Below, piece by piece: positions 1 to 64,000 of a stretch of DNA of 64,000 bases. The stretch's first letter is position 1, and every line of letters starts with the position of its first letter. The DNA comes from Myxococcales bacterium (GTDB taxonomy: Bacteria; Myxococcota_A; Polyangia; Polyangiales; Polyangiaceae). The stretch spans positions 1 to 64,000 of the forward strand of contig JACPVJ010000196.1 of assembly GCA_016191785.1 (NCBI GenBank). Direction: 5' to 3'. Position numbers and translations under genes: made by a program. The notes below the pieces were generated by a model, which saw only the letters and a list, made by a program, of their open reading frames with translations, did no database searches and was not told the origin of the DNA.

Positions 1-1306
1 CCGGCGCCGGGCGCGGGGCGGGCACGGGCGCCGGGCGAGGCAGGGGGGCCGGGACCGCGCGAGCATGCGAGGCGGCCGGTGTCGGCCCGCCGCTCTGGAC
101 CGGCGCGCCCGCAGCGGGCCGCGGGCCCCGCGGCACCTCTTTCACGTCGGACTCGTAGGTGAGCATCGACGCTTCTTCTTCGCTGATCGCGCCGGACCGC
201 TCGAGCGCTCCGAGCGAAACCGTCTGCGTGACCTCGGCGGCCCACTGCAAGTGAGCCTCACGCTTCTGGAAGCGCTCGGAGAGCACGTGCTTGACGTACG
301 CACCGATCTCTTCCGGGCCGACGAAGGCGCCCGAGCGCATCACGTATTGTTGCAGCGCTCTCGACATGTCACGCGCCGACGGGAAGCGTCGGTTCGGATC
401 TTTGGCGAGCGCGCGCATCACGATCGATTCGAGCTCGACCGGGTAGTTCTCGACGATGCTCGACGGCGGGGGAACCACGCAGGACTGCACGCGCTCGAGT
501 GTCTCGAGATCGCTGTCCATGCGGAACAGGCGGCGGCCAGTCGTGAGCTCCCACAGCACCACACCCAGCGCGAAGATGTCCGTGCGACGGTCGATGGAGA
601 TGCCCTGAACCTGCTCGGGGCTCATGTACGCCAGCTTGCCCTTCAGCGTGCCGGCGCGCGTGGTCGAGAGCCGCCCGGTGACCTTCGCGATGCCGAAGTC
701 CACCACCTTCACTGCGCCGTCGTAGGTCAAAAACAGGTTGTGTGGAGTGACGTCGCGGTGAACCAGGTTGAGCAGCTTGCCGTCTTTGTCTCGGAGCTCG
801 TGGGCGGCGTGCAGCCCTTCCGCGGCGTCCGAGATCACCTTGGCGGCGAGCTGGGGGCCCATGGTCGGCGCGCCGCCCTCTTCCACCGAGCGCATGATCT
901 CGCGCAGCGGCTCGCCGTGGAGATACTCCATGGCGATCCAGTACGTGTCGCGCTGCTTGCCCAGGTCGAACACCTGCGCCACGTTCGGGTGCGAGATGCG
1001 CGCGGCGATGCGCGCCTCGTCCAGGAACATCCGGATGAACTGCTCGTCCTCGGCCAGGTGGCGGTGGATGCGCTTGATCGCCACCCACTTCTGGAAGCCG
1101 CCCGGGCCGTCGGCGCGGGCCAAGTGCACGGCGGCCATGCCGCCGACGCCGATCTCGTCCACCACGCGATAGCGACCGAGAAAGTACGTGCCGCCCGAGG
1201 GGACGCTGGGCTCGCTGCCCTCGGCCATACGCTGCTCGCGGTCGCTCCCCGACGCTCCGCCCAACTTCGGGCGCTGCGGATGACCGGGGACCACGTCGTT
1301 CGCCAT
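1..1306 (-). CDS. Serine/threonine protein kinase (3' end outside window)
   Basis: Hanks-type kinase, read leftwards and still open at base 1, so the C-terminus is missing. From the start at 1306 the kinase domain covers about residues 46-320: glycine loop GVGGMAAV near 53-60, VAIK lysine at 78, HRD at 183-185, DFG at 203-205, and SPE in place of APE at 229-231. The catalytic loop reads HRDVTPHN, with Thr where most kinases have Lys; such variants occur in myxobacterial kinases. After about residue 390 the visible part becomes a Pro/Ala-rich linker with no domain. An ATG at 1228 (MAEGSEP) is an alternative start that would still keep the whole kinase domain. The start lies 3 bases after the stop of the TPR protein encoded upstream (1310-2197), so the two are probably cotranscribed and may act together. 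Confidence 0.9.
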   Translation of the reverse strand, partial: MANDVVPGHPQRPKLGGASGSDREQRMAEGSEPSVPSGGTYFLGRYRVVDEIGVGGMAAVHLARADGPGGFQKWVAIKRIHRHLAEDEQFIRMFLDEARIAARISHPNVAQVFDLGKQRDTYWIAMEYLHGEPLREIMRSVEEGGAPTMGPQLAAKVISDAAEGLHAAHELRDKDGKLLNLVHRDVTPHNLFLTYDGAVKVVDFGIAKVTGRLSTTRAGTLKGKLAYMSPEQVQGISIDRRTDIFALGVVLWELTTGRRLFRMDSDLETLERVQSCVVPPPSSIVENYPVELESIVMRALAKDPNRRFPSARDMSRALQQYVMRSGAFVGPEEIGAYVKHVLSERFQKREAHLQWAAEVTQTVSLGALERSGAISEEEASMLTYESDVKEVPRGPRPAAGAPVQSGGPTPAASHARAVPAPLPRPAPVPAPRPAP

Positions 1307-1309
1307 CGC

Positions 1310-2197
1310 TCACTTCTTCCAGGCGGGAGCGCCCACGCTCACCTCGTCCGGCTTCCGTGTGACCGCGTAGGTCACGATACCCCCCACCAAGAGCGCGCCC
1401 CCGATGATCCAGGGCCAGGGGCCCGTGAGAAACCCGCCGTCTTTGTCCTTCTCGGGCGCCTTGGTCGGCTCCTGCGCGGGCTCGTCGTCCATCCCGCCTT
1501 CGCTCGCGCGCATGCCCTCCACGCGGATCTTGCCGTCGGTGACCGTCCAGGCGTTGTTCTGCGCGTCGACCGCCGACGCTCGCACCTTGAGCCGGGCGCC
1601 CGACATGGCGACGCGCTTCGGGAAGTCGAACGTGAGGGAGGGTTCGGCGCTCTTCTTGCGCTTCCACTTCTTGCCGCTGACCGGGTCCTCGATGGCGACC
1701 ACCACCTCGGACACCAACACGGCGAAGCCGGGAGGGATCTCGGTCTCGAGGGTGAAGCCCTGATTGGCCGGCACCGTGTCGGGCGCCTTGAGCGTGATGC
1801 TGAGCTTCTCGCTCCCTTGCTGCTTCGCCTCTTTGCGGGCTTGTTGGAAGAGCTTCTTGGCCTTCGGGCCGCTCTCGGCTGGCAGCTCGAAATCTGGATC
1901 GATCGCGGCCGCGACCCGGAAAGAGCTGAGCGCGCCGTTGGTGTCGTTGAGCGCCGCCTTCACCGTCCCCACCCGCGAGTGCGCGAGCACGACGTCGGCG
2001 GGCTCGAGCCCACCGCCCGCGAGCGCTTGCTCGTACATGTCCTTGGCCTTCTCGAGCTCGCCTTGGTGCCAGGCAGCGTCGGCTTGACCAAACGACTTGG
2101 GCGCTGCCGCCGCTGGACCGGAGACCAGCGCGACCGCGAGCGAGAGAGCGGCCACGACGCGCACGGCCCGGAGCGAGGCTTGTGCTCGGAAAAGCAT
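1310..2197 (-). CDS. Exported TPR-type protein with C-terminal membrane anchor
   Basis: 295 residues. The first ~31 form a signal peptide (Arg near the start, Leu/Val/Ala core, ending SGPAAAA). Residues ~36-105 look like two or three TPR helices (AWHQGELEKAKDMYEQAL, then a DTNGALSSFRVAAAIDP unit). A beta-rich middle part follows, then an acidic/Lys linker (DDEPAQEPTKAPEKDKDGG) and one hydrophobic helix at ~261-281 (IIGGALLVGGIVTYAV) near the C-terminus. This pattern of signal peptide, TPR, beta-domain and C-terminal helix recurs in myxobacterial genes next to Ser/Thr kinases; the same pairing is seen at 49733-52211. It may be a periplasm-facing partner or substrate of the downstream kinase; that role is inference. 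No enzymatic motif is seen. Confidence 0.82.
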   Translation of the reverse strand: MLFRAQASLRAVRVVAALSLAVALVSGPAAAAPKSFGQADAAWHQGELEKAKDMYEQALAGGGLEPADVVLAHSRVGTVKAALNDTNGALSSFRVAAAIDPDFELPAESGPKAKKLFQQARKEAKQQGSEKLSITLKAPDTVPANQGFTLETEIPPGFAVLVSEVVVAIEDPVSGKKWKRKKSAEPSLTFDFPKRVAMSGARLKVRASAVDAQNNAWTVTDGKIRVEGMRASEGGMDDEPAQEPTKAPEKDKDGGFLTGPWPWIIGGALLVGGIVTYAVTRKPDEVSVGAPAWKK

Positions 2198-2323
2198 CGG
2201 AAATCTTCGATCAGCCTACTGGGGCCAGACGGCTGGATCAACCAAGCCGCACCGGCCCAGCCAGCTTAGCACGCGCCATTGGCCGGGGGGCGCGGGCCAG
2301 ATGTGCGACAGTGTATGGACGAC

Positions 2324-2944
2324 TCAAGGAAACGGCTGAGCCGGCTGGCCGCGCTGGAAGAAGAAGCGAAACCAGCCGGTCACCAGGCTGGTGCGTTCGG
2401 GATCCACCTGGCCATTCGGCGAGACGTGCCTCGGGTCGGCGAAGGTCGCGGAAAACTGCGCCTCGGTGAGCCGGTCGTCGGCGTCGCCTTCGTTGGGGTC
2501 GCCGCTGAACAGCGAGGAGAAGGTGATCTTGCCGTCGATGGCGTGGAGGCTTCCGTTCTGTTCGTGGCAGCTGTCGTGCAGGTAGAGCGAAAGGTGGACC
2601 CGAGGCGGCTCGGGATTGAAGGTCACCGGCACTCCCGGCGGGCTGACGCCCAGCGGCAGGCCGACGTCGAGCTCGGCCCCCAGCGACTCGTTCCGGATCC
2701 CACCCACGTCGTCCACCAGAACGATCAGCCCGTCGGACACCTCTTCCAGGTTGTCACCGCGCTGGACCCGAATCGTCATCGTGTCGCGATACGGATTGGC
2801 GCCGAAGAACGTCGGCGCCAGGTCGAAGGGACCATTCCAGCAGTCCTTGACGTACAGCCGATCGCTCCTGACTTCGCCTTCGCCTTCCGCCGTCGAGCAC
2901 GCCACGCTCGCGAGGGCCAAGAGCACGAGCCCCAGGCGAGTCAC
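2324..2944 (-). CDS. Lipoprotein of unknown function
   Basis: 206 residues. The N-terminus MTRLGLVLLALASVAC is a lipoprotein signal peptide with Cys16 as the probable lipidated residue, followed by an acidic stretch (STAEGEGE). The rest has two or three Cys (DCWNGPF, HDSCHEQNG) and a beta-rich composition. I do not recognise a family. Its start overlaps the 3' end of mnmA by 4 bases (ATGA type), so it is translated from the mnmA transcript or coupled to it. A 126-base gap separates it from the next gene on the same strand. Confidence 0.75.
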   Translation of the reverse strand: MTRLGLVLLALASVACSTAEGEGEVRSDRLYVKDCWNGPFDLAPTFFGANPYRDTMTIRVQRGDNLEEVSDGLIVLVDDVGGIRNESLGAELDVGLPLGVSPPGVPVTFNPEPPRVHLSLYLHDSCHEQNGSLHAIDGKITFSSLFSGDPNEGDADDRLTEAQFSATFADPRHVSPNGQVDPERTSLVTGWFRFFFQRGQPAQPFP

Positions 2945-4032
2945 GTCGAGCTCCTTCGCGAGCTCTGGGTGATGCGACCGCCACCGAGCACGCGTTCCCC
3001 CTGGTAGAAGACCGCGAACTGGCCCGGCACCACCGCGCGGACCGGCGCGTCGAACGTGACCATGGCGCCGCCGGCCCCGTTGGGGCGGACTTCGGCGGGG
3101 TGGGCCTCGCCGCGATAGCGCACGGCCACCCCGGCGCGCAGCGGGAGGGTCACGTCCGCCGCGAGGCTGAGCTCGTCGAGGTCGGCACCCGTGGCGTAGA
3201 GCTGCTCGCGCGAGCCGAGCTCTACCGTCGCCGACGCGGCGTCGAGGTCCACCACGAACGCCCGCTCGCCCAGCGCCACCCCCAGGTTCTTTCGCTGTCC
3301 GCGGGTGAAGCGGTGGACCCCTTCGTGGGTGCCGACCACGCGCCCGTCCGGGCCCACGATGACACCTGGTCGGATCCGGTCGGCAGCCCGCGCGCTCACC
3401 AGCTCATCGTAGCGGCCCGTGGGAACGAAGCACAGCTCTTGGCTCTCGCCCTTACCCGCGCCGGGAAGGCCCAGCCGCTCGGCCTCGGCTCGGATCTCGC
3501 GCTTGTCGCTGTCACCCAGAGGAAACGCCAGCCGGCCGAGCTCCGCTTGTCCCAGCATGTGCAAGAAATAGCTCTGGTCTTTGGCGAGGTCGCGAGCCCG
3601 GAGTAGCTGGAGCACGCCGCCCTGCCGTGCGATGCGGGCGTAGTGGCCGGTGGCGACCCGCTCGGCGCCGAGCTGGTCTGCCAGGTGCAGCAGCTCCTTC
3701 ACCTTGACCCCGCGGTTGCAGCGCACGCAGGGGCTCGGCGTCTCGCCTCGAAGGTAGCTCTCGACGAAAGGGGCGACGATCTCTTGGTCGAACTCGCGCC
3801 GGCGGTCGAACGCATAGTGAGGGATGCCGAGGACGTCTGCGACCCGCCGCGCGTCGTGGACGTCTTCGGGTGCACAACATCGGCCTCGAACGCTGCCGTC
3901 GTCGGGATAGTCCCAGAGGTGCAGCGTCACGCCGACCACCTCCCACCCGTCGGCCAGGAGGCGTGCCGCCGCCACCGAGGAGTCCACTCCTCCGCTCATG
4001 GCGATCAGGGCGCGACCGGGCATCGGTCGCAT
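2941..4032 (-). CDS. mnmA: tRNA-specific 2-thiouridylase MnmA
   Basis: Thiolates U34 at position 2 in tRNA-Glu, -Gln and -Lys, using sulfur relayed from a cysteine desulfurase, and activates the base with ATP. 363 residues, normal for the family. The PP-loop SGGVDSS is at residues 13-19. The two catalytic Cys are both present: Cys102 within PSPCVRCNRG and Cys201 in ESQELCFVPTGRY. The C-terminal half carries the family motifs HRFTRGQRKNLGVA and VLGGGRI. The protein starts MRPMPGRALIAMSGG; the Met at 4023 is a credible alternative start. Divergent from the small gene at 4077, with about 45 bases between them. The following lipoprotein gene overlaps its stop codon. Confidence 0.97.
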   Translation of the reverse strand: MRPMPGRALIAMSGGVDSSVAAARLLADGWEVVGVTLHLWDYPDDGSVRGRCCAPEDVHDARRVADVLGIPHYAFDRRREFDQEIVAPFVESYLRGETPSPCVRCNRGVKVKELLHLADQLGAERVATGHYARIARQGGVLQLLRARDLAKDQSYFLHMLGQAELGRLAFPLGDSDKREIRAEAERLGLPGAGKGESQELCFVPTGRYDELVSARAADRIRPGVIVGPDGRVVGTHEGVHRFTRGQRKNLGVALGERAFVVDLDAASATVELGSREQLYATGADLDELSLAADVTLPLRAGVAVRYRGEAHPAEVRPNGAGGAMVTFDAPVRAVVPGQFAVFYQGERVLGGGRITQSSRRSST

Positions 4033-4076
4033 TATGACCCGAAGAAATCACGAAACTGTGAGCGCCCCCGTGCCGA

Positions 4077-4412
4077 ATGGCGCCCATGATCGAGAAGACC
4101 CGCGGAAACGCCGGGCGCGAGGCCCGAAACGCCCCCTCCGTCGCTGAACGCACGACCCGCCCGAGCGGCATCGCCCAGCTCAACGGTCAGTCCTTCTCCG
4201 AGGTCCTCGAGCGGCTGGGGTCGCAGATCGATCGCGGCGAGGCGCTGGTCAAGCGAGCCGTCCGCGGCGGTCACTCGAGCATGGACGCCGGCGACCTGAT
4301 CGCGCTCCAGGCCGGCATCTACCGCTACACCGAGGCCGTCGACCTGGCGGCGAAGCTGGTCGACCGGACGGGCGCCGCGGTCAAGACCACGCTCCAGGGC
4401 TCTGGCGGCTGA
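4077..4412 (+). CDS. Type III secretion inner-rod (SctI/YscI)-like small protein
   Basis: 111 residues. The C-terminal half (SMDAGDLIALQAGIYRYTEAV, then DLAAKLVDRTGAAVKTTLQG) has the layout of type III secretion inner-rod proteins of the SctI/YscI family: an amphipathic helix with LLALQ..VYRY..AV, a Lys/Asp turn, and a terminal helix ending V-K-T-x-L-Q. The N-terminus is polar and rich in Arg/Ser/Thr, as expected of a secreted rod or needle component. Second in-frame ATG at 4086 (MIEK) could be the real start. No other secretion genes are in the window. The neighbour, whose stop codon directly abuts this one in a TGATCA palindrome, is a FliA-like sigma factor, which fits an export-apparatus link. 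FliE is a possible alternative family, but the ending fits SctI better. Confidence 0.6.
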   Translation: MAPMIEKTRGNAGREARNAPSVAERTTRPSGIAQLNGQSFSEVLERLGSQIDRGEALVKRAVRGGHSSMDAGDLIALQAGIYRYTEAVDLAAKLVDRTGAAVKTTLQGSGG

Positions 4413-5117
4413 TCACAATCCGCGCAGCCGCTTGGTGAGCCGGCCCATGGCTCGAGTGTGAAGGCGGCTCGCCCAGCTCTTGCTGAGCCCAAGATCCTGT
4501 GCGACGCGATCGAAGCGCTCACCCGCCAGGTAATGACGCCGCACCAGCTCGGCTTCCTCTTGGGGCAGGCCGGCGATGGTCTCGCGCACGATGCTCTGGA
4601 GCTCGGATCGGGCCGCGGCCTCTTCGGGGCTGTCCCCTTGGTCGATGGCCGAGGCCTCGCCCCCGTCGCCGTAGCCGGTGATGGCGACCAGCCCCATCGC
4701 CATAGCCGTGGCCATCCCGGCCAGGTGATCGGCCAGCGCGTCGTCCGCGTCGGCACGGGTCGCTCCGGGCACCGGTGGAGCCGACAGATCGTCGGCGGCG
4801 CCCTCGCTGAACCGCGCGGCCGCGGCCAACCCCTCGAGCCGCGCGTGGATGCGCCGCGGCAACCGGGCGTGGTCGCGGACCCCGTCCAAGATCGCGCCCC
4901 GGACCCGGAAGTTGGCGTATCCCCGGAACGGGACGCCGCGCTCCGGGTCGTAGCGCCGTGCCGCGTCGAGCAAGCCCTCTTGCCCGAAGCTCAAGAGCTC
5001 CCCCAGCTCGGCGTGCGGACCGAGGGTGCGGAGAACCTGGCGAGCCAGGATCTCGACCAGCTCGAGCTCGCTTTGGAAACGCGCGAGGACTTCCGGCGGA
5101 TCGTCGGTCTTGTTCAC
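4413..5117 (-). CDS. FliA/WhiG-like sigma-70 family factor
   Basis: 234 residues, typical of sigma-28 (FliA) type factors. Region 2 is clear: ELLSFGQEGLLDAARRYDP, then GVPFRGYANFRVRGAILDGV, then DHARLPRRIHARL, which matches the FliA pattern of a core-binding helix, -10 recognition and RVRGAI..LR. An Ala/Gly/Asp-rich spacer (about residues 95-165) replaces region 3. Region 4 has LPQEEAELVRRHYLAGERFDRVAQDLGLSKSWASRLH, a helix-turn-helix for the -35 element. It should direct RNA polymerase to an alternative promoter class. Convergent with the rod-like gene at 4077-4412, stop to stop. No anti-sigma gene of FlgM type is visible nearby. Confidence 0.85.
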   Translation of the reverse strand: MNKTDDPPEVLARFQSELELVEILARQVLRTLGPHAELGELLSFGQEGLLDAARRYDPERGVPFRGYANFRVRGAILDGVRDHARLPRRIHARLEGLAAAARFSEGAADDLSAPPVPGATRADADDALADHLAGMATAMAMGLVAITGYGDGGEASAIDQGDSPEEAAARSELQSIVRETIAGLPQEEAELVRRHYLAGERFDRVAQDLGLSKSWASRLHTRAMGRLTKRLRGL

Positions 5118-5196
5118 CCGCCCCCGAGGTTAGCAACAAATCGGCGGCCCCCGGTAGGCCGGTGCCGCCCCCGCGAAGCTGTGCCATAGTCCCCCG

Positions 5197-5784
5197 GTGT
5201 TGCGTTGGGGCCGTTTCGCGCTCGGTTACGCCTTCCTCGGGGTGCTCTCGGCGGTGGTGGCGGTCGTGCTGCGCTCGGGCTCGCCGTTCGCCCACCCCAC
5301 GCCGCTGCTCTCCTTGGCCGAGCCGGCTCGCCACACCTATAGCCTGATGATGGGCATCACGATCGGCGCGCTGATCGTGGTCTCGACCCGCATCACCGTG
5401 GCCCGCTTCGAGTGGGCCCGCCGGTTGCACAGCGAGCTCCGACCGATTGCGCGGGCGATGACCACTCCTGGCATCCTGGTGCTGGCGGTGCTCAGTGCGC
5501 TGGGTGAAGAGCTCCTGTTCCGTGGGCTCTTGCAGCCTTGGGTCGGCATCGTTCCTCAGGCCCTCGCCTTCGGCTTTCTGCACCAGGTTCGGGGTCCGAG
5601 CCGTTACGTGTGGATGGCGTGGGCGACCGCCGTCGGCCTGGTGCTCGGGGCGATCTTCCAGATCACCGGCTCGCTGCTCGGACCGATCATGGCTCACGCA
5701 GTGGTCAATGGCCTCAACCTGGCCTATCTGAAGAGCCACGACCCCGAGCCCACGCGCCGCGCGCTCGGCGGGCTGCTCGGCTGA
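5197..5784 (+). CDS. CPBP-family intramembrane metal/glutamic protease
   Basis: 195 residues, mostly hydrophobic, with about five or six membrane helices. The CPBP (CAAX protease / bacteriocin-processing) motifs are present: GEELLFRG with Glu104, Glu105 and Arg109; FGFLH with His129; and HAVVNGLN with His167 and Asn171. The start is GTG at 5197; no good ATG precedes the first helix. Such enzymes cleave membrane-embedded C-terminal or signal segments. Known myxosortases, which process MYXO-CTERM tails, belong to this superfamily, so this gene is a candidate processing enzyme for the five MYXO-CTERM proteins in this window. Nothing in the local context proves that: it sits between a sigma factor and an RNA methyltransferase. 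Bacteriocin-type self-immunity is another possibility. Confidence 0.85.
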   Translation: MLRWGRFALGYAFLGVLSAVVAVVLRSGSPFAHPTPLLSLAEPARHTYSLMMGITIGALIVVSTRITVARFEWARRLHSELRPIARAMTTPGILVLAVLSALGEELLFRGLLQPWVGIVPQALAFGFLHQVRGPSRYVWMAWATAVGLVLGAIFQITGSLLGPIMAHAVVNGLNLAYLKSHDPEPTRRALGGLLG

Positions 5785-5797
5785 GCGCGCGGACGCC

Positions 5798-7597
5798 ATG
5801 CGCGAGCCGTGCCCGCACGCGGAGCGCTGCACCGGCTGTCCGCTGATCGCGCTCGACTACGCCGCGCAGCTCGAGCACAAGTCTCGCGCCGTCGCCCGAG
5901 CCTTCGCGCGGTACCCGTCGCTCGACGGTACCGCGCTCGCGCCGGTGGCAGCCGCCGAGCCGATCATGGGCTACAGGGTGCGCGCGAAGCTCGTGGTGGG
6001 CGCAGGCGGCGCGATCGGGCTCTTCGCCGGGCCCGAGCACGAAGTGCTGGATATCCCCGGCTGCCGTGTGCTCACGCCGGCGGTCGCGAGCGCGGTGGCG
6101 GCGCTTCGTCGGCTGGTTCGTGACCCGCCCACCGGCAGCGGCGCGACCCTGAGGCCGCGGGCCGACGGCGGAGCGCTCACGGCCATCGACGTGCGCGAGG
6201 CCCGTGCCGAGCAGCTGCGGCTCCTGGTGTCCTTGGTCGTGGATGCGCGTCGCGTGGGCTCCGAGCACGAGGTTCGAGCTGCTGCCGAGGCCATCGTGCA
6301 GGCGGAGCCTCGGGTCAGCTCGGTGGCGCTCAGCCTGCACTCCGCAGGTCCACGCGTGCTGGGTGCTCCGCCGCGAGTGGTGTTGGGCGAGCGCGAAGCG
6401 ATCGACGAAGTCGGAGGCGTCGCCCATTTCGCCGCACCGGGTGCCTTCGTGCAGACCCACCGCGGGCAAGCCGCGAAGCTGCACCAGGCCATCGCGCAGG
6501 GACTCGAAGGCGTCTTGGGCTCCCTCGCCGGGCAGCGCGTGTTCGACGTGTACGGTGGGTCGGGTGCGATCGGGCTCGCGCTGGCCAAGGCCGGGGCTCG
6601 GGTCACGCTGGTCGAGTCGTACGCCCCGGCGGCGCGGCTGGCGGCGCGCGCGGGTCTCGAGGTGGTTGCCGACGACGCCGCGCTGCTCCCGGGGCGCGCC
6701 GACGCCATCGTGGTCGACCCTCCGCGCCGAGGCCTGTCCGCGCGCGCGCGCGCGGCGGTCGCCAGGGCCGCGCCACGCGCCATCGCCTATGTCTCGTGCA
6801 ATCCCGAGACGCTGGCGCGCGATCTCGATGCGTTCGCGCTGCTCGGATATTCCACCTCGCGCGTCGAGCCGTTCGACATGATCCCGCTCTCGGACCAGGT
6901 CGAAGCGCTCGCGCTGCTGCAGCCCGCACCCCGGCCTGCCCCCGACGTGCTGTTCGAGAACGACGACCTGGTAATCGTGGACAAGCCGGCCCACGAGCCC
7001 ACCTTGCCGCAGGGCGAGCACGCCGGCAGTCTCCGCGAGCGTGTGCGACGGCTCCCCGGGTGTTCCGACGCCGAGCCACTGATCCGACTCGATCTCGAGT
7101 CGAGCGGGGTCGCCGTCTTCGCGAAGTCGGGGGAAGCCGTCTCGCGCTGGCAGCCCGCGATCCCTGCCGCTTCTGAGCGCTACCTCGCCTTGGTGCGCGG
7201 AATCACGCGCGGCAAGGGGGCGGTGAACCGGCCGCTGCTCGAGGCAGGGCGCGAGCGCCCCGCGCACACGCGCTACCGGCGGCTCGAGGTCGCGGGCGGG
7301 CACAGCTTGCTCGAGGTCGAGCCCCGTGAGGGCAAGAAGCATCAGATCCGCCGCCACCTTGCCGGTCTCGGACACCCGGTGGTGGGCGACACCCGCTACG
7401 GTCACGCGCCAACAAATCGCCATTTCGAGGAGAAACACGGGCTCGACCGGCAGCTCTTGCACTTGTCACGAATCGAGCTCGCGATGCCTGGGGGCGACGG
7501 GCCAATCGTGGTTTCGAGCCCTCTTCCGCCCGCCTGCATTGCAGTATTGCAATGCGTGGGTTTCCGCGCCTTCCCGGGCTACGACCCGAAACCGTAG
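5798..7597 (+). CDS. Fused RNA m5U methyltransferase (RlmD/TrmA-like) and RluA/TruC-like pseudouridine synthase
   Basis: 599 residues with two complete RNA-modifying enzymes. Residues 1-~380 are an S-adenosylmethionine-dependent uracil-5 methyltransferase: Fe-S cysteines at 5, 11 and 14 (CPHAERCTGC) plus the later Cys in DIPGCRVL, SAM site VFDVYGGSGAIG, DPPRRGL, and catalytic Cys334 in YVSCNPETLARDL. A short Pro-rich joint (QPAPRPAPDV) leads to residues ~390-590, a RluA-family pseudouridine synthase with RLDLESSG (catalytic Asp432), YLALVRG, and the long motif GKKHQIRRHLAGLGHPVVGD followed by TRYGHAPTNRHFEEKHGLDR, which is closest to TruC-type synthases. Each half would modify uridines in rRNA or tRNA; the exact sites cannot be told from sequence. 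Usual organisms encode these separately. Confidence 0.9.
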   Translation: MREPCPHAERCTGCPLIALDYAAQLEHKSRAVARAFARYPSLDGTALAPVAAAEPIMGYRVRAKLVVGAGGAIGLFAGPEHEVLDIPGCRVLTPAVASAVAALRRLVRDPPTGSGATLRPRADGGALTAIDVREARAEQLRLLVSLVVDARRVGSEHEVRAAAEAIVQAEPRVSSVALSLHSAGPRVLGAPPRVVLGEREAIDEVGGVAHFAAPGAFVQTHRGQAAKLHQAIAQGLEGVLGSLAGQRVFDVYGGSGAIGLALAKAGARVTLVESYAPAARLAARAGLEVVADDAALLPGRADAIVVDPPRRGLSARARAAVARAAPRAIAYVSCNPETLARDLDAFALLGYSTSRVEPFDMIPLSDQVEALALLQPAPRPAPDVLFENDDLVIVDKPAHEPTLPQGEHAGSLRERVRRLPGCSDAEPLIRLDLESSGVAVFAKSGEAVSRWQPAIPAASERYLALVRGITRGKGAVNRPLLEAGRERPAHTRYRRLEVAGGHSLLEVEPREGKKHQIRRHLAGLGHPVVGDTRYGHAPTNRHFEEKHGLDRQLLHLSRIELAMPGGDGPIVVSSPLPPACIAVLQCVGFRAFPGYDPKP

Positions 7598-7635
7598 CGG
7601 CCAGATTCTGTTACGCTGGAAGCCCGCTCACCGCG

Positions 7636-9131
<1,496 letters not shown>

Positions 9132-9135
<4 letters not shown>

Positions 9136-9863
9136 GCGTGCGCCGCCCGCTTCACGGGCGCTGGCTCGGTCGCCGCCGCTACGAAGAAGTGCACCAGCTG
9201 CAGAAGCGGCTGCACGCCGCGCGGCAGGCCGACGAGATCCCCGACACCGTGCTCTTGCTCGAGCACGAGCCGGTGATCACCCTGGGGCGCGGCGCGAAGA
9301 GCGAGAACGTGCTCGCGCCGCGCGAGCTCTTGGCGACCGCGGGCGTGGATCTGGTCGAGACCGGGCGGGGCGGCGACGTCACGCTGCACGCCCCGGGGCA
9401 GCTGGTGTGCTACCCGATTGTCAGCCTTTCGCCCGATCGCCAGGACGTGCGTCGCTACGTGGCTGACTTGGCCGAGACCATGCGCCGGCTCGCAGCGCGG
9501 CATGGGATCTCGGCGGGCCCCGTCGAAGGACTGATCGGCGTGTGGGTCGACAAGAAGTCACCGACCGAGTTCCGGGGACCGAGCGGCGCCCTGCACCTGG
9601 CCAAGCTCGGCGCGATCGGCGTGCGCATCTCGCGCTGGGTCACGATGCACGGCTTCGCCTTCAACTTGACCACCGACCTCGAGCTGTTCGGAATGATCGT
9701 GCCTTGCGGGATCACGCAGCACGGCGTGACCAGCGTACAAGACCTGACCGGTGAGACGCCCGAGGTCGAGACCGAAGCGAGGCATGCGCTCGACCTCTTG
9801 GCCGACGTGCTCGGGGGTGAGGTGGCGAGCTTCGACGACCGCTCGACGGTGCCCCTCGGCTGA
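9132..9863 (+). CDS. lipB: Octanoyl-ACP:protein N-octanoyltransferase LipB
   Basis: Transfers octanoate from acyl carrier protein to lipoyl domains, the first step of lipoate synthesis. 243 residues, normal length. Family motifs: RGGDVTLHAPGQLVCYP at 79-95, the catalytic Lys158 in LAKLGAIGVRISRWVTMHGFAFN, and catalytic Cys192 in IVPCGI. The segment before the Lys (VDKKSPTEFRGPSGALHL) is somewhat longer than in E. coli LipB. Start ATG overlaps the HD-GYP stop codon by 4 bases, so expression is translationally coupled to a signalling gene; lipA is not in the window. Its stop codon abuts that of the convergent kinase gene. Confidence 0.96.
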
Positions 9864-11567
9864 CTACCCGGTCTTGCACTTCCCCAGCCAGCACTGGACC
9901 CCGACCGGGCACTTGATGCCGCACGCCCCGCAGTTGTTGAAGTCGAGGGTGGTGTTGACGCACTTGCCCTTGCACCAGGCGCGGTTCATGATCGATTCGC
10001 AGTCCTTGCAGTTGCCGGCTGAGCAGATCTGTTTTTCCTGGCACTGGTTGCCGCACTTGCCGCAGTTGTAGGGATCCGCGAAAAGCGGGGTGCACACTTG
10101 CCCGCATTGCGTCCCGGCTTCGCACGCGCAGACGCCCGACTGGCACGTGGCGTTCACCGTGACGCAGTCGGAGGGCAGCGTGCACTTCGCGCCCAGGCCG
10201 CCCTTGGTCGGCGGAGGCGCCTCGGCGTCGGGCTTCACCGTCGGGTCGGCTGCGGGGGGTGGCCCGGGTGAAGCCCCGGCGTCGGCGACGCTTCCTCGCG
10301 CGCCCGTCGCGGGCCTGGTCTTCGCGACCGCGCTGGCTTCCGCGCTGGGCTCGGGGGCCGATGGCGACGCCGCGCTCGGGCGAGCGTCGTTGACCCCGGC
10401 GTCCGCGAAGTCGACCTTTGGCTCCGACTCGAACACCCCGCTCTGCACCGCGAGAAAACCGCCCGCGGCCAGCGCGACCCCGAGTACGCCCAGCAGCGCG
10501 AGCGCGCCGAGGATCAACGGGACCTTCGAACGGCTGCGCGGCAAGACCGGCGGCTGCGGCCGCAGGGAAAGCGGCATCGGAGCGCCGGCGTGTGGATCGA
10601 GCCACTCGCGCGACGGTGGCGCCGCCGTGAGCGAGGGCGGCGGCCCGAACGACTGGGCAGGGTAGGACACGGCCGAGTGCCTAGCCATCGGCACCTGGCC
10701 GGCCATCCAGTGCTCCAGCGCCCGGCCCATCTCGTCGGCGCTCTGAAAACGCTGGCTCCGGTCCGCGGCCATCCCTCGCGCGATGATCTGCGCGAGCTGC
10801 GGGTCGATGTCGGAGCGCACTGCGTGGAGCGGGATCGCCGCCCCCGCGAGGATCGCCGCGAGCAGATCGCTGGCGGTGGTGGCCGCGAACGGGCTCTTGC
10901 CCGAGAGCGCGCGATACAGCGTCACGGCGGTGGAATACACGTCGGCGCGGCCGTCCAGCTCGCCGCCGGTGGCCTGCTCGGGCGACATGTAGAGCGCGGT
11001 GCCGATCACGGCCCCCGCCTGGGTGAGCTGCCGCCCGGAGGCGAGCTTCGCGATGCCGAAGTCGAGCACCTTGGCGATCTCGCCCAGGGTCGGCGATTGC
11101 GTGAGGAAGACGTTTCCAGGTTTGATGTCGCGGTGCAGGATCCCGGCTTGATGGGCGGCGGCCAGGGCCGACAGCACGTGTGCCCCGATGCGAGCGACCC
11201 GCGGCTCGGGCTGAGGGCCCTCGCGCTTCAGCGCGTCGGCCAAGGTCTCGCCCGTCAAGAGCTCCATCACCAAGAACGGCGGCTCGTTCGCGGGGACCTG
11301 GAAGTCGAAGATCTGGATGATGTGCGGGTTGCCCAGGGCGGCCGCCGCACGGGCCTCGCGCTGGAAGCGATCGAGCAGCTCGGCGCGGGCCTGCGGCCCG
11401 AGGTCGCCGTCCCGCACCAGCTTGATCGCGACCCGGCGTCCGAGATCTTCCTGATGGGCCTCGTACACCATGCCCATGCCGCCCCGGCCGAGCAGACGGC
11501 CAAGACGGTAGCGTCCTCCCAACAAGCGTCCCTCGAAGTCGGCGGGCCCCGTCACTGCGTCGACCAT
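9864..11567 (-). CDS. Transmembrane Ser/Thr kinase with Cys-rich (Stig1-like) ectodomain
   Basis: 567 residues. Kinase domain ~17-285: GRGGMGMVYEA, Lys49 in VAIKL, HRDIKPGN at 145-152, DFG at 169-171, SPEQ. An Ala/Pro-rich juxtamembrane part ends in RSRSKVP, followed by one helix (LILGALALLGVLGVALAAGGFLA, ~352-374). The outside portion is first a low-complexity Ala/Ser/Pro stretch, then about 110 residues with some 20 Cys, including the pattern NCGKCGNQC....ICSAGNC and NCGACGIKC....QCWLGKC, which is the Stig1-like repeat found in many myxobacterial surface proteins. This resembles a receptor kinase that could sense an envelope or extracellular ligand. Single gene, convergent with lipB. Confidence 0.9.
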   Translation of the reverse strand: MVDAVTGPADFEGRLLGGRYRLGRLLGRGGMGMVYEAHQEDLGRRVAIKLVRDGDLGPQARAELLDRFQREARAAAALGNPHIIQIFDFQVPANEPPFLVMELLTGETLADALKREGPQPEPRVARIGAHVLSALAAAHQAGILHRDIKPGNVFLTQSPTLGEIAKVLDFGIAKLASGRQLTQAGAVIGTALYMSPEQATGGELDGRADVYSTAVTLYRALSGKSPFAATTASDLLAAILAGAAIPLHAVRSDIDPQLAQIIARGMAADRSQRFQSADEMGRALEHWMAGQVPMARHSAVSYPAQSFGPPPSLTAAPPSREWLDPHAGAPMPLSLRPQPPVLPRSRSKVPLILGALALLGVLGVALAAGGFLAVQSGVFESEPKVDFADAGVNDARPSAASPSAPEPSAEASAVAKTRPATGARGSVADAGASPGPPPAADPTVKPDAEAPPPTKGGLGAKCTLPSDCVTVNATCQSGVCACEAGTQCGQVCTPLFADPYNCGKCGNQCQEKQICSAGNCKDCESIMNRAWCKGKCVNTTLDFNNCGACGIKCPVGVQCWLGKCKTG

Positions 11568-11684
11568 CGTAGCCCACGCCAGAGGCGGGGGTCGCGTTTT
11601 GCGTCAACTCGCTGACGCTCGACGAGCACCTGCCGGAACGGTAGTCTTCCGGGGCGTGCGGAACAGCAAGATCCCGGTGAGCCG

Positions 11685-13382
11685 ATGACGGTCGTGCAAG
11701 GGCTGCGACTCCTGAGCAACGCTCCCGTTGCCCAGCTCGAGGTGCTGGCGCAAGAGTGCGCCCGCTGCGAGGCGTTCCACGACGACGTGAAGAAAAAGCT
11801 CGAGGCGCTGACCTCGTCGTCCCTGGATGCCGTGGTGATGATCGACGACGACGGCTTGGTGGTGCTGTGGAACCGGGCGGCCGAGGTCCTTTTCGGCTTT
11901 CCAGCGATCGAGATCACGGGGCAGAAGCTCTCGGACTTCATCGTGCCCGAGCGCTATCGAGCGCAGCACGACGAGGGGATCGCGCGCTTCAAACGGACCG
12001 GCGGGGCGAGCCTGCTGGGTCGTACGATCGAGCTGTCCGCGCTGCGCAAAGGTGGCGACGAGTTCCCCGTCGAGATCTCCTACTACGCTTCGTCCGTGCG
12101 CCTCGGGAGCAAGGGGCACGCGGTCGCGCTGCTTCGCGACATCACCGAGCGCAAACGGGCCGAGGCCGAGCTGAAGGCGGCGATCGCCGCCCAGACCGAA
12201 GCGCGGACCCTGCTCGACGCGGTGATGACCCACGCGCCGGTCCACATCATGATGATCGACGCGGACGGGGTCATCCGCTTCATCAACCGCGTGCTGGCGC
12301 AGTACGAGCGCGACGAGGTCATCGGTTCGCAGTGGCTGAGCTACGTCGCAAAGCACGAGCATCCCATGCACCAGGCGCGCCTGGCGCGTGTGCTTCGGAC
12401 CGGGGTGGCCGAGCGCTACGAGGTCACGACCCCCGGGCCGGACGGGGCCCTGCTCTGGTTCTCGTGCCAGATGGTGAACATGCCCGGTGCCGGAGTGCTG
12501 CTGGTCACCCAAGACGTGAGCGACCTCAAGCGGACCCAGGCAGAGGCTGCCGGCGCCCAGAAGCTCGCGTCGATCGGCACGCTCGCGGCCGGTGTGGCTC
12601 ACGAGATCAACACCCCGGTGCAATTCGTGGGGGACAGCGTCCATTTCCTGGGGGGAGCGACCCGCGATCTCCTGGCGCTGATCGAGGCGCACCGTGACGT
12701 GCGGCGACTGGTGGAAGCCGGAGCGCCGCCTGAAGTGCTAGAAGCCGCGGCGACCCGGGCGCGGCTGGCAGAAGAAGAGGCCGATCTGGAATACCTCGAC
12801 CAGAACCTGCCGAAGGCCGTCGAGCGCTGCTCCGAGGGGTTGGGCCGGGTGCGCGACATCGTGCAATCGCTGCGCGAGTTCGCCGCGCCCCCGAGTGACG
12901 TCATGGCCCCGGTGGACCTGAATCACGCGATCCGGAACGCGCTCACGCTCGCCGCGAGCGAGTGGCGCGCGCACGCCGTAGTCGCGACCCGGCTCGGCGA
13001 GCTCCCGCCGGTGGTCTGCTTCGTCGCCGACGTGAGTCAGGTGGTCTTGAGCTTGGTCGTCAACGCCGCCCATGCCATCGCCGACGTCGTTCGAGGGACC
13101 GACGCCAAGGGAACCATCACCGTCGAGACGCGCTGCGACGGCAGCGACGTGGTGATCTCGGTCGCGGACACCGGAACCGGGATCCCCGAGGCGATTCGCG
13201 ACCGTATCTTCGACCCGTTCTTCACCACACGCGAGGTGGGCCAGGGCGCTGGGCAGGGGCTCTCGAACGCGTGGACAGTGGTCACCCAGAAGCACGGCGG
13301 TCAGATTGGTTTCGAGACTTGCGTCGGGAAGGGGACGACCTTCTCGGTTCGTCTCCCGGTCGCGGGGAAGCCCGGCGGCTAG
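11685..13382 (+). CDS. Cytoplasmic PAS-PAS sensor histidine kinase
   Basis: 565 residues, no membrane helix. Two PAS folds: ~43-165 (SLDAVVMIDDDGLVVLWNRAAEVLFGF, ending LLRDITERKRAEAELKAA) and ~178-290 (APVHIMMIDADGVIRFINR). Dimerisation/H-box IGTLAAGVAHEINTPVQFV with phosphoacceptor His306, followed by a helical insert of ~80 residues rich in Ala/Glu/Arg. The HATPase core has the N box (LSLVVNAAHAI), G1 (VADTGTGIP), F box (DPFFTTREVGQGAGQGL) and G2 (GKGTTFSVRLP). The family autophosphorylates on His and passes phosphate to a receiver. No receiver is fused or adjacent, so it is an orphan kinase; the nearest receiver is in the HD-GYP protein about 2.5 kb upstream. Its stop overlaps that of the convergent DUF2062 gene. 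Confidence 0.92.
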   Translation: MTVVQGLRLLSNAPVAQLEVLAQECARCEAFHDDVKKKLEALTSSSLDAVVMIDDDGLVVLWNRAAEVLFGFPAIEITGQKLSDFIVPERYRAQHDEGIARFKRTGGASLLGRTIELSALRKGGDEFPVEISYYASSVRLGSKGHAVALLRDITERKRAEAELKAAIAAQTEARTLLDAVMTHAPVHIMMIDADGVIRFINRVLAQYERDEVIGSQWLSYVAKHEHPMHQARLARVLRTGVAERYEVTTPGPDGALLWFSCQMVNMPGAGVLLVTQDVSDLKRTQAEAAGAQKLASIGTLAAGVAHEINTPVQFVGDSVHFLGGATRDLLALIEAHRDVRRLVEAGAPPEVLEAAATRARLAEEEADLEYLDQNLPKAVERCSEGLGRVRDIVQSLREFAAPPSDVMAPVDLNHAIRNALTLAASEWRAHAVVATRLGELPPVVCFVADVSQVVLSLVVNAAHAIADVVRGTDAKGTITVETRCDGSDVVISVADTGTGIPEAIRDRIFDPFFTTREVGQGAGQGLSNAWTVVTQKHGGQIGFETCVGKGTTFSVRLPVAGKPGG

Positions 13383-14428
13383 CGTTCGCCGAGCACCAGA
13401 TAGTTCGGCGACGACCTGCCGTCGGGGTGCGGAACCAGACGGGGCAGCAGGCCTAGCCCGACGAGCGCGTCCATCAGGTCGGTGGCCGCGCGCCGGTCGG
13501 CGATGACGCCGCGGTTCACGCCCAGCCGCGCGCCGATCCGCTCCGCCCAGAGCCCGATGCGGCTCCGCGGGTCGAGCTCACGGATCAGCAGTCGCCCGCC
13601 CGGTCTCACCGCCGCCGCGGCGCGCTCGAGCAGCGCGTGTTGCTGCTCGAGCGGCAGGTAGTGGAGCACGTCGATCAAGAGCACCGTGTCGGAAGGGGGC
13701 AGCTCTGCCTCCGTGACGTCGGCGACGCGAGCCACCCCGTCCGGTCCGGCAGCTGCTTGGCACACCGCGATCTTGCGGGCGTCCCAGTCGAGCCCCGTGA
13801 AGCACCTCGCGAGGCCGAGCTCGACCAGTACTAGCGCGAGCTGTCCGCGTCCGGTCGCGACGTCGAGCACCTCCCCGAAGCCGCCACTGATTCCCGCGAG
13901 CTGTCGGACCACCGGATCGGTGTGGAGCTTGGTGGCGACGTAGATGCGGTCCCCCCGTGACGCTCGCGCATACCGCGAGACCGTGCGGTCAATCGCCTGG
14001 TCGAGGTCGTCGTCCGGCGGGAGTGCGTCTCGCTTCACGACCAGCAGCGCGAGCAGGGCACCCACCAGAGCCAGGCCTGCCCCGACCACCACGGAGCCGA
14101 CCGCGGCCTGGGCCACGAAGCCGCCGACCCCGGCCGCCCGCGCCTGCTCGATGCTGAATGGCACGAAGTGACCTTCCAGGATCAGCGCGCCGATCTGGAC
14201 CTCGCCGGCGATCAGGAACGGCGCCAAGAAGGGGTTCGAGACGTTGGCGGCGACGTAGGCGGTGACCAGATCGAGCGAGAGCGGGACGCACACCGCCACG
14301 CACAGCGGGAAATGCAGGCCGTAGAGCGGTAACGATCCGATGAACAACCCGGCCGCCACCGACCCGGCGGCGCGACGTCGGGTGAGGTGGCCTCCCCGCA
14401 GGCGTCGCCAGAGCTGCTTCCACCTCAT
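13379..14428 (-). CDS. DUF2062 membrane domain fused to SAM-dependent methyltransferase
   Basis: 349 residues. The N-terminal ~150 residues match DUF2062: GSVAAGLFIGSLPLYGLHFPLC, NVSNPFLAPFLIAGEVQIG, and two or three further hydrophobic helices up to LLVVKRD. Residues ~165-349 form a class I methyltransferase with motif I VLDVATGRGQLALVLVELG, an acidic residue ending strand 2 (GLDWD), VLLIDVLHYLP, and a RPGGRLLIRELDPRSR loop. The enzyme therefore appears membrane-tethered. Substrate unknown; in other bacteria DUF2062 proteins occur near glycosyltransferases and lipid or polysaccharide genes. Follows the TPR gene at 14452-15186 by 23 bases on the same strand, likely an operon. Confidence 0.85.
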   Translation of the reverse strand: MRWKQLWRRLRGGHLTRRRAAGSVAAGLFIGSLPLYGLHFPLCVAVCVPLSLDLVTAYVAANVSNPFLAPFLIAGEVQIGALILEGHFVPFSIEQARAAGVGGFVAQAAVGSVVVGAGLALVGALLALLVVKRDALPPDDDLDQAIDRTVSRYARASRGDRIYVATKLHTDPVVRQLAGISGGFGEVLDVATGRGQLALVLVELGLARCFTGLDWDARKIAVCQAAAGPDGVARVADVTEAELPPSDTVLLIDVLHYLPLEQQHALLERAAAAVRPGGRLLIRELDPRSRIGLWAERIGARLGVNRGVIADRRAATDLMDALVGLGLLPRLVPHPDGRSSPNYLVLGER

Positions 14429-14451
14429 CGCGGGCGACGCGAGTGTCGCGA

Positions 14452-15186
14452 TCAGCCGTCGGACTTCGGCGGCGCTTCGCTCTTCTTCGGGTTCTTGGCG
14501 ATCCGGAGGTAGGTCTGGGCGCTCTTGTTCTCGGGGTCTTGCGCCACCACCGTCTCGAACTCGGTGACCGCGGCCTCGTTCTCACCGGCGGACAGCATCA
14601 TCACCCCCAAGAGCAGGCGCGCCTGGACGTACTTCGGGTTCGCTGCCTTCGCCGCCTGGAACTTCTCGCGGGCGCGGGCCGTGTCGCCGCTGTCGCGGTA
14701 GAGCACGCCCAGCCGGGTCAACAGGTCGGCGAACGTCGGGCAGAGCACCGTTGCCTTCTCGAGCTCGCGGATCGCGTCGACCGCCATGCCGACGTCTTGG
14801 TAGGCCTGGGAGAGCTCTGCGTGCATGTTCGCGATCTTGCCCTTGGCAAACGGGTCGAGCTCGCGCCCCTTCTCCGTACCCCGGCTGCGCATCTGAGAGT
14901 ACAGCCGTCGCGCCTCGTCGTATTTCCCGAGGTCGTTGTAGGTGACCATCAGGTTGAGCTGCGCTTCCGTGTAGTTCGGGTTGATCTCGACCGCGCGCTC
15001 GAAGTGCCGCTCGGCCTCGGCGAAGTCGCCACGGCTGTGCACGATCACGCCGAGCATGTGGTGGACGTCCGCGAACTGGTCGGCCTTGTCGGCCACCTGG
15101 CGGAGCAGGTACTCGGCCCGGTCGTACTCACGCTTCTGATAGTGCTCGCGGCCGAGCAGCAACAGCTGCTTCAGGTGGTCATCCAT
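14452..15186 (-). CDS. Tetratricopeptide repeat protein
   Basis: 244 residues of helical repeats with no signal peptide and no membrane helix, so probably cytoplasmic. At least five TPR units can be read (for example LLLLGREHYQKREYDRAEYLL, VHHMLGVIVHSRGDFAEAERHFERAVEINPNY, LARLGVLYRDSGDTARAREKFQAA-like units, LLLGVMMLSAGENEAAVTEFE). The C-terminus is a Lys/Ser/Pro tail. TPR arrays bind partner proteins; the partner is not known. First gene of a two-gene unit with the DUF2062-methyltransferase. Confidence 0.88.
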   Translation of the reverse strand: MDDHLKQLLLLGREHYQKREYDRAEYLLRQVADKADQFADVHHMLGVIVHSRGDFAEAERHFERAVEINPNYTEAQLNLMVTYNDLGKYDEARRLYSQMRSRGTEKGRELDPFAKGKIANMHAELSQAYQDVGMAVDAIRELEKATVLCPTFADLLTRLGVLYRDSGDTARAREKFQAAKAANPKYVQARLLLGVMMLSAGENEAAVTEFETVVAQDPENKSAQTYLRIAKNPKKSEAPPKSDG

Positions 15187-15290
15187 GTTCTTCCGCGACC
15201 CCGGGGATTGGCGGGGCCATTCGCCCTACTCCTCTAACACTCCTCTCGCCCGGCTTGCTCCGTCAACGCCCCGCTGCTAGGCCCTGGGCC

Positions 15291-17276
15291 GTGGCGGCTT
15301 CAGGGACGCGCCATGTCGGCCGGGTCACCGACCCCCTCGCGCGCGACGATGGCGAGACGGAGCCCGAGCTCGAGCTCGAGGCAGATGTTTCCTCGGGCGA
15401 ACGTGCGCCCGGCTCCACCGCCGCGCCCGAATTGCAGGCTGAAGGCCACGAAATCGAAGAGGAAAATCCATCGCCCGGCCCCGAGGCGGAGGCCCTCGAA
15501 TCGGGGCTCGACGGGGTCCATCCGGTCCGAGCCCGACTGCTCGCACGCGCAGCAGGCGTCCGGGCCCGCACGCCTCGGGTCGAGGCCGAGGACCTGCCGA
15601 GCCGGGGCCGGCTGGACGACGTCGGCCTGCGCGCTCGAGATTCCCTCGGGGACCTGGACGCGCTCGGAGCGCCCCTGGGCGGGCCGCCGTCAGCGCCGGT
15701 CCCCGGCGGCGCGCTGCCGCCCCGGGTTCGAGGCCCTCTCTCGCCCAACATGATCGCGCTGTTCGGCACCCTGATCGGGTTGGCCACCGTGGCCTCGATC
15801 ATCGCGCTGGTGATGCGCATCGGGCCCGCCTCGGTCCCCCTCGCGAGCTCGGCGCCGGCGGTCACCGCATTGGCGGATGCGCCGGCAGCCGCTCCCGCGG
15901 CGACCACCAAGAAGCAGCGTACCAAGCTGCCCGGCCCGTGGCGCATCGCTGACGCTCGCGCCGAGGCCGCGACGCGCGTGCTCGAGGGCAAGGTCGGAAC
16001 GAGCTCGTTCCTCAAGGCCATCGAAGAGGCGGGCATCGACAAGAAAGAGGCGTACCGCGTCTTCAACGCCCTCAAGGAGCTGAAGAACCTCGACAAGTGC
16101 GACAAGACCGACACCTTCTTGGCCCTCGTCGACCGCGCCAGCTCGCGGGTCAAGGCCTTCGAGTACGTGGTCACCAAGGAAGAGGTGTACCAATCGAAAG
16201 AGGGGCCGAACGGGGAGCTCGCGACTTTGCGCCTCGATTTCAAGATCGAGCGGGCCCGCGTCTCGGGGTCCTTCGTGGTCGACGGCGACATCGACGGCTC
16301 GGCCGAGAAGGGCGGCCTCGAGCGCGGAATGAGCGCAGTCTTGGCCAAGGCCCTCGACGGTCACATGGGCCTCGACCAGCTCGACCGCGGCGACGTGGTG
16401 CGGGTCGTCGCGCAAGAGGTCACGGTGCTCGGCGAGTTCTCGCGCTACGCCGGCCTGGAGGCCCTCGAGATCCGCAAGGGCGACGGCAAAGAGAAGCCCT
16501 TCCGCTTGTACTTTCACCGCGGGCAGAGCGAGCGCGGCTACTACGACGACAAGGGACGGTCACCCTACGAAGGGGGCTGGCGCAAGCCGGTGAAGGACGC
16601 CCCCATCACCTCGCACTTCAACCCGAAGCGCATGCACCCGGTGCTGAAGAAGGTGATGCCGCACACTGGCACCGACTTCGGCGCGCCCAGCGGTGCGCCG
16701 GTCGGCGCTTCGTCGTACGGCACCGTGAGCTTCATCGGCCCCGCGGGCCCGAGCGGGAACCTGGTCAAGGTCGAGCACCCGGGTGGCATCGAGACCGGGT
16801 ACGCGCACCTGTCGCGGTTCGCCGAGGGCCTCAAGGTCGGCGACAAGGTCAAGCGCTTGCAGCTCGTCGGGTACGTGGGCTCCACCGGTCGCTCGACGGG
16901 GCCGCACCTGCACTTCACCGCCAAGAAGAACGGCGAGTTCTTCGACGCCGAGACGCTGAACCTGGACGGCATGCGCGTGATCGGGAAAGACGAGCGCGAC
17001 GCGTTCGCGAAGGGCCGCCAACAATACGACGAGCTCCTGGACGCGATCGCGCTGCCTCAGCCGTTGGCCGAAACGCCCAAGGCGGCGCCGAGCGCCGAGT
17101 CCGCGAAGCAAGACGACGATTTTGCCACCGGCGGCCCTGAGCCCACTCCGGCCGCGTCGCCTGCGCCCGCCGCCGACAAGGCCGCGCCGCCGAAGGGCGG
17201 GAATCCCGTCTACCTGACGGACAAGGACCTGCTCAAGAGCCAGGGCGCGAGCGACGACGGCGAAGTCGCCGAGTGA
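15291..17276 (+). CDS. Membrane-anchored M23-family peptidase
   Basis: 661 residues from GTG 15291; a TTG at 15255 is an alternative start. A ~150-residue acidic, Pro/Glu-rich N-terminal region lies in the cytoplasm, then one helix (MIALFGTLIGLATVASIIALVM, ~154-175). The outer part has an OapA/LysM-like beta region (FEYVVTKEEVYQ..., VTVLGEFSRYAGLEALEI) and an M23 domain with metal ligands HTGTDFG, GYAHLS and GPHLHF. The family cleaves cross-links in peptidoglycan, so this probably acts on the cell wall from the inner membrane. The C-terminal ~100 residues are Ala/Pro-rich and disordered. Convergent with the oxidoreductase gene at 17278. Confidence 0.88.
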   Translation: MAASGTRHVGRVTDPLARDDGETEPELELEADVSSGERAPGSTAAPELQAEGHEIEEENPSPGPEAEALESGLDGVHPVRARLLARAAGVRARTPRVEAEDLPSRGRLDDVGLRARDSLGDLDALGAPLGGPPSAPVPGGALPPRVRGPLSPNMIALFGTLIGLATVASIIALVMRIGPASVPLASSAPAVTALADAPAAAPAATTKKQRTKLPGPWRIADARAEAATRVLEGKVGTSSFLKAIEEAGIDKKEAYRVFNALKELKNLDKCDKTDTFLALVDRASSRVKAFEYVVTKEEVYQSKEGPNGELATLRLDFKIERARVSGSFVVDGDIDGSAEKGGLERGMSAVLAKALDGHMGLDQLDRGDVVRVVAQEVTVLGEFSRYAGLEALEIRKGDGKEKPFRLYFHRGQSERGYYDDKGRSPYEGGWRKPVKDAPITSHFNPKRMHPVLKKVMPHTGTDFGAPSGAPVGASSYGTVSFIGPAGPSGNLVKVEHPGGIETGYAHLSRFAEGLKVGDKVKRLQLVGYVGSTGRSTGPHLHFTAKKNGEFFDAETLNLDGMRVIGKDERDAFAKGRQQYDELLDAIALPQPLAETPKAAPSAESAKQDDDFATGGPEPTPAASPAPAADKAAPPKGGNPVYLTDKDLLKSQGASDDGEVAE

Positions 17277-17277
17277 G

Positions 17278-18372
17278 TCACGGGTGCACCACGCACCCGC
17301 CCGTGACCTCGCCCGACCACTTGGCCCGCATCGCTTCGCGGATCGCGCTCAGCGGGAACCGGTGCGAGACGTGGGGCCGAAGCTGGCCCTGCCCAGCCCA
17401 CTCCAAGATCTGCTTCAGCCGCGGCGCCCGGATCGAAGGGTCGCGCAGCGTGGCGATCACGGTGGGGCAGCCGAGCACGTCCAGACTCTTCATGATGATC
17501 AGGTTGGTCGGAAGTTGGTTCACGTTGGGCGCGCCGCGCCCGCCCTTGCCCTTGGCCACGAAGGGGGTCGAGGCCCAGCCCACGATCAAGAAGCGCGCGC
17601 CGAAGGCGGTGGCCCGAAGCGCTTCGGCCGAGATCGCGCCGCCGACGCCGTCGTAGACCACGTCCACGCCACGGCCGCCGGTCAGCGCCTTGACCTGATC
17701 TTTGAATTCGCCTTGGGTGGCGATCACGTGATCGGCGCCGTGCTCGCGCACCAGCGCCAGCTTGTCAGCGGAGCGCCCGGTCGCGATCACCGTTGCGCCC
17801 ACCAGCTTGGCGATCTGCAGGGCGGCGAGCCCCGTGGCGCCCGAGGCACCCAAGATGAGCACCGTCTCACCTGCCTTCAGCTGACCGCGGGCGATCAGGC
17901 AGTGGTACGCGGTCTCGTAGTTTCCTAGCAGGTTGCAGCCCTCGTCGAAGGTGAGTGAGCCGGGGATGCGCATCAGCGCGGCGCCCGGCGCGACCGCCCA
18001 CGTGGCCCACCCGCCCCAGCCGCGGTGATCGCCCAGCGAGCGCGGGCCGGTGAGCGCTCCGTTGGCGATCACCTCGTCACCCACCTGGATGTGGTCGCCC
18101 GCCGCGCTGCCCTTCCAGCGGACGACGCCGGCGTACTCGAGCCCCGGCGTGTACGGCGGCGTCGGCACGTGCTGGTACTGCCCGCTGCTCATGATCAGAT
18201 CGACCCAGCCGACCGATGCGCTCTTCACCTCGACGATCACGTCGCCGGGAGCGAGCGCTGCCGGGTCGGGCGCGGGCTGGTCGACCACGCTCACGAAGTG
18301 CTCGATGGCGTCGGGCGGGGTCTCGCCGAGCTCGGAGACGACGACGCGGTGGCCTGCTGCGAGGGGGGTCAT
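17278..18372 (-). CDS. Quinone oxidoreductase-like MDR protein
   Basis: 364 residues of the medium-chain dehydrogenase/reductase family. GroES-like N-terminal half with PPYTPGLEYAGVV and the nucleotide-binding motif LILGASGATGLAALQIAKLVGA, followed by ATGRSADKLALVREHGADHVI and GGRGVDVVYDGVGG. No zinc-binding Cys/His set is visible, so it fits the zinc-independent quinone reductase/enoyl reductase branch using NADPH. The substrate is not predictable. Start ATG at 18372 faces the start of the membrane protein at 18447; the 74-base gap must hold both promoters. Confidence 0.92.
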   Translation of the reverse strand: MTPLAAGHRVVVSELGETPPDAIEHFVSVVDQPAPDPAALAPGDVIVEVKSASVGWVDLIMSSGQYQHVPTPPYTPGLEYAGVVRWKGSAAGDHIQVGDEVIANGALTGPRSLGDHRGWGGWATWAVAPGAALMRIPGSLTFDEGCNLLGNYETAYHCLIARGQLKAGETVLILGASGATGLAALQIAKLVGATVIATGRSADKLALVREHGADHVIATQGEFKDQVKALTGGRGVDVVYDGVGGAISAEALRATAFGARFLIVGWASTPFVAKGKGGRGAPNVNQLPTNLIIMKSLDVLGCPTVIATLRDPSIRAPRLKQILEWAGQGQLRPHVSHRFPLSAIREAMRAKWSGEVTGGCVVHP

Positions 18373-18446
18373 CGGCGGGCAGCGTAGCCTCGAACGAGGC
18401 GCTTTCGCTTCCCCGCCGGGCGGGGCTCGGGCAGCCTGCCCGGGTC

Positions 18447-20174
18447 GTGGCCTCGGGAACCCAGCGATTGCGGCGCTTCCTGCGCCGCGCCAGCCCGCGC
18501 GCCGCCGCGCTGGTCGGCGCGCTCGTGGCCGTGCCGAGCTGCTTTCTCGGCCTCTGCCTCGACGACCACTGGATCGCCGCCCACGCCCACGACGCGACGC
18601 GCTTTCGGCCCGCGCTGCGCCCGATGTGGGACCTGTTCAGCTTCTACACCGCCGACTCGAGCACGCGCTTCCTGCGAGATCTCGGGGTGGCGCCCTGGTG
18701 GACCGACACCGAGGTTCGGATCCGGTTCTTTCGCCCCCTCGCCAGCGTGACCCACTGGCTCGACGCGCTGCTGGGCGGCTCGGCCCTGGTGCAGCACGCG
18801 CAGTCCTTGGTCTGGTACGCGCTGCTCGTCGGGGTCGTGGCGGCGGTGCTCCGAAGCGTGGCCAAAAGCAGGCTCGCGGCGGCCCTTGGCTCGCTGATCT
18901 TCGCGCTGGCGGCGGGGCACTCGCTGCCCGCGACCTGGATCTCCAATCGCAACGCGGTGGTCTCGAGCGTGTGCGCGGTCGTCGCCATCGGGCTGTACGT
19001 CGCGGCCCTGCGGCGAGGGCGCCAGGCGCTGCTCGCCGCGGGCGCCTTCGCGCTCGCCCTGGGCGGCGGCGAGATGGCGCTGGGCGCTGCCGGGTTCTTC
19101 CTGGCCGCCGAGCTGACCCTGGCGCGAGACGCGCTTCGGCGCCGGGCGCTGCGCCTGTTGCCTCAAGCCCTGGTCTTCGCGGTCTGGGCCGCGATCTACC
19201 GCGGGCTCGGCTACGGAGTGCGCGGCTCCGGCATGTACCTGGATCCCGGGGCCGATCCGCTCAGCTATCTCCAGGCGCTGCCCACGCGCTTCGCGGCGCT
19301 CACCGGCAGCGCCCTGACCGGAGTGCCCCCCGAGACGTTCTCGATGCTCCCACCGGGCCAGCAGCCCCTCGCGGCGGCGCTCTTTCTGGCGCTCGCGCTG
19401 GCAGTGGCCTGGCTCTTCCGCGAAGCGCTCGCGAAGTCCGCGAGCGCGCGCTTCTTCCTGCTCTCGCTCGGGCTTGCCACGCTGCCCGCGTGTGGCACGC
19501 TCCCCGCCGGTCGCTTGCTGGTGCTCGCGAGCGTGGCGGCGGCGGGCCTCTTGGGTGAGGGCTTGGTGGCGGCGAGCCGGCCCGGTCGGTCGCGCGCTTC
19601 GCGCGTCGCGTGCGGACTACTCGCGGTGGTGCACGGGCCCTTGGCCGCAGTCGCGTTCGTGGGATCCACCTTCGGGCTCTACGCCGTCGAGCAGCGCCTG
19701 GGCTCGGCCAGCGCAGATCTGGATGCGCTGGGTCTGCAGGGCTCGAGCTGCGTGGTGTTCGTCCACGCGCCCATGTTGGTGAACGGGTATCTCTTGGTCC
19801 AGCGCGAGTCCCGCGGGCTGTCGAGCCCGCGCTTCAGCTTGAACCTGTCCGCGACGGACCGCCCCGTGCGCATCCAACGCGTCGGCGCTGCCGCGCTGTC
19901 GGTCGAGGCGCGCGAAGGGTTCTACGGCGCCGGCGACATCGGGCTGCTCACTCGTTCTCTGGGTCGCCCCTTCCCGACCGACACACGCGTCGAGCACCCG
20001 TGCGGCGCCCTCACGGTCGAAGCCGTCACCGCCGACGGTGTGCCGACGCGCGTGCGGTTCGACGCCGCGACCGACCAGCTGCCGCTGCTCGAGTGGGTCG
20101 ATGGCCGCCTGGTCCCCGTGCCCTGGCCCGCAGCGAATCAGCGCTTCGAGCGGGCGGGTGGCAGCCGGATCTGA
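18447..20174 (+). CDS. Polytopic membrane protein, GT-C glycosyltransferase-like
   Basis: 575 residues from GTG 18447; longer in-frame extensions upstream are Arg-rich, overlap the divergent neighbour and look untranslated. The first helix runs into LCLDDHWIA (acidic pair in the first outer loop), followed by [31 protein letters not shown], then some eight further helices and a ~150-residue C-terminal soluble beta-domain. The acidic pair after helix 1 and the RPL....D..L.G....H pattern are seen in GT-C membrane glycosyltransferases and related dolichyl- or polyprenyl-sugar-using proteins. This is a resemblance, not a firm family call. An FGGY sugar kinase starts 20 bases after its stop. Confidence 0.7.
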
Positions 20175-20194
20175 GTCGCCACTATCCTGTGCGG

Positions 20195-21829
20195 ATGAGC
20201 GGGCGAGCGTATCTCGGGGTGGACGTGGGCACCGGCAGCGTGCGCGCCGCGCTGTTCGACGCGGCAGGCACCCGGCTCGGCCTTGGCGTGGAGCCGATCC
20301 AGATCTTCCGACCCGGCGAGGACTTCGTCGAGCAATCGTCGGACGACATCTGGCGCGCGGTGCGCATCGCGGTGCAGGCGGCCCTGCGCGAGGCAGGGCT
20401 CGCCCCCGAGCGCGTCGCGGGCATCGGGTTCGACGCGACCTGCTCGCTAGTCGCGCTCGACGCCGCGGGTCGTCCGGTGAGCGTCAGCCCGACGGGCAGC
20501 GACGAGCAGAACGTCATCGTCTGGATGGACCATCGCGCCACCGAGCAGGCGGCGCGCATCAATGCGCTCGGGCACGAGGTCCTGCGCTACGTCGGAGGCG
20601 TGATCTCACCCGAGATGCAGTCGCCGAAGCTCGTGTGGCTCTCCGAGCATCACTCAGCGGCGTGGTCTCGCGCGAGGTGGTTCTTCGATTTGCCCGACTT
20701 CCTGGTCTGGCGCGCGACGGGCGAGGACGTCCGCTCGCTCTGCACCACGGTCTGCAAGTGGACGTACCTGGGTCACGAGGGCGGCTATCGCCCGGACTAC
20801 TTCCGGCAGATTGGGCTGGGCGCGCTGGCCGACGAAGGCTTTGCGCGCATCGGCACGCGCGTGCGGCCGATGGGCGAGCTCGCGGGTGGGCTCACGCGAG
20901 CGGCGGCCGAAGAGCTCGGCCTTGCTGCGGGCACGCCGGTCGGCGTGGCGATCATCGACGCCCACGCCGGAGGGCTCGGCCTGCTCGGAGCTCGACTCGA
21001 CGGCTCTGCACCCGACGCCGCGGCGCTCGAGCGTCGCGTGGCGCTGATCGGCGGCACCTCGAGCTGCCACATGGCGGTGAGCCGCGAGCCCAAGTTCGTT
21101 CCAGGGATCTGGGGGCCGTACTTCTCGGCGATGATCCCGGGGCTCTGGCTGACCGAGGGGGGCCAGAGCGCCACCGGTGCGCTGATCGACCACGTGGTGC
21201 AGAGCCACGCGCGCGGCGCCGAGCTGGCTGCCGAGGCAGGGCGTCAGGGGACGAGCGTCTACGCGCTCTTGAACCAGCGGCTCGCCGCGATGGCCGTCGG
21301 CGCGGCGTTCCCCGCCGAGCTGACGCGCGGTCTGCACGTGCTGCCCGATCACCACGGCAATCGCTCGCCGCGCGCCGATCCGACTTTGTGCGGCATGGTG
21401 AGCGGGCTCAGGCTCACGGACAGCGTGGACTCTCTCGCGCTGCTCTACCTCGCCACGATCCAGGCGATCGCCCACGGGACGCGGCACATCCTCGATACCA
21501 TGAACGCCCACGGCTACCGCATCGACACGATGATGGCCTGCGGGGGCGACACGAAGAACCCGGTGTTCTTGCGGGAGCACGCCGACGCCACCGGCTGTCG
21601 CATCGTGCTCCCCCGAGAGCCCGAGGCGGTGCTCTTGGGCTCGGCCCTCTTGGGTGCGGTCGCGGCGGGGGACTTCCCGAGTGTGCTCGACGCCATGGCC
21701 GAGATGAACGCGGCCGGCCGCGTGATCGAGCCCACGGGCGCCGAGGTCGGCGCCTTCCACCAGAAGAAGCACGCGGTGTTCCAGCGCATGTACGCCGATC
21801 AGATGGCGTATCGCGAGTTGATGCGGTGA
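20195..21829 (+). CDS. FGGY-family pentulose/carbohydrate kinase
   Basis: 544 residues from ATG 20195. ATPase fold of the FGGY type: N-terminal phosphate loop [37 protein letters not shown] (substrate-binding region WMDHR), PKLVWL, and the catalytic base Asp in [16 protein letters not shown]. Adenosine motif [11 protein letters not shown] and C-terminal [21 protein letters not shown]. Length and the DHRA and GGT-SCHM motifs fit the ribulokinase-like group (FGGY-pentulose kinase family, human FGGY/YDR109C type), which phosphorylates D-ribulose or similar ketoses. No isomerase or epimerase is adjacent. Confidence 0.92.
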
Positions 21830-21875
21830 CGCGGTCGCGGCCAGGGTCTTCGCGGAGGCGTAGAGCCGACGGCGG

Positions 21876-22625
21876 TCAGCCTCGCGATCGAAGCGTCGCA
21901 CCGCGAAGGTATGGTGCTCTCGCGCAGGTGACCGCGCGCTGCCGGTCGGTCAGGGCGTTGAAGTCGACCTGATCGAGCTTGGCGCCCCGCCGGTCCTGGC
22001 GCCCGGGAAACTTGGCGATCCACAAGGTGCCATCGGTGGCGCTGAAGGTCGCCTTCGGGCGCGCGCCGCCGAGGCTCGTGCCGGGCGCGAGAAGCTGGCG
22101 TAGCCAGGCTTCGTACTCGGGGCGCTCCTCACTGCCGGGTTCGTCCAGGGCCAGGGTGATGGCCTGCAGCTCCCGCAGGCGCGCAGCGGGTGGCGCGCCG
22201 AGCACGCGGTGATCCAGGAACGAACCCTCGCCGCCGACCTCGCGCAGTCTGACCGCACCAATGCGCGTGATGTCGGAGACGCCAAGCAGGAAATCCCACT
22301 CGCCGAGCTGCCTGGGTCTGCGCCCTTCATGACGCGCCTCGAGAGCTTCGCGACGTTCCATGAGGACACGCCCCCACCTGTCCGGAGAAGTGTCCCGGAA
22401 GATGCCGAACAGCCCGCTCTTGGCGGTCGAAAAGAAGTCGCCGGGGCCCAGGGGCAATTCGGGATCGAGAGGGAAGGCGTCACGCACGCGCGCGAGCCAC
22501 GGCTCCGAGTAGGCGAAGCGCACGACCTCGGTGCTGCCTCTGCGATCGCGCGACAGGCGACCGACCTCGACGGGTGCATCGAGGCGCGCGTCGTCGAGCA
22601 CGATTGCGACTTGGTCCGCGTTCAT
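21876..22625 (-). pseudogene. hipA: Truncated HipA-type toxin kinase
   Basis: 249 residues, while HipA proteins are usually ~400-440. The N-terminal part is typical: VGRLSRDRRGSTEVVRFAYS, FPLDPELPLGPGDF, SGLFGIFRDTSPDRWGRVLMERREA, DFLLGVSDITRIGAVRL. The kinase N-lobe runs to GGARPKATFSATDGTLWIAKFPGRQD, which holds the expected ATP-binding Lys. The rest of the kinase (catalytic Asp loop and HipA C-lobe) is absent; the frame instead continues through about 30 unrelated residues to a stop. It therefore should not phosphorylate anything. Start overlaps hipB by 4 bases (ATGA), the usual hipBA arrangement. Either a decayed toxin or a domain kept for a binding role, as the HipA N-domain homologue HipS is in HipBST systems. 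Confidence 0.8.
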
Positions 22626-22942
22626 GACGGCTTCCGCCCCCGGCCGCGCGGAGCGCCCTTCTGGTTGATGTCCTGGAGCCGTCGCCCGAGCTCGTCATCG
22701 AGAGCCAGGCGGTCGATGTCAGCCGTGAACCCGAGCACCTGCAACACCCGCAGGACCGCGGCGATGCTGACCCCCGCCTCGCCCTTCTCCAGCTTGCGCA
22801 GCGTCGGGATCGAGAGACCCGCCCGAGCCGCCAGCGTGCCCTGGGTCATCCGACGGCGCTTGCGTGCCACGGCGAGCCGCTCACCGAGCGCGACCAGCTG
22901 CCTCGCGGCCGCCGGGAACACGGGGGGCGTGCGCTTTGGCAT
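22622..22942 (-). CDS. hipB: HipB-like antitoxin, XRE-family repressor
   Basis: 106 residues. Helix-turn-helix at ~20-75: LGERLAVARKRRRMTQGTLAARAGLS, then IPTLRKLEKGEAGVSIAAVLRVLQVLGF. The tail is basic (GAPRGRGRKPS). First gene of the hip pair and divergent from nothing close; the next gene ends at 23121. Members of this family bind operators in their own promoter and neutralise HipA. The repressor looks intact although its toxin partner is truncated. The AT-rich upstream region carries a likely operator (22948-22993). Confidence 0.9.
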   Translation of the reverse strand: MPKRTPPVFPAAARQLVALGERLAVARKRRRMTQGTLAARAGLSIPTLRKLEKGEAGVSIAAVLRVLQVLGFTADIDRLALDDELGRRLQDINQKGAPRGRGRKPS

Positions 22943-22947
22943 GCAAT

Positions 22948-22993
22948 AAAAATAGCTGTTTGTGGGTTAAATGCAAAGTTTAATTGCTATTTG
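22948..22993 (-). promoter_or_regulatory. AT-rich hipBA promoter/operator with inverted repeat
   Basis: A 46-base stretch far richer in A/T than anything around it, ending five bases before the hipB start codon. It holds the inverted repeat AAATAGC (22950-22956) and GCTATTT (22986-22992), separated by 29 bases, a spacing suitable for two repressor dimers or a looped operator. On the minus strand a TTGCAT hexamer and a TATTTT hexamer stand 16 bases apart and could be -35 and -10 elements. If so, the transcript would have almost no leader. Reading by eye only. Confidence 0.45.
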
Positions 22994-23120
22994 CGGCCGC
23001 TCTCGCGGCAGATCGGGTCGCGGCTGCGGCGCTGGCACGCTCAATCCGGCGGGATGTCCGGCCCGAGGGAGCTCAACGGGATGCGAACGAGGGCGTTGGC
23101 CTCGTCGGGGCCATTTCTCA

Positions 23121-24314
23121 CTAGAACCCCCGGGCCTTCGCGTCCGTTTCGATCCGCTTCCAGGCCGGTTTCGGCGTGTCGTCGTAGCCGCGGAACCCGA
23201 GCGTGCAGAGGAACTGCACGAACTCGCCGTAGGCGGGGTCGCCGGGTTTGATGCCGTACGCGACGGCCTCGGTCTGACACGCCTCGAGCTTGCCGTCGTA
23301 CATGCGCGAGAGCACCACGAAGGGGATGCGGGTGGCGTGAACGTCCCAGGCTTGGAACAGCTGCCCGACGAACTGCTCCTGGCCCTGAAGCGAGCCCGTG
23401 CTCACCCCCGTGGGGTACCCGAATTCCTTGAGCACCACCGGCTTGTCCCCGCACAACGTCAGCATTCCGTCGACGTCGGTGGCGACGTCGTTCTTCTGCA
23501 TTCCGCCGAAGTCGTTGCCGTTCAGGTAGTACGAGACGAAGCACACGTCCATGTTGGTGTTCAGCGCAGCGATCTTCGCATCTTGCCCCTTCGGCCCGTT
23601 GTACGAGACGTTGACACCCACCTGGGTCTTCGGGCGCTTCGTCTGGATCACGGTCTTCGCCGCCTCGATGAAGCCGCGGTACGCCTGCCACACGCTGTCG
23701 GGCTTCGCCGCCAGGTAGACGTTCACCTCGTTGCCGACCAACAGGTACTTCAGGCTGAGGTTGGGATCGGCTGCGTCGAGGACTGCGCCGAGCAGTTTCT
23801 CGAAGCGCGCCTTGACGTAGGGGTCGTCCCACGCGAGGCCACCGGCGCCGGGCCCGAGCTCCAACGCCTGAGTCAGGTCACTGGGCACCAGCACGCTCAC
23901 CGTGTCGATGGTCGGGATGGTCAGCATCACGTCCACTTTGCGCGAGACATACACGCTGTTCATCGCGCTGACCCAGGTGGTCTCGGGCTTGTTCGGCGTG
24001 GGCTCGAGCACGGACCACGACAGCGTTGGCGGAATGCCGCGGACGCCGATGCCCATCGCCACGTCGAGCTTGGATGCGTGATCCGCCGGGTTCGGCGGGT
24101 TCACCTCCATCGCCAGCACGCGGCTGCCCGCAGGGACCACGCCCGCGTCGCCGGCGCTCGCGCCCGCCCCCGCGCCGCCACCGGAGCCGGCGCTGCCGCC
24201 GCTGCCCGACGTCCCGCCGCTGCCACCGCTGCCGCCGCTGGCCGGCTTCGCCGCTTCCTCTTCCGAACCGCACGCGGCGGTGAACAGCACCAGGAGCAGC
24301 GCCGCGCGCGTCAT
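23121..24314 (-). CDS. Lipoprotein with clan GH-A glycosidase-like barrel
   Basis: 397 residues. Lipoprotein signal MTRAALLLVLFTAAC with Cys15, then a Gly/Ser linker of ~45 residues. The body reads like a TIM-barrel glycoside hydrolase of clan GH-A: the strand-4 acid/base Glu in YLLVGNEVNVYL and the strand-7 nucleophile Glu in VVLKEFGYPTG, with aromatic motifs VSYYLNGND and FVVLSRMYDG. The precise GH family is not clear (GH5, GH17 and GH53 share this pattern). Last gene of an operon starting with a sugar ABC transporter, so it may trim oligosaccharides at the cell surface for uptake. Start ATG overlaps the stop of the preceding gene. Confidence 0.78.
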   Translation of the reverse strand: MTRAALLLVLFTAACGSEEEAAKPASGGSGGSGGTSGSGGSAGSGGGAGAGASAGDAGVVPAGSRVLAMEVNPPNPADHASKLDVAMGIGVRGIPPTLSWSVLEPTPNKPETTWVSAMNSVYVSRKVDVMLTIPTIDTVSVLVPSDLTQALELGPGAGGLAWDDPYVKARFEKLLGAVLDAADPNLSLKYLLVGNEVNVYLAAKPDSVWQAYRGFIEAAKTVIQTKRPKTQVGVNVSYNGPKGQDAKIAALNTNMDVCFVSYYLNGNDFGGMQKNDVATDVDGMLTLCGDKPVVLKEFGYPTGVSTGSLQGQEQFVGQLFQAWDVHATRIPFVVLSRMYDGKLEACQTEAVAYGIKPGDPAYGEFVQFLCTLGFRGYDDTPKPAWKRIETDAKARGF

Positions 24315-25324
24315 GGCTTCACGATCGCTCCCGCCTGCACGACCTCGAAAGCGTCGCCCGGCACCTGCTTGAGCTGACCGAGTTGATCGTCGTCGAAGCT
24401 CGCGTGGGATGCGCCCGAGATGAACCAGTTCGAGCCGTTGTCGGCGACGATCATGCCGTACTTCTTCAGCGCCGTGAGCACCACCAGCGCCGGGCCCGAG
24501 TAGGGTGAGAGATCGAAGCTGGCCTTCAGCCGCAGGCGCAAGCCCATGGGCGGCGCGGCCGCGTCGGTGACGCTGCTGGCCCAGTGGGTGGCCGGGTGGA
24601 TGTATGCCTTCTGCGAGGTCTTCACCGTGAAGCGGAGTGCGTGCTCGATCTTCCCGGCGGTCACCGCTTCGTCGTAGCGCACGAGCCCCGGGAAGATCGG
24701 CAGGCCCGCGGCGTCGGCGCTGGTCCAGCCCTCGGGGCGGAGGGCGTTCGACTTCAGATCGAAGACCGCGCCCGAGCCGGCGGTCCACCCCGGCCCCTGG
24801 TAGTGCGAGTCGAACAGCTCGTAGAGCTTGCAGGCGTCCTTGTCGAAGGCGATCACGTGGCGATCCCCCGAGGCGCTCGCTCCACCTTCGATCGGCGCAT
24901 CCGGCGGGATCGGGTAGGGCCCCGGGTCGCTCTCGTCGGCGTAGTCGAAGGTGACGGGGACCTTCGCCGTCGAGGCGTCGACCACCACGTACGGGATGCC
25001 GTACTCCGGGTTCGAGCCGAAGTCGGGGTGCAGCTTTGTCCCGCTGCCGTTGCCGTTGATGTGCGCGATGTACGCCGCCGAGTTGGGATCGACGGGATCG
25101 CTCGAGACGTCGCGATTCCACTCGTTGTCTGCGGGGAACACCGGGCAGCCCTGGAACTTCGGCCCCGGCCCGGTGGCCCCGCCGCCGCTGCCGCCACCCG
25201 TGCCGCCGCCGCCGCTACCACCGCCGCCGCCGCCGGTTCCCGACGTGCTGCTCGCGTCGTCGCCGCAGCCGGCGGAAAGCAGGAGTGACAGGACACACAC
25301 CGAGATCGAGGCGCCGCGCATCAT
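24311..25324 (-). CDS. Conserved-type secreted lipoprotein of unknown function
   Basis: 337 residues. Lipoprotein signal MMRGASISVCVLSLLLSAGC (Cys20), then an extreme Gly/Ser/Thr linker (~25-53, encoded by repeated GGC/AGC-type codons). The globular part begins CPVFPADNEWNRDVS and has strongly patterned motifs: LHPDFG, YGIPYVVVD, DESDPGPYPIPPDAPIEGG, DRHVIAFDKDACKLYELFDSHY, GSGAVFDLKSN-LRPEGWTSADAAGLPI, PGLVRYDEV-like, HALRFTV, MGLRLRLKASFD, and KKYGMIVADNGSNWFISG. From memory this kind of sequence recurs in secreted proteins of actinobacteria and myxobacteria, without a known function. A role in polysaccharide binding or breakdown is suggested only by the operon. Confidence 0.75.
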   Translation of the reverse strand: MMRGASISVCVLSLLLSAGCGDDASSTSGTGGGGGGSGGGGTGGGSGGGATGPGPKFQGCPVFPADNEWNRDVSSDPVDPNSAAYIAHINGNGSGTKLHPDFGSNPEYGIPYVVVDASTAKVPVTFDYADESDPGPYPIPPDAPIEGGASASGDRHVIAFDKDACKLYELFDSHYQGPGWTAGSGAVFDLKSNALRPEGWTSADAAGLPIFPGLVRYDEAVTAGKIEHALRFTVKTSQKAYIHPATHWASSVTDAAAPPMGLRLRLKASFDLSPYSGPALVVLTALKKYGMIVADNGSNWFISGASHASFDDDQLGQLKQVPGDAFEVVQAGAIVKP

Positions 25325-25363
25325 GCTCGCGAGTCTATTCGGGCGGGGGAGCGGGCGCCAGGC

Positions 25364-25867
25364 TCAGTCCCGGTGCAGCGGCGCGGTGGACATCGCCTCG
25401 CCGACGCCCACGGTCAGGCCGAAGAAGCCCTCGTGCGGCTGACGAGTCCAGCGCAGGTCATATTCCGCGAAGGCCGAGATCACGAACCAGTCGAAGAACG
25501 CACCGATCTCGGCGTGCGGCCCCAGGGCGCCGACGCTGACGTCGCCGTCGACGCTCCCGAGCTCGATCAGTGTCGACCCGATCCGCGCGTACGGCGTGGT
25601 CCACGACGACGCCAGAAGGTACACGTGGGGTCCGATCCCGACCTGCTGAATGTCCCGCGTGACCTTGACGCGGAGGTCGGCACCTGGACCCAGGTGCTCG
25701 GTGGCGCGAGACTCACTCAGGGCGGCTCCCCCGGCGACCTGCGCTGCGACGCCGTAACGACCCTCTTCGAGCCCCGTGGACGCGACGGCGCCGGCCTGCG
25801 CGTCGGCCATCAGCGACATGCAGCCGGACGAGAGCCCGGCGAGCGTGAGAGAAAGCGCGCGCCTCAT
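25364..25867 (-). CDS. Small lipoprotein, possibly outer-membrane beta protein
   Basis: 167 residues. Signal MRRALSLTLAGLSSGC with Cys16. The rest alternates hydrophobic and polar residues with many Gly (GRYGVAAQVAGGAALSES, VGIGPHVYLLASSWTTPYARIGSTLIEL, FGLTVGVGEAMS), compatible with short amphipathic strands of an outer-membrane barrel or a lipocalin-like fold. No named family recognised. Start overlaps the permease stop by 4 bases; 39 bases separate its stop from the next lipoprotein gene start, so it belongs to the sugar operon. Confidence 0.7.
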   Translation of the reverse strand: MRRALSLTLAGLSSGCMSLMADAQAGAVASTGLEEGRYGVAAQVAGGAALSESRATEHLGPGADLRVKVTRDIQQVGIGPHVYLLASSWTTPYARIGSTLIELGSVDGDVSVGALGPHAEIGAFFDWFVISAFAEYDLRWTRQPHEGFFGLTVGVGEAMSTAPLHRD

Positions 25868-26823
25868 CCCGAGCCCCTTCCCTGCTCGCGCCAGCGGTCC
25901 AGCGCCATGGCGACCAGGATGATCGCGCCGGTCAGGATCTCTTGCACCCAGTTGGGCAGGCCCACATGGGTCGACCCGGTCTTGATCTCGGTGAGCAAGA
26001 GCGCGCCGAGCAGCGCGCCGGCGACGGAACCTCGACCGCCCGAGAGCGAGCCGCCCCCGATCACGACCGCGGCGATCACCTCCAGCTCGAGCCCGATCGA
26101 GTCGGTGGGGTCCCCTACGGTGAGCGTCGCGAACTCCATCACGCCCGCGAGGCCCGCCATCGCCCCGGCGATCACGTACACGATCAGCGTGATCCGCCCG
26201 ACGGGGACGCCGCACAGCCGCGCAGTCTCGAGGCTCGAGCCCACCGCCACCACGTGCCGCCCGGGGCGCGTGTACGCGACGAACGCCGCGAAGACGACGG
26301 CGAGGGCCAGCGCGACCCACACCCCGGTGGGCAAGAGGAAGCCCCCGTGGGCTCCCCCGGGCAGCGCCATCAAGCTGTCGAGGCCCTTGGGATCGGCGTC
26401 GACCTTCTGCTCGTTCGCCAGCCCCTTAGCCGCGCCGCGCAGGGCGCTCATGGTCCCGAGCGTGACGATGAACGGCAGAAGACGGAGGCCCGTCACCAAG
26501 AGGCCGTTGAGCGCGCCGACGCACGCCCCGAGGGCCACGCCCGCCGCGGCGGCGGTCCACGCCCCGCTGCCGCCGTCGAGCGTGCGCGCCACGATCACCG
26601 TGGTCAGCGCGACCGTCGAGCCGACCGACAGGTCGATGCCGCCCTGGATCATCACCAGCGTCATGCCGATGGCCGCCAGCGACACGATCACGGTCTGCCG
26701 CGCCATGGTCAGCACGTTGGCCGAGCGAGTGAAGGTCTGGGGCGCGAGCAGCGCGAACAGCGCGTACACCGCCAGCACCGCGCAGAGCGGTCCGAACCAC
26801 GGCGCGCGCGAGAGTTGCTTCAC
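25864..26823 (-). CDS. Sugar ABC transporter permease (RbsC-like)
   Basis: 319 residues from GTG 26823, with 8-10 membrane helices. Family motifs: ARQTVIVSLAAIGMTLVMIQGGIDLSVGS (the classic GGIDLSVGS segment), NGLLVTGLRLLPFIVTLGTM, and the EAA-like VIGGGSLSGGRGSVAGALLGALLL. An insert with AHGG..LPTG fits the periplasmic loop. It forms the inner-membrane channel with the ATPase encoded just upstream; GTGA overlap of 4 bases with that gene. Ribose, galactose, xylose and similar ligands are all possible. Confidence 0.93.
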   Translation of the reverse strand: MKQLSRAPWFGPLCAVLAVYALFALLAPQTFTRSANVLTMARQTVIVSLAAIGMTLVMIQGGIDLSVGSTVALTTVIVARTLDGGSGAWTAAAAGVALGACVGALNGLLVTGLRLLPFIVTLGTMSALRGAAKGLANEQKVDADPKGLDSLMALPGGAHGGFLLPTGVWVALALAVVFAAFVAYTRPGRHVVAVGSSLETARLCGVPVGRITLIVYVIAGAMAGLAGVMEFATLTVGDPTDSIGLELEVIAAVVIGGGSLSGGRGSVAGALLGALLLTEIKTGSTHVGLPNWVQEILTGAIILVAMALDRWREQGRGSG

Positions 26824-28301
26824 GCCACCCCCGCCGCGTCGAGCATCAGCCGGTGCTCGGTGAGCTCGGCCGCCGGCACGGCCGGCCCGAGCCGGCCGCG
26901 GTGCATGACCGCGATCCGATCGCAGATCTCGAGCAGCTCGGAGAACTGGCTCGACACCACCAGCACGGCCTTTCCCTGGCTCGCCAGCTCGTCGATCAGC
27001 GCGTACACGTCGGCCCGGCTCCGGACGTCGATGCCGCGCGTGGGCTCGTCGAGCAGCGCCACGTCCACGTCGTGGTTGAGCAGGCGGCCCAAGGCCACCT
27101 TCTGCTGATTGCCGCCCGACAGCGCGCGGACCGGTTGGTCGGGGCCCGAGGTCTTGATGCCCAGCCGCTCGATCAAGCGCCGCGCCGTGGCGCGCTCCCG
27201 CGCCGGCCACACCCACGCCGGCAGCTTCGACAGGGTGAGGTTCTCGGCCACCGACAGTTCGCCGGCCAGCCCTTCACGCTTTCGGTCTTCGCTGACCAGC
27301 CCCACCCCCTGCGCCAGCCGCCGCGTCGGCGAGGCGGGTCCGACCTTTGCACGCACCCTGAGCTCGCCGCGGACCACGCGCTCGAGCCCGAAGATCGCGC
27401 GCAAGAGCTCGGTGCGCCCCGAGCCCACCAGCCCCGCGACCCCCAGCACCTCGCCCGCGCAGAGCTCGAAGCTCGCGCTCAACGGGAGGCGTGGGCCCGC
27501 GAGATCACGCGCCGAGAGGACGACGTCGCCGCCCGTGCGCGGCGCTCGGCGGCGTCGACCTCCGAGGGCGTGACCGCTCATCAGCTCGACCAGGTGGCTG
27601 GGCGCCGTGCCCTCGATGTCCCCCGTGCCCACCCGTCGGCCATCACGAAGCACGGTGAAGCGCTGGGCGATGCGCTGCACCTCTTCCAGGAAGTGCGAGA
27701 TGTACACGATGGCGATGCCGGTGCTGGCCAGCCGGCGCACCACCTGGAACAAGCGCTCGACCTCGGGCGCGGCCAGGCTCGCCGTCGGCTCGTCCAAGAT
27801 CAAGAGCCGACAGCCGCTCTGGGCGAGCGCGCGGGCCAGCGTGACCGATTGCACCTCTGCGGGGCCAAGGCAGCCGAGCGCGGCGTCGGGCGAGATCTCG
27901 GGCGCCACCAGCGCCAGCGCGCGGCGGGCGTCGGCCCGGAGCCGCGCGCGATCGACCAGCCCGAGGCGCGTGGGCTCCGCGCCCAGGAGCACGTTCTCGG
28001 CCACCGAGAGGTGGGGGCAGACGAAGGGCTCTTGGTGCACGATGGCCACTCCGGCGCGGCGCGCCTCGGCGGGCGAGTGCGGGGCGTGAAGCGCTCCGTC
28101 GAGCCGCATGCTGCCGCCGTCGGCCGGGTACACGCCCGAGACGATCTTGGTCAGCGTGCTCTTTCCAGCGCCGTTCTCGCCGAGCAGCGCGTGGACCTCG
28201 CCGGGTGCGATCGCGAGATCGACGGCCGCGAGCGCGCGGGTGCCGCCGAAGGTCTTTTCGAGCCGGCGGATCTCGAGGCGCGGCGTCGCTACTTCAGCCA
28301 C
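26820..28301 (-). CDS. Sugar ABC transporter ATPase, tandem ABC domains (RbsA-like)
   Basis: 493 residues from GTG 28301. Domain 1: Walker A LLGENGAGKST, Q-loop region, a degenerate signature (CLGPAEVQS instead of LSGGQ), Walker B LLILDEPTASL, and switch His in ISH. Domain 2: degenerate Walker A GLVGSGRTEL, typical of the second domain of RbsA/MglA proteins, signature LSGGNQQKV, Walker B VALLDEPTRGID. The weak motifs are normal for this family, in which only one site is fully active. Powers uptake with the permease at 25864 and the binding protein at 28289. GTG start lies within the last 13 bases of the binding-protein gene. Confidence 0.95.
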   Translation of the reverse strand: MAEVATPRLEIRRLEKTFGGTRALAAVDLAIAPGEVHALLGENGAGKSTLTKIVSGVYPADGGSMRLDGALHAPHSPAEARRAGVAIVHQEPFVCPHLSVAENVLLGAEPTRLGLVDRARLRADARRALALVAPEISPDAALGCLGPAEVQSVTLARALAQSGCRLLILDEPTASLAAPEVERLFQVVRRLASTGIAIVYISHFLEEVQRIAQRFTVLRDGRRVGTGDIEGTAPSHLVELMSGHALGGRRRRAPRTGGDVVLSARDLAGPRLPLSASFELCAGEVLGVAGLVGSGRTELLRAIFGLERVVRGELRVRAKVGPASPTRRLAQGVGLVSEDRKREGLAGELSVAENLTLSKLPAWVWPARERATARRLIERLGIKTSGPDQPVRALSGGNQQKVALGRLLNHDVDVALLDEPTRGIDVRSRADVYALIDELASQGKAVLVVSSQFSELLEICDRIAVMHRGRLGPAVPAAELTEHRLMLDAAGVA

Positions 28302-29296
28302 TGATCCAGCTCGGGCCGGAGCAGCTGCTTGATCGCCGGCTCGTTCATGTTGGCCCGGGTGACCAGCTTGCTGCCGGTGTCGATGCGCCTGTCGACCTTC
28401 TCGCCCTTCAAGTGCGAGACCATGGTCTTCACCGCCAGGTAGCCCATGTTGAACGGATCTTGCAGCACCAACCCGTCGATGGCGCCGCCCTCGACGCCGG
28501 CCACCAGCTTGTCCGAGGCGTCGAAGCCCACGAAGCCGAGCTTGCCAGCCAGGTTCGCCTTCTCGACCGCCCGCAGCATACCGAAGGTGGTCGACTCGTT
28601 GGGCGTGAACACGCCGGCGACTTTTCCGTCGGTGGCCCCCTGGGCGAGAAGCAGGCTCTCGCTGGCCTTGTGCGCGGTTTCGGTCGTCGCGCCGCCGTAC
28701 TGATTGTCGCTGAGGATCTTCACGCCTTCGGCCTTCAGCGCCTCGAGGCACCCCTCTTCACGGTGGTTCGTGCTGGCCGAGCCCTCTTGGTAGCGCAGCA
28801 CCACGGCGCCACCCTTGTCTTTCACCTTCTGCGCCAGGTGAGCGCAGCCCAGCTTGCCCGCCGCGCGGTTGTCCGTCGCGACGAAGCTCACGTGGTCTTC
28901 CGAAGCGAGATCCGAGTCGAAGATCACGACCGGGATCTTCGCGCCGGCCGCGGCCTTCACGCTCGAGACCAGGGCCTTGTCGTTCAGCGGTGCGAGCACG
29001 ATCCCCGAGACGCCCTGGGCGGTGAAGCTCTGCACAAGATCGATCTGTTGCTTCAGGTCGTCCTCTTTGAGCGGGCCCTTCCACACGATCTCGACCCCCA
29101 GCTCCCGGGAAGCCTTGACCGCGCCGGCGTGCACGCTCTTCCAGAACTCGTGGGTCGTGCCCTTGGGGATGACCGCGATCCGCAGGGGCTCTCGGCCCCC
29201 TTCCGAGCCAGCGGTCGGCGCCGGTGTCTCGCGCTTGCAGCCCCAAAGTGCCAGCGCCAAAACGAGCGCGATCGCCCTGCCCACGCCTCGGTTCAT
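28289..29296 (-). CDS. Sugar ABC transporter substrate-binding lipoprotein
   Basis: 335 residues from ATG 29296. Lipoprotein signal MNRGVGRAIALVLALALWGC (Cys20), unusual for a periplasmic binding protein of Gram-negatives but common in myxobacteria. Mature part is of the ribose/LacI-like fold: LRIAVIPKGTTHEFWKSVHAGAVKASRELGVEIVWKGP, then DLKQQIDLVQSFTAQGVSGIVLAPLNDKA, VIFDSDLASED, GVFTPNESTTFGMLRA, VGFDASDKLVAGVEGGAIDGLVLQDPFNMGYLAVKT. First gene of the six-gene operon running down to 23121. The ligand is probably a monosaccharide or related polyol; not determinable. Confidence 0.94.
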   Translation of the reverse strand: MNRGVGRAIALVLALALWGCKRETPAPTAGSEGGREPLRIAVIPKGTTHEFWKSVHAGAVKASRELGVEIVWKGPLKEDDLKQQIDLVQSFTAQGVSGIVLAPLNDKALVSSVKAAAGAKIPVVIFDSDLASEDHVSFVATDNRAAGKLGCAHLAQKVKDKGGAVVLRYQEGSASTNHREEGCLEALKAEGVKILSDNQYGGATTETAHKASESLLLAQGATDGKVAGVFTPNESTTFGMLRAVEKANLAGKLGFVGFDASDKLVAGVEGGAIDGLVLQDPFNMGYLAVKTMVSHLKGEKVDRRIDTGSKLVTRANMNEPAIKQLLRPELDQWLK

Positions 29297-29377
29297 CGCG
29301 GCCGAGGGTACGCTGCAGGCCCGCGCGACGTCCAGGGCGGCGCGTGCGGGCTCTGGTACTCTGCAGAGTGAGATCGG

Positions 29378-29917
29378 ATGTCCGCCCCGTCGCCCGCCGA
29401 AATCCACGACGCCCTCGACCCGGCACGCCGGCGCCTGTTCGCTGCAGTCTTCGCGATGGGGCTCGCATCGGCCGGGATCGCCGCCGGCACGCTGTTCGCT
29501 GCGACGGACACGACCGGCCGCGTGCTCGGGGCCCTGTTGGCCTGCACGTTCGCCGGCTTCACCGCGTTCTGCGCCCGCGAGCTCGGGCTGCACGCCCGCG
29601 CGGTCCGCGGGGTGATCGAGCAGCCGGGTCACGTGGTCTGGGTCACCTTCACGGTGCAGTCAGGGCCCCGGGTCCAGACGCTGGGGATCCTGACGGTCCA
29701 CGATGCGGCCGGCAGATCGCGACGCTTCGTTCTCCCGCCGAGCACCGGAGGCCATGCCTTCGAGCTGCTCCGCGAGCAGTGCCCCCAGGCGGTGTTCACT
29801 CATCGCGCGGGCGGCTACGAGGCCCTCCATCAGCTGTGGCGATCGAGCCCGGCCGAGTTCCCGGCGCGGGCGCGAGGCCTGCAATCGGACTCGGGCCTTC
29901 CTGATGCGGGGGCCTGA
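29378..29917 (+). CDS. Small membrane protein of unknown function
   Basis: 179 residues with ATG at 29378. Two hydrophobic stretches near the N-terminus (LFAAVFAMGLASAGIAAGTLFA at ~20-41 and VLGALLACTFAGFTAFCA at ~48-65), then a soluble beta-rich region (GHVVWVTFTVQSGPRVQTLGILTVHD) and a helical C-terminus ending DSGLPDAGA. Fits a two-helix membrane protein with a cytoplasmic PH-like or DUF-type domain; I do not recognise the family. Divergent from the sugar operon (81-base gap); its stop codon abuts that of the convergent MYXO-CTERM gene. Confidence 0.7.
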   Translation: MSAPSPAEIHDALDPARRRLFAAVFAMGLASAGIAAGTLFAATDTTGRVLGALLACTFAGFTAFCARELGLHARAVRGVIEQPGHVVWVTFTVQSGPRVQTLGILTVHDAAGRSRRFVLPPSTGGHAFELLREQCPQAVFTHRAGGYEALHQLWRSSPAEFPARARGLQSDSGLPDAGA

Positions 29918-31873
29918 TCACGCACGTGAGCGCCGCCGCCGCGCGGCGAGCCCAAGCGCGAGCAGCGCGAGCGCGAGCGCGATCCGCCGGCTGTCACGCT
30001 CCGGCACCAGGCGGCACCCGCAGCCTCCGTCGTCGCCGGCGTCCGTGGTCCCGCCGGTGGGCACGTTGCCTCCGGACCCGGCGGCGGCGTCGTTGCCCGC
30101 GTCGTTGGCGGAGCCGCCGGTGCCCGCCTCTGGGAACACGCACTGCCCGCCCACGCAGGTCTTGGGGGGGAAGCAGACGGGGTTGCACTGTTCCGGCACG
30201 CACTGCCCGGTCTTCGCGTCGCACTCCTCGCCGGTGGCGCAGGTCACGCCCTCGCACAGCGGGACGCAGCCCTTGGTCGCGTCGCACTTCTGACCTGTCG
30301 GGCAGGTCACGCCCGAGCACATTCCCACGCACGCCCCGGTGCTGTCGCAGTGCTCACCGCTCTGGCAGGTCTTGCCCTTGCACGCCGGGGGCACGCAGTT
30401 CTTCGAGCCCGTCTTGTCGCAGACCTCGCCCGCGTTGCAGCCGATGTCGCCGGCGTAGCAATCGCACGGCGCCTTGCACTCGCCCTGCGAGCACTGCTTG
30501 GGCGCCGGGCACTGCACCCCGGCGCAGGGGTCGACGCACTTGCCGTCCTTGCAGGCCTGTCCGAAGGGACAGACCACGCCATCACACGCCGGCTTGCACG
30601 TCTTGCTGCTGGCGTCGCACACCGAGCCCGGCGGACAACCCCCGGTGGTGCAATCGTCGGGGATGCAGATCGACCCCTGGTCAGTGGGCTTGCATGTCGA
30701 CCCCAGGGGGCAGTTGCCGATCTCGCCGCCCTTGCAGGGCGGCACGCAGATGCTGGCGTGGCAGAACAGGCCTGTGGGGCACGCTCCGGGCTTGCCGTCG
30801 CAGTCCAGATCTTGGGCCGAGTCGCAGGGCTCGGGCGCGCCGGGGTAGGTCTTGCTGTCGGCGTCGTTGCAGTCGCACGGCTGGGCCGCGCCGGGGCACT
30901 TGCAGTCGACGAAGCCGTCTTTGTCGGCGTCGGGGCACACGCCCGTGCCTTGCTCGGTGAGCCCCGCAACGGCGTCCACTTCACCCTCTTGAGAGTGGTA
31001 CGAGCACGCCGGAAACTCCTTGCCGTCGTAGCCAGCCACGATCGACGCGTAGCGGAAGGTTATCCCGCACGGCAGCCCGTGCACCTGCGTGAACGAGTCG
31101 TCCTCGACGGCGTAGTTCGCGGTGTCGCCGCAGGCGGCCCAGGTGGGGTTGGACGGCGACGGGGGGCGCGTGGTGAACCACCCATGGGTGAAGATCTGCT
31201 GCAAGACGGCCCGGTTCCACTTCTGTGGGTCGGTGCCGGTGGTCGCGGGATCTTCCACCGCGTCTTTCGCAAACGGGTTGTCCGTCAGATAGACCGTGTA
31301 CTCGACGGACTCGCAGGGCTGCGGGCCGTGATCGTTCTGGGCGAAGATGGCGACCTTGTTCGAAGGCCCGCCCAGATCGAACACCAACCCCTCCCACGGA
31401 AAGTAGTGGCCCGGCGTCCCGTCGGGCACGCAGTTCGAGACCGCGCGATTCGGGCACCCGCCGACCAGCGTGTGATCGAGCAACCGGCAGGGGTGCCACC
31501 AGGTGTGATCGAGCTTCTCGAGATACTTGGTGGCGTTCGCCACCGTGTTGGTCACGGTCCCGTTGCACGAATACTGGCCCGGGCAATCGTAGGGTGGCGT
31601 CGACTCGCCCGCGCAGCCGGTGTGGCTGGTGGTGTCGCAGCCGGGCCAGTTGTTGAAGAACTTGGCGAGCAGCGGCAGCTGCGGTCCGGTCAGGCCGTTC
31701 TTGTCCTTGAAGATGTCGTGGACCACGCCACCGGCGCTCTGGATGGCGTTGATGCACGCCTGGGGCGACGTCGGTGGGTTGGCGTCGCACGCCCCCGTGG
31801 CGGCCTCCGCGCGAGAGCCCAGCGCGAGCGCGCCGAGCGCGAGTCCGAACGACAGGGTCGTCTTGATGGTCAT
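29918..31873 (-). CDS. Cys-rich MYXO-CTERM surface protein with calcium-type motifs
   Basis: 651 residues from ATG 31873, preceded on the minus strand by a strong GGAGG ribosome site. Type I signal peptide (MTIKTTLSFGLALGALALGS, cleavage after SRAEA). Residues ~25-345 form a unique N-terminal domain with Trp/Cys/His-rich motifs (LDHTWWHPCRLLDHTLVGGCPNR split over its length, AIFAQNDHGPQPCESVEYTVYL). Then DADKDGFVDC and CDCNDADSKTYPGAPEPCD, the Asp-rich putative metal-binding motif seen in MopE-type proteins. Eight or more Cys repeats follow (C..G..C..G..CDA.TG.C). The C-terminus has a Gly/Asn/Asp linker, DDGGCGCRLVP, a 15-residue hydrophobic helix and RRRRSRA: a MYXO-CTERM sorting tail. Its Cys repeats differ from those of the four relatives to the right and lack the PNGQ module. 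Confidence 0.88.
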   Translation of the reverse strand: MTIKTTLSFGLALGALALGSRAEAATGACDANPPTSPQACINAIQSAGGVVHDIFKDKNGLTGPQLPLLAKFFNNWPGCDTTSHTGCAGESTPPYDCPGQYSCNGTVTNTVANATKYLEKLDHTWWHPCRLLDHTLVGGCPNRAVSNCVPDGTPGHYFPWEGLVFDLGGPSNKVAIFAQNDHGPQPCESVEYTVYLTDNPFAKDAVEDPATTGTDPQKWNRAVLQQIFTHGWFTTRPPSPSNPTWAACGDTANYAVEDDSFTQVHGLPCGITFRYASIVAGYDGKEFPACSYHSQEGEVDAVAGLTEQGTGVCPDADKDGFVDCKCPGAAQPCDCNDADSKTYPGAPEPCDSAQDLDCDGKPGACPTGLFCHASICVPPCKGGEIGNCPLGSTCKPTDQGSICIPDDCTTGGCPPGSVCDASSKTCKPACDGVVCPFGQACKDGKCVDPCAGVQCPAPKQCSQGECKAPCDCYAGDIGCNAGEVCDKTGSKNCVPPACKGKTCQSGEHCDSTGACVGMCSGVTCPTGQKCDATKGCVPLCEGVTCATGEECDAKTGQCVPEQCNPVCFPPKTCVGGQCVFPEAGTGGSANDAGNDAAAGSGGNVPTGGTTDAGDDGGCGCRLVPERDSRRIALALALLALGLAARRRRSRA

Positions 31874-31981
31874 GGGGTGCCTCCGGGGCGGGCCCAGAAT
31901 ATCGCGGCCCTGGCCTGGTCGGGGGGCCATCGTGCCGTCGGGGCTTGCCCGCCCCGGATCGCGGCCTCAGCTTGAGTGGTC

Positions 31982-32566
31982 ATGCAGCTGGGCGAGATCT
32001 GGGGCTGGGTCACTGCGGTTGCGCTCGGGGTCGGTCTGGCGGCGACCGCCGGCCTTCGTGCCTGGCTGCCTCTCCTCTTGGCGGGCGGCCTCGCCCGCCT
32101 GGGCGTGGTCTCGCTGGGCGAGAGCTTCGGGTTCTTGTCGTCCACCCCCGCACTGGTGCTGTTCGCGGTCGCGACCGTGGTCGAGATCGTCGCCGACAAG
32201 ATCCCCGCGGTCGATCACGTGCTGGACGTGATCTCCACCGTGGTGCGCCCCGCCGCGGGCGCCCTGCTGGCGGCCTCGGCGCTGTACCAGGTGAACGACC
32301 CGCTGATCGCGGCGGTGATCGGCATCTGTGTCGGCGCGCCGGTGGCCCTGGGTCCGCACGCGGCCAAGTCGGCGCTACGCGCGGCGTCGTCCGCCACCAC
32401 CGCCGGCTTTGCGAACCCGATCGTCAGCTTCATCGAAGACGGCGTGGCCCTCGCGCTCTTCGTCCTGGCGGTGGTGGTGCCGGTCGTGTCGCTGCTCTTG
32501 GTGGTGATGGTGGCGTGGTGGGTGATCCGACGCCGGCGGCGCAAGCTGGCGGTCGCGCCGGCGTGA
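31982..32566 (+). CDS. DUF4126-family membrane protein
   Basis: 194 residues from ATG 31982; GTG 31976 would add two. Four to six hydrophobic helices with family-type motifs: GVGLAATAGLRAWLPLLLAG, FAVATVVEIVADKIPAVDHVLDVI, RPAAGALLAASALYQ, GAPVALGPHAAKSALRAASSATT, NPIVSFIEDG. Ends in a hydrophobic helix plus a RRRRRK tail (inside-positive). The family has no known biochemical activity. Two orientations meet here: the gene before and after are on the other strand. Confidence 0.88.
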   Translation: MQLGEIWGWVTAVALGVGLAATAGLRAWLPLLLAGGLARLGVVSLGESFGFLSSTPALVLFAVATVVEIVADKIPAVDHVLDVISTVVRPAAGALLAASALYQVNDPLIAAVIGICVGAPVALGPHAAKSALRAASSATTAGFANPIVSFIEDGVALALFVLAVVVPVVSLLLVVMVAWWVIRRRRRKLAVAPA

Positions 32567-32567
32567 G

Positions 32568-32834
32568 TCACTCGGGGAACGTCTCCCACAGCCCGACCGC
32601 GCGCCGCCGCCGCGCCTTGGCCACCAAGAAGGCGTCGAGCGCGACGAGGGCCGACACGATGTAGCCCACGCCGCACGAGGCAATCACCAGCGCCATGATC
32701 AGCAGGCCCTTGGCCGCCTGACCCAAGATCACGTGACCGAGGCCAGGCGCCAGCACGCTGACGATGATCGCCAGAACGTCGGTCCCGTCGAGCTCGCCGG
32801 GGGTCGAGAGGGTGGGTGAGGGGAGGGCGTCCAT
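32568..32834 (-). CDS. Small two-helix membrane protein
   Basis: 88 residues from ATG 32834 (MDALPSPTLSTP), chosen because a purine-rich AAGGAAG lies upstream and the longer in-frame version has only polar residues. Two hydrophobic segments: VLAIIVSVLAPGLGHVILGQ and GLLIMALVIASCGVGYIVSALVALDAFLV, followed by KARRRR. The PGLGH..LGQ..KG pattern resembles TM2-type or DUF-type small membrane proteins. Function unknown. Its stop lies one base after the DUF4126 stop on the other strand. Confidence 0.7.
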   Translation of the reverse strand: MDALPSPTLSTPGELDGTDVLAIIVSVLAPGLGHVILGQAAKGLLIMALVIASCGVGYIVSALVALDAFLVAKARRRRAVGLWETFPE

Positions 32835-32911
32835 TTTCCCGAATGCTTCCTTTCGTCGCGACCCGAAGCGGGCGCGGTCAGAGAGCATTCGGGGCGGGGA
32901 CGGGTCTTATT

Positions 32912-35900
32912 TCAGGCGGCGCGCCGGCGCCGCAGCGCGGCGAATGCCACGGCCAAGAGCCAGCCTGCGTGGGTCGGGTCGCTCTTGGCGGGCACGCGAC
33001 AGCCGCAGCCCCCGTCATCTCCGCCGCCGTCAGCCTTCTTGCCGGCGCCGCCTCCCGATGAGGTACCACCTGCCGACGCGCCGCCGGACGAGCCGCCCGC
33101 GGCACCGCTGCCGCCGGCGCCGCTGCTCCCGCCGACGCCCGAGTCGATCCCGCCGTCTGCCGACACGCACGCGTTGCCCTGGCACGTGTAGCCGGGGGCA
33201 CAGTCCGACCCCGACGCGCACTGCTGCTGGCAGGCGCCGCCAACGCATTTGTATGGCACGCAGGACTCGCTCTGGCCGTTCGGTTGCAGCACTGTGGTCG
33301 CGTCCTTGCAGGTTGCAGAGGTGACTGCGCACTTGCCGGTGTTGGTGTCGCACTTCGCGCCCTGCGCGCAGTCGGTGTCCGACGCGCAGGTCGATGCGCA
33401 GACACCCGTCGCCGCCTTGCAGGCGTAGGGCAAGCAGTTCTGCGTCGGGAGCAGCGAGCAGAGCCCGGCGCCGTCGCAGGTTCCGGCCGGTTGCGACACG
33501 TCGCCGCTACAGCTCGCGTCCTTGCACGCCGTGCCCGCTGCGGGGTAGGCGCAAGCGCTCTTGTTCGCGCCGTCGCAGGCGCCCTTGCACTTGTCGCCGG
33601 TCGTGCCCGAGCAATCGGTCCGGGTGCCGCGCGGCTTGCCCGCCACGGGCTTGCACTGCCCGAGGCTCCCGGTCTCGGCGCAGGCCTCGCACTGACCGTT
33701 GCAGGGCGCATCGCAGCACACCTGATCGACGCAGAAGCTCGACTTGCAGGCGTTCGCTACCGTGCACGTCTTCCCGTTGTCGATCTTGGGGATGCACACC
33801 CCGTTCGAGCAGTAGTTGTCGGTCACGCAGTCGCTATCGGCCGTGCAAGGGCTTGCGCATGCGGAGCCTTTGCACACGTACGGCGAGCAGTTAGCGTTGT
33901 TCTGATCGGTGCAGAGGCCCGCGCCGTTGCACACCTTGCCCGAGACAGAGCCGTTGACGCAGGTGGTGGGGCCGCAGCTGGTCCCTGCCGCGCCCTTGGC
34001 GCACTCACCGGGGGTCCCAGAGCACGAGGCTTGGTCGCCGCACGGGTCGCTGCCGGTGACGCACTGGTTGCCCGGGTTGGCCCCCTTCTTGGCCGCGCCG
34101 CACTTGCCGTTGTTGGCCAGGCTGCCGTCTTCCTTGTTGCCCGCGGCGCAGGCCATGCACTTGCCGGTACAGGTCCCGTCGCAGCACACGCCGTCGGCGC
34201 ACAGGTTCGAGGCGCACACGGAGGCGCTCGCGCACGGCTGCCCGAGTGGCTCCTTGGGTATGCAAGAGCCGCCCTTGCAGTAGTTCCCGGGAGAGCAGTT
34301 GGCGTCGGAGCCGCAGCTCTGGGGGCAGCTGGCTGCACCGCCGCAGAGATACGCGCCGCACTGACCTGCCGAGCCCGTGCCGAGGACCGTGCACTTTCCG
34401 TTCTGGGTGGCCCCGAGCGCAGCTGAACACACGTCGCAGCCGTTGCCGCATGTCGAGTCACAGCAGTAGCTGTCGACGCAGTGCCCGTTCAGGCAGTCGC
34501 CGTTCGCGCTGCAACCCTGACCGTCGTCCTTCTTGCAGTTGCCGGCGCTGTCACAGCTGTTGACCCCACCGCACGCGGTCCCGTCTTTGCCGCTCGTGAT
34601 CAGCGTGGTGCAAGTTCCCGCGGTGTTGGCGCATGACCGGCACGGCGTGGTGCAGGCATCAGCGCAGCAATAGCCGTCGACGCAGTTGTTGCTGGCGCAA
34701 TCCGTCGCCAAGGTGCAGGTCTGCCCGTTCTTCTTCTTGCAATCCGCGCCCGCGCTGCACGTGCTCGTGCCCTGGCACTGGGCGCCATCGTCCTGGTTCG
34801 TGACCAAGGTGGTGCAAGTCCCCGCGGTGTTGGCGCATGACCGGCACGGCGTGGCGCAGGCGTCTGCGCAGCAATAGCCGTCGACGCAGTTGTTGCTGGC
34901 GCAATCCGTCGCCAAGGTGCAGGTCTGCCCGTTCTTCTTCTTGCAGGCGCCACTCGCGCTGCATGTGTTCGCGCCGGTGCAGGTGTCGGTGTCGTCGGCG
35001 CTGACCACCGAGGTGCACTTCCCAACCGAATAGAAAGTCCCCGCTTGTCCCAAGTCACAGCGCTGGCACACGCCACAGCTCGGCGTGAGACAACACACGC
35101 CGTCGACGCAATTGCCCGTGTCGCAGGTGGTGCCGTTCGAGCAGGCGTCTCCGCGCACTATCATCGCCCAGGTGTCCTTGGGGTCGGCGGGGTCCGGGGA
35201 CACCGTGTCGCCCGAGTACATCACGAAGCGCTTGTTCGCCGGCTCGAACACCAGGGGCGTCGAGCTGCGCGCGGTCGGCGCGGCGGCCGAGCCCGCCTGT
35301 TGGATCTCCGCCCACGCGGAGCCATCCCATTGCCAGAGCTCTTTCGACGGGCTCGCGCCGGGCTTGCCGCCGAAGAGCAACACCTTCTTGCGAACGCTGT
35401 CGTAGCCCATGCCGGAGCCGGTGCGCTGGCCCAGACCCGCGGGCGTGGTCGCGGGCTCGAACTTGTCGGTGCTGCTGTTGTAGAGCACCGTGATGTCAGC
35501 CATGCCGCCCGAGGCGGTTCCACCGTAGATCACCGTTCGCGCATTTTGCGCGTCGTAGGCCATCCCATGCATCGTGCGGGCCGTGGGCGCCGTGCACCCC
35601 GAGCCGCAGCGCTTCGACCACTTGGCGGTCGTGCCGTTCCACTCCCAGATCTCGCTATTGTACCCCGAGCCCGGGTTGCCACCGAACAAGAGCACGCGCT
35701 GCAGCGCCGAGTCGTACGCCATCGCGTGCCCATAGCGAGCAGACGGCTTGTCGACGCCTGCTGTGCACGACCCGGCACACTTCTGGGTCCAAGAGCCCGA
35801 AGCGTAGATCCACGTCTCGTCGATCGGGCTCCCGTTGTAGCCGCCGAACAGGACCGTCTCGCCGCGAGCTGCGTCGTGGGCCATCGCGTGGTAGCGACGC

Positions 35901-36844
35901 CCCCCGCTCGGGCTCGACGCCACGGACCAGGTAGAGCCGCTGAGGGTCCAGGCGTCGGCCAAATACGCGACGCCCCCCACGACATCCGTGCCTCCCGTCA
36001 CCAGCGTCACGCCCGTCGCGGCGTGGTGGGCCATCGCGTGCCCGTACCGGCCCGGAGGCGGCGAAGTTCCGTTGAGCAGGGTCCACTCGGCGTTTTCGTA
36101 CGCCGGGTCGAGCACGATCGGGTACTCGAGCCCCGTGCGATCGAGCTCGACCACCAGACGGTCGCCCACGACGCTCAAGCGCGCATCGCGCCGCTTGCCC
36201 CGAGCATCGAGGGCGAAGGGCCGGTGGATGCGCAGTGCCGGCATGCCGGCGTCGTCCAAGAACAGCACTGCGCCGTCCGGTTGCTCGGCCACGTTGGAGA
36301 TGCCGGCAGGCAGCTCGATGCGCCAACTGAAGCGGGTGGGAGCCGCGTCGCTCTCGAGCACGAACAGCTCTTCGAAGCGCTGAGCGGTAGCGGCGACCAC
36401 CAGGTGCGTGGACGGATGCGCGTCCGCGTAGAACAGGCGGCCATCGATCAGCTCGGCTTCGCGGCCGGCCGCGCCTTCACGCCAGAAGCGGATCGCATGG
36501 CGAGCGCTCGGGCTCGGGCCCACCTCGAAGGCGAGCTCCGCCCGGTGCCCGACTCTTGCGGCGACCCGCGCGGTGCTCGCTCCGACGCCGCGATGCCCCG
36601 GCGAAACGAAGGCTTCGCCAGCGGGTTGCAGCCCGTTGAGCGACTCCGTGAAGAAGCGATCGAGCACTCTGTCGGCCCGCGCCACGGCGATGGCCGTCTC
36701 GAGGCCGAGCGGCGCTCGCACGCCGCCGCCATCGGGGCTCGCCACGAGCGGCCCAGTCTCGGGCGCCACCTCGCTGCACGCCGTCGACCCGAGAATCAGC
36801 AAGGCCCCCGCCCACGCCACCAGACGCCACACGTGCGATCCCAT
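32912..36844 (-). CDS. Kelch-propeller, Cys-rich MYXO-CTERM lipoprotein
   Basis: 1310 residues. N-terminus is lipoprotein-like: hydrophobic core then GSTAC with Cys23. Residues ~25-250 form a beta domain ending LEYPIVLDPAYENAEWT, a motif (G-x-x-[YW]P[IV]x[IL]DP) also in the two other propeller proteins here. Residues ~250-565 contain six Kelch repeats (RYGHAMAHH, RRYHAMAHD, RYGHAMAYD, TMHGMAYD, GSGMGYDS and a weaker one), suggesting a six-bladed propeller. About 600 residues of Cys repeats follow (units such as GNCVDGVCC, CANTAGTCTT), with a recent internal duplication. The last stalk module has PNGQSESCVPYKC and CQQQC, then a Gly/Ser linker, DDGGCGCRVP, a hydrophobic helix and RRRRAA: the MYXO-CTERM tail. 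A cell-surface adhesin-like role is inferred, not shown. Confidence 0.92.
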   Translation of the reverse strand: MGSHVWRLVAWAGALLILGSTACSEVAPETGPLVASPDGGGVRAPLGLETAIAVARADRVLDRFFTESLNGLQPAGEAFVSPGHRGVGASTARVAARVGHRAELAFEVGPSPSARHAIRFWREGAAGREAELIDGRLFYADAHPSTHLVVAATAQRFEELFVLESDAAPTRFSWRIELPAGISNVAEQPDGAVLFLDDAGMPALRIHRPFALDARGKRRDARLSVVGDRLVVELDRTGLEYPIVLDPAYENAEWTLLNGTSPPPGRYGHAMAHHAATGVTLVTGGTDVVGGVAYLADAWTLSGSTWSVASSPSGGRRYHAMAHDAARGETVLFGGYNGSPIDETWIYASGSWTQKCAGSCTAGVDKPSARYGHAMAYDSALQRVLLFGGNPGSGYNSEIWEWNGTTAKWSKRCGSGCTAPTARTMHGMAYDAQNARTVIYGGTASGGMADITVLYNSSTDKFEPATTPAGLGQRTGSGMGYDSVRKKVLLFGGKPGASPSKELWQWDGSAWAEIQQAGSAAAPTARSSTPLVFEPANKRFVMYSGDTVSPDPADPKDTWAMIVRGDACSNGTTCDTGNCVDGVCCLTPSCGVCQRCDLGQAGTFYSVGKCTSVVSADDTDTCTGANTCSASGACKKKNGQTCTLATDCASNNCVDGYCCADACATPCRSCANTAGTCTTLVTNQDDGAQCQGTSTCSAGADCKKKNGQTCTLATDCASNNCVDGYCCADACTTPCRSCANTAGTCTTLITSGKDGTACGGVNSCDSAGNCKKDDGQGCSANGDCLNGHCVDSYCCDSTCGNGCDVCSAALGATQNGKCTVLGTGSAGQCGAYLCGGAASCPQSCGSDANCSPGNYCKGGSCIPKEPLGQPCASASVCASNLCADGVCCDGTCTGKCMACAAGNKEDGSLANNGKCGAAKKGANPGNQCVTGSDPCGDQASCSGTPGECAKGAAGTSCGPTTCVNGSVSGKVCNGAGLCTDQNNANCSPYVCKGSACASPCTADSDCVTDNYCSNGVCIPKIDNGKTCTVANACKSSFCVDQVCCDAPCNGQCEACAETGSLGQCKPVAGKPRGTRTDCSGTTGDKCKGACDGANKSACAYPAAGTACKDASCSGDVSQPAGTCDGAGLCSLLPTQNCLPYACKAATGVCASTCASDTDCAQGAKCDTNTGKCAVTSATCKDATTVLQPNGQSESCVPYKCVGGACQQQCASGSDCAPGYTCQGNACVSADGGIDSGVGGSSGAGGSGAAGGSSGGASAGGTSSGGGAGKKADGGGDDGGCGCRVPAKSDPTHAGWLLAVAFAALRRRRAA
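34607..34945 (-). repeat. 135-bp near-identical direct repeat inside the Kelch/Cys gene
   Basis: Copies at 34607-34741 and 34811-34945, 204 bases (68 codons) apart. By eye there are four mismatches in 135 positions, and the last ~78 bases are identical. The repeat encodes the unit with KKKNGQTCTLATDCASNNC, CVDGYCCADAC and TPCRSCANTAGTCTTL. Neighbouring Cys units in the same gene are far less similar at DNA level, so this pair is a recent duplication or was made identical by gene conversion. Confidence 0.9.
35150..36100 (-). repeat. Kelch repeat region (six units)
   Basis: Within the 32912-36844 gene. Six units of about 50 residues, each with a GHAMA/GMAYD-type stretch, a small-residue strand ending LFGG or YGG/VTGG, and a Trp about 10-15 residues later (DAWTLSGSTW, ETWIYASGSW, EIWEWNG, ELWQWDG). 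Order: five clear units and a sixth weaker one ending in DTWAMIV. This is the usual spacing of a six-bladed Kelch propeller. Boundaries are approximate. Confidence 0.75.
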
Positions 36845-36922
36845 CTCCGCCTCACCCTTCCGTTCGAGCCGCCCCTAGCCCGTGCAGTCTAGGCGCGAGC
36901 GGTCGGCTTCGGCAACGTGGGA

Positions 36923-36939
36923 CTCGCGAGACTCGCGAG
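36923..36939. promoter_or_regulatory. Two tandem CTCGCGAG palindromes in a divergent promoter gap
   Basis: CTCGCGAG at 36923-36930 and again at 36932-36939, one base apart, with CTCGAG a few bases further on. The gap between the two divergent genes (36845-37071) is 227 bases, and the palindromes sit about 80 bases upstream of the Kelch gene start and 133 before the protease start. Repeated palindromes of this kind are typical operator half-sites, but no cognate regulator is identified. In such GC-rich DNA a chance origin is not excluded. Confidence 0.3.
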
Positions 36940-37071
36940 ACCCCTCGAGATTGACTCCGAACGTGCCGTCTGACGATGATGCCGCCCGACCCAGGGGCGG
37001 CAGCGACGAGCAGCGAGCGCTGGTTCCTCTCGGGCCATTCCCCGCACTCGCTCGATTTCCGGAGGCTCCCC

Positions 37072-39819
37072 ATGGCGAATTTCCCCAGCACGCTGACTCA
37101 CGGATCTGGTCGTCCCCTCGAGCTCGACTCGACGCGGCTCTTGCTCTCGTTCGATCCCCCCGGTCGTCCGGCGAACTTCGAGAAGGTGCTGGCGCACGCC
37201 GGGCTGCTCCTCGAGGACGCCCCGGTAGAAGGGAAACCCAAGGCCCGCGTCAACCAGACTCCCAGGTTCTGCTTCGTGCGCTCCAAGAACGGCGAGCCCG
37301 TGCCGCGCAACGCACCCGCGGACTTGATGGCCGCGCTGGGGAATGCGCCCGCGCGGAAGCCTCGACTGAAGTGGGTGGGCCCGGTCTACCGCTTCGTCGG
37401 AAACCCGACGGACGCCGGCTTGCTCGGCGTGGTGATCGACAGTCTGCGGCTGACGCCCACGGCGCCGGTCAAAGACGATCCGAATGGCAAGCTCTCCAAG
37501 CTCTTGAAGAAGCTCGCCCTCGAACCCAACGCCAAGCTGTCGAAGGCGATCGCGCCGACGCGCTTCGTCGAGGCGACGAATCTCGGCAACAGACACGCCA
37601 TTGCCGCGGCAGCCGAGCTCTCCGAGGCGCTCGCCGGCACCTTCAGCGCGCATCCGGTCTGCATCCCCCTGCGCTCGCCGGAGTGCGCGACGCCGAGCAG
37701 CGAGTCGCAATGGCCCCAGTGGAACATGATCCGGATCGGTGCGGAGGCGGCCTGGGATCGGACCAAGGGCTCGACGTCGGTGTGCGTGTGCGTCGTCGAC
37801 AAGGGCGTACAGCGAGCTCATGAGGAGCTCAATCGGGCAAGCAGCTACGGCCACGACGCGGGGACGGGAGTCGATCACGGCGGCTACATCACCACCGGTA
37901 CCCAGGACGTCTCCGACAACACGACCTCGGCGCACGGCACGGGCGTGGCCAGCGTCACCTCCGGCGCTTGGGACTCGGGGGGGGTCGCGGGCCTGGCTGG
38001 CGACGCCGCCCTGCTGGCGCTGGCCGTCCCCAACTGGCTCGACACCGAGGTCGAGGCCGCCATCAAGCGTGCCTTCGACGGAACCAAACCGCCGACCGCC
38101 GCTACGGTCGCGCTCGACCAACGAGTACTGCTCTTGCCCTTCGTGCACGACCTGTTCGCCATCGGGCCGATCAAGGACGCCGTCGAGACCGCGCTGAACA
38201 GCGGGCTGACCGTCGTCTGCGCCAGCGGTGACGACGCGGACACGAGCACCTACCCCGCAGACGGATCTCACCCCCGCGCCATCGTGTGCGGCGCCAGCGA
38301 CGACGTCGACGCGCGGTACAACTCGAAGTTCCCCTCGTTCCTCAGCCTGGTCGCGCCGGGAAAGGACATTCCCGTGGCCGTTCCGGGACCTGGGCTCGGC
38401 GCGACCACCTACGGCCTTCTCCAAGGCAGCTCTTGCGGCGCAGCGCACGTCGCGGGCGCCGTCGCGCTGGTGCTCAGTCGCTCGGCCGCCGGACTCGCCA
38501 GCTACCCGTTCGGATCGACCAACCCCGAGAAGCTCAAGAGCGTGATCGAGCGGACGGCCCAGAAGGTCGGGACGGGGTACGGTTCGGAGATCAACCCGCG
38601 GACGCCGGAGCTTGGCTTCGGGCGCCTGCGCGCCGATTGGGCGGTCGACCTCGCCGATGTGATGATCAAAGACGATCCGGCGGACCGCGGCGTCGAGCCG
38701 TCCACCGGAGTGTTCTGGCGCGATTCGGCCGTGGTCATCCGCCAGACAGCCGAGTCCCAAGCGATCGTCGAGGCCAGCTTCGACACTTGGCATGCCGACC
38801 CCATGCAGTCCACGCGCATCTACGCCAGCACCAGCGGAGCGTCGTGCTACGCGTACGTGCGCGTGCAGAACCTGGGCCCGGCCAGCGCCGAGAACGTGCG
38901 CGTGCGCGCGGTGGGTGCGGCCTGCGCAACGGGCTTCATGTATCCGACGGACTGGAACGCCGCCGACGACGTCAACCACTTCGTGATGTCGCCCAACCCG
39001 TGGCCGGGTGATCCTGCCGCGGTCGGTGACGAATACGTGGTCGGGAGCCTGGCGGCGGGGGCAGCGAAGATCGTGCGCTTCGAGATCACCAAGGCCAAGG
39101 CCGACAAGGGTCTCGCCTGGCCGGGTTCGCACGTGTGTGGCCTGGCGAAGGTCACCGCGAACAACGACCACGCCTTCAACATGTTCGCACCTGCCGTGCC
39201 GGTGTCGAGCGAGCAGGCGCGGCGCAACAACCTCTGCCAGCGCAACCTGCACGTGGTCACGGCCGCCAGCCCTTGGTTCTTCCCGTTCCTGGCCGGCAAC
39301 GTCGTGGACGAGGACGAGACCATGGAGCTGGTGATCGAAGCCAAGTCGCTTCCGTCCGGAACGCTCATGCGCCTCGCCCTCGACGAGCCCGAGCGGGCCG
39401 CGCCCAATCTGGACCTGTCCGCACTGTCCCGATCGCCGCGCGCCGCCGCCGCCCCGCGCGCGGGCCACGCCAGCCTCACGCTGCTCGATCGCGCCCGCGT
39501 GGCCATCGGTTGCGGTGACACCATCGGGATCGCGACGTTGCCGCCGGGCACGCAATTCGACTGCTCGGGCGGTGCCCGCGGCGACGTGCGCGTGACCGGA
39601 GGCAGCGTGATCACGTCCGGTGGCAAGCGCTTGGTCGAGACACGAGGCGCGCACACTCGGGTGCGACTCCCGAAGGCGCCGGGCAGTGTCCTGCCACTCT
39701 ATCTCGAGATCCCGGTCCCCGCCGGGGTGAAGAAGACGGATCGCTTCTTGGTGGACGTCATTCAGAAGAACGCGGCCGGCCAGGTCGTCGGGGGCGTGAG
39801 TCTCTACCTAGTTCCCTGA
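37072..39819 (+). CDS. Subtilisin-like S8 peptidase with atypical oxyanion position
   Basis: 915 residues from ATG 37072, chosen for the GGAGG site five bases upstream; ATG 36976 lacks one. No signal peptide at this start. Residues ~1-215 could be a propeptide. S8 domain ~220-500: Asp243 in VCVVDKGVQRAHEEL, His288 in SAHGTGVAS, Ser454 in GSSCGAAHVAG (usual GTSMAxPHVAG, with Ala for Pro). At the oxyanion-hole position the motif is CASGDDA, giving Asp387 where subtilisins have Asn; in proprotein convertase 2 the same change is tolerated. Residues ~580-700 resemble a CARDB-like beta domain (YVRVQNLGPASAENVRV), and the C-terminal ~200 residues are beta-rich and unassigned. It stands inside the MYXO-CTERM cluster and may process one of its proteins or itself; activity is uncertain. 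Confidence 0.85.
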   Translation: MANFPSTLTHGSGRPLELDSTRLLLSFDPPGRPANFEKVLAHAGLLLEDAPVEGKPKARVNQTPRFCFVRSKNGEPVPRNAPADLMAALGNAPARKPRLKWVGPVYRFVGNPTDAGLLGVVIDSLRLTPTAPVKDDPNGKLSKLLKKLALEPNAKLSKAIAPTRFVEATNLGNRHAIAAAAELSEALAGTFSAHPVCIPLRSPECATPSSESQWPQWNMIRIGAEAAWDRTKGSTSVCVCVVDKGVQRAHEELNRASSYGHDAGTGVDHGGYITTGTQDVSDNTTSAHGTGVASVTSGAWDSGGVAGLAGDAALLALAVPNWLDTEVEAAIKRAFDGTKPPTAATVALDQRVLLLPFVHDLFAIGPIKDAVETALNSGLTVVCASGDDADTSTYPADGSHPRAIVCGASDDVDARYNSKFPSFLSLVAPGKDIPVAVPGPGLGATTYGLLQGSSCGAAHVAGAVALVLSRSAAGLASYPFGSTNPEKLKSVIERTAQKVGTGYGSEINPRTPELGFGRLRADWAVDLADVMIKDDPADRGVEPSTGVFWRDSAVVIRQTAESQAIVEASFDTWHADPMQSTRIYASTSGASCYAYVRVQNLGPASAENVRVRAVGAACATGFMYPTDWNAADDVNHFVMSPNPWPGDPAAVGDEYVVGSLAAGAAKIVRFEITKAKADKGLAWPGSHVCGLAKVTANNDHAFNMFAPAVPVSSEQARRNNLCQRNLHVVTAASPWFFPFLAGNVVDEDETMELVIEAKSLPSGTLMRLALDEPERAAPNLDLSALSRSPRAAAAPRAGHASLTLLDRARVAIGCGDTIGIATLPPGTQFDCSGGARGDVRVTGGSVITSGGKRLVETRGAHTRVRLPKAPGSVLPLYLEIPVPAGVKKTDRFLVDVIQKNAAGQVVGGVSLYLVP

Positions 39820-39829
39820 CCCCCGCACG

Positions 39830-41242
39830 TCACCGTGAGCGCCGTCGGCGCGCCGTTGCCACGAGCGCCAAGAGCGCGAGCGCGGCGAGTCCGTTCTCGC
39901 GCTTGGGCGCCGTGCGACAGCCACACCCGGCGTCGTCACTCGAACCGTCGCCGCCGCCCGACTTGCCACCCGTGGCAGTCGCGCCGCCGGAGCTGCTGGC
40001 TCCGCCGCCACCCCCCGCGCCGCCGGCCGACCCGTCGGCGTCGGCCACGCAGCTCGCCCCCTGGCATGCGTACCCGAACGCGCAGTCCGCGCCGGTGGTG
40101 CACTGCTGCTGGCACTTGCCTGCCTTGCAGACGTACGGCGTGCAGCTCTCGGTCTGGCCGTTGGGCAGCTGCACCGTGGTCGGGTCGAGGCACTTCGCCG
40201 TCGAGATGGCGCACTTGCCGGTGTTGCCGTCACAGGTCGCGCCCTGCGCGCAGTCCGCGCTGCTCGCACAGCCCTTTCGACAGAGCCCGTTCGTGGCGTC
40301 GCAGCCGTAGGGTGAGCAGGCCGAGGTCTGGCCGGCCGCGCACGCCCCGGTGCCGTCGCAGGTCGCGGCCGAGGTCGAGACGTCTCCGGTGCAGCTGGCC
40401 GCGCCGCAGCTGGTCGCGTTGCCAGGATAGCTGCACTTGTCGCCGTTGCCCGCGCAGCTGCCCTTGCACGCACCGCTGCCGGCGCAGTCCTGGCGCGGCG
40501 GCAGCGGCGTTCCGGTCACGAACGCGCACGTCCCGACCTTGCCCGCCAGGTTGCAGGCCTGACACTGGCCCGAGCAGTTGCTGTCGCAGCACACCCCGTC
40601 GGTGCAGTTGCCCGAGTCGCACTCGAGCTTGTCCTTGCACGGCGTGCCGTTGGCGCGCTTGGGCTTGCACACGCCCAGCTCGCAGCGGTTCGGCGGCTGG
40701 CAGTCCGTGTCGTTCGCACACGGGAACGCGCACGAGCCGTTCTTGCACACGTAGGGCGCGCACGGCTTTCCGGCCGGCGCGTTCTCGAAGTAGCAGACGC
40801 CCGCACCCGAGCAGATCGCGCCTTTGGCGCTCATCACGTTGCAGCTGTTGCCCGCGCCTGCGTCGGTGGCGCATGCAGCGCCCTGGGGAGTGAGCGCGCA
40901 CGCGCCCTTGCCGTCGCAGGCCCCCGTCTTCCCGCAGGTGCCCGCAGGGTCTGCGGCGCAGTCGTCGTGGGGGTCGAGCCCGTCGAGCGCCGCGCCGCAC
41001 GTGCCGCTGCCGGTGAGCGACTGCTTCTTCTCGGCAGCGCAGGCCTGGCACGTGCCCTTGCAGTCGGTGGTGCAGCACACGCCGTCGACGCAGAAGCCCG
41101 AGTCACACTCGCTGCCGGCGGTGCACGCTTGCCCCGCCGCCTTCGCGGCGCCAGTCGCGGTGCGGATGGGCTCCGGGCCGTCGTCGGGACCGGAGCAGGC
41201 GGCAGCAACGATCGCGATCGGGATCAGGAGCCAACGGGTCAT
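39830..41242 (-). CDS. Headless Cys-rich MYXO-CTERM lipoprotein
   Basis: 470 residues. Lipoprotein-like signal MTRWLLIPIAIVAAAC (Cys16). No propeller: the Cys stalk begins almost at once (AAGQACTAGSECDSGFCVDGVCC) and continues with about ten Cys units including NCTDGVCCDSNCSGQCQACNL. Its last module, CLDPTTVQLPNGQTESC with PYVC and GKCQQQC, is the same as in the three propeller relatives. Then GGAGGGGG-type linker, SDDAGCGCRT, a hydrophobic helix and RRRRSR (MYXO-CTERM). Divergent from the 1673-residue FG-GAP protein (111-base gap), convergent with the S8 protease. It may be a stalk-only family member or a product of head loss. Confidence 0.88.
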   Translation of the reverse strand: MTRWLLIPIAIVAAACSGPDDGPEPIRTATGAAKAAGQACTAGSECDSGFCVDGVCCTTDCKGTCQACAAEKKQSLTGSGTCGAALDGLDPHDDCAADPAGTCGKTGACDGKGACALTPQGAACATDAGAGNSCNVMSAKGAICSGAGVCYFENAPAGKPCAPYVCKNGSCAFPCANDTDCQPPNRCELGVCKPKRANGTPCKDKLECDSGNCTDGVCCDSNCSGQCQACNLAGKVGTCAFVTGTPLPPRQDCAGSGACKGSCAGNGDKCSYPGNATSCGAASCTGDVSTSAATCDGTGACAAGQTSACSPYGCDATNGLCRKGCASSADCAQGATCDGNTGKCAISTAKCLDPTTVQLPNGQTESCTPYVCKAGKCQQQCTTGADCAFGYACQGASCVADADGSAGGAGGGGGASSSGGATATGGKSGGGDGSSDDAGCGCRTAPKRENGLAALALLALVATARRRRSR

Positions 41243-41352
41243 GGGATGTCCAAGAGGTTGCCACGACGAGGCGGCCGGGCGCCATGGCGGGTGCGCCCGA
41301 GCGGTTCCCTCGGCCTATCCGAATGGGTAACATGTCGGCTCGAGGTGACCGG

Positions 41353-44300
41353 ATGCGCGCGGCTTATGTTGGATGTGCCCTGTCCTTGGTATTGGTCGTT
41401 GGCTGTAGCGAGTCGAAGTCGCCAGAGCTCGGAGTAGCCTCGTCCGGGCCGAGCGAGCCTTCGGCGCTAGCCGACCCCGGCGACCCCGCTGAAGTACGCG
41501 CCGCGTACGTTGCGGCCCGCCAGCGCGAAGGTGACCGAGATTCTGACTTTCACTTGCGCCAGCGCCCAGATAGTAAGTTCGAGGCGCCCAATCCCCGGCA
41601 CCGCTTCGTGGCCGAGCTGGGAGCCCGCGGTGCCCAGCTGACCTCGACCGAGGGCGCCTTCGAGTTGGGCCTGGAAACGACGGGCATCGCTTGCGGTGAC
41701 GCTCAGGTCGAACTGACGTTGGCTGACGCTCTGCCGGTCTCCAACCGGATCGTGCTGGCCGGGACTGCCGGGGAGGCAAAGGTCGACGAGTGGTATGTCA
41801 ATGGTCCGTTGGGCCTCCAGCAGGGTTGGGATGTGCAGCGACCGCCCTGTGAGGCTGCCAAGACCGAGCTCGTGCTCTCGATCACGGTTGCCGGGAGAAC
41901 GCCGGTTGCCAGCAGCGACGGACGGAGCATCGCTTTTGCCAAGCCGGGCCTTTCGCTGCCGGAGCTTCACTACACCGATTTGTTTGCACGCGACGCCGCC
42001 GGGCGCGCGCTCGGCGTGCGCATGGAAGCGTTCGACTCGCGGATTGCGATCCGCGTGGACACGGCCGGTGCGAAGTGGCCGGTCGCGATCGATCCACTCG
42101 TTGCTACCCAAGAAGCGAAGTTTGCAGCCTCTGGCGCCAGCGACGGCGCGGCCAACGACTGGTTCGGAAGCGGTGTTGCCGTCGACCCGGCCGCGTCGTT
42201 TCCCAACATCGCCGCGATCGGCGCGCCGGGGCGCGACGTGGCCGGCAACGCGAACCAGGGCGCTGTCTACGTGTTCGAGAAAGTCGCGACCTGGGGTCTG
42301 ACCGCCGTGCTCGTCGCAGCGGACGGGGCTGCGTCGGACGAACTGGGGACGTCCGTCGGCCTCAGCGGTACGACCATAGTGGCTGGCGCGCGCAACGCGA
42401 ATGGCCAAGCGGGGGCCGCGTACGTGTTCGTGCGAAACGGAACAGCGTGGTCGCAGCAGCAGAAGCTGACCGCGAGCGATGCGACCGCGCTGGACTTGTT
42501 CGGCACTGCGGTTGCGATCGACGGGAACACTGTCGCTGTTGGTGCGCCACTGGACGATGTTGGCGCCAACGCAAACCAGGGGTCCGGCTACGTCTTTGTT
42601 CGCAGCGGCACGTCGTGGACGCAGCAGCAAAAAGTGGTGGCGGCGACCAGCCCGGACGCCCAAGACCAATTCGGCTCGTCGGTGGCGGTTCTCGGCAACG
42701 ACGCGGCTTTCGGCGCGCCGGGAAACTACTACACGGCCTCCGGCTCTGGGGCCGCGTACGTCTTCACCCGATCGGGGACGACGTGGACGCAGCAGCAGGG
42801 CATCTTCCCGTCGACCTACCCGAGTGGGGGTTCTGGACGGAGCGTCTCATTGCTCGCCAACACCCTGGCCATCGGCGGGCCCGGGGAAGGGGCAGTCTAC
42901 GTCTATGCACGCAGCGGAACGACGTGGTCCCTCCAGCAGAAGCAGAGCAAACCAGCCGATGCGTTTGCCTTCGGTCGATCGACCGCGCTCTTCAATGCGT
43001 CGAACCCGACAATGGCAGTCGGCGCAGACGGCACGAACGTCGCGTTGGCGTCGCAGCAAGGGGCGACCTACGTCTATAGGCGCTCGGGGACGGCGTGGCC
43101 TCTGGAAGGCACGCTGATCGCCAGCGACGGCGTGGCGGGCGACCGTCTTGGATACTCGGTCTCGGGGGCCGGCAACACGGTTCTGACCGGGGCCTTCCAA
43201 GACGATGTCGGAGGGTCGGCGGACCGCGGCTCTGCGTACCTTTGGACCCGCGTCGTCTCGACGTGGTCGCAGGGGCAGAAGCTGGTAGCAGCCGAGGGGG
43301 TGCAGGACGAGCTCATGGGTCAGGCGGTGGCCATCGACGGAGACACCGCACTCGTTGGCGTGCCGCACGACACTGTGGACGGGGTCGGCTGGCAGGGTTC
43401 GGTCTTCGTGTTCGTCAAGAGCGGCGCGACCTGGAGTCAACAGGCGCGCATCGTCGCGAGCGACGGAGGCGGCAGCGACGAATTCGGCTCGGCAGTGGCC
43501 CTGGGTGGGACGACTGCGCTCGTCGGCGCCCCCGGTGACGCCATTGCTGCCGGTTCGGCCTACGTGTTCGTCCGGAGCGGGTCCTCGTGGCCCCAGCAGC
43601 AGAAGCTCACCGTCGCCGGCGCGCAGGAATCCGACCGGCTCGGTGAGTCCGTGGCGATTAGTGGGGACACCGCGCTCCTCGGGATGCCGGGCGACGGTGC
43701 CTCATCGCAAGGCGCGGCGATTGTCTTCGTGCGCAGCGCCGGCGTGTGGTCCCTGCAACAGAAGCTGACAGCGAGCGACGCGGCAGCGAGCGACAACTTC
43801 GGGGCTGCCGTGGGCCTCGCCGGCAACGATGCGATTGTTGGCGCGCCGCTCTGCGACGTTGCCAGCAAGGTCGACGAGGGCGCGGCCTACGTCTTCGTTC
43901 GGAGCGGCACGACCTGGAGCCAGCAGCAGAAGCTGACGGGGCCGAGCGGTGCCGCCGGCGACGAACTGGGCCGCGCGGTCGCCATCTTCGGGAGTGACGC
44001 GCTGATCGGCGCGCCCAAGGACGACGTCGGGACGCCCGACCGCGGGTCTGCGCTCGTCTTCGGGCGCTCGGGCGCCACCTGGACGTACAAGACCCAACTG
44101 CTCGCGAGCACCGGGACAGCTGGCGACGCCTTTGGCACGTCGGTTGCGCTTGGCGCCGACGTAGCCGCAGTGGGCGCTGCGCTGGACGACGTCAGCGCGA
44201 TGAGCGACGCGGGAAGTGTGCAGGTGTTCGTTCGTGACGCCACCGGCGCATGGGCGGAACAAACGCCGGCGATCGGTCCCTCGGACCCCGGAGCAGTCGA

Positions 44301-46374
44301 TCGCTTCGGGACGTCCGTCTCGCTCTCGAACGACGGATTGTTGGTCGGGGCCCCTGGAAAGAGCTTCGAGCTCGGAACCGACATCGGCGCCGCCTACGTC
44401 GTGCGCCTGAAGGGGTTGGTGGGTCAGGGGTGCGTGGGCACCAGCGACTGCTCGAGCGGCCTGTCCTGCATGGATAACGTGTGCTGCAAGAGCGCCTGCG
44501 GTGGCGTTTGCGAGGTGTGCAGCGCAGCCAAGGGGGCTACCCAAAGCGGGACGTGCACGCCGCTGCCGGCGAACGGCACCCCGCAGGCATCGAAGGGCAG
44601 CTGCGGCGTGCTGTGCAACGGAACCAGCGGTGCATGCCCCTCGGGTTGCCAAAACGACTCCAACTGCGAGGCAACCAAGTACTGCGATCAGAGCGGCGCC
44701 TGCGTGTCGCGCAAGGCCAATGGGGCGTCGTGCAACCTGGCTGCGGGTGCCGATTGCCTGGTCGCGGGCTGCCGGGCGTGCACCTCGAACCAGTGCGTCG
44801 ACGGCGTGTGCTGCGACAGTGCGTGCAACGGCGGGCCCTGCGACACGTGCGCGCAAGCTGCCGGCGCGTCGGCCAACGGCACGTGCACCACCCTGCCGAA
44901 GGGCGCTTCACCCGCTCCGCCCGGCTGCCCGGGCTTCCTCTGCGGCGGGGGCTCGGCTGCGTGCCCGAGCACTTGCGCGTCGAGCTCCGATTGCGCGTCG
45001 GGGTACTTTTGTTCGGCGGGCAGCTGCCTACCCAAGAAGGCCCAGGGCTCGGACTGCACCGCGCAGGAACAGTGCGGCAGCGGGTTGTTCTGCTCGGACG
45101 GAGTGTGCTGCAACGCCCAGTGCACCTCGAAGTGCGAGGCCTGCAAGGCCGCGAACAAAGAGTCTGGTGCAGACTCTGGCATCTGCGGCGCGGCCAAGAA
45201 GGGCACGAACCCCGGGAATATCTGCGTGAAAGCCACCGACCCGTGCGGCGAACAGGCGACGTGCAGCGGTGTCGTCGGCCAGTGCGCGCTCGCAGCCGCA
45301 ACCACGAGCTGCGGTCCCACGACCTGTAGCGGGACTGCCGTCAGCGGAAAGATATGCGACGGCAACGGCAACTGCGTGGACCAAACGAACGCGCAGTGTT
45401 CGCCCTACGTGTGCCAGGGAGGCGCGTGTACCAGCCCGTGCACCGTCGACGCGAACTGCATCACAAACCCGGCCCACTACTGCCAGGGCGGGTTCTGTGT
45501 GCCGAAAATCGAGAATGGCAAGGCGTGTCAGTCGGCGAATCAGTGCACGTCGAGCTTCTGCGTCGACGGGGTTTGTTGCGACTCGCCATGTACGGGCCAG
45601 TGCGAGAGCTGCGCAGAGACCGGTAGCGTGGGACAGTGCAAGCCTCGGACGGGCGCGCCCAAGGCGCCGAAGTCTGCGTGCGCCGGTACCGGCGCGTGCG
45701 TTGGCCAGTGTGATGGCGCGAACCCCAACGCTTGCGTGGCGCCTGGGGCGTCGACGCAATGCAGCGCGCCTTCTTGCACGGGTGACTCTCTCACGCCCGC
45801 CGGTAGTTGCGACGGCAGCGGCGGGTGCTCGGTGCCGGTGACAAAGAGCTGCGCTCCTTATTCCTGTGCCGACGGGGCGTGCAAGTCCACATGCGCAAAC
45901 GACGGGGACTGCGCCGCCGGCGCAACGTGCGACACCAACAAGGGGTTGTGCGCCGTGACTGGCGCGACATGCATCGATTCGTTTACCGTCAAGCAGCCCA
46001 ACGGCCAGACCCAGTCCTGCTCGCCCTACAAGTGCGTGGGCGGCGCATGCCAGCAGCAATGCGTGAACGGCAACGACTGCGCAGCAGGGTACGATTGCGT
46101 CGCGTCGAGTTGCGTTCCGAAGGACGGGGGCGCCGGTGGATCGGGCGGCGGTAGCGCGGGCAGCGCTGGGGCCGGTGGTTCGACCTCGGACGCTGGTCCC
46201 GACGCCGGTGGCAGCAAGTCGGGCAGCGACAGCCCCGACGAGGGGGGGTGCGGATGCCGGCTTGCCGGCGCCACGCCTGCGCGCGTGAATTCAGCCTGGC
46301 TCGCTGCGTTCTGTGCCGTGGCGCTCGGGTTCCGCCGGCGCCGCAGACCCGCTCGCGCACGCGGCAGCCGCTGA
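41353..46374 (+). CDS. Giant FG-GAP-propeller, Cys-rich MYXO-CTERM lipoprotein
   Basis: 1673 residues from ATG 41353 (GAGGTGA upstream; a 41284 start would add an unneeded polar extension). Lipoprotein signal MRAAYVGCALSLVLVVGC, Cys18. Residues ~20-255 form an N-terminal beta domain with WYVNGPLGLQQGWDV and AKWPVAIDPLVAT, which also occurs in the 46491 gene product. Fourteen FG-GAP-like repeats of about 50 residues follow. From ~residue 1020 a long Cys stalk (CKSACGGVCEVCSAAKG, NQCVDGVCCDSACNGG and so on) ends in the CIDSFTVKQPNGQTQSC, PYKC and GACQQQC module, then a Gly/Ser/Asp linker, DEGGCGCRLAG, a hydrophobic helix and RRRRRPARARGSR. Probable surface-displayed binding or adhesion protein; ligand unknown. 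Confidence 0.92.
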   Translation: MRAAYVGCALSLVLVVGCSESKSPELGVASSGPSEPSALADPGDPAEVRAAYVAARQREGDRDSDFHLRQRPDSKFEAPNPRHRFVAELGARGAQLTSTEGAFELGLETTGIACGDAQVELTLADALPVSNRIVLAGTAGEAKVDEWYVNGPLGLQQGWDVQRPPCEAAKTELVLSITVAGRTPVASSDGRSIAFAKPGLSLPELHYTDLFARDAAGRALGVRMEAFDSRIAIRVDTAGAKWPVAIDPLVATQEAKFAASGASDGAANDWFGSGVAVDPAASFPNIAAIGAPGRDVAGNANQGAVYVFEKVATWGLTAVLVAADGAASDELGTSVGLSGTTIVAGARNANGQAGAAYVFVRNGTAWSQQQKLTASDATALDLFGTAVAIDGNTVAVGAPLDDVGANANQGSGYVFVRSGTSWTQQQKVVAATSPDAQDQFGSSVAVLGNDAAFGAPGNYYTASGSGAAYVFTRSGTTWTQQQGIFPSTYPSGGSGRSVSLLANTLAIGGPGEGAVYVYARSGTTWSLQQKQSKPADAFAFGRSTALFNASNPTMAVGADGTNVALASQQGATYVYRRSGTAWPLEGTLIASDGVAGDRLGYSVSGAGNTVLTGAFQDDVGGSADRGSAYLWTRVVSTWSQGQKLVAAEGVQDELMGQAVAIDGDTALVGVPHDTVDGVGWQGSVFVFVKSGATWSQQARIVASDGGGSDEFGSAVALGGTTALVGAPGDAIAAGSAYVFVRSGSSWPQQQKLTVAGAQESDRLGESVAISGDTALLGMPGDGASSQGAAIVFVRSAGVWSLQQKLTASDAAASDNFGAAVGLAGNDAIVGAPLCDVASKVDEGAAYVFVRSGTTWSQQQKLTGPSGAAGDELGRAVAIFGSDALIGAPKDDVGTPDRGSALVFGRSGATWTYKTQLLASTGTAGDAFGTSVALGADVAAVGAALDDVSAMSDAGSVQVFVRDATGAWAEQTPAIGPSDPGAVDRFGTSVSLSNDGLLVGAPGKSFELGTDIGAAYVVRLKGLVGQGCVGTSDCSSGLSCMDNVCCKSACGGVCEVCSAAKGATQSGTCTPLPANGTPQASKGSCGVLCNGTSGACPSGCQNDSNCEATKYCDQSGACVSRKANGASCNLAAGADCLVAGCRACTSNQCVDGVCCDSACNGGPCDTCAQAAGASANGTCTTLPKGASPAPPGCPGFLCGGGSAACPSTCASSSDCASGYFCSAGSCLPKKAQGSDCTAQEQCGSGLFCSDGVCCNAQCTSKCEACKAANKESGADSGICGAAKKGTNPGNICVKATDPCGEQATCSGVVGQCALAAATTSCGPTTCSGTAVSGKICDGNGNCVDQTNAQCSPYVCQGGACTSPCTVDANCITNPAHYCQGGFCVPKIENGKACQSANQCTSSFCVDGVCCDSPCTGQCESCAETGSVGQCKPRTGAPKAPKSACAGTGACVGQCDGANPNACVAPGASTQCSAPSCTGDSLTPAGSCDGSGGCSVPVTKSCAPYSCADGACKSTCANDGDCAAGATCDTNKGLCAVTGATCIDSFTVKQPNGQTQSCSPYKCVGGACQQQCVNGNDCAAGYDCVASSCVPKDGGAGGSGGGSAGSAGAGGSTSDAGPDAGGSKSGSDSPDEGGCGCRLAGATPARVNSAWLAAFCAVALGFRRRRRPARARGSR
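42118..44414 (+). repeat. Fourteen FG-GAP-like repeats
   Basis: Within the 41353-46374 gene. Each unit has the form [AV]AS[DE]G...D.[FL]G.SVA[IL].G...[LVA].GAP.DD......G.[AG]YVF.RSG..W..QQKL. Counting by eye gives fourteen, the first starting ASGASDGAANDWFG and the last ending AAYVVRLKG. Fourteen is two times seven, as expected for two seven-bladed integrin-type propellers in tandem. Several units retain acidic residues in the loops (DDVG, DDVS) that could hold a metal ion. Confidence 0.82.
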
Positions 46375-46490
46375 CAGCGGCGAGTTGCGCCAGCGGATCC
46401 GGTAGTCCGAGCTGCGACTTCCGTTCGTGCCAGCTCTCGGTCTCGCCGGGGGAGTTGCACGGGGCGCCACGACGAGCGTGGAACGGTGAG

Positions 46491-49400
46491 TCACGCCGCG
46501 CGGCTTCGTCCACGCCGCCGTCGCCGCAATGCCCAGAGCAGCCCGCCGGCCGCCAGCCACCCCGCGGACGCCGCGCCGCGATTTCGACGGTGCGTGCGGC
46601 AACCGCAGCCACCCTCGTCCGCGCTGCCGCCTCCGCTCGAGCTACCCGCGCCTCCGCCCGTGCCCCCGGACGCGCTCGCGCCTCCGCTGGCGCCGCTGCC
46701 GCCGCCGCTGCCGCCTCCGCCGCCGCCGCCCGCGCCCGCGCCGCCCTCGGCGGCGACGCACGCGCTGGCCACGCACGCCCAACCGGGGGCGCAGTCGCTC
46801 TCGGCGGCGCACTGCTGCTGGCAGGCGCCACCCACGCACTTGTAGGGCGAGCACGACTGCGTCTGGCCGTTGGGTTGCTTCAGCGTGTAGGCGTCGGCAC
46901 AGGTCGCGCCCCCGACCGCGCACTTGCCGGTGTTGGTGTCGCAGACCGCGCCCTGGCTGCACTGCGCGTCCGACGTGCAGGTCTTGCTGCAGCTGTTGGT
47001 CGACGAGTCACAGCCATAGGGCGAGCAGTTGGCGGTGCCCGGGGTCGAGCAGGCGCCGGCACCATCGCACTTGCCCTCGGGTTGCAGCACGTCGCCGGTG
47101 CACGAGGCGAGCGCGCACGGCGTGCCCAGGCTCGGGAACACACAGGTGGTGGGGTTCGCGCCGTTGCACGCGCCCTTGCACAGCGCGGTGCCGGTGCAGT
47201 CCGTGCGGGTGCCGTGGGGCTTGCCCACCACCGGCACGCAGCTGCCGATCGCGCTGCCGGTGTCGCAGGCCTCGCACTGGCCGGTGCAGGCCAGGTTGCA
47301 GCAGAAGCCGTCGGCGCAGAAGCCGCTGGAGCACTGGTTGCCCGTGGTGCAGGCTGCGCCGTTGGGCTTGGGGCCGACGCACACTCCACCGGTGCACACG
47401 TTGCCCGTGATGCAGTCGCCGTTGCCCGAGCAGCTGGAGGGGCAGGTGGCGCTTCCGCCGCCGCAGAGCAGGCCGTTGCAGCCGCCGGCGGGAACGGGTG
47501 TCGCGCCTTTGCCCAGCACGGTGCAAGTGCCGTTCGCGCTGGCGCCGAGGCTCTGCGCGCAGGTGTCGCAGGAACCGCCGCACGCGCTGTTGCAGCAGAA
47601 GCCGTCCACGCAGTTTGCGGATTGGCACAGGCCGCAGGCGGCGGGGTTCTTGCAATCGGTTGCAACCGAGCAGGCCGCACCTTGCGCCTTCTTGTCGGCA
47701 CAGGCCCCGGCGGAGGTGCAGTACTTGCCGGCGACGCAGTCGGAGTCCGCGGTGCAGGAAGCGGGGCATGCGCTCGTGGTGCCGTCGCACGCAAGCCCAC
47801 CGCACCCGGGCGACGGGACCGTGCCCTTCGCGGCGACGCTGCAGGTGCCGTCCTTGCTGCCGCCCGCCGCCACGCTGCAGACGTCGCAGGGAGCGCTACA
47901 GGCCGTCGTGCAGCACGTGCCGTTGGCGCACACGCGGTCGCCCAGGCACTCACCGAGGGTGCCACAGGCCGTGCCGGTGGCGCCGTTGATGCGCCACAGT
48001 TCGATCTTGCCCTGATTTGTAGCCACCGCGGCGGTTCTCCCGCTGGGGCGGACGGACAACTGAGGGGCGGGGGTGAAAGTGTAGGCGGGAGTGGAGGACC
48101 AGCCGGAACTGGGGCGGTCGTGGACCTGGCACGTCAGGCCTGCGCCGGCTCCGCACACGACGGCAACGTCGCCGTCGACGTCCAGTTTCTGACCCTTGCT
48201 CAACGGTTTTGGGGCGGACCAGGTCGTTCCAGAGCGCTCCGAGACGTGCGCCGTGGATGACAAGTCCCAGAACAGGAGAGTGGGACCGCTGAGCCGCACA
48301 ATTCCCTGGCGGTCGAACCCAACAGTGGTCTTCACCATCGGCCAGCTGATGTCGGATTGGAGCAACCAGCTGTTCACTGACCACGCCCAGACCCGCAAGC
48401 GGCCGTTTTGGGTCGCAGCTTCGAGGAAAGCCGCGGCGATCGTCTCCCCGTCTATCGCCACGCACGAGTTCCCCTGGCCGTTGGTCAGGCCGCCGTCCAG
48501 CCACGGTGAGTACGTCGAGAAATGCCCTGAAGAGCTCCGCTTCAGAGGGATCACGCTGCCGCCGTACGGTTCCACCGCCCAGTCTCCCGAGACGGCCGCG
48601 GCCGCGCACGACTGGCTCCCAAAGCCGCTTACTGTTCCCCAGCTCGTGCCGTTGTGCTTGTAGCTTCGGCATCCGTTGTCCGCGGTCAGCAGCGCATCGC
48701 CACCCAGCGAGACGACCTCCTCGTTACTCGCACCCAGGGTCTGCTTGAGCGACCACGATCCGGACGTCTCTCCATAGATCTTCGCCCCCGGACTGCCAAA
48801 ATTCCAGCCGGTAGCGAGCGTGGTTCCGTCTAGCTCCAAGCCGTAACCGCCCGCGATTTCCTGAACCTTCGTCGCCACCAGCGGGTCCACCGTCACGGGA
48901 TACTCCGCGCCGCTCACGTCGACGCTCAGCGTGAGCCGCCCGTCGTGCACGGCCATCTCACCCGCGAAGGCCTTGCCCTTGGCGTCCACGGCGTACAGAT
49001 CCGATATCGTCGCCAGCGTCTCGCCACCCGCCGAGCGCAGCGCGACGGCGTCGCCCTCCCGGACGGCATCGACGCCGCTCACGTCGAGCTCGATCTCGAG
49101 CGCCTCGGGCTGTGAGCAGGGCGGTGACGCGACATCGAAGCCCTGCTCGAGCCCGAGCGGGCTGTTGGCGTACCACTCGGTGACTCCGTCGTGACGATAC
49201 TCGACACGGTTCGGCGCGCTGGCCCGCGCGGCCGGTGCGGCGCCGAGCTCTCGGAGCTGGCCGCGGCAGCCCCAGCGCGTCGGGCGCAAGCTCACCTGAT
49301 GCTCGCCGAAGATCTCGAGCATCACGCCCTCCGCGTGCGCCTCGAGCGCGAGCGAGCGGCCCCGGTTGAGGAGCACTAGCCCGCCGCGGGGTCCGTCCAC

Positions 49401-49613
49401 CGCGCGCACGTGCAGGTCCGGCGTCGCTTCGCCGCGGCGCAGCGCGTCGGCCAGCTCGGCGACGCGTTCCGCCGCCACGGCGCGCACTCTCGCGGGCGGG
49501 GGAGCCTTGCCGGGGTCCTCGGTCGCGGCCGCGTCCGAACAACCCCACCCTGCCCACCCAGCCAGCAACGCCACGGCCCACGACAAGCCCGCCAAACCCT
49601 TGATGGTGCCCAT
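46491..49613 (-). CDS. Propeller-like, Cys-rich MYXO-CTERM lipoprotein
   Basis: 1040 residues. N-terminus MGTIKGLAGLSWAVALLAGW ends in AGWGC (Cys25), a lipobox-like site. Residues ~25-260 share the N-terminal domain of the FG-GAP protein (WYANSPLGLEQGFDV, AEYPVTVDPLVAT). Residues ~265-545 are beta-rich and may form a degenerate seven-bladed propeller (repeating GTSWGTV, GDWAV, GKIELW-like strands), without good family motifs. Then ~400 residues of Cys repeats, the CADAYTLKQPNGQTQSC, PYKC, GACQQQC module, a long Gly/Ser linker, DEGGCGCRTH, a hydrophobic helix and RRRRRGRSRAA. The start lies 13 bases after a C12 tract, with GGAGA just before the ATG as ribosome site. Confidence 0.9.
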   Translation of the reverse strand: MGTIKGLAGLSWAVALLAGWAGWGCSDAAATEDPGKAPPPARVRAVAAERVAELADALRRGEATPDLHVRAVDGPRGGLVLLNRGRSLALEAHAEGVMLEIFGEHQVSLRPTRWGCRGQLRELGAAPAARASAPNRVEYRHDGVTEWYANSPLGLEQGFDVASPPCSQPEALEIELDVSGVDAVREGDAVALRSAGGETLATISDLYAVDAKGKAFAGEMAVHDGRLTLSVDVSGAEYPVTVDPLVATKVQEIAGGYGLELDGTTLATGWNFGSPGAKIYGETSGSWSLKQTLGASNEEVVSLGGDALLTADNGCRSYKHNGTSWGTVSGFGSQSCAAAAVSGDWAVEPYGGSVIPLKRSSSGHFSTYSPWLDGGLTNGQGNSCVAIDGETIAAAFLEAATQNGRLRVWAWSVNSWLLQSDISWPMVKTTVGFDRQGIVRLSGPTLLFWDLSSTAHVSERSGTTWSAPKPLSKGQKLDVDGDVAVVCGAGAGLTCQVHDRPSSGWSSTPAYTFTPAPQLSVRPSGRTAAVATNQGKIELWRINGATGTACGTLGECLGDRVCANGTCCTTACSAPCDVCSVAAGGSKDGTCSVAAKGTVPSPGCGGLACDGTTSACPASCTADSDCVAGKYCTSAGACADKKAQGAACSVATDCKNPAACGLCQSANCVDGFCCNSACGGSCDTCAQSLGASANGTCTVLGKGATPVPAGGCNGLLCGGGSATCPSSCSGNGDCITGNVCTGGVCVGPKPNGAACTTGNQCSSGFCADGFCCNLACTGQCEACDTGSAIGSCVPVVGKPHGTRTDCTGTALCKGACNGANPTTCVFPSLGTPCALASCTGDVLQPEGKCDGAGACSTPGTANCSPYGCDSSTNSCSKTCTSDAQCSQGAVCDTNTGKCAVGGATCADAYTLKQPNGQTQSCSPYKCVGGACQQQCAAESDCAPGWACVASACVAAEGGAGAGGGGGGGSGGGSGASGGASASGGTGGGAGSSSGGGSADEGGCGCRTHRRNRGAASAGWLAAGGLLWALRRRRRGRSRAA

Positions 49614-49626
49614 CCGCGGAGTCTCC

Positions 49627-49638
49627 GGGGGGGGGGGG
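49627..49638 (-). repeat. C12 homopolymer tract at the 5' end of the 46491-49613 gene
   Basis: Twelve Cs in a row on the coding strand, directly before the GGAGA ribosome site and 13 bases before the ATG at 49613. Upstream on the same strand is another ATG (49657), 44 bases before the annotated start; one extra C or two fewer would join it in frame to the gene. Long C or G tracts in promoters or leaders are classic sites of slipped-strand variation. Even in this GC-rich genome no other run of this length is visible in the window. Confidence 0.75.
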
Positions 49639-49732
49639 AACTCCGATCAATGGTCATTTTTTCGGAACAGCGCTCCACCGGCTCCCCACCGCATGGACCT
49701 CTCCGCCGACCAGGCGTAGATCTTCGGATCCA

Positions 49733-51200
<1,468 letters not shown>

Positions 51201-51211
<11 letters not shown>

Positions 51212-52211
51212 CTCCGCGCGCTCTCTGATCGTTCTCGCTCTGCTCTGCGTCCCTGCTCTCGCCTCTGCCCAGGGCAACGTCTCCGTCGCGGAGGGGTTGT
51301 TCCGCGAAGGGCGCGAGCTGATGGAAAAAGGCGATTATCCGGCCGCGTGTCCCAAGCTCGCCGAGAGCCACCGCCTCGATCCCTCGCCGGGCACGTTGCT
51401 CAACCTGGCGTCGTGCCAAGAGAAGCAGGGCAAGGTCGCCAGCGCGTGGGCCAGCTATCTGGCCGCCGGGCGGCTCGCGCGGACGCAGAACCGCACCAAC
51501 ATCGTCGAAGAGGCGAGGCAGCGCGCGGCCGAGCTCGAGCCCAAGGTCTCGTATCTGAAGATCGTGCTCAGCGAGCGCGCGCCGGGCATCCAGGTCAAAA
51601 TCGACGACGTCACCCTCGAATCCGCCGCCCTGGGCTCGAAGATCCCCGTCGACCCGGGTGAACGCACCGTGAGCATCGGCGCGCCCGGACACAAGACCGT
51701 GGAGATGAAGGTCAAGATTGGCGCCGAGCACGACTCGCAGACCCTGAACGTGCCCCGGCTCGAGAAAGGCGAACCGTCGGAAGTGAAGCCCGGGCCGAAG
51801 CCTGCTCCGGGACAGCCCGACGCCGGCACCAAGACCGCAGAGGCCTCGGGTGGCCCGCCGGTGCTGGCCTATGTGGTCGGTGGTGTCGGCGTGGTCGCGC
51901 TCGGTGTCGGCACTGCCTTCGCGTTCATGGCCAAGAGCGCCTACGGCGATGCCGAGGACCAATGTCCGACCAAGTCCAACTGTTCGAGCGACGCCATGGC
52001 CGCGCGCGACAAGGCCGAGACGCGGGCGAACATCGCCAATATCGGCATCGGACTGGGCGTGGTCGGCGTGGGCGTGGGCGCGGTGTTGCTCCTCACCCAC
52101 TCGCCACCGGCGAAGGAAAAGCCACCCGCGGCCGGCTTCAAATCGATCAGCGTGAGCCCCTTTGCAGGGCGTGATGCGGCGGGGCTCTCGCTCAGCGGGG
52201 TGATGTTCTGA
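51201..52211 (+). CDS. Exported TPR/PEGA-like protein
   Basis: 336 residues. Type I signal peptide (MNVSSARSLIVLALLCVPAL, cleaved after ASA). Residues ~28-110 form two TPR units (EGLFREGRELMEKGDYPAACPKLAESHRLDPSPGTLLNLASCQ, GKVASAWASYLAAGRLA). A PEGA-like beta domain follows (KVSYLKIVLSERAPGIQVKIDD, VTLESAALGSKIPVDPGERTV). C-terminal half has two hydrophobic helices (VLAYVVGGVGVVALGVGTAFAF and IANIGIGLGVVGVGVGAVLLL) split by a Cys-containing loop. The product would sit in the envelope. Coupled to the kinase by overlap and to the FGE-like gene by a shared TGATG junction. It is the second kinase/TPR pair in the window. Confidence 0.86.
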
Positions 52212-53119
52212 TGGCCCGCGCGGGTTGGCTGCTCGGCCTCAGTTTCGTCGCGACCGTCGGCTGCCAGAAGGTCTGGGGCTTCGAGGATTTCGAGGAAGGC
52301 GCGGCCGGCGCGACCGGCAGCGGCGGCACCAGCGGCAGCGGCGCGACCGGTGGCGGTGGGGCAACCGGCGGCACCAGCGGCAGCGGCGGCAGCGCGGGGG
52401 CCGGCCCGTGCATGAACGCCAGCGCACCGGCCGGAATGATCGGAGTGCGATCTCCCAATGGCGTGTGCTTCTGGATCGATCCCTACGAGGTCAAGCACTC
52501 GGAGTACGAGCAGATCCTGAAGACGACGATCACGCCGCCGAGCGGGTGTGAGTGGAACTCGAGCATGGGCGCGCCGCAGAAGAAGAACACCACCGTTTCG
52601 TGCCTGGGGCCCGGCGAATGGGCCGACGCGGGCGCCGACGCCGCTGTACCCCCGAGCGACGCCCCGGTGACCTGCGTCGACTGGTGTGACGCGCAGATGT
52701 TCTGCAAGCACGCTGGGAAGACGCTGTGCCCCGCCGGCAGCACCAAGTCGGCCGACGAGGGCGCGTGGTACGACGCCTGCTCGTCCAACGACGCGAACGA
52801 CTATCCCTACTCGGACCAACACCAGACCGGCTACTGCAACGACAGCACGCACTCGGCCAAGGCGCTGGTCGGCGCCGGCACCATGAAAGAGTGCAAGACG
52901 CCGGCCGGGGTCTTCGACATGACCGGCAACGCCCGCGAATGGGTCGACGCCTGCACCGGCAGCTCGCAGACCAGCGAGTGCGCCACGCGCGGCGGCAGCT
53001 ACGCCGACGATTCGGGCTCGGCCAGGTGCAAGGGCAACACCCAGACGGCGAAGGAGCTCGGTCTGCCGACGCTGGGCTTCAGGTGTTGTTGGCTGCCGCC
53101 GTCGGGCGACGGGGGTTGA
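52211..53119 (+). CDS. Formylglycine-generating-enzyme (SUMF1)-like lipoprotein
   Basis: 302 residues. Lipoprotein signal MARAGWLLGLSFVATVGC (Cys18), then a Gly/Ser/Thr linker of ~40 residues. The remainder has FGE-sulfatase domain motifs: FWIDPYEVKHSEYEQIL, PVTCVDWCDAQMFCKHAGKTLCP, GVFDMTGNAREWVDAC, CATRGGSY and LGFRCC. The copper-binding Cys pair of true FGE is not clearly present, so this is more likely a structural or binding member of the family, as is common in myxobacteria beside Ser/Thr kinases. No sulfatase gene is seen. Third gene of the four-gene run. Confidence 0.85.
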   Translation: MARAGWLLGLSFVATVGCQKVWGFEDFEEGAAGATGSGGTSGSGATGGGGATGGTSGSGGSAGAGPCMNASAPAGMIGVRSPNGVCFWIDPYEVKHSEYEQILKTTITPPSGCEWNSSMGAPQKKNTTVSCLGPGEWADAGADAAVPPSDAPVTCVDWCDAQMFCKHAGKTLCPAGSTKSADEGAWYDACSSNDANDYPYSDQHQTGYCNDSTHSAKALVGAGTMKECKTPAGVFDMTGNAREWVDACTGSSQTSECATRGGSYADDSGSARCKGNTQTAKELGLPTLGFRCCWLPPSGDGG

Positions 53120-53138
53120 GGCGGCGGCGGGACGACCG

Positions 53139-54758
53139 ATGAAGCAGAAGCAATTGCCGGCGCAGCTGCTGGCGCTCGCGCTCGCGGGGCTCGGCATACA
53201 TGCCTGCTCCGAGGACGGCGACGGCAAGCGCGCGACGGGCGGAACGGGCGGCGCAACGGGTGGCAGCGGAGGCGGCACCGGAGGTGGCACTGACGCAAGC
53301 AGCGGGAGCGGGGGCGGGGGTGCAGCCGGCAGCGGCGGGAGTGCCGGAAGCGCAGGCGGGGGAGCCTCAGGCGGAGCCGCGGGCGGGGCCGCAGACGCCT
53401 CGGTGCCGGACGCGGACGCGGGCAGTGATTCTGGCAGCGATGCTGCCAACGACGCCGATGCGGCCGCGTGCAAGATCGAGTGTGGCGCCACCGAGCTCTG
53501 CGATCTTGCCCATGCGGGTTTCGATGACGACTGCGACGGTGAGGTGGACGAGGGCTGCCCGTGTGTCGTGGGCACCGCCCAAGCATGCTTCAAGGGCGAT
53601 CCGACGTACCGCGGCACATCGGGCTGCCACGATGGAGTGCAAGTGTGCTCTGCCCAGGCGACGTGGGGCCTCTGCGCCGGCGGGCTGCACGGCACGGACC
53701 AATGCTTCACGTCGCCGAGCCCCGCCGACTGCGCTCCCCTGACTGGTCTGCCGTTCGTTCCGGTGAAGCTCGCCGACGGGTCGAAAGGGTTCGGCGCCGA
53801 CGCCGTGCCCGGCTCAGAGAGCTGGAGCGTCCAATGTCCACCGAGCTCGGCCCAGTGTCCTCAGCTGACGGGGCTCGACAAGTTTCAGCCCCTCGAGTCG
53901 GGGGAGTACACGGTGACCTATTCGAAGCTCGGCGCCGGCTCTCTGCCTGGCTCGTGCAAATACCCGCTCTTCGTGCGGGGCCCGGGGCTTCGGGTCGAGC
54001 TGAGCTGGGAACACAAGGCGACCGACGATGGTGCCGACCTCGACCTGCATCTCCATCAGCCCGGCGACTCGAAGCCGTGGGCGCTGGGTGTGGCCGCGGC
54101 TCAGGATTGCGGCTGGGGCAACTGCAGCATCAAGCAGCTGACTTCCACTTCCGCCGTGCCTTCCTGGTTCCCCGGTGCGCCGGCGGTGCCGCCGGCGCCG
54201 GTCGGGTGGTGGCTGGATCCGGTAGGGGAACAGAACACCTGCTATTACGCGCCGCAGGGGAAGGGCCAGGCGTGGAAGCAGAACGCAAAGGGCTGCCACA
54301 ATCCGCGTCTCGATCTCGAACGGACGAGCTGCAAGTCCGACGTCAAAGACCCGGACAGTCTGGCCTTCTGCAGTCCAGAGAACGTCAACATAGACTTCCC
54401 GCCCATCGGCAAGTGGATGAGGATCGGCGTGCACTACCACTCGAACGGCGGCATCGGGTACGATGTTCACCCTCGTGTGAAGGTCTTCTGCGACGGCGCT
54501 CTGCGGGCGGACCTCGGCCCCGATGGCTTCTACACGCCGGCGAAGCCCGTGACCTTTGCTCCATCGGACGGGGCGAACACCGGCAGCGGAAATCGTTTCT
54601 GGCCGGTCGCAGACGTCGGCTTCGTGACCGAAGCGTGCGGATCCCGGCACTGCGTGGTGTCGCCCGTGTACGCTTCGGTAACCACGCGCGCTGCTTATTT
54701 CGCGACTGACATCGTCGCCGAATCCGCCTTCCTCCCCGCGTATCCACCCGGCCCTTGA
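53139..54758 (+). CDS. Gly-linker lipoprotein with MopE-type metal motif
   Basis: 539 residues. Signal with Cys23 (LALAGLGIHAC), Gly/Ser/Ala/Asp linker to ~105, then a Cys-rich section with FDDDCDGEVDEGCPC, the Asp-rich putative metal-binding motif. From ~residue 270 there is a beta-domain with LRVELSWEHKATDDGADLDLHLHQ, a Cys-stabilised insert (DCGWGNC), NPRLDLERTSC, PENVNIDFP and MRIGVHYHSNG. The DLDLHL...PEN...G.HY order resembles secreted DUF2135-like domains found in predicted surface proteins. Role unknown. Closely follows the FGE-like gene (19 bases) and ends a run of secreted products. Confidence 0.8.
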   Translation: MKQKQLPAQLLALALAGLGIHACSEDGDGKRATGGTGGATGGSGGGTGGGTDASSGSGGGGAAGSGGSAGSAGGGASGGAAGGAADASVPDADAGSDSGSDAANDADAAACKIECGATELCDLAHAGFDDDCDGEVDEGCPCVVGTAQACFKGDPTYRGTSGCHDGVQVCSAQATWGLCAGGLHGTDQCFTSPSPADCAPLTGLPFVPVKLADGSKGFGADAVPGSESWSVQCPPSSAQCPQLTGLDKFQPLESGEYTVTYSKLGAGSLPGSCKYPLFVRGPGLRVELSWEHKATDDGADLDLHLHQPGDSKPWALGVAAAQDCGWGNCSIKQLTSTSAVPSWFPGAPAVPPAPVGWWLDPVGEQNTCYYAPQGKGQAWKQNAKGCHNPRLDLERTSCKSDVKDPDSLAFCSPENVNIDFPPIGKWMRIGVHYHSNGGIGYDVHPRVKVFCDGALRADLGPDGFYTPAKPVTFAPSDGANTGSGNRFWPVADVGFVTEACGSRHCVVSPVYASVTTRAAYFATDIVAESAFLPAYPPGP

Positions 54759-54900
54759 CCGCCTTGTCCGGGCATTTCCCTTCCGCCTCGCCGCGACCGC
54801 AAAAACCCGAAGAAAAGGGCTGACGGCCCCCGACTCGGGGAGTTACCCTCCGCGCCCGTTTCGGCCCCGCCCCGCCCCCCCGGCGGGGGCCGCCCCGGTC

Positions 54901-55443
54901 ATGGACCCCATCGCCTTCGGCATCGTCGCCGCCTGCCTCCTCCTGGCGGCGCTGTTCGTGGTGACCAGCAAGAACCTGGTCCACGCGGTGCTGTGGCTCG
55001 CGCTCACCCTGGCCACCACCGCGGTGCTGTTCGTGCTCTTGCAGGCGCCGTTCCTGGCCGGCATCCAGATCTTGCTCTACACCGGCGGCGTCATCACCCT
55101 GATGCTCTTCGGGGTGATGCTGACCCGCCGGCACGAGCGGGTCTTCATCGAGAACGAGACCGCGCCCCGCCGGCGCGTTCCGGCCCTCTTGGCGGCGTCG
55201 GTCCTGTTCGGGGTGATCGCCTCGGCCACGTACCGCACGCCGGGCTTGCCCGCCGGCCCCGGGCGCACCGTCCCTGCCGACGAGATCGGCAGGTCGTTCT
55301 TGGGGGAGCACCTGCTCGCCTTCGAGGTGCTGAGCGTCCTCTTGCTGATCGCCATGATCGGCGCCATCGTGCTGGCGCGCAAAGCCGACTTCGGAAAAGA
55401 GCAGAGCCGGGTGATCCCGGTTCGGGGCGAGAAGGCCACGTGA
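54901..55443 (+). CDS. nuoJ: NADH-quinone oxidoreductase subunit J
   Basis: 180 residues, five membrane helices. Family motifs: FGIVAACLLLAALFVVTSKNLVHAVLWLALTL (the conserved N-terminal V.S.N.VHA..WL..), LLQAPFLAGIQILLYTGGVITLMLFGVML and FEVLSVLLLIAMIGAIVL. First gene of a five-gene complex I operon; the 142-base gap upstream holds no ORF and has only a short GC hairpin (54828-54840). Part of the proton-pumping membrane arm. Its last codon touches the nuoK start. Confidence 0.95.
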   Translation: MDPIAFGIVAACLLLAALFVVTSKNLVHAVLWLALTLATTAVLFVLLQAPFLAGIQILLYTGGVITLMLFGVMLTRRHERVFIENETAPRRRVPALLAASVLFGVIASATYRTPGLPAGPGRTVPADEIGRSFLGEHLLAFEVLSVLLLIAMIGAIVLARKADFGKEQSRVIPVRGEKAT

Positions 55444-55742
55444 TGTCGCTCCAGCCCTTGCTCTTGCTCTCGGCCGCGCTCTTCTGCGTGGGCATCTACG
55501 GCGTGGTCTCGCGCCGCAACGCCGTGGGCATCTTGCTCAGCGTCGAGCTGATGATGAACGCCGTGAACATCAACCTGGTGGGCTTCGCGCACTACCACGC
55601 GAGCCACGTGGGTCAGGTCTTCGCCGTGTTCTCCATCGCCCTCACCGTGGCCGAGGTGGTCGTAGGGCTGGCCCTGGTCATCTTGCTCTCCCGCGCGCGC
55701 AAGGACATCGCGGTGGACAGCGCCGAGGCACTCCGCGGGTAG
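55443..55742 (+). CDS. nuoK: NADH-quinone oxidoreductase subunit K
   Basis: 99 residues, three membrane helices, normal for NuoK. Carries the two conserved membrane Glu used in proton transfer: in GILLSVELMMNAVNINLVGF and in LTVAEVVVGLALVI. Start overlaps the nuoJ stop by one base (TGATG), and nuoL follows after one base, so translation is coupled. Confidence 0.96.
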   Translation: MSLQPLLLLSAALFCVGIYGVVSRRNAVGILLSVELMMNAVNINLVGFAHYHASHVGQVFAVFSIALTVAEVVVGLALVILLSRARKDIAVDSAEALRG

Positions 55743-55743
55743 C

Positions 55744-57570
55744 GTGATGATCTTCGGCCTTCCTCCCCTGACCTGGGCGCTGATCGCGCTCTTTGCACCG
55801 GCGGCGGCGGCGCTCGTGATCGGCGTCGTGGCGCCGCTGCGCAAGCAGGGCAAGCCGGCAGCGTACCTCGCCGTGGGCGTGGCTGCGTTGTCGCTCTTCG
55901 CCGCCATCGCGCTCTTGGTCCGCCAGCTCGGCGCCCCGGGCCAGGTGCTGGTCGCCACCACCCGCTGGCTGCCGTCTTCGGGGCAGACCCTCGCCGAGAT
56001 CGGCGTCCGGCTCGACGGCATCAGCGTGCCCATGCTGCTGGTGGTCACGCTGGTGGCCGCCTGCGTTCAGGTCTTCTCGCTGGGCTACATGGCGGACGAG
56101 CCGCCGCCCGCCTTCGGTCGCTACTTCGGTTACCACTCGCTGTTCATCTTCAGCATGAACACGCTGGTCCTGGCGCCCAACGTGCTGCAGCTCTTCGCGG
56201 GGTGGGAGCTCGTGGGCCTGACCAGCTACCTCTTGATCGGGTTCTACTGGCAGAAGCCCAGCGCCGCCCGCGCCGCGGTGAAGGCGTTCTGGACCACCAA
56301 GCTCGCCGACATGGGCTTCGTTGCAGGGGTGGTGCTCCTGTTCGTGGCGACCGGCGGCTTCGGCTGGACGGCGCCCAGCGACCCCAAGCTGCACATGTGG
56401 ATCGGCCTCGGGCTGTTCCTGGCGGTGATGGGCAAGAGCGCGCAGTTCCCGCTCCACGTCTGGCTGCCCGACGCGATGGAGGGTCCGACGCCGGTCAGCG
56501 CTCTCTTGCACGCGGCCACGATGGTCGCCGCCGGCGTGTACCTGATCGTGCGCGCGAACCCGCTCTTCCAGGCGGTCGAGGTGCGCGAGCTCATGACCTG
56601 GCTGGGGGCGTTCACCGCCCTGTTCGCGGCCACCATCGCGGTGGTGCAGACCGACATCAAGAAGGTGCTCGCGTACTCCACCTGCTCGCAGCTCGGCTAC
56701 ATGGTGAGCGCGCTCGGCGCCGGGTCGCTGATGGGCGGGTATTTCCACCTGACCACCCACGCGGCCTTCAAGGCGCTGCTCTTCCTGGGAGCGGGCAGCG
56801 TGATCCACGCCGTGCACTCCAACGAGCTCGGCGACATGGGCTACCTCTGGCCGAAGATGAAGGTCACCGCGCTCACCTTCATCGTCGGGGCGCTGGCGCT
56901 GGCCGGGGTGCCCGGGCTCGCTGGGTTCTTCAGCAAAGATCTGATCCTCGAGGCCTTGTACGAAAAGCAGCTCTGGGGGCCCCTCGGCATGTTGATGGCC
57001 GCCGCCTTCTTGACCGCGTTCTACATGGGGCGCGTGGTGTTCTTGGCCTTCTTCGGCAAGCGCACCAAGAAGACCGAGCGCGCCCACGAGAGCGGACCGA
57101 CCATGGTCGCGCCGCTGATCTTGCTCGCGGCCGTGGCGGCGTCGGCCGGCTACTTCGGCAAGAGCCTCGCGAAGATGTACGGCACCGCGTATCACTTCCA
57201 CCTGGGCGCCGTCGGCGGCGTCGCGACCGCGCTCGGTCTGGGCGGCCTCTTGCTCGCGTACCTGGTGTACGGCAAGGGCTCGGTGCCCGAGTCCAGCTTC
57301 GCGTTCCTGGCGCCGGTGGGGCGGCTCGCGCGCTCGGGGGCGGTGGACAAGCTCTACCTGTTCGGCTTCCAGAAGGTCGCGCTCGGGCTCGCCGGAGCCA
57401 TCGGCTGGTTCGATCGCTACGTGGTCGACGGCCTGATCAACCTCCTCGGCTGGGCCACCATCATGGGCGGCCGCCGGGTGCGAAAGCTCCAGACCGGGAA
57501 CGTCTCGGACTACGTCTACGCGGTGATTGCCGGCGCCGTGGTGCTCGCCACCTGGGGGATCCTCCGATGA
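55744..57570 (+). CDS. nuoL: NADH-quinone oxidoreductase subunit L
   Basis: 608 residues, 14-16 helices, antiporter-like proton channel with the long lateral helix. Conserved blocks: FSMNTLVLAPNVLQLFAGWELVGLTSYLLIGF (Glu of WELVG), ADMGFVAGVVLL, KSAQFPLHVWLPDAMEGPTPVSALLHAATMVAAGVYL, DIKKVLAYSTCSQLGYM, and LAGVPGLAGFFSKD. GTG 55744 is followed at once by ATG 55747; either could be the start. Its stop overlaps the nuoM start (ATGATG). Confidence 0.97.
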   Translation: MMIFGLPPLTWALIALFAPAAAALVIGVVAPLRKQGKPAAYLAVGVAALSLFAAIALLVRQLGAPGQVLVATTRWLPSSGQTLAEIGVRLDGISVPMLLVVTLVAACVQVFSLGYMADEPPPAFGRYFGYHSLFIFSMNTLVLAPNVLQLFAGWELVGLTSYLLIGFYWQKPSAARAAVKAFWTTKLADMGFVAGVVLLFVATGGFGWTAPSDPKLHMWIGLGLFLAVMGKSAQFPLHVWLPDAMEGPTPVSALLHAATMVAAGVYLIVRANPLFQAVEVRELMTWLGAFTALFAATIAVVQTDIKKVLAYSTCSQLGYMVSALGAGSLMGGYFHLTTHAAFKALLFLGAGSVIHAVHSNELGDMGYLWPKMKVTALTFIVGALALAGVPGLAGFFSKDLILEALYEKQLWGPLGMLMAAAFLTAFYMGRVVFLAFFGKRTKKTERAHESGPTMVAPLILLAAVAASAGYFGKSLAKMYGTAYHFHLGAVGGVATALGLGGLLLAYLVYGKGSVPESSFAFLAPVGRLARSGAVDKLYLFGFQKVALGLAGAIGWFDRYVVDGLINLLGWATIMGGRRVRKLQTGNVSDYVYAVIAGAVVLATWGILR

Positions 57571-59138
57571 TGGGCGTGCCGCTGCTCAGCCTGATCGTGG
57601 CGGCGCCCTTCGTGGCGGCGGTGCTCTTGTTCGTCATCCCCGACGCGCAGCGCGCCCTGGTGCGCTGGGTCTCGCTGATCGGCGCGGCCGTGGCCCTGGC
57701 GGGCAGCGTGCAGGTGGCGCGGCTGTACGACCTGGGCAAGGGCGGGCTGCAGCTGGCCGAGCGTTACCCGCTGGTGCCCAGCCTGGGCATCGAGCTCAGC
57801 CTGGCGGTGGACGGCTGGGGGGTGTCGCTGCTCTTGCTCACCGGCATCATCATCTTCGCCGGAGTCTTGGCCAGCTGGACCCTGAAAGAGCGCGGCAAAG
57901 AGTTCTTCGTCTTCTTGCTGGTGCTGGTGGCCGGGGTGTTCGGCGTGTTCGTGGCGCAGGACCTGTTCGTGTTCTTCCTGTTCTACGAGATCGCCGTCTT
58001 GCCGATGTACCTGCTCATCGGCATCTGGGGCTCGAGCCACGCGGTGACCGAGGCTGGGCCCTTCCGCTTCGTGTGGAAGCTGCTCGACATCGGCGGCCGC
58101 GAGTACGCCGCGATGAAGCTCACGCTCATGCTGCTGGTGGGCTCGGCCTTCATCCTGGTGGCGATCTTCGCGATGTACGTGGCAGCGGGCGCTCGCACCT
58201 TCGACATGCAGGTGCTGGGCAGCCATCCCTACAGCCGCGACCTGCAACTCTGGGCCTTCCCGTTCTTGTGGCTGGGCTTCGGCTCCCTGGGCGGCGTGTT
58301 CCCGTTCCACACCTGGTCGCCGGACGGCCACGCCTCGGCCCCCACCGCCGTCTCGATGCTGCACGCGGGCGTGCTGATGAAGCTCGGCGCCTTCGGCGTG
58401 ATGCGCGTGGGCATGGTCATGCTGCCCGAGGGTGCAGAGGTCTGGGCGCCCTGGGTCGGCGGCGTGGCGGTGATCAACGTGGTCTACGGCGCGCTCAGCG
58501 CCATGAGCCAGAAGGACCTCAAGTACATCATCGCGTACTCGTCGGTCAGCCACATGGGCATCGTGATGCTGGGCGCCGCCACGCTCACGCCCAACGGCTG
58601 GAACGGCGCCATCTACCAGATGTTCGCCCACGGCATCATGACCGGGCTGTTCTTCGCGCTGGTCGGCCTGGTCTACGAGCGCGCCCACTCGCGCCACGTG
58701 CCGGGGATGGGCGGGTTCGCCAAGACCATGCCGGTGGTGGCCGTGTTCTTCACCCTGGCCGGCCTGTCGTCGCTGGGCCTGCCGGGCACCGCGGGCTTCG
58801 TGGCCGAGATGCTGGTGTTCATCGGCGCCTGGCAGAGCGCCCACTGGTGGTGGGCGCTGCCCGGCATCCTGGGCGCGTTCATCACCGCGGTGTACGTGCT
58901 GCGCGCCGTGCGTCAGATCTTCTGGGGTCCGGGTCCGAGCGAGAAGTTCCACGACCTGTCGGACGCCACCCGGACCGAGTGGGGCGCGCCCATCATCCTC
59001 GGGACCTGCATCGTGGTCTTCGGCTGCTACCCGGTGATCGTGCTCGACTTCATCGACAAGGCCACGCCCGGGTACCTGCAGCAGGCCAAGGGCACGCTCC
59101 GCCTCTTGGCCGCCGCTCCGCCGCGAGGTGAGCGATGA
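57567..59138 (+). CDS. nuoM: NADH-quinone oxidoreductase subunit M
   Basis: 523 residues, antiporter-like proton channel. Conserved blocks: SLAVDGWGVSLLLLTGIIIFAG, FFLFYEIAVLPMYLLIGIWG (the catalytic Glu), GGVFPFHTWSPDGHASAPTAVSMLHAGVLMKLGAFG, DLKYIIAYSSVSHMGIVMLG, NGAIYQMFAHGIMTGLFF, and GLPGTAGFVAEMLVF. The insert VWKLLDIGGREYAAMKL is longer than in the E. coli protein, as in several myxobacterial and related versions. Start ATG at 57567; a second ATG follows directly at 57570. Couples to nuoN by ATGA overlap. Confidence 0.97.
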   Translation: MMGVPLLSLIVAAPFVAAVLLFVIPDAQRALVRWVSLIGAAVALAGSVQVARLYDLGKGGLQLAERYPLVPSLGIELSLAVDGWGVSLLLLTGIIIFAGVLASWTLKERGKEFFVFLLVLVAGVFGVFVAQDLFVFFLFYEIAVLPMYLLIGIWGSSHAVTEAGPFRFVWKLLDIGGREYAAMKLTLMLLVGSAFILVAIFAMYVAAGARTFDMQVLGSHPYSRDLQLWAFPFLWLGFGSLGGVFPFHTWSPDGHASAPTAVSMLHAGVLMKLGAFGVMRVGMVMLPEGAEVWAPWVGGVAVINVVYGALSAMSQKDLKYIIAYSSVSHMGIVMLGAATLTPNGWNGAIYQMFAHGIMTGLFFALVGLVYERAHSRHVPGMGGFAKTMPVVAVFFTLAGLSSLGLPGTAGFVAEMLVFIGAWQSAHWWWALPGILGAFITAVYVLRAVRQIFWGPGPSEKFHDLSDATRTEWGAPIILGTCIVVFGCYPVIVLDFIDKATPGYLQQAKGTLRLLAAAPPRGER

Positions 59139-60598
59139 ACGTCACCCTCGCCGACCTCTTGCCGCTCAGCCTCGACCTGGCGCTGTGCGCCGGCATCTTG
59201 CTCACCTTCCTGGCCGACCTGTTCTCGGGGCCCAAGCCCAACCGCGCCATCGGCGTGATCGCGGTCGCCACCTTTGCCGGGGCGCTGATCGCTTCCTTCC
59301 AGATGGATCTCAGCGGCAGTGCTTTCGGCGGCGTGTACGTCGGCGACCACTGGACGCTGTTCTTCAAGCGCGCGTTCCTGGCCGCCGGGCTGCTCACCAC
59401 GCTCGGCAGCATGGACCACGTGGCCCGTCGGCAGCCCCACCGCCAGGGTGAGTACTACCTGCTGCTCATGTGCAGCGTGCTCGGGATGACGCTCTTGCCC
59501 GGCGCCCGGGATCTGGTGCTGCTGATCGTCGCCTTCGAGCTGATGGGGTTGCCGCTGTTCGTGCTGGCGGCCTTCGCCAAGACCGAAGATCCGAAGGGCG
59601 TCGGCAAAGACGGCCCCGAGGCGGCGCTGAAGCTCTACCTGGTGGGCGCGGTGAGCGCGGCCATCACTCTGTTCGGCATGTCGTTCGTGTATGGCATGAC
59701 CGGCGCGACCCGCATCGAGGCCATCGCGCAGGCGCCGGTGACCCCGCTGTTCGTGCTGGGGGTGATGCTGGTGCTCGCGGGCATGGCCTTCAAGATCGGC
59801 GTCGTGCCCTTCCACATGTGGGTGCCCGATACCTACCAGGGCGCGCCCACCCCCTTCGTGGCCTTCCTCTCGGTGGCGCCCAAGCTGGCCGGGTTCGCGG
59901 CCCTGGCCACCCTGTTTCACCACGGCTTCGATCAGGTGCGGAGCGAGTGGCAGCCCCTGCTCTTCGGGCTGTCGCTCGTGAGCATGGTGCTCGGAAACCT
60001 CTTGGCGGTGGTGCAGACCAACGTGAAGCGCATGCTCGCTTACTCGGGCATCGGCCACATCGGCTACATGCTGATGGCCTTCATCTCGGGCGCCGGGGGC
60101 ACCACCATGCTGCTCTTTTACTTCGTGGCCTACCTGGTCACGAACATCGGCGCCTTCCAGGTGGTCGAGGCGGTCGAGCGAGAGACGGGTGACGCCTCGC
60201 TCGGCGCGTTCGCCGGCATGTGGAAGCGGTCGCCGCTGCTCGCCTTCGCGATGCTGATCTTCCTGCTCTCGCTCGCGGGGATCCCGTTCGTGGTGGGCTT
60301 CTGGGCCAAGCTCTACGTGTTCATCGTGGCCTGGCACAGCGGGCTCTACCTTCTGGTGATCTTGGGCGCCGTGCTCGCGGTGGTGGGCCTCTTCTACTAC
60401 ATGCAGATCGCTCGCTCGATGTACATGCTGGCGCCCGCGCGCGAGGGCACGTTCCGTGCGCCGCCCACGCTGCTCGTCTCGGTGCTGCTCTGCTTGGCCG
60501 CGGTGGTGGCCATCGGCGCCTGGCCCGCTGCGGTGCTCGATGACGCGGGCAAGGCCACGCAGCCCTTCGTGTCGGCGCGCACCGCGACGTTGAAATAG
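59135..60598 (+). CDS. nuoN: NADH-quinone oxidoreductase subunit N
   Basis: 487 residues, antiporter-like subunit of the complex I membrane arm. Blocks: LLLMCSVLGMTLLPGARDLVLLIVAFELMGLPLFVLAAF, KLYLVGAVSAAITLFG, FKIGVVPFHMWVPDTYQGAPTPFVAFLSVAPKLAGF, NVKRMLAYSGIGHIGYMLM, and LAGIPFVVGFWAKLYVF. Ends the operon. nuoA-nuoI are not present within at least 25 kb to either side in the visible sequence, so complex I genes are split in this genome. Confidence 0.97.
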   Translation: MNVTLADLLPLSLDLALCAGILLTFLADLFSGPKPNRAIGVIAVATFAGALIASFQMDLSGSAFGGVYVGDHWTLFFKRAFLAAGLLTTLGSMDHVARRQPHRQGEYYLLLMCSVLGMTLLPGARDLVLLIVAFELMGLPLFVLAAFAKTEDPKGVGKDGPEAALKLYLVGAVSAAITLFGMSFVYGMTGATRIEAIAQAPVTPLFVLGVMLVLAGMAFKIGVVPFHMWVPDTYQGAPTPFVAFLSVAPKLAGFAALATLFHHGFDQVRSEWQPLLFGLSLVSMVLGNLLAVVQTNVKRMLAYSGIGHIGYMLMAFISGAGGTTMLLFYFVAYLVTNIGAFQVVEAVERETGDASLGAFAGMWKRSPLLAFAMLIFLLSLAGIPFVVGFWAKLYVFIVAWHSGLYLLVILGAVLAVVGLFYYMQIARSMYMLAPAREGTFRAPPTLLVSVLLCLAAVVAIGAWPAAVLDDAGKATQPFVSARTATLK

Positions 60599-60734
60599 AT
60601 CTGCGTCGTTCGCGGGTGATCGGGGGTGCGCAGGTGCGCCACCGCGCGCCGCGTCGTAGTCACGGTTTTCGTGATGCAGCTGCGCTCACGGGTGCGCCTG
60701 TACGGCTGGGCCTTTTGCTGGTAAATGACGAGCA

Positions 60735-62636
60735 ATGGGGCACTCGACATTTCTGGGTTCGCTCGCTGCGCTGGGGATCGGGCTCGCGGCGCTCATGCCG
60801 GGCTGTGCAAGCGACCCGGACGATGACGGCTCGTCGGAGAGCGAGGTTCCGGGCGACGACGCCCAAGACCAGAGCCCCAGCGACGGGAAGTTCGACGGCC
60901 CGGGCAGCACCCCCGGTACCAAGCTGGTCTTGCGCGGCACCGTGCTCACGATGGACGAGGCCCGCGGCAACGGACAGGTGATCACCAACGGGGCCGTGGT
61001 GATCGAGGGCGGGAAGATCTCGAAGGTGCTCACTTCGGGCGAGGCGCTGCCGAGTGGCAGCGGCGTCACCGTGTTGCCCTCGGCCACCGGCACGAGCGAC
61101 TGGGTGATCTCGCCCGGCTTGATCAACCTGCACAACCACTTGGCGTACAACACGGCGCACATCTATCGCGAGCTGTCGCTGTACGAGAACACGTACCAGT
61201 GGCGTGACGAGAAGTACTACGACACCCACATCATGTACCCGAAGAAGGTCTTCGAGAGCTCGACGGCGGCCCCCGCCGAGTTCGGTCTGCCGGGGTCGAC
61301 CAAGCGCGTCAGCCTGGCCGGCGTGGTCGGCCGCTACACCGAGGTCAAAGAGCTGGTGAGCGGCACCACGTCGACGCAGGGCTCGTTCTTCGGCATCAAG
61401 CTGCCGTCGGGCTACGGCCTGCACCTGGCACGAAACGTCGACTCGTCCAACTTCGGGGTCAAGCGCGTCAGCCAGACCGCGCTCGGGATCTTGGTCTACA
61501 ACTTCGACCCCCGGCCGCTGGTGGCCAAGTTCGACGCGAACAGCGTGGACGCGTGGCTGGTGCATCTAGCCGAGGGCACCGATCAAGAGAGCAGCGACGA
61601 GTTCGAGTGTCTGGACGCCATGGGGCTCGTCCGCGAGCAGACCGTGATCATCCACGGCACCGCGCTCAGCAAAGATCAGCTGAAGCGCATGGCCCAGGCG
61701 GGCAGCAAGCTGATCGCCTCGCCGGTCGACAACCTGCTCTATTACGGCAAGGTCCCCGAGATCATCGAGGCGCACCGCGCCGGAGTGAACGTGTCGATCG
61801 GCAGCGACTGGTCCCCGGCGGGTTCGAAGAACCTGCTCTCGGAGCTGAAGACGCTGGCCCTGCTGAACCAGCAGGCGTGGGGCGGCGAGCTCACCGACGA
61901 CGACATGTTGCGCATGGTCACCACCAATCCGGCCGACGCCATCGGCTGGACCAAGCACGTGGGCCGCATCAAGCCCGGCCTCTGGGCGGACATCGCGGTC
62001 TACAAGAAGCGGCCGGGCGCGGCCCAGCGCTCGGTGATCGACGCGACCGAAGCCGACGTGCGACTCGTGATGGTGGGCGGAGACCCACTGGTCGGCGACG
62101 TTGCCGTGATGAAGAAGCTGAAGAACACCGACTACGAGGTCGTGCAGGGCTGCAACTTCGAGAAGGCCATCGACATCACCACCAGCGACACCCGGGTCGA
62201 GTACGGCAAGATCACCTTCCAGCAGGTGGTCAGCACCCTCGAGCAGGGCTTGAAGTTCGACGACGCGTGGATGGCTTCCCACTGGGATCCGGCTCGCACC
62301 GCCGGCGCCAGCGGCACCGCCCTGGCCAACCTGATCGACGACAAGTACCCCCGCGGGCTCGAGCCCCGTACCCTCGACCCGCTCTTCGTCTGTCAGGACA
62401 AGCCGTACCTCGACGAGATCCGCACCGACCCGAACATCCGCACCGCCGAGGGCGGGCTGTGCTTCGATCTTCGGCCGAACTACCTGGGTACGTCCACCGC
62501 GAGCTGCGGCGCGCTGCCCGCCAAGCCCAAGACCCTCACCGTGGCCATGCACGACGGCACGGTGCCGCAGCGCCCGCCGGGCTGGTGCGCGCAGCAGAAC
62601 TGGTCCGGCAGCGGCTCGCTGCCCACTCCGCCCTGA
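60735..62636 (+). CDS. Amidohydrolase-family lipoprotein
   Basis: 633 residues. Lipoprotein signal ending LMPGC (Cys24), then an Asp/Ser-rich linker. Composite beta and TIM-barrel amidohydrolase: KLVLRGTVLTMDEARG, metal ligands HxH in INLHNHLAYN, His in WLVHLAEGTD, His in TVIIHGTAL, and the Asp in SIGSDWSPAG, followed by TTNPADAIGWTKHVGRIKPGLWADIAVY. This is the layout of the ATZ/TRZ-like deaminase/chlorohydrolase group, which acts on cyclic amidines or aminohydrolysable substrates with a single Zn or Fe. The C-terminal ~130 residues are an extra domain (GLEPRTLDPLFVCQDK, GGLCFDLRPN). An exported, lipid-anchored member is less usual; substrate unknown. Confidence 0.9.
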   Translation: MGHSTFLGSLAALGIGLAALMPGCASDPDDDGSSESEVPGDDAQDQSPSDGKFDGPGSTPGTKLVLRGTVLTMDEARGNGQVITNGAVVIEGGKISKVLTSGEALPSGSGVTVLPSATGTSDWVISPGLINLHNHLAYNTAHIYRELSLYENTYQWRDEKYYDTHIMYPKKVFESSTAAPAEFGLPGSTKRVSLAGVVGRYTEVKELVSGTTSTQGSFFGIKLPSGYGLHLARNVDSSNFGVKRVSQTALGILVYNFDPRPLVAKFDANSVDAWLVHLAEGTDQESSDEFECLDAMGLVREQTVIIHGTALSKDQLKRMAQAGSKLIASPVDNLLYYGKVPEIIEAHRAGVNVSIGSDWSPAGSKNLLSELKTLALLNQQAWGGELTDDDMLRMVTTNPADAIGWTKHVGRIKPGLWADIAVYKKRPGAAQRSVIDATEADVRLVMVGGDPLVGDVAVMKKLKNTDYEVVQGCNFEKAIDITTSDTRVEYGKITFQQVVSTLEQGLKFDDAWMASHWDPARTAGASGTALANLIDDKYPRGLEPRTLDPLFVCQDKPYLDEIRTDPNIRTAEGGLCFDLRPNYLGTSTASCGALPAKPKTLTVAMHDGTVPQRPPGWCAQQNWSGSGSLPTPP

Positions 62637-62951
62637 AGCTCGGGGTGAGCGCGCTGCGCGTCGATCGCGACCCGCGTCGTGACCGCGGTGAGCCACGCCA
62701 CGAACGCGGCGTCACTGGTCGAGGCCGCGGACTCCGCGAAAGCTCGGAGCCGGCGAAACCCCGCGTGGCGCAGCTTCGCATGACCCGGAGCACGATTTCA
62801 CGACGGTCGTCGACGCTCTGGCAGAGCGGCCCCGCGAGCGGCCCGAGAGCGCCCAGATTCGCGGCTCGAGCACCTGCCAGAGGGCATGCCGCGCGCGTCG
62901 GTCGCCCTCGGACGCCCGCGTCGCCAGCTGGACCAACCCTTCGGCACTCAC
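62637..62951 (-). pseudogene. Decayed sigma-factor-like gene (frameshifted and truncated)
   Basis: Reading leftwards from GTG 62951 gives MSAEGLVQLATRASEGDRRARHAL and WQVLEPRIWALSGRS, then the same protein type continues in a second frame with SVDDRREIVLRVMRSC and in a third with RHAGFRRLRAFAESAASTSD and AAFVAWLTAVTTRVAIDAQR. Joined, these make a plausible region-2-like sequence of the short ECF-type sigma factors common in myxobacteria (DDRREIVLRVM...GFRRLRAF...FVAWL). Two frame changes are needed, and the C-terminal DNA-binding region is missing where the amidohydrolase gene ends. Either a true relic or, less likely, a gene split by sequencing errors. This explains most of the only 385-base stretch without an intact gene. 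Confidence 0.6.
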
Positions 62952-62997
62952 CTCTGGATTGAACGGCGGGGCTCAGGGTTTTGTCACGCGGGCTTGG

Positions 62998-63017
62998 TAC
63001 TGTATCTTAGTTCAGTA
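62998..63017. promoter_or_regulatory. LexA (SOS) box in front of dinB
   Basis: The sequence is TACTG, ten bases, CAGTA, a perfect match to the outer bases of the E. coli SOS box (CTG-N10-CAG core). Its right half reads GTTCAG, which also fits the known myxobacterial LexA motif in part. The box ends four bases before the ATG at 63022. A TTGTCA hexamer (62981-62986) and TATCTT (63003-63008) are 16 bases apart, so the box would cover the -10 element and block transcription directly. Confidence 0.75.
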
Positions 63018-63021
63018 GTCG

Positions 63022-64000
63022 ATGCCAGCCCGGACTTGCTGCCTGGATCTCGACACCTTCTTCGTGTCGGTCGAGCGCCTGTTCGACCCGTCCCTCGTCG
63101 GGCGGCCGGTAGTGGTGGGCGGCGCGCGCGGCGCCCGCGGCGTGGTCACGGCCGCCAGCTACGAGGTGCGGGCGTTCGGCGTGCGCTCGGGCATGTCGAT
63201 GCGCGACGCCAGCCGCCTGGCGCCGAAGGACGCCGTCTTCCTGCCCACTCGGCACGGCGTCTATGGCGGGTACTCGAAGCGCGTGCGCGCGGTGCTCGAT
63301 CGCTACAGCCCCGAGGTTCGCGCCGCCAGCATCGACGAGTTCTACATGGACTTCTCGGGCTGCGAGGGCCTCTATCAGCGGTCCCCGGAAGAGGGCGGCG
63401 ACGCCTGCATCGAGCGCACGGTGCGCGAGATGTGCGAGGCGATCCGCATCGACACCGGCCTGCCGGCGAGCGCGGGCATCGGCGGAACGAAGATCATCGC
63501 CAAGATCGCCAGCGGGCGGGCCAAGCCGGCGGGCGTGCTGCTGGTTCCCGTGGGCACCGAGCGTGACTTCCTGTTGCCCCTGGCGGTCCGGAAGTTCCCG
63601 GGCATCGGTCCCAAGGCCGAGGCGCGCATGGCCGCCGACGGGATCCAGACGCTCGGGGATCTGGTTCGCTTGCCGAGCGGGCTCACGCGAGCGCGCTACG
63701 GCCGTGTGCTCGCGGCAGTCGAACGCGAGTGCGCGGGCACGCCCCGCGCCGCTCCCCTCGCGCGCGAGCGTCCCGCATTCAGCGAGCACGATCCGCAGGG
63801 CCTGGGGGTAGGCAGCATCTCGAACGAGCGGACCTTCTTCGACGGAAGTGGCAGCGACGCACGTTCGCTCGAGCAGCTCTTGCGCCTGGCCGAGCGCGTC
63901 TGTCACCGCGCCCGCAAGCGGGGCGTGCGCGCCCGCACGATCACGCTGAAGCTTCGCACGACCGACTTTCACACCGTGAACCGCTCCCGCACCGTCGAGC
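63022..64000 (+). CDS. dinB: DNA polymerase IV, Y family (3' end outside window)
   Basis: First 326 residues visible. Catalytic motifs of error-prone polymerases: Asp9 in CCLDLDTFFVSVE (with the Phe steric-gate pair) and Asp105-Glu106 in AASIDEFYMDFSG. Further DinB motifs: VVTAASYEVRAFGVRSGMSMRDA, PASAGIGGTKIIAKIAS, GRAKPAGVLLV and KFPGIGPKAEARM, and the start of the little-finger domain (ISNERTFF, RARTITLKLRTTDFH). Bypasses DNA lesions during SOS response; all visible catalytic residues are intact. No Shine-Dalgarno sequence precedes the ATG and the promoter lies very close, so the mRNA may be nearly leaderless. Confidence 0.95.
   Translation, partial: MPARTCCLDLDTFFVSVERLFDPSLVGRPVVVGGARGARGVVTAASYEVRAFGVRSGMSMRDASRLAPKDAVFLPTRHGVYGGYSKRVRAVLDRYSPEVRAASIDEFYMDFSGCEGLYQRSPEEGGDACIERTVREMCEAIRIDTGLPASAGIGGTKIIAKIASGRAKPAGVLLVPVGTERDFLLPLAVRKFPGIGPKAEARMAADGIQTLGDLVRLPSGLTRARYGRVLAAVERECAGTPRAAPLARERPAFSEHDPQGLGVGSISNERTFFDGSGSDARSLEQLLRLAERVCHRARKRGVRARTITLKLRTTDFHTVNRSRTVE

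Follow-up and report, generated by a model that had tools for sequence, protein, structure and literature searches.

A family of MYXO-CTERM stalk proteins in a Myxococcales bacterium, with probable exchange of propeller heads

The window, a 64,000-nucleotide stretch of Myxococcales DNA, contains between positions 29918 and 49613 the ORFs and C-termini of five long proteins with CTERM-type ends, as had been noted earlier (Table 1). All five tails consist of a [DE]xGCGCR signature, a hydrophobic stretch, and then arginines. P0001, P0002, and P0003 (3 of 5) pass the TIGR03901 cut-off; a curated model search of the C-termini found no TIGR03901 match in P0004 or P0005, but the signature cysteine, hydrophobic helix, and arginine cluster are visible by eye in all five, these two included. 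The same genome encodes a myxosortase (MrtC, NF040594; 311.8 bits, cut-off 195). P0004 had been assigned a start at 41353; its longest ORF begins upstream of this, although an internal start such as 41353 is possible. The flanks are conserved in G071, a genome of the same genus (left, 31962-32899, 85% DNA identity), and the Ser/Thr protein kinase of the right flank also lies beside the Kelch gene of G249, from another genus (56%); a kinase search in G102 revealed no site that was cleanly empty. A search for RNA families and tRNAs found none in the window. P0006, a subtilase gene inside the interval that the original prediction had left out, proved relevant.

Table 1. Positions of genes and gene parts at the MYXO-CTERM locus, numbered from the first letter of the window
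Feature	Position	Strand	Description
P0001	29918..31930	-	Cys-rich MYXO-CTERM protein without the shared stalk; outside the stalk family
DUF4126 gene	31976..32566	+	Within the conserved left flank
P0002	32912..36844	-	N-domain, Kelch propeller, long Cys-rich stalk, MYXO-CTERM; mosaic gene
P0002 distal stalk	33164..34147	-	aa about 900-1227; PNGQ/CQQQC module at 33164-33322
P0002 proximal-stalk duplication	34594..34975	-	204-bp tandem, 91% matches
P0002 head	35165..36844	-	Lipobox-like N-terminus, N-domain, Kelch propeller
P0006	36976..39819	+	Subtilase (Peptidase_S8), divergent partner of P0002
P0003	39830..41242	-	Headless stalk protein, lipobox-like N-terminus, MYXO-CTERM
P0004	41284..46374	+	N-domain, 12 FG-GAP_2 stretches, stalk, CTERM-like end
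P0005	46491..49613	-	FG-type N-domain, decayed FG-GAP propeller, stalk, CTERM-like end
Ser/Thr protein kinase	49733..51211	+	Conserved right flank in G071 (84%)

Four of the five genes had been predicted to share their last stalk module, and a 53-column profile of it scores 105-110 bits, far above chance, in exactly those four (P0002 to P0005); the proposed spacing did not stand, being C-x(4)-T rather than C-x(3)-T. P0001 is ruled out as a stalk-family member (A1 score 0) and represents an anchor without the stalk. Across a 205-column stalk alignment, P0003, P0004, and P0005 are 54-63% identical to P0002. The module also proved specific in wider searches. In its own genome the stalk occurs in 4 of 40 TIGR03901-positive proteins examined (40 of 48 matches; the other eight are short frames, several at contig ends, and in two of the 40, L215 and L221, the examined frame does not end at the TIGR03901 match), and also in three genes that do not pass TIGR03901: P0004, P0005, and the C202 gene. 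This genome has ten further Cys-rich CTERM proteins that lack it, so it is not common to every such protein. Within the family, at least 18 of 108 genomes carry the module at E ≤ 1e-9, with at most the best 62 candidates scored per genome, and 47 non-redundant candidates carry it at ≥30 bits; the Kelch gene of G290 has a weak form (A2, 21.8 bits). Searching PDB for folds like that of the stalk model (mean pLDDT 91.3) gave no match at E ≤ 0.001, nor did the stalk profile match PDB sequences at E ≤ 0.1.

The heads in front of this stalk are of fewer kinds than the original prediction, which held that they differ completely, had supposed: P0002 has a Kelch head (PF24681, 94.5 bits, and PF13415, 39.8 bits, both over cut-off), P0004 an FG-GAP head (FG-GAP_2, 12 stretches, 457 bits, over cut-off), P0005 a decayed FG-GAP head, and P0003 none. 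A Pfam search found no propeller family over cut-off in P0005. Its head is probably related to that of P0004, as indicated by an alignment of about 590 columns (27% identity, E 1e-29 to 1e-30), an FG-type N-domain, and a predicted structure that is propeller-like; we rejected the P0005 head as a separate kind on the first two grounds. The N-terminal domain noted in two heads is indeed shared, but by three (P0002, P0004, and P0005): those of P0002 and P0004 are 26.6% identical (E 1e-9), and that of P0002 scores 219 bits. This region has no Pfam match. Across the whole set studied, two kinds of propeller were identified, beside headless forms and four further heads (L094 and L150-L152) without family assignment. 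Both FG and Kelch heads predate the cluster; the FG-head profile matches integrin alpha-M chains (E 1e-8).

Head and stalk trees conflict, the outcome that had been named as support for domain exchange. We built the stalk tree from the 30 of 47 candidates with ≥40 bits near the C-terminus, and then without the short or doubtful stalk rows L149-L152; L140, classed as "other" among the 30, is Kelch (by Pfam) from the 26-row tree onward. On these 26 proteins, several of the relatives being MAGs, the stalk tree requires at least six FG/Kelch changes and rejects an FG clade (AU p = 0.0038), with many deep nodes weak and Cys-rich repeats that align poorly. The N-domain tree (20 rows; a usable N-domain row is lacking for L145 and L094) splits FG from Kelch at 100/100 with a single change, whereas the stalk tree of the same 20 rows has five changes and again rejects an FG clade (p = 0.0088). 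A5 does not include one headless fragment of 287 aa, from L063. Together with the case of P0002 below, these comparisons make head exchange in the stalk family, to judge from the sequences, well supported.

Such conflict might also arise if heads were inherited vertically and gene conversion between paralogues overwrote the distal stalks, with no head moving. Stalks do tend to group by genome (four FG genes in G294, two genes in L063), and a 580-bp stalk-anchor stretch that does not include the head occurs as a repeat in L063, at 87% DNA identity. However, paralogous stalks of G000 and G071 are not homogenized, the P0002 and P0004 orthologue pairs being 86% and 90% identical against the 54-63% identity of paralogous stalks in the window to P0002, and conversion leaves unexplained why subtilase type and head change jointly at a syntenic interval (see below). 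We think this explanation unlikely.

The clearest case of exchange is P0002, whose last third is orthologous to the G071 Kelch gene (G071_KE), while its head groups with that of G249, the nearest head found. Identity between P0002 and G071_KE in the distal stalk is 73-97% in 30-residue steps over residues 901-1200 and 70% in the next (70-92% in 60-residue windows), but all nine 60-residue windows up to residue 540 lie at 23-43%; the other orthologue pairs compared, three in number, keep to 68-98% throughout, end windows excepted. In trees of 12 rows, taken from a larger Kelch set of 15 in which G306 has no stalk row, the head joins P0002 to G249 (98/97) and rejects P0002 with G071 (p = 0.0015), with just 89/88 support for G071 with G290, whereas the stalk joins P0002, G071, and C202 (98/99) and rejects G071 with G290 (p = 3.7e-11). 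The stalk test of P0002 with G249 is borderline (p = 0.0701 in the 15-row set, 0.0493 in the 12-row set). A mosaic test on five sequences placed the best break at aa 752 (about 34589), adjoining the 204-bp tandem duplication: to its left, 133 sites favor G249 and 78 G071; to its right, 25 favor G249 and 177 G071; and none of 5000 permutations did as well.

P0002 and G071_KE could instead be simple orthologues, with heads that evolve very rapidly (perhaps under selection) on a constrained distal stalk. Heads are generally less conserved than stalks, and the N-domain alone is compatible with this, since it does not reject P0002 with G071 (p = 0.0695); the full-head tree, however, does reject it, and site preference left of aa 752 reverses rather than merely weakens. 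Orthologous heads of P0004 and C147 remain 68-97% identical per window, N-terminal end excepted, and the neighboring subtilases are of two types with unlike ORF structures, so that unequal rates seem highly improbable. An assembly chimera at similar stalk repeats, in P0002 or its G071 counterpart, is more improbable still: G071 is a MAG, the assembly of the window is in 216 contigs, and stalks are repetitive, but both loci lie in long contigs with conserved flanks, and the P0002 stalk shows only ~67-71% DNA identity to the C202 and C147 stalks of its own genome, less than ordinary mis-joins would need. In base composition, the P0002 head and P0006 resemble their neighbors, a result that speaks neither for nor against transfer between relatives.

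For P0003 and P0004, G071 has orthologues whose head state matches, and no exchange was seen in either; at the syntenic position G071 lacks a counterpart of P0005. The proposal of head swapping on a common stalk thus gains from the tree conflict and from P0002, but does not extend to P0003 and P0004, and among the four stalk genes the comparison shows apparent exchange in P0002 only.

P0006 matches PF00082 (70.8 bits), and D242, H287, and S453 (numbering from 37075), which we take to be the subtilase Asp-His-Ser triad, are invariant in four subtilase sequences. It has no MYXO-CTERM model match and, by eye, no Sec signal. Full-length relatives occur in at least 4 of 108 family genomes (best eight candidates scored per genome), in all four beside a Kelch/Cys-stalk gene. 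P0006 and the G249 subtilase are each one ORF (52% identity), those of G071 and G290 two ORFs each (37% and 46% for the two pieces), and between the two types the main piece is 27-30% identical and the tail piece 31-34%. The type of P0006 tracks the P0002 head, not its stalk (G249 versus G071). This apparent head-protease co-exchange rests on one event, a single split among four genomes; the common history of P0006 and the Kelch head suggests a matched pair, in which the subtilase might cleave the head or its ligand. We tentatively propose that Kelch head and divergent subtilase may form a matched specificity cassette, moved as a unit from lineage to lineage and re-fused to the resident anchor-stalk through recombination in the stalk repeats.

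All seven stalk proteins of this genome have a lipobox-like N-terminus (called by pattern and eye), versus 10 of 36 other TIGR03901-positive frames flagged, six of them credible by eye (Fisher p = 6e-4 for flagged, 5e-5 for credible). The stalk proteins may therefore be anchored at both ends, and N-termini that look like those of lipoproteins speak against a head simply standing free on its stalk. They would suit a doubly lipidated or periplasm-facing scaffold, its propeller a platform for protein assembly and not an outward recognition head. This is possible but doubtful: the lipobox was called by pattern and eye, and the M. xanthus MYXO-CTERM proteins studied reach the surface (PMC11980579).

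We favor, as the probable explanation, an envelope-anchored family built of three exchangeable parts: a head, in which the N-domain is joined to a beta-propeller of Kelch or FG-GAP type; a disulfide-rich stalk that varies in length; and the distal stalk module with its MYXO-CTERM tail, which a myxosortase such as MrtC would process. Recombination within stalk coding sequence would fuse incoming heads to a distal stalk and anchor already in place; at P0002 the Kelch head would have been exchanged, with P0006 sharing its history. The proteins would lie at the surface, with heads that may serve in recognition, ligand binding, or adhesion.

Myxobacterial genomes encode dozens of MYXO-CTERM proteins each, according to PMC11980579, and few have a tested role. 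A head-changing stalk family with a protease that tracks one head type offers a concrete system for surface-repertoire diversification, with a head-protease pairing that can be tested in vitro; if the cassette reading is true, this is a bacterial surface system that swaps recognition head and cognate protease as one and keeps its display scaffold. The arrangement is undescribed in the titles and abstract openings of the open-access literature searched. The stalk family is one among known modular surface proteins, TraA-like or PilY1-like. TraA of Myxococcus xanthus, as described in PMC3325183 and PMC11980579, is a polymorphic surface receptor with an N-terminal recognition domain, a Cys-rich repeat stalk, and MYXO-CTERM. 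The proteins here share that layout, with recognition by the head presumed, but their Pfam and NCBIfam matches (E ≤ 0.5) include neither a PA14-like head nor TIGR04201 Cys-rich repeats, and the linked partner is a subtilase, whereas that of TraA is the OmpA-like TraB. PilY1 paralogues in Myxococcota combine a conserved C-terminus with differing N-termini (PMC13190605). The stalk family likewise joins one C-terminus to varied N-termini; unlike PilY1, described there as a pilus-tip family, the five proteins have no PilY1 model among their Pfam matches. Surface proteins with FG-GAP or Kelch propellers and MYXO-CTERM form a general annotation class; FG-GAP_2 or Kelch repeats occur here too, but the proteins described here differ from that class in their family-specific PNGQ/CQQQC distal stalk, the N-domain, and the linked subtilase.

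The cluster interval contains ORFs for five CTERM-like proteins and one subtilase, P0006. P0002, P0003, P0004, and P0005 share a distal Cys-rich stalk of 205 columns (54 to 63% identity to P0002), whose last 53 columns, the module, carry C-x(4)-T, PNGQ[ST], CQQQC, and DCA. A profile of these 53 columns scored >79 bits in six genes of the window's own genome (P0002 to P0005 and, beyond the window, C202 and C147); another stalk gene, C58, matched more weakly (42.5 bits). P0001, P0002, and P0003 passed the cutoff of TIGR03901, the MYXO-CTERM anchor model; searches with this model gave no match for P0004 or P0005. A periplasmic sugar-binding-type protein (Peripla_BP_4; window 28289-29632) lies near the left edge of the cluster.

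Stalk and anchor genes of the cluster (window coordinates)
Gene	Position	Strand	Basis
P0002, stalk gene with Kelch head	32912-36844	-	Pfam and stalk alignment
P0003, stalk gene without propeller	39830-41242	-	Pfam and stalk alignment
P0004, stalk gene with FG-GAP_2 head	41284-46374	+	Pfam and stalk alignment
P0005, stalk gene	46491-49613	-	stalk alignment
P0001, anchor without shared stalk	29918-31930		

Pfam searches identified the P0002 head as Kelch and 12 FG-GAP_2 stretches in that of P0004, but no propeller family in P0003 or P0005. P0005 aligns with P0004 from the N-domain through the propeller (27% identity; E, 1e-29 to 1e-30), its N-domain is FG-type, and its predicted head (mean pLDDT of 73.8, from 7 sequences) has many β-propeller chains among its top PDB matches, with TM-scores ≤0.4 over the query; we read it as a decayed FG-GAP propeller. 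The N-domain, which had no match in Pfam, precedes Kelch as well as FG-GAP propellers; a 17-sequence profile that includes P0002, P0004, and P0005 scores these at 219, 245, and 228 bits, respectively. The genome also encodes, at L218:257-2767, a protein in which a Kelch head bearing this N-domain is joined to a Cys-rich stalk of another kind (stalk-profile score, 0), ending in a CTERM-like tail. Three related module-bearing proteins in other genomes (L150, L151, and L152, from G322, G324, and G326) have heads of ∼950 residues for which Pfam gave no family above its cutoff.

The stalk is not a general property of Cys-rich proteins in this genome. We inspected 40 of 48 TIGR03901 hits, each in its own frame: the stalk profile exceeded 300 bits in four (P0002, P0003, C147, and C58), and none of the remaining 36 scored above zero. 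Because 10 of these 36 contain ≥10 Cys per 100 residues, the alternative that all Cys-rich proteins carry the module fails here. P0004, P0005, and C202 are three more stalk proteins, unreported by the anchor model. Among 282 genomes sampled across the phylum, 61 had some module match at E ≤ 0.001, with matches >70 bits confined to G000 (the window's own genome), G071 (same genus), and G249 (another genus). Within the family, 18 of 108 genomes had the module at E ≤ 1e-9 (36 matches), and 15 matches fall in five clusters of 2 to 4 on one contig.

The original prediction, that heads are exchanged on a common stalk, is supported by discordant phylogenies. In a distal-stalk tree of 26 proteins, FG rows (n = 10, including P0005) and Kelch rows (n = 11) are intermixed, with at least six FG/Kelch changes, and an FG clade is rejected (P = 0.0038). 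For the 20 rows possessing both N-domain and stalk, the N-domain tree splits FG from Kelch with 100/100 support and one change, while the stalk tree requires five, again rejecting an FG clade (P = 0.0088). These trees and the alignments demonstrate the family's history and architecture; the number of exchanges is uncertain because deep nodes of the stalk tree are weak.

P0002 is itself a mosaic. G071 orthologues of P0003, P0004, and the C147-type Kelch gene are 68 to 98% identical in 60-residue windows, protein ends excepted. Identity between P0002 and the G071 Kelch protein (G071_KE) is 23 to 43% in each of the nine head windows up to residue 540, intermediate in the proximal stalk, and 73 to 97% (DNA, 77 to 87%) over residues 901 to 1200 in 30-residue steps. 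The nearest head to P0002 is that of G249 (42%; E, 1e-113), and the nearest to G071_KE is that of G290, also of another genus (40%; E, 2e-89). A 12-row head tree groups P0002 with G249 (98/97) and G071 with G290 (89/88), rejecting P0002 with G071 (P = 0.0015), although the N-domain alone does not (P = 0.0695). The matching stalk tree unites P0002, G071, and C202 (98/99) and rejects G071 with G290 (P = 3.7e-11); P0002 with G249 is borderline (P = 0.0493). A maximum chi-square test placed the P0002 break after residue 752, adjoining a 204-bp tandem repeat (34594-34975): 133 sites favor G249 and 78 favor G071 to its left, versus 25 and 177 to its right (0 of 5,000 permutations as good). G071_KE, tested against P0002 and G290, behaved similarly (left of the break, 90 to 68; right of it, 39 to 255).

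P0006 adjoins P0002 in divergent orientation. Its family is rare: by profile search, full-length members (1079 to 1175 bits) occur in 4 of 108 family genomes, the next best match scoring 139 bits and covering just a portion of the profile, and in only three of 377 phylum genomes at E ≤ 1e-70 (two candidates scored per genome). In all four genomes with full-length members, the subtilase is divergent beside a Kelch/Cys-stalk gene, although that of G290 has only a weak module (21.8 bits) with a CTERM-like tail. Type 1 is one ORF (G000 and G249; 52% identical); type 2 is two adjacent ORFs, of 808 and 181 amino acids in G071 (L130:9352-12340) and 753 and 180 in G290 (L191:9576-12414), whose pieces are 37% and 46% identical. 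This split looks genuine rather than a sequencing error because it is present in two genera. Between types, main pieces are 27 to 30% and tail pieces 31 to 34% identical. Across the four genomes, subtilase types track Kelch heads, not stalks. The Kelch-subtilase pair of G071 has the same flanks as that of the window (a DUF4126 gene and the P0003 orthologue) but is inverted. Inspection by eye revealed no Sec signal in P0006 or its relatives.

Other gene content also differs. P0005 has no counterpart at the syntenic spot in G071, where the kinase flank directly follows the P0004 orthologue, nor does P0001 between the same flanks; an ATPase-like ORF (L130:6909-8162) stands in its place. G071 carries, next to a block matching window 54785-64000, a Kelch gene of the C147 type together with a second FG gene that is truncated by the contig end; in G000, C147 is on a contig other than the window's. 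L063 contains a second, headless copy of a 580-bp stalk-anchor stretch at 87% DNA identity: ORF L063:2814-3677, with no visible signal peptide, repeats the distal stalk of the FG-GAP gene L063:3674-8722 and may be a relic. The two ORFs overlap by 4 bases.

We infer that these exported, anchored propeller proteins would bind an extracellular or envelope-located target. Stalk repeats would permit recombination, so that heads could be replaced without loss of export or anchoring, and the matched subtilase would probably cleave the Kelch head or its ligand. Lipobox-like N termini occur in all seven stalk proteins of this genome, compared with 10 flagged, 6 credible by eye, among 36 other TIGR03901 frames (Fisher's test, P = 6e-4 and 5e-5, respectively). 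Since such an N terminus comes in addition to the C-terminal anchor, stalk proteins may be membrane anchored at both ends, a feature absent from the original prediction. The genome encodes the myxosortase MrtC; a CPBP-family protease ORF (window 5197-5784), considered as another, failed the NCBIfam cutoffs. Among known systems, the FG-head profile matches integrin alpha-M chains (E, 1e-8), and in Myxococcus xanthus the MYXO-CTERM of TraA is cleaved by MrtX, which is required for proper surface anchoring of TraA (PMC11980579).
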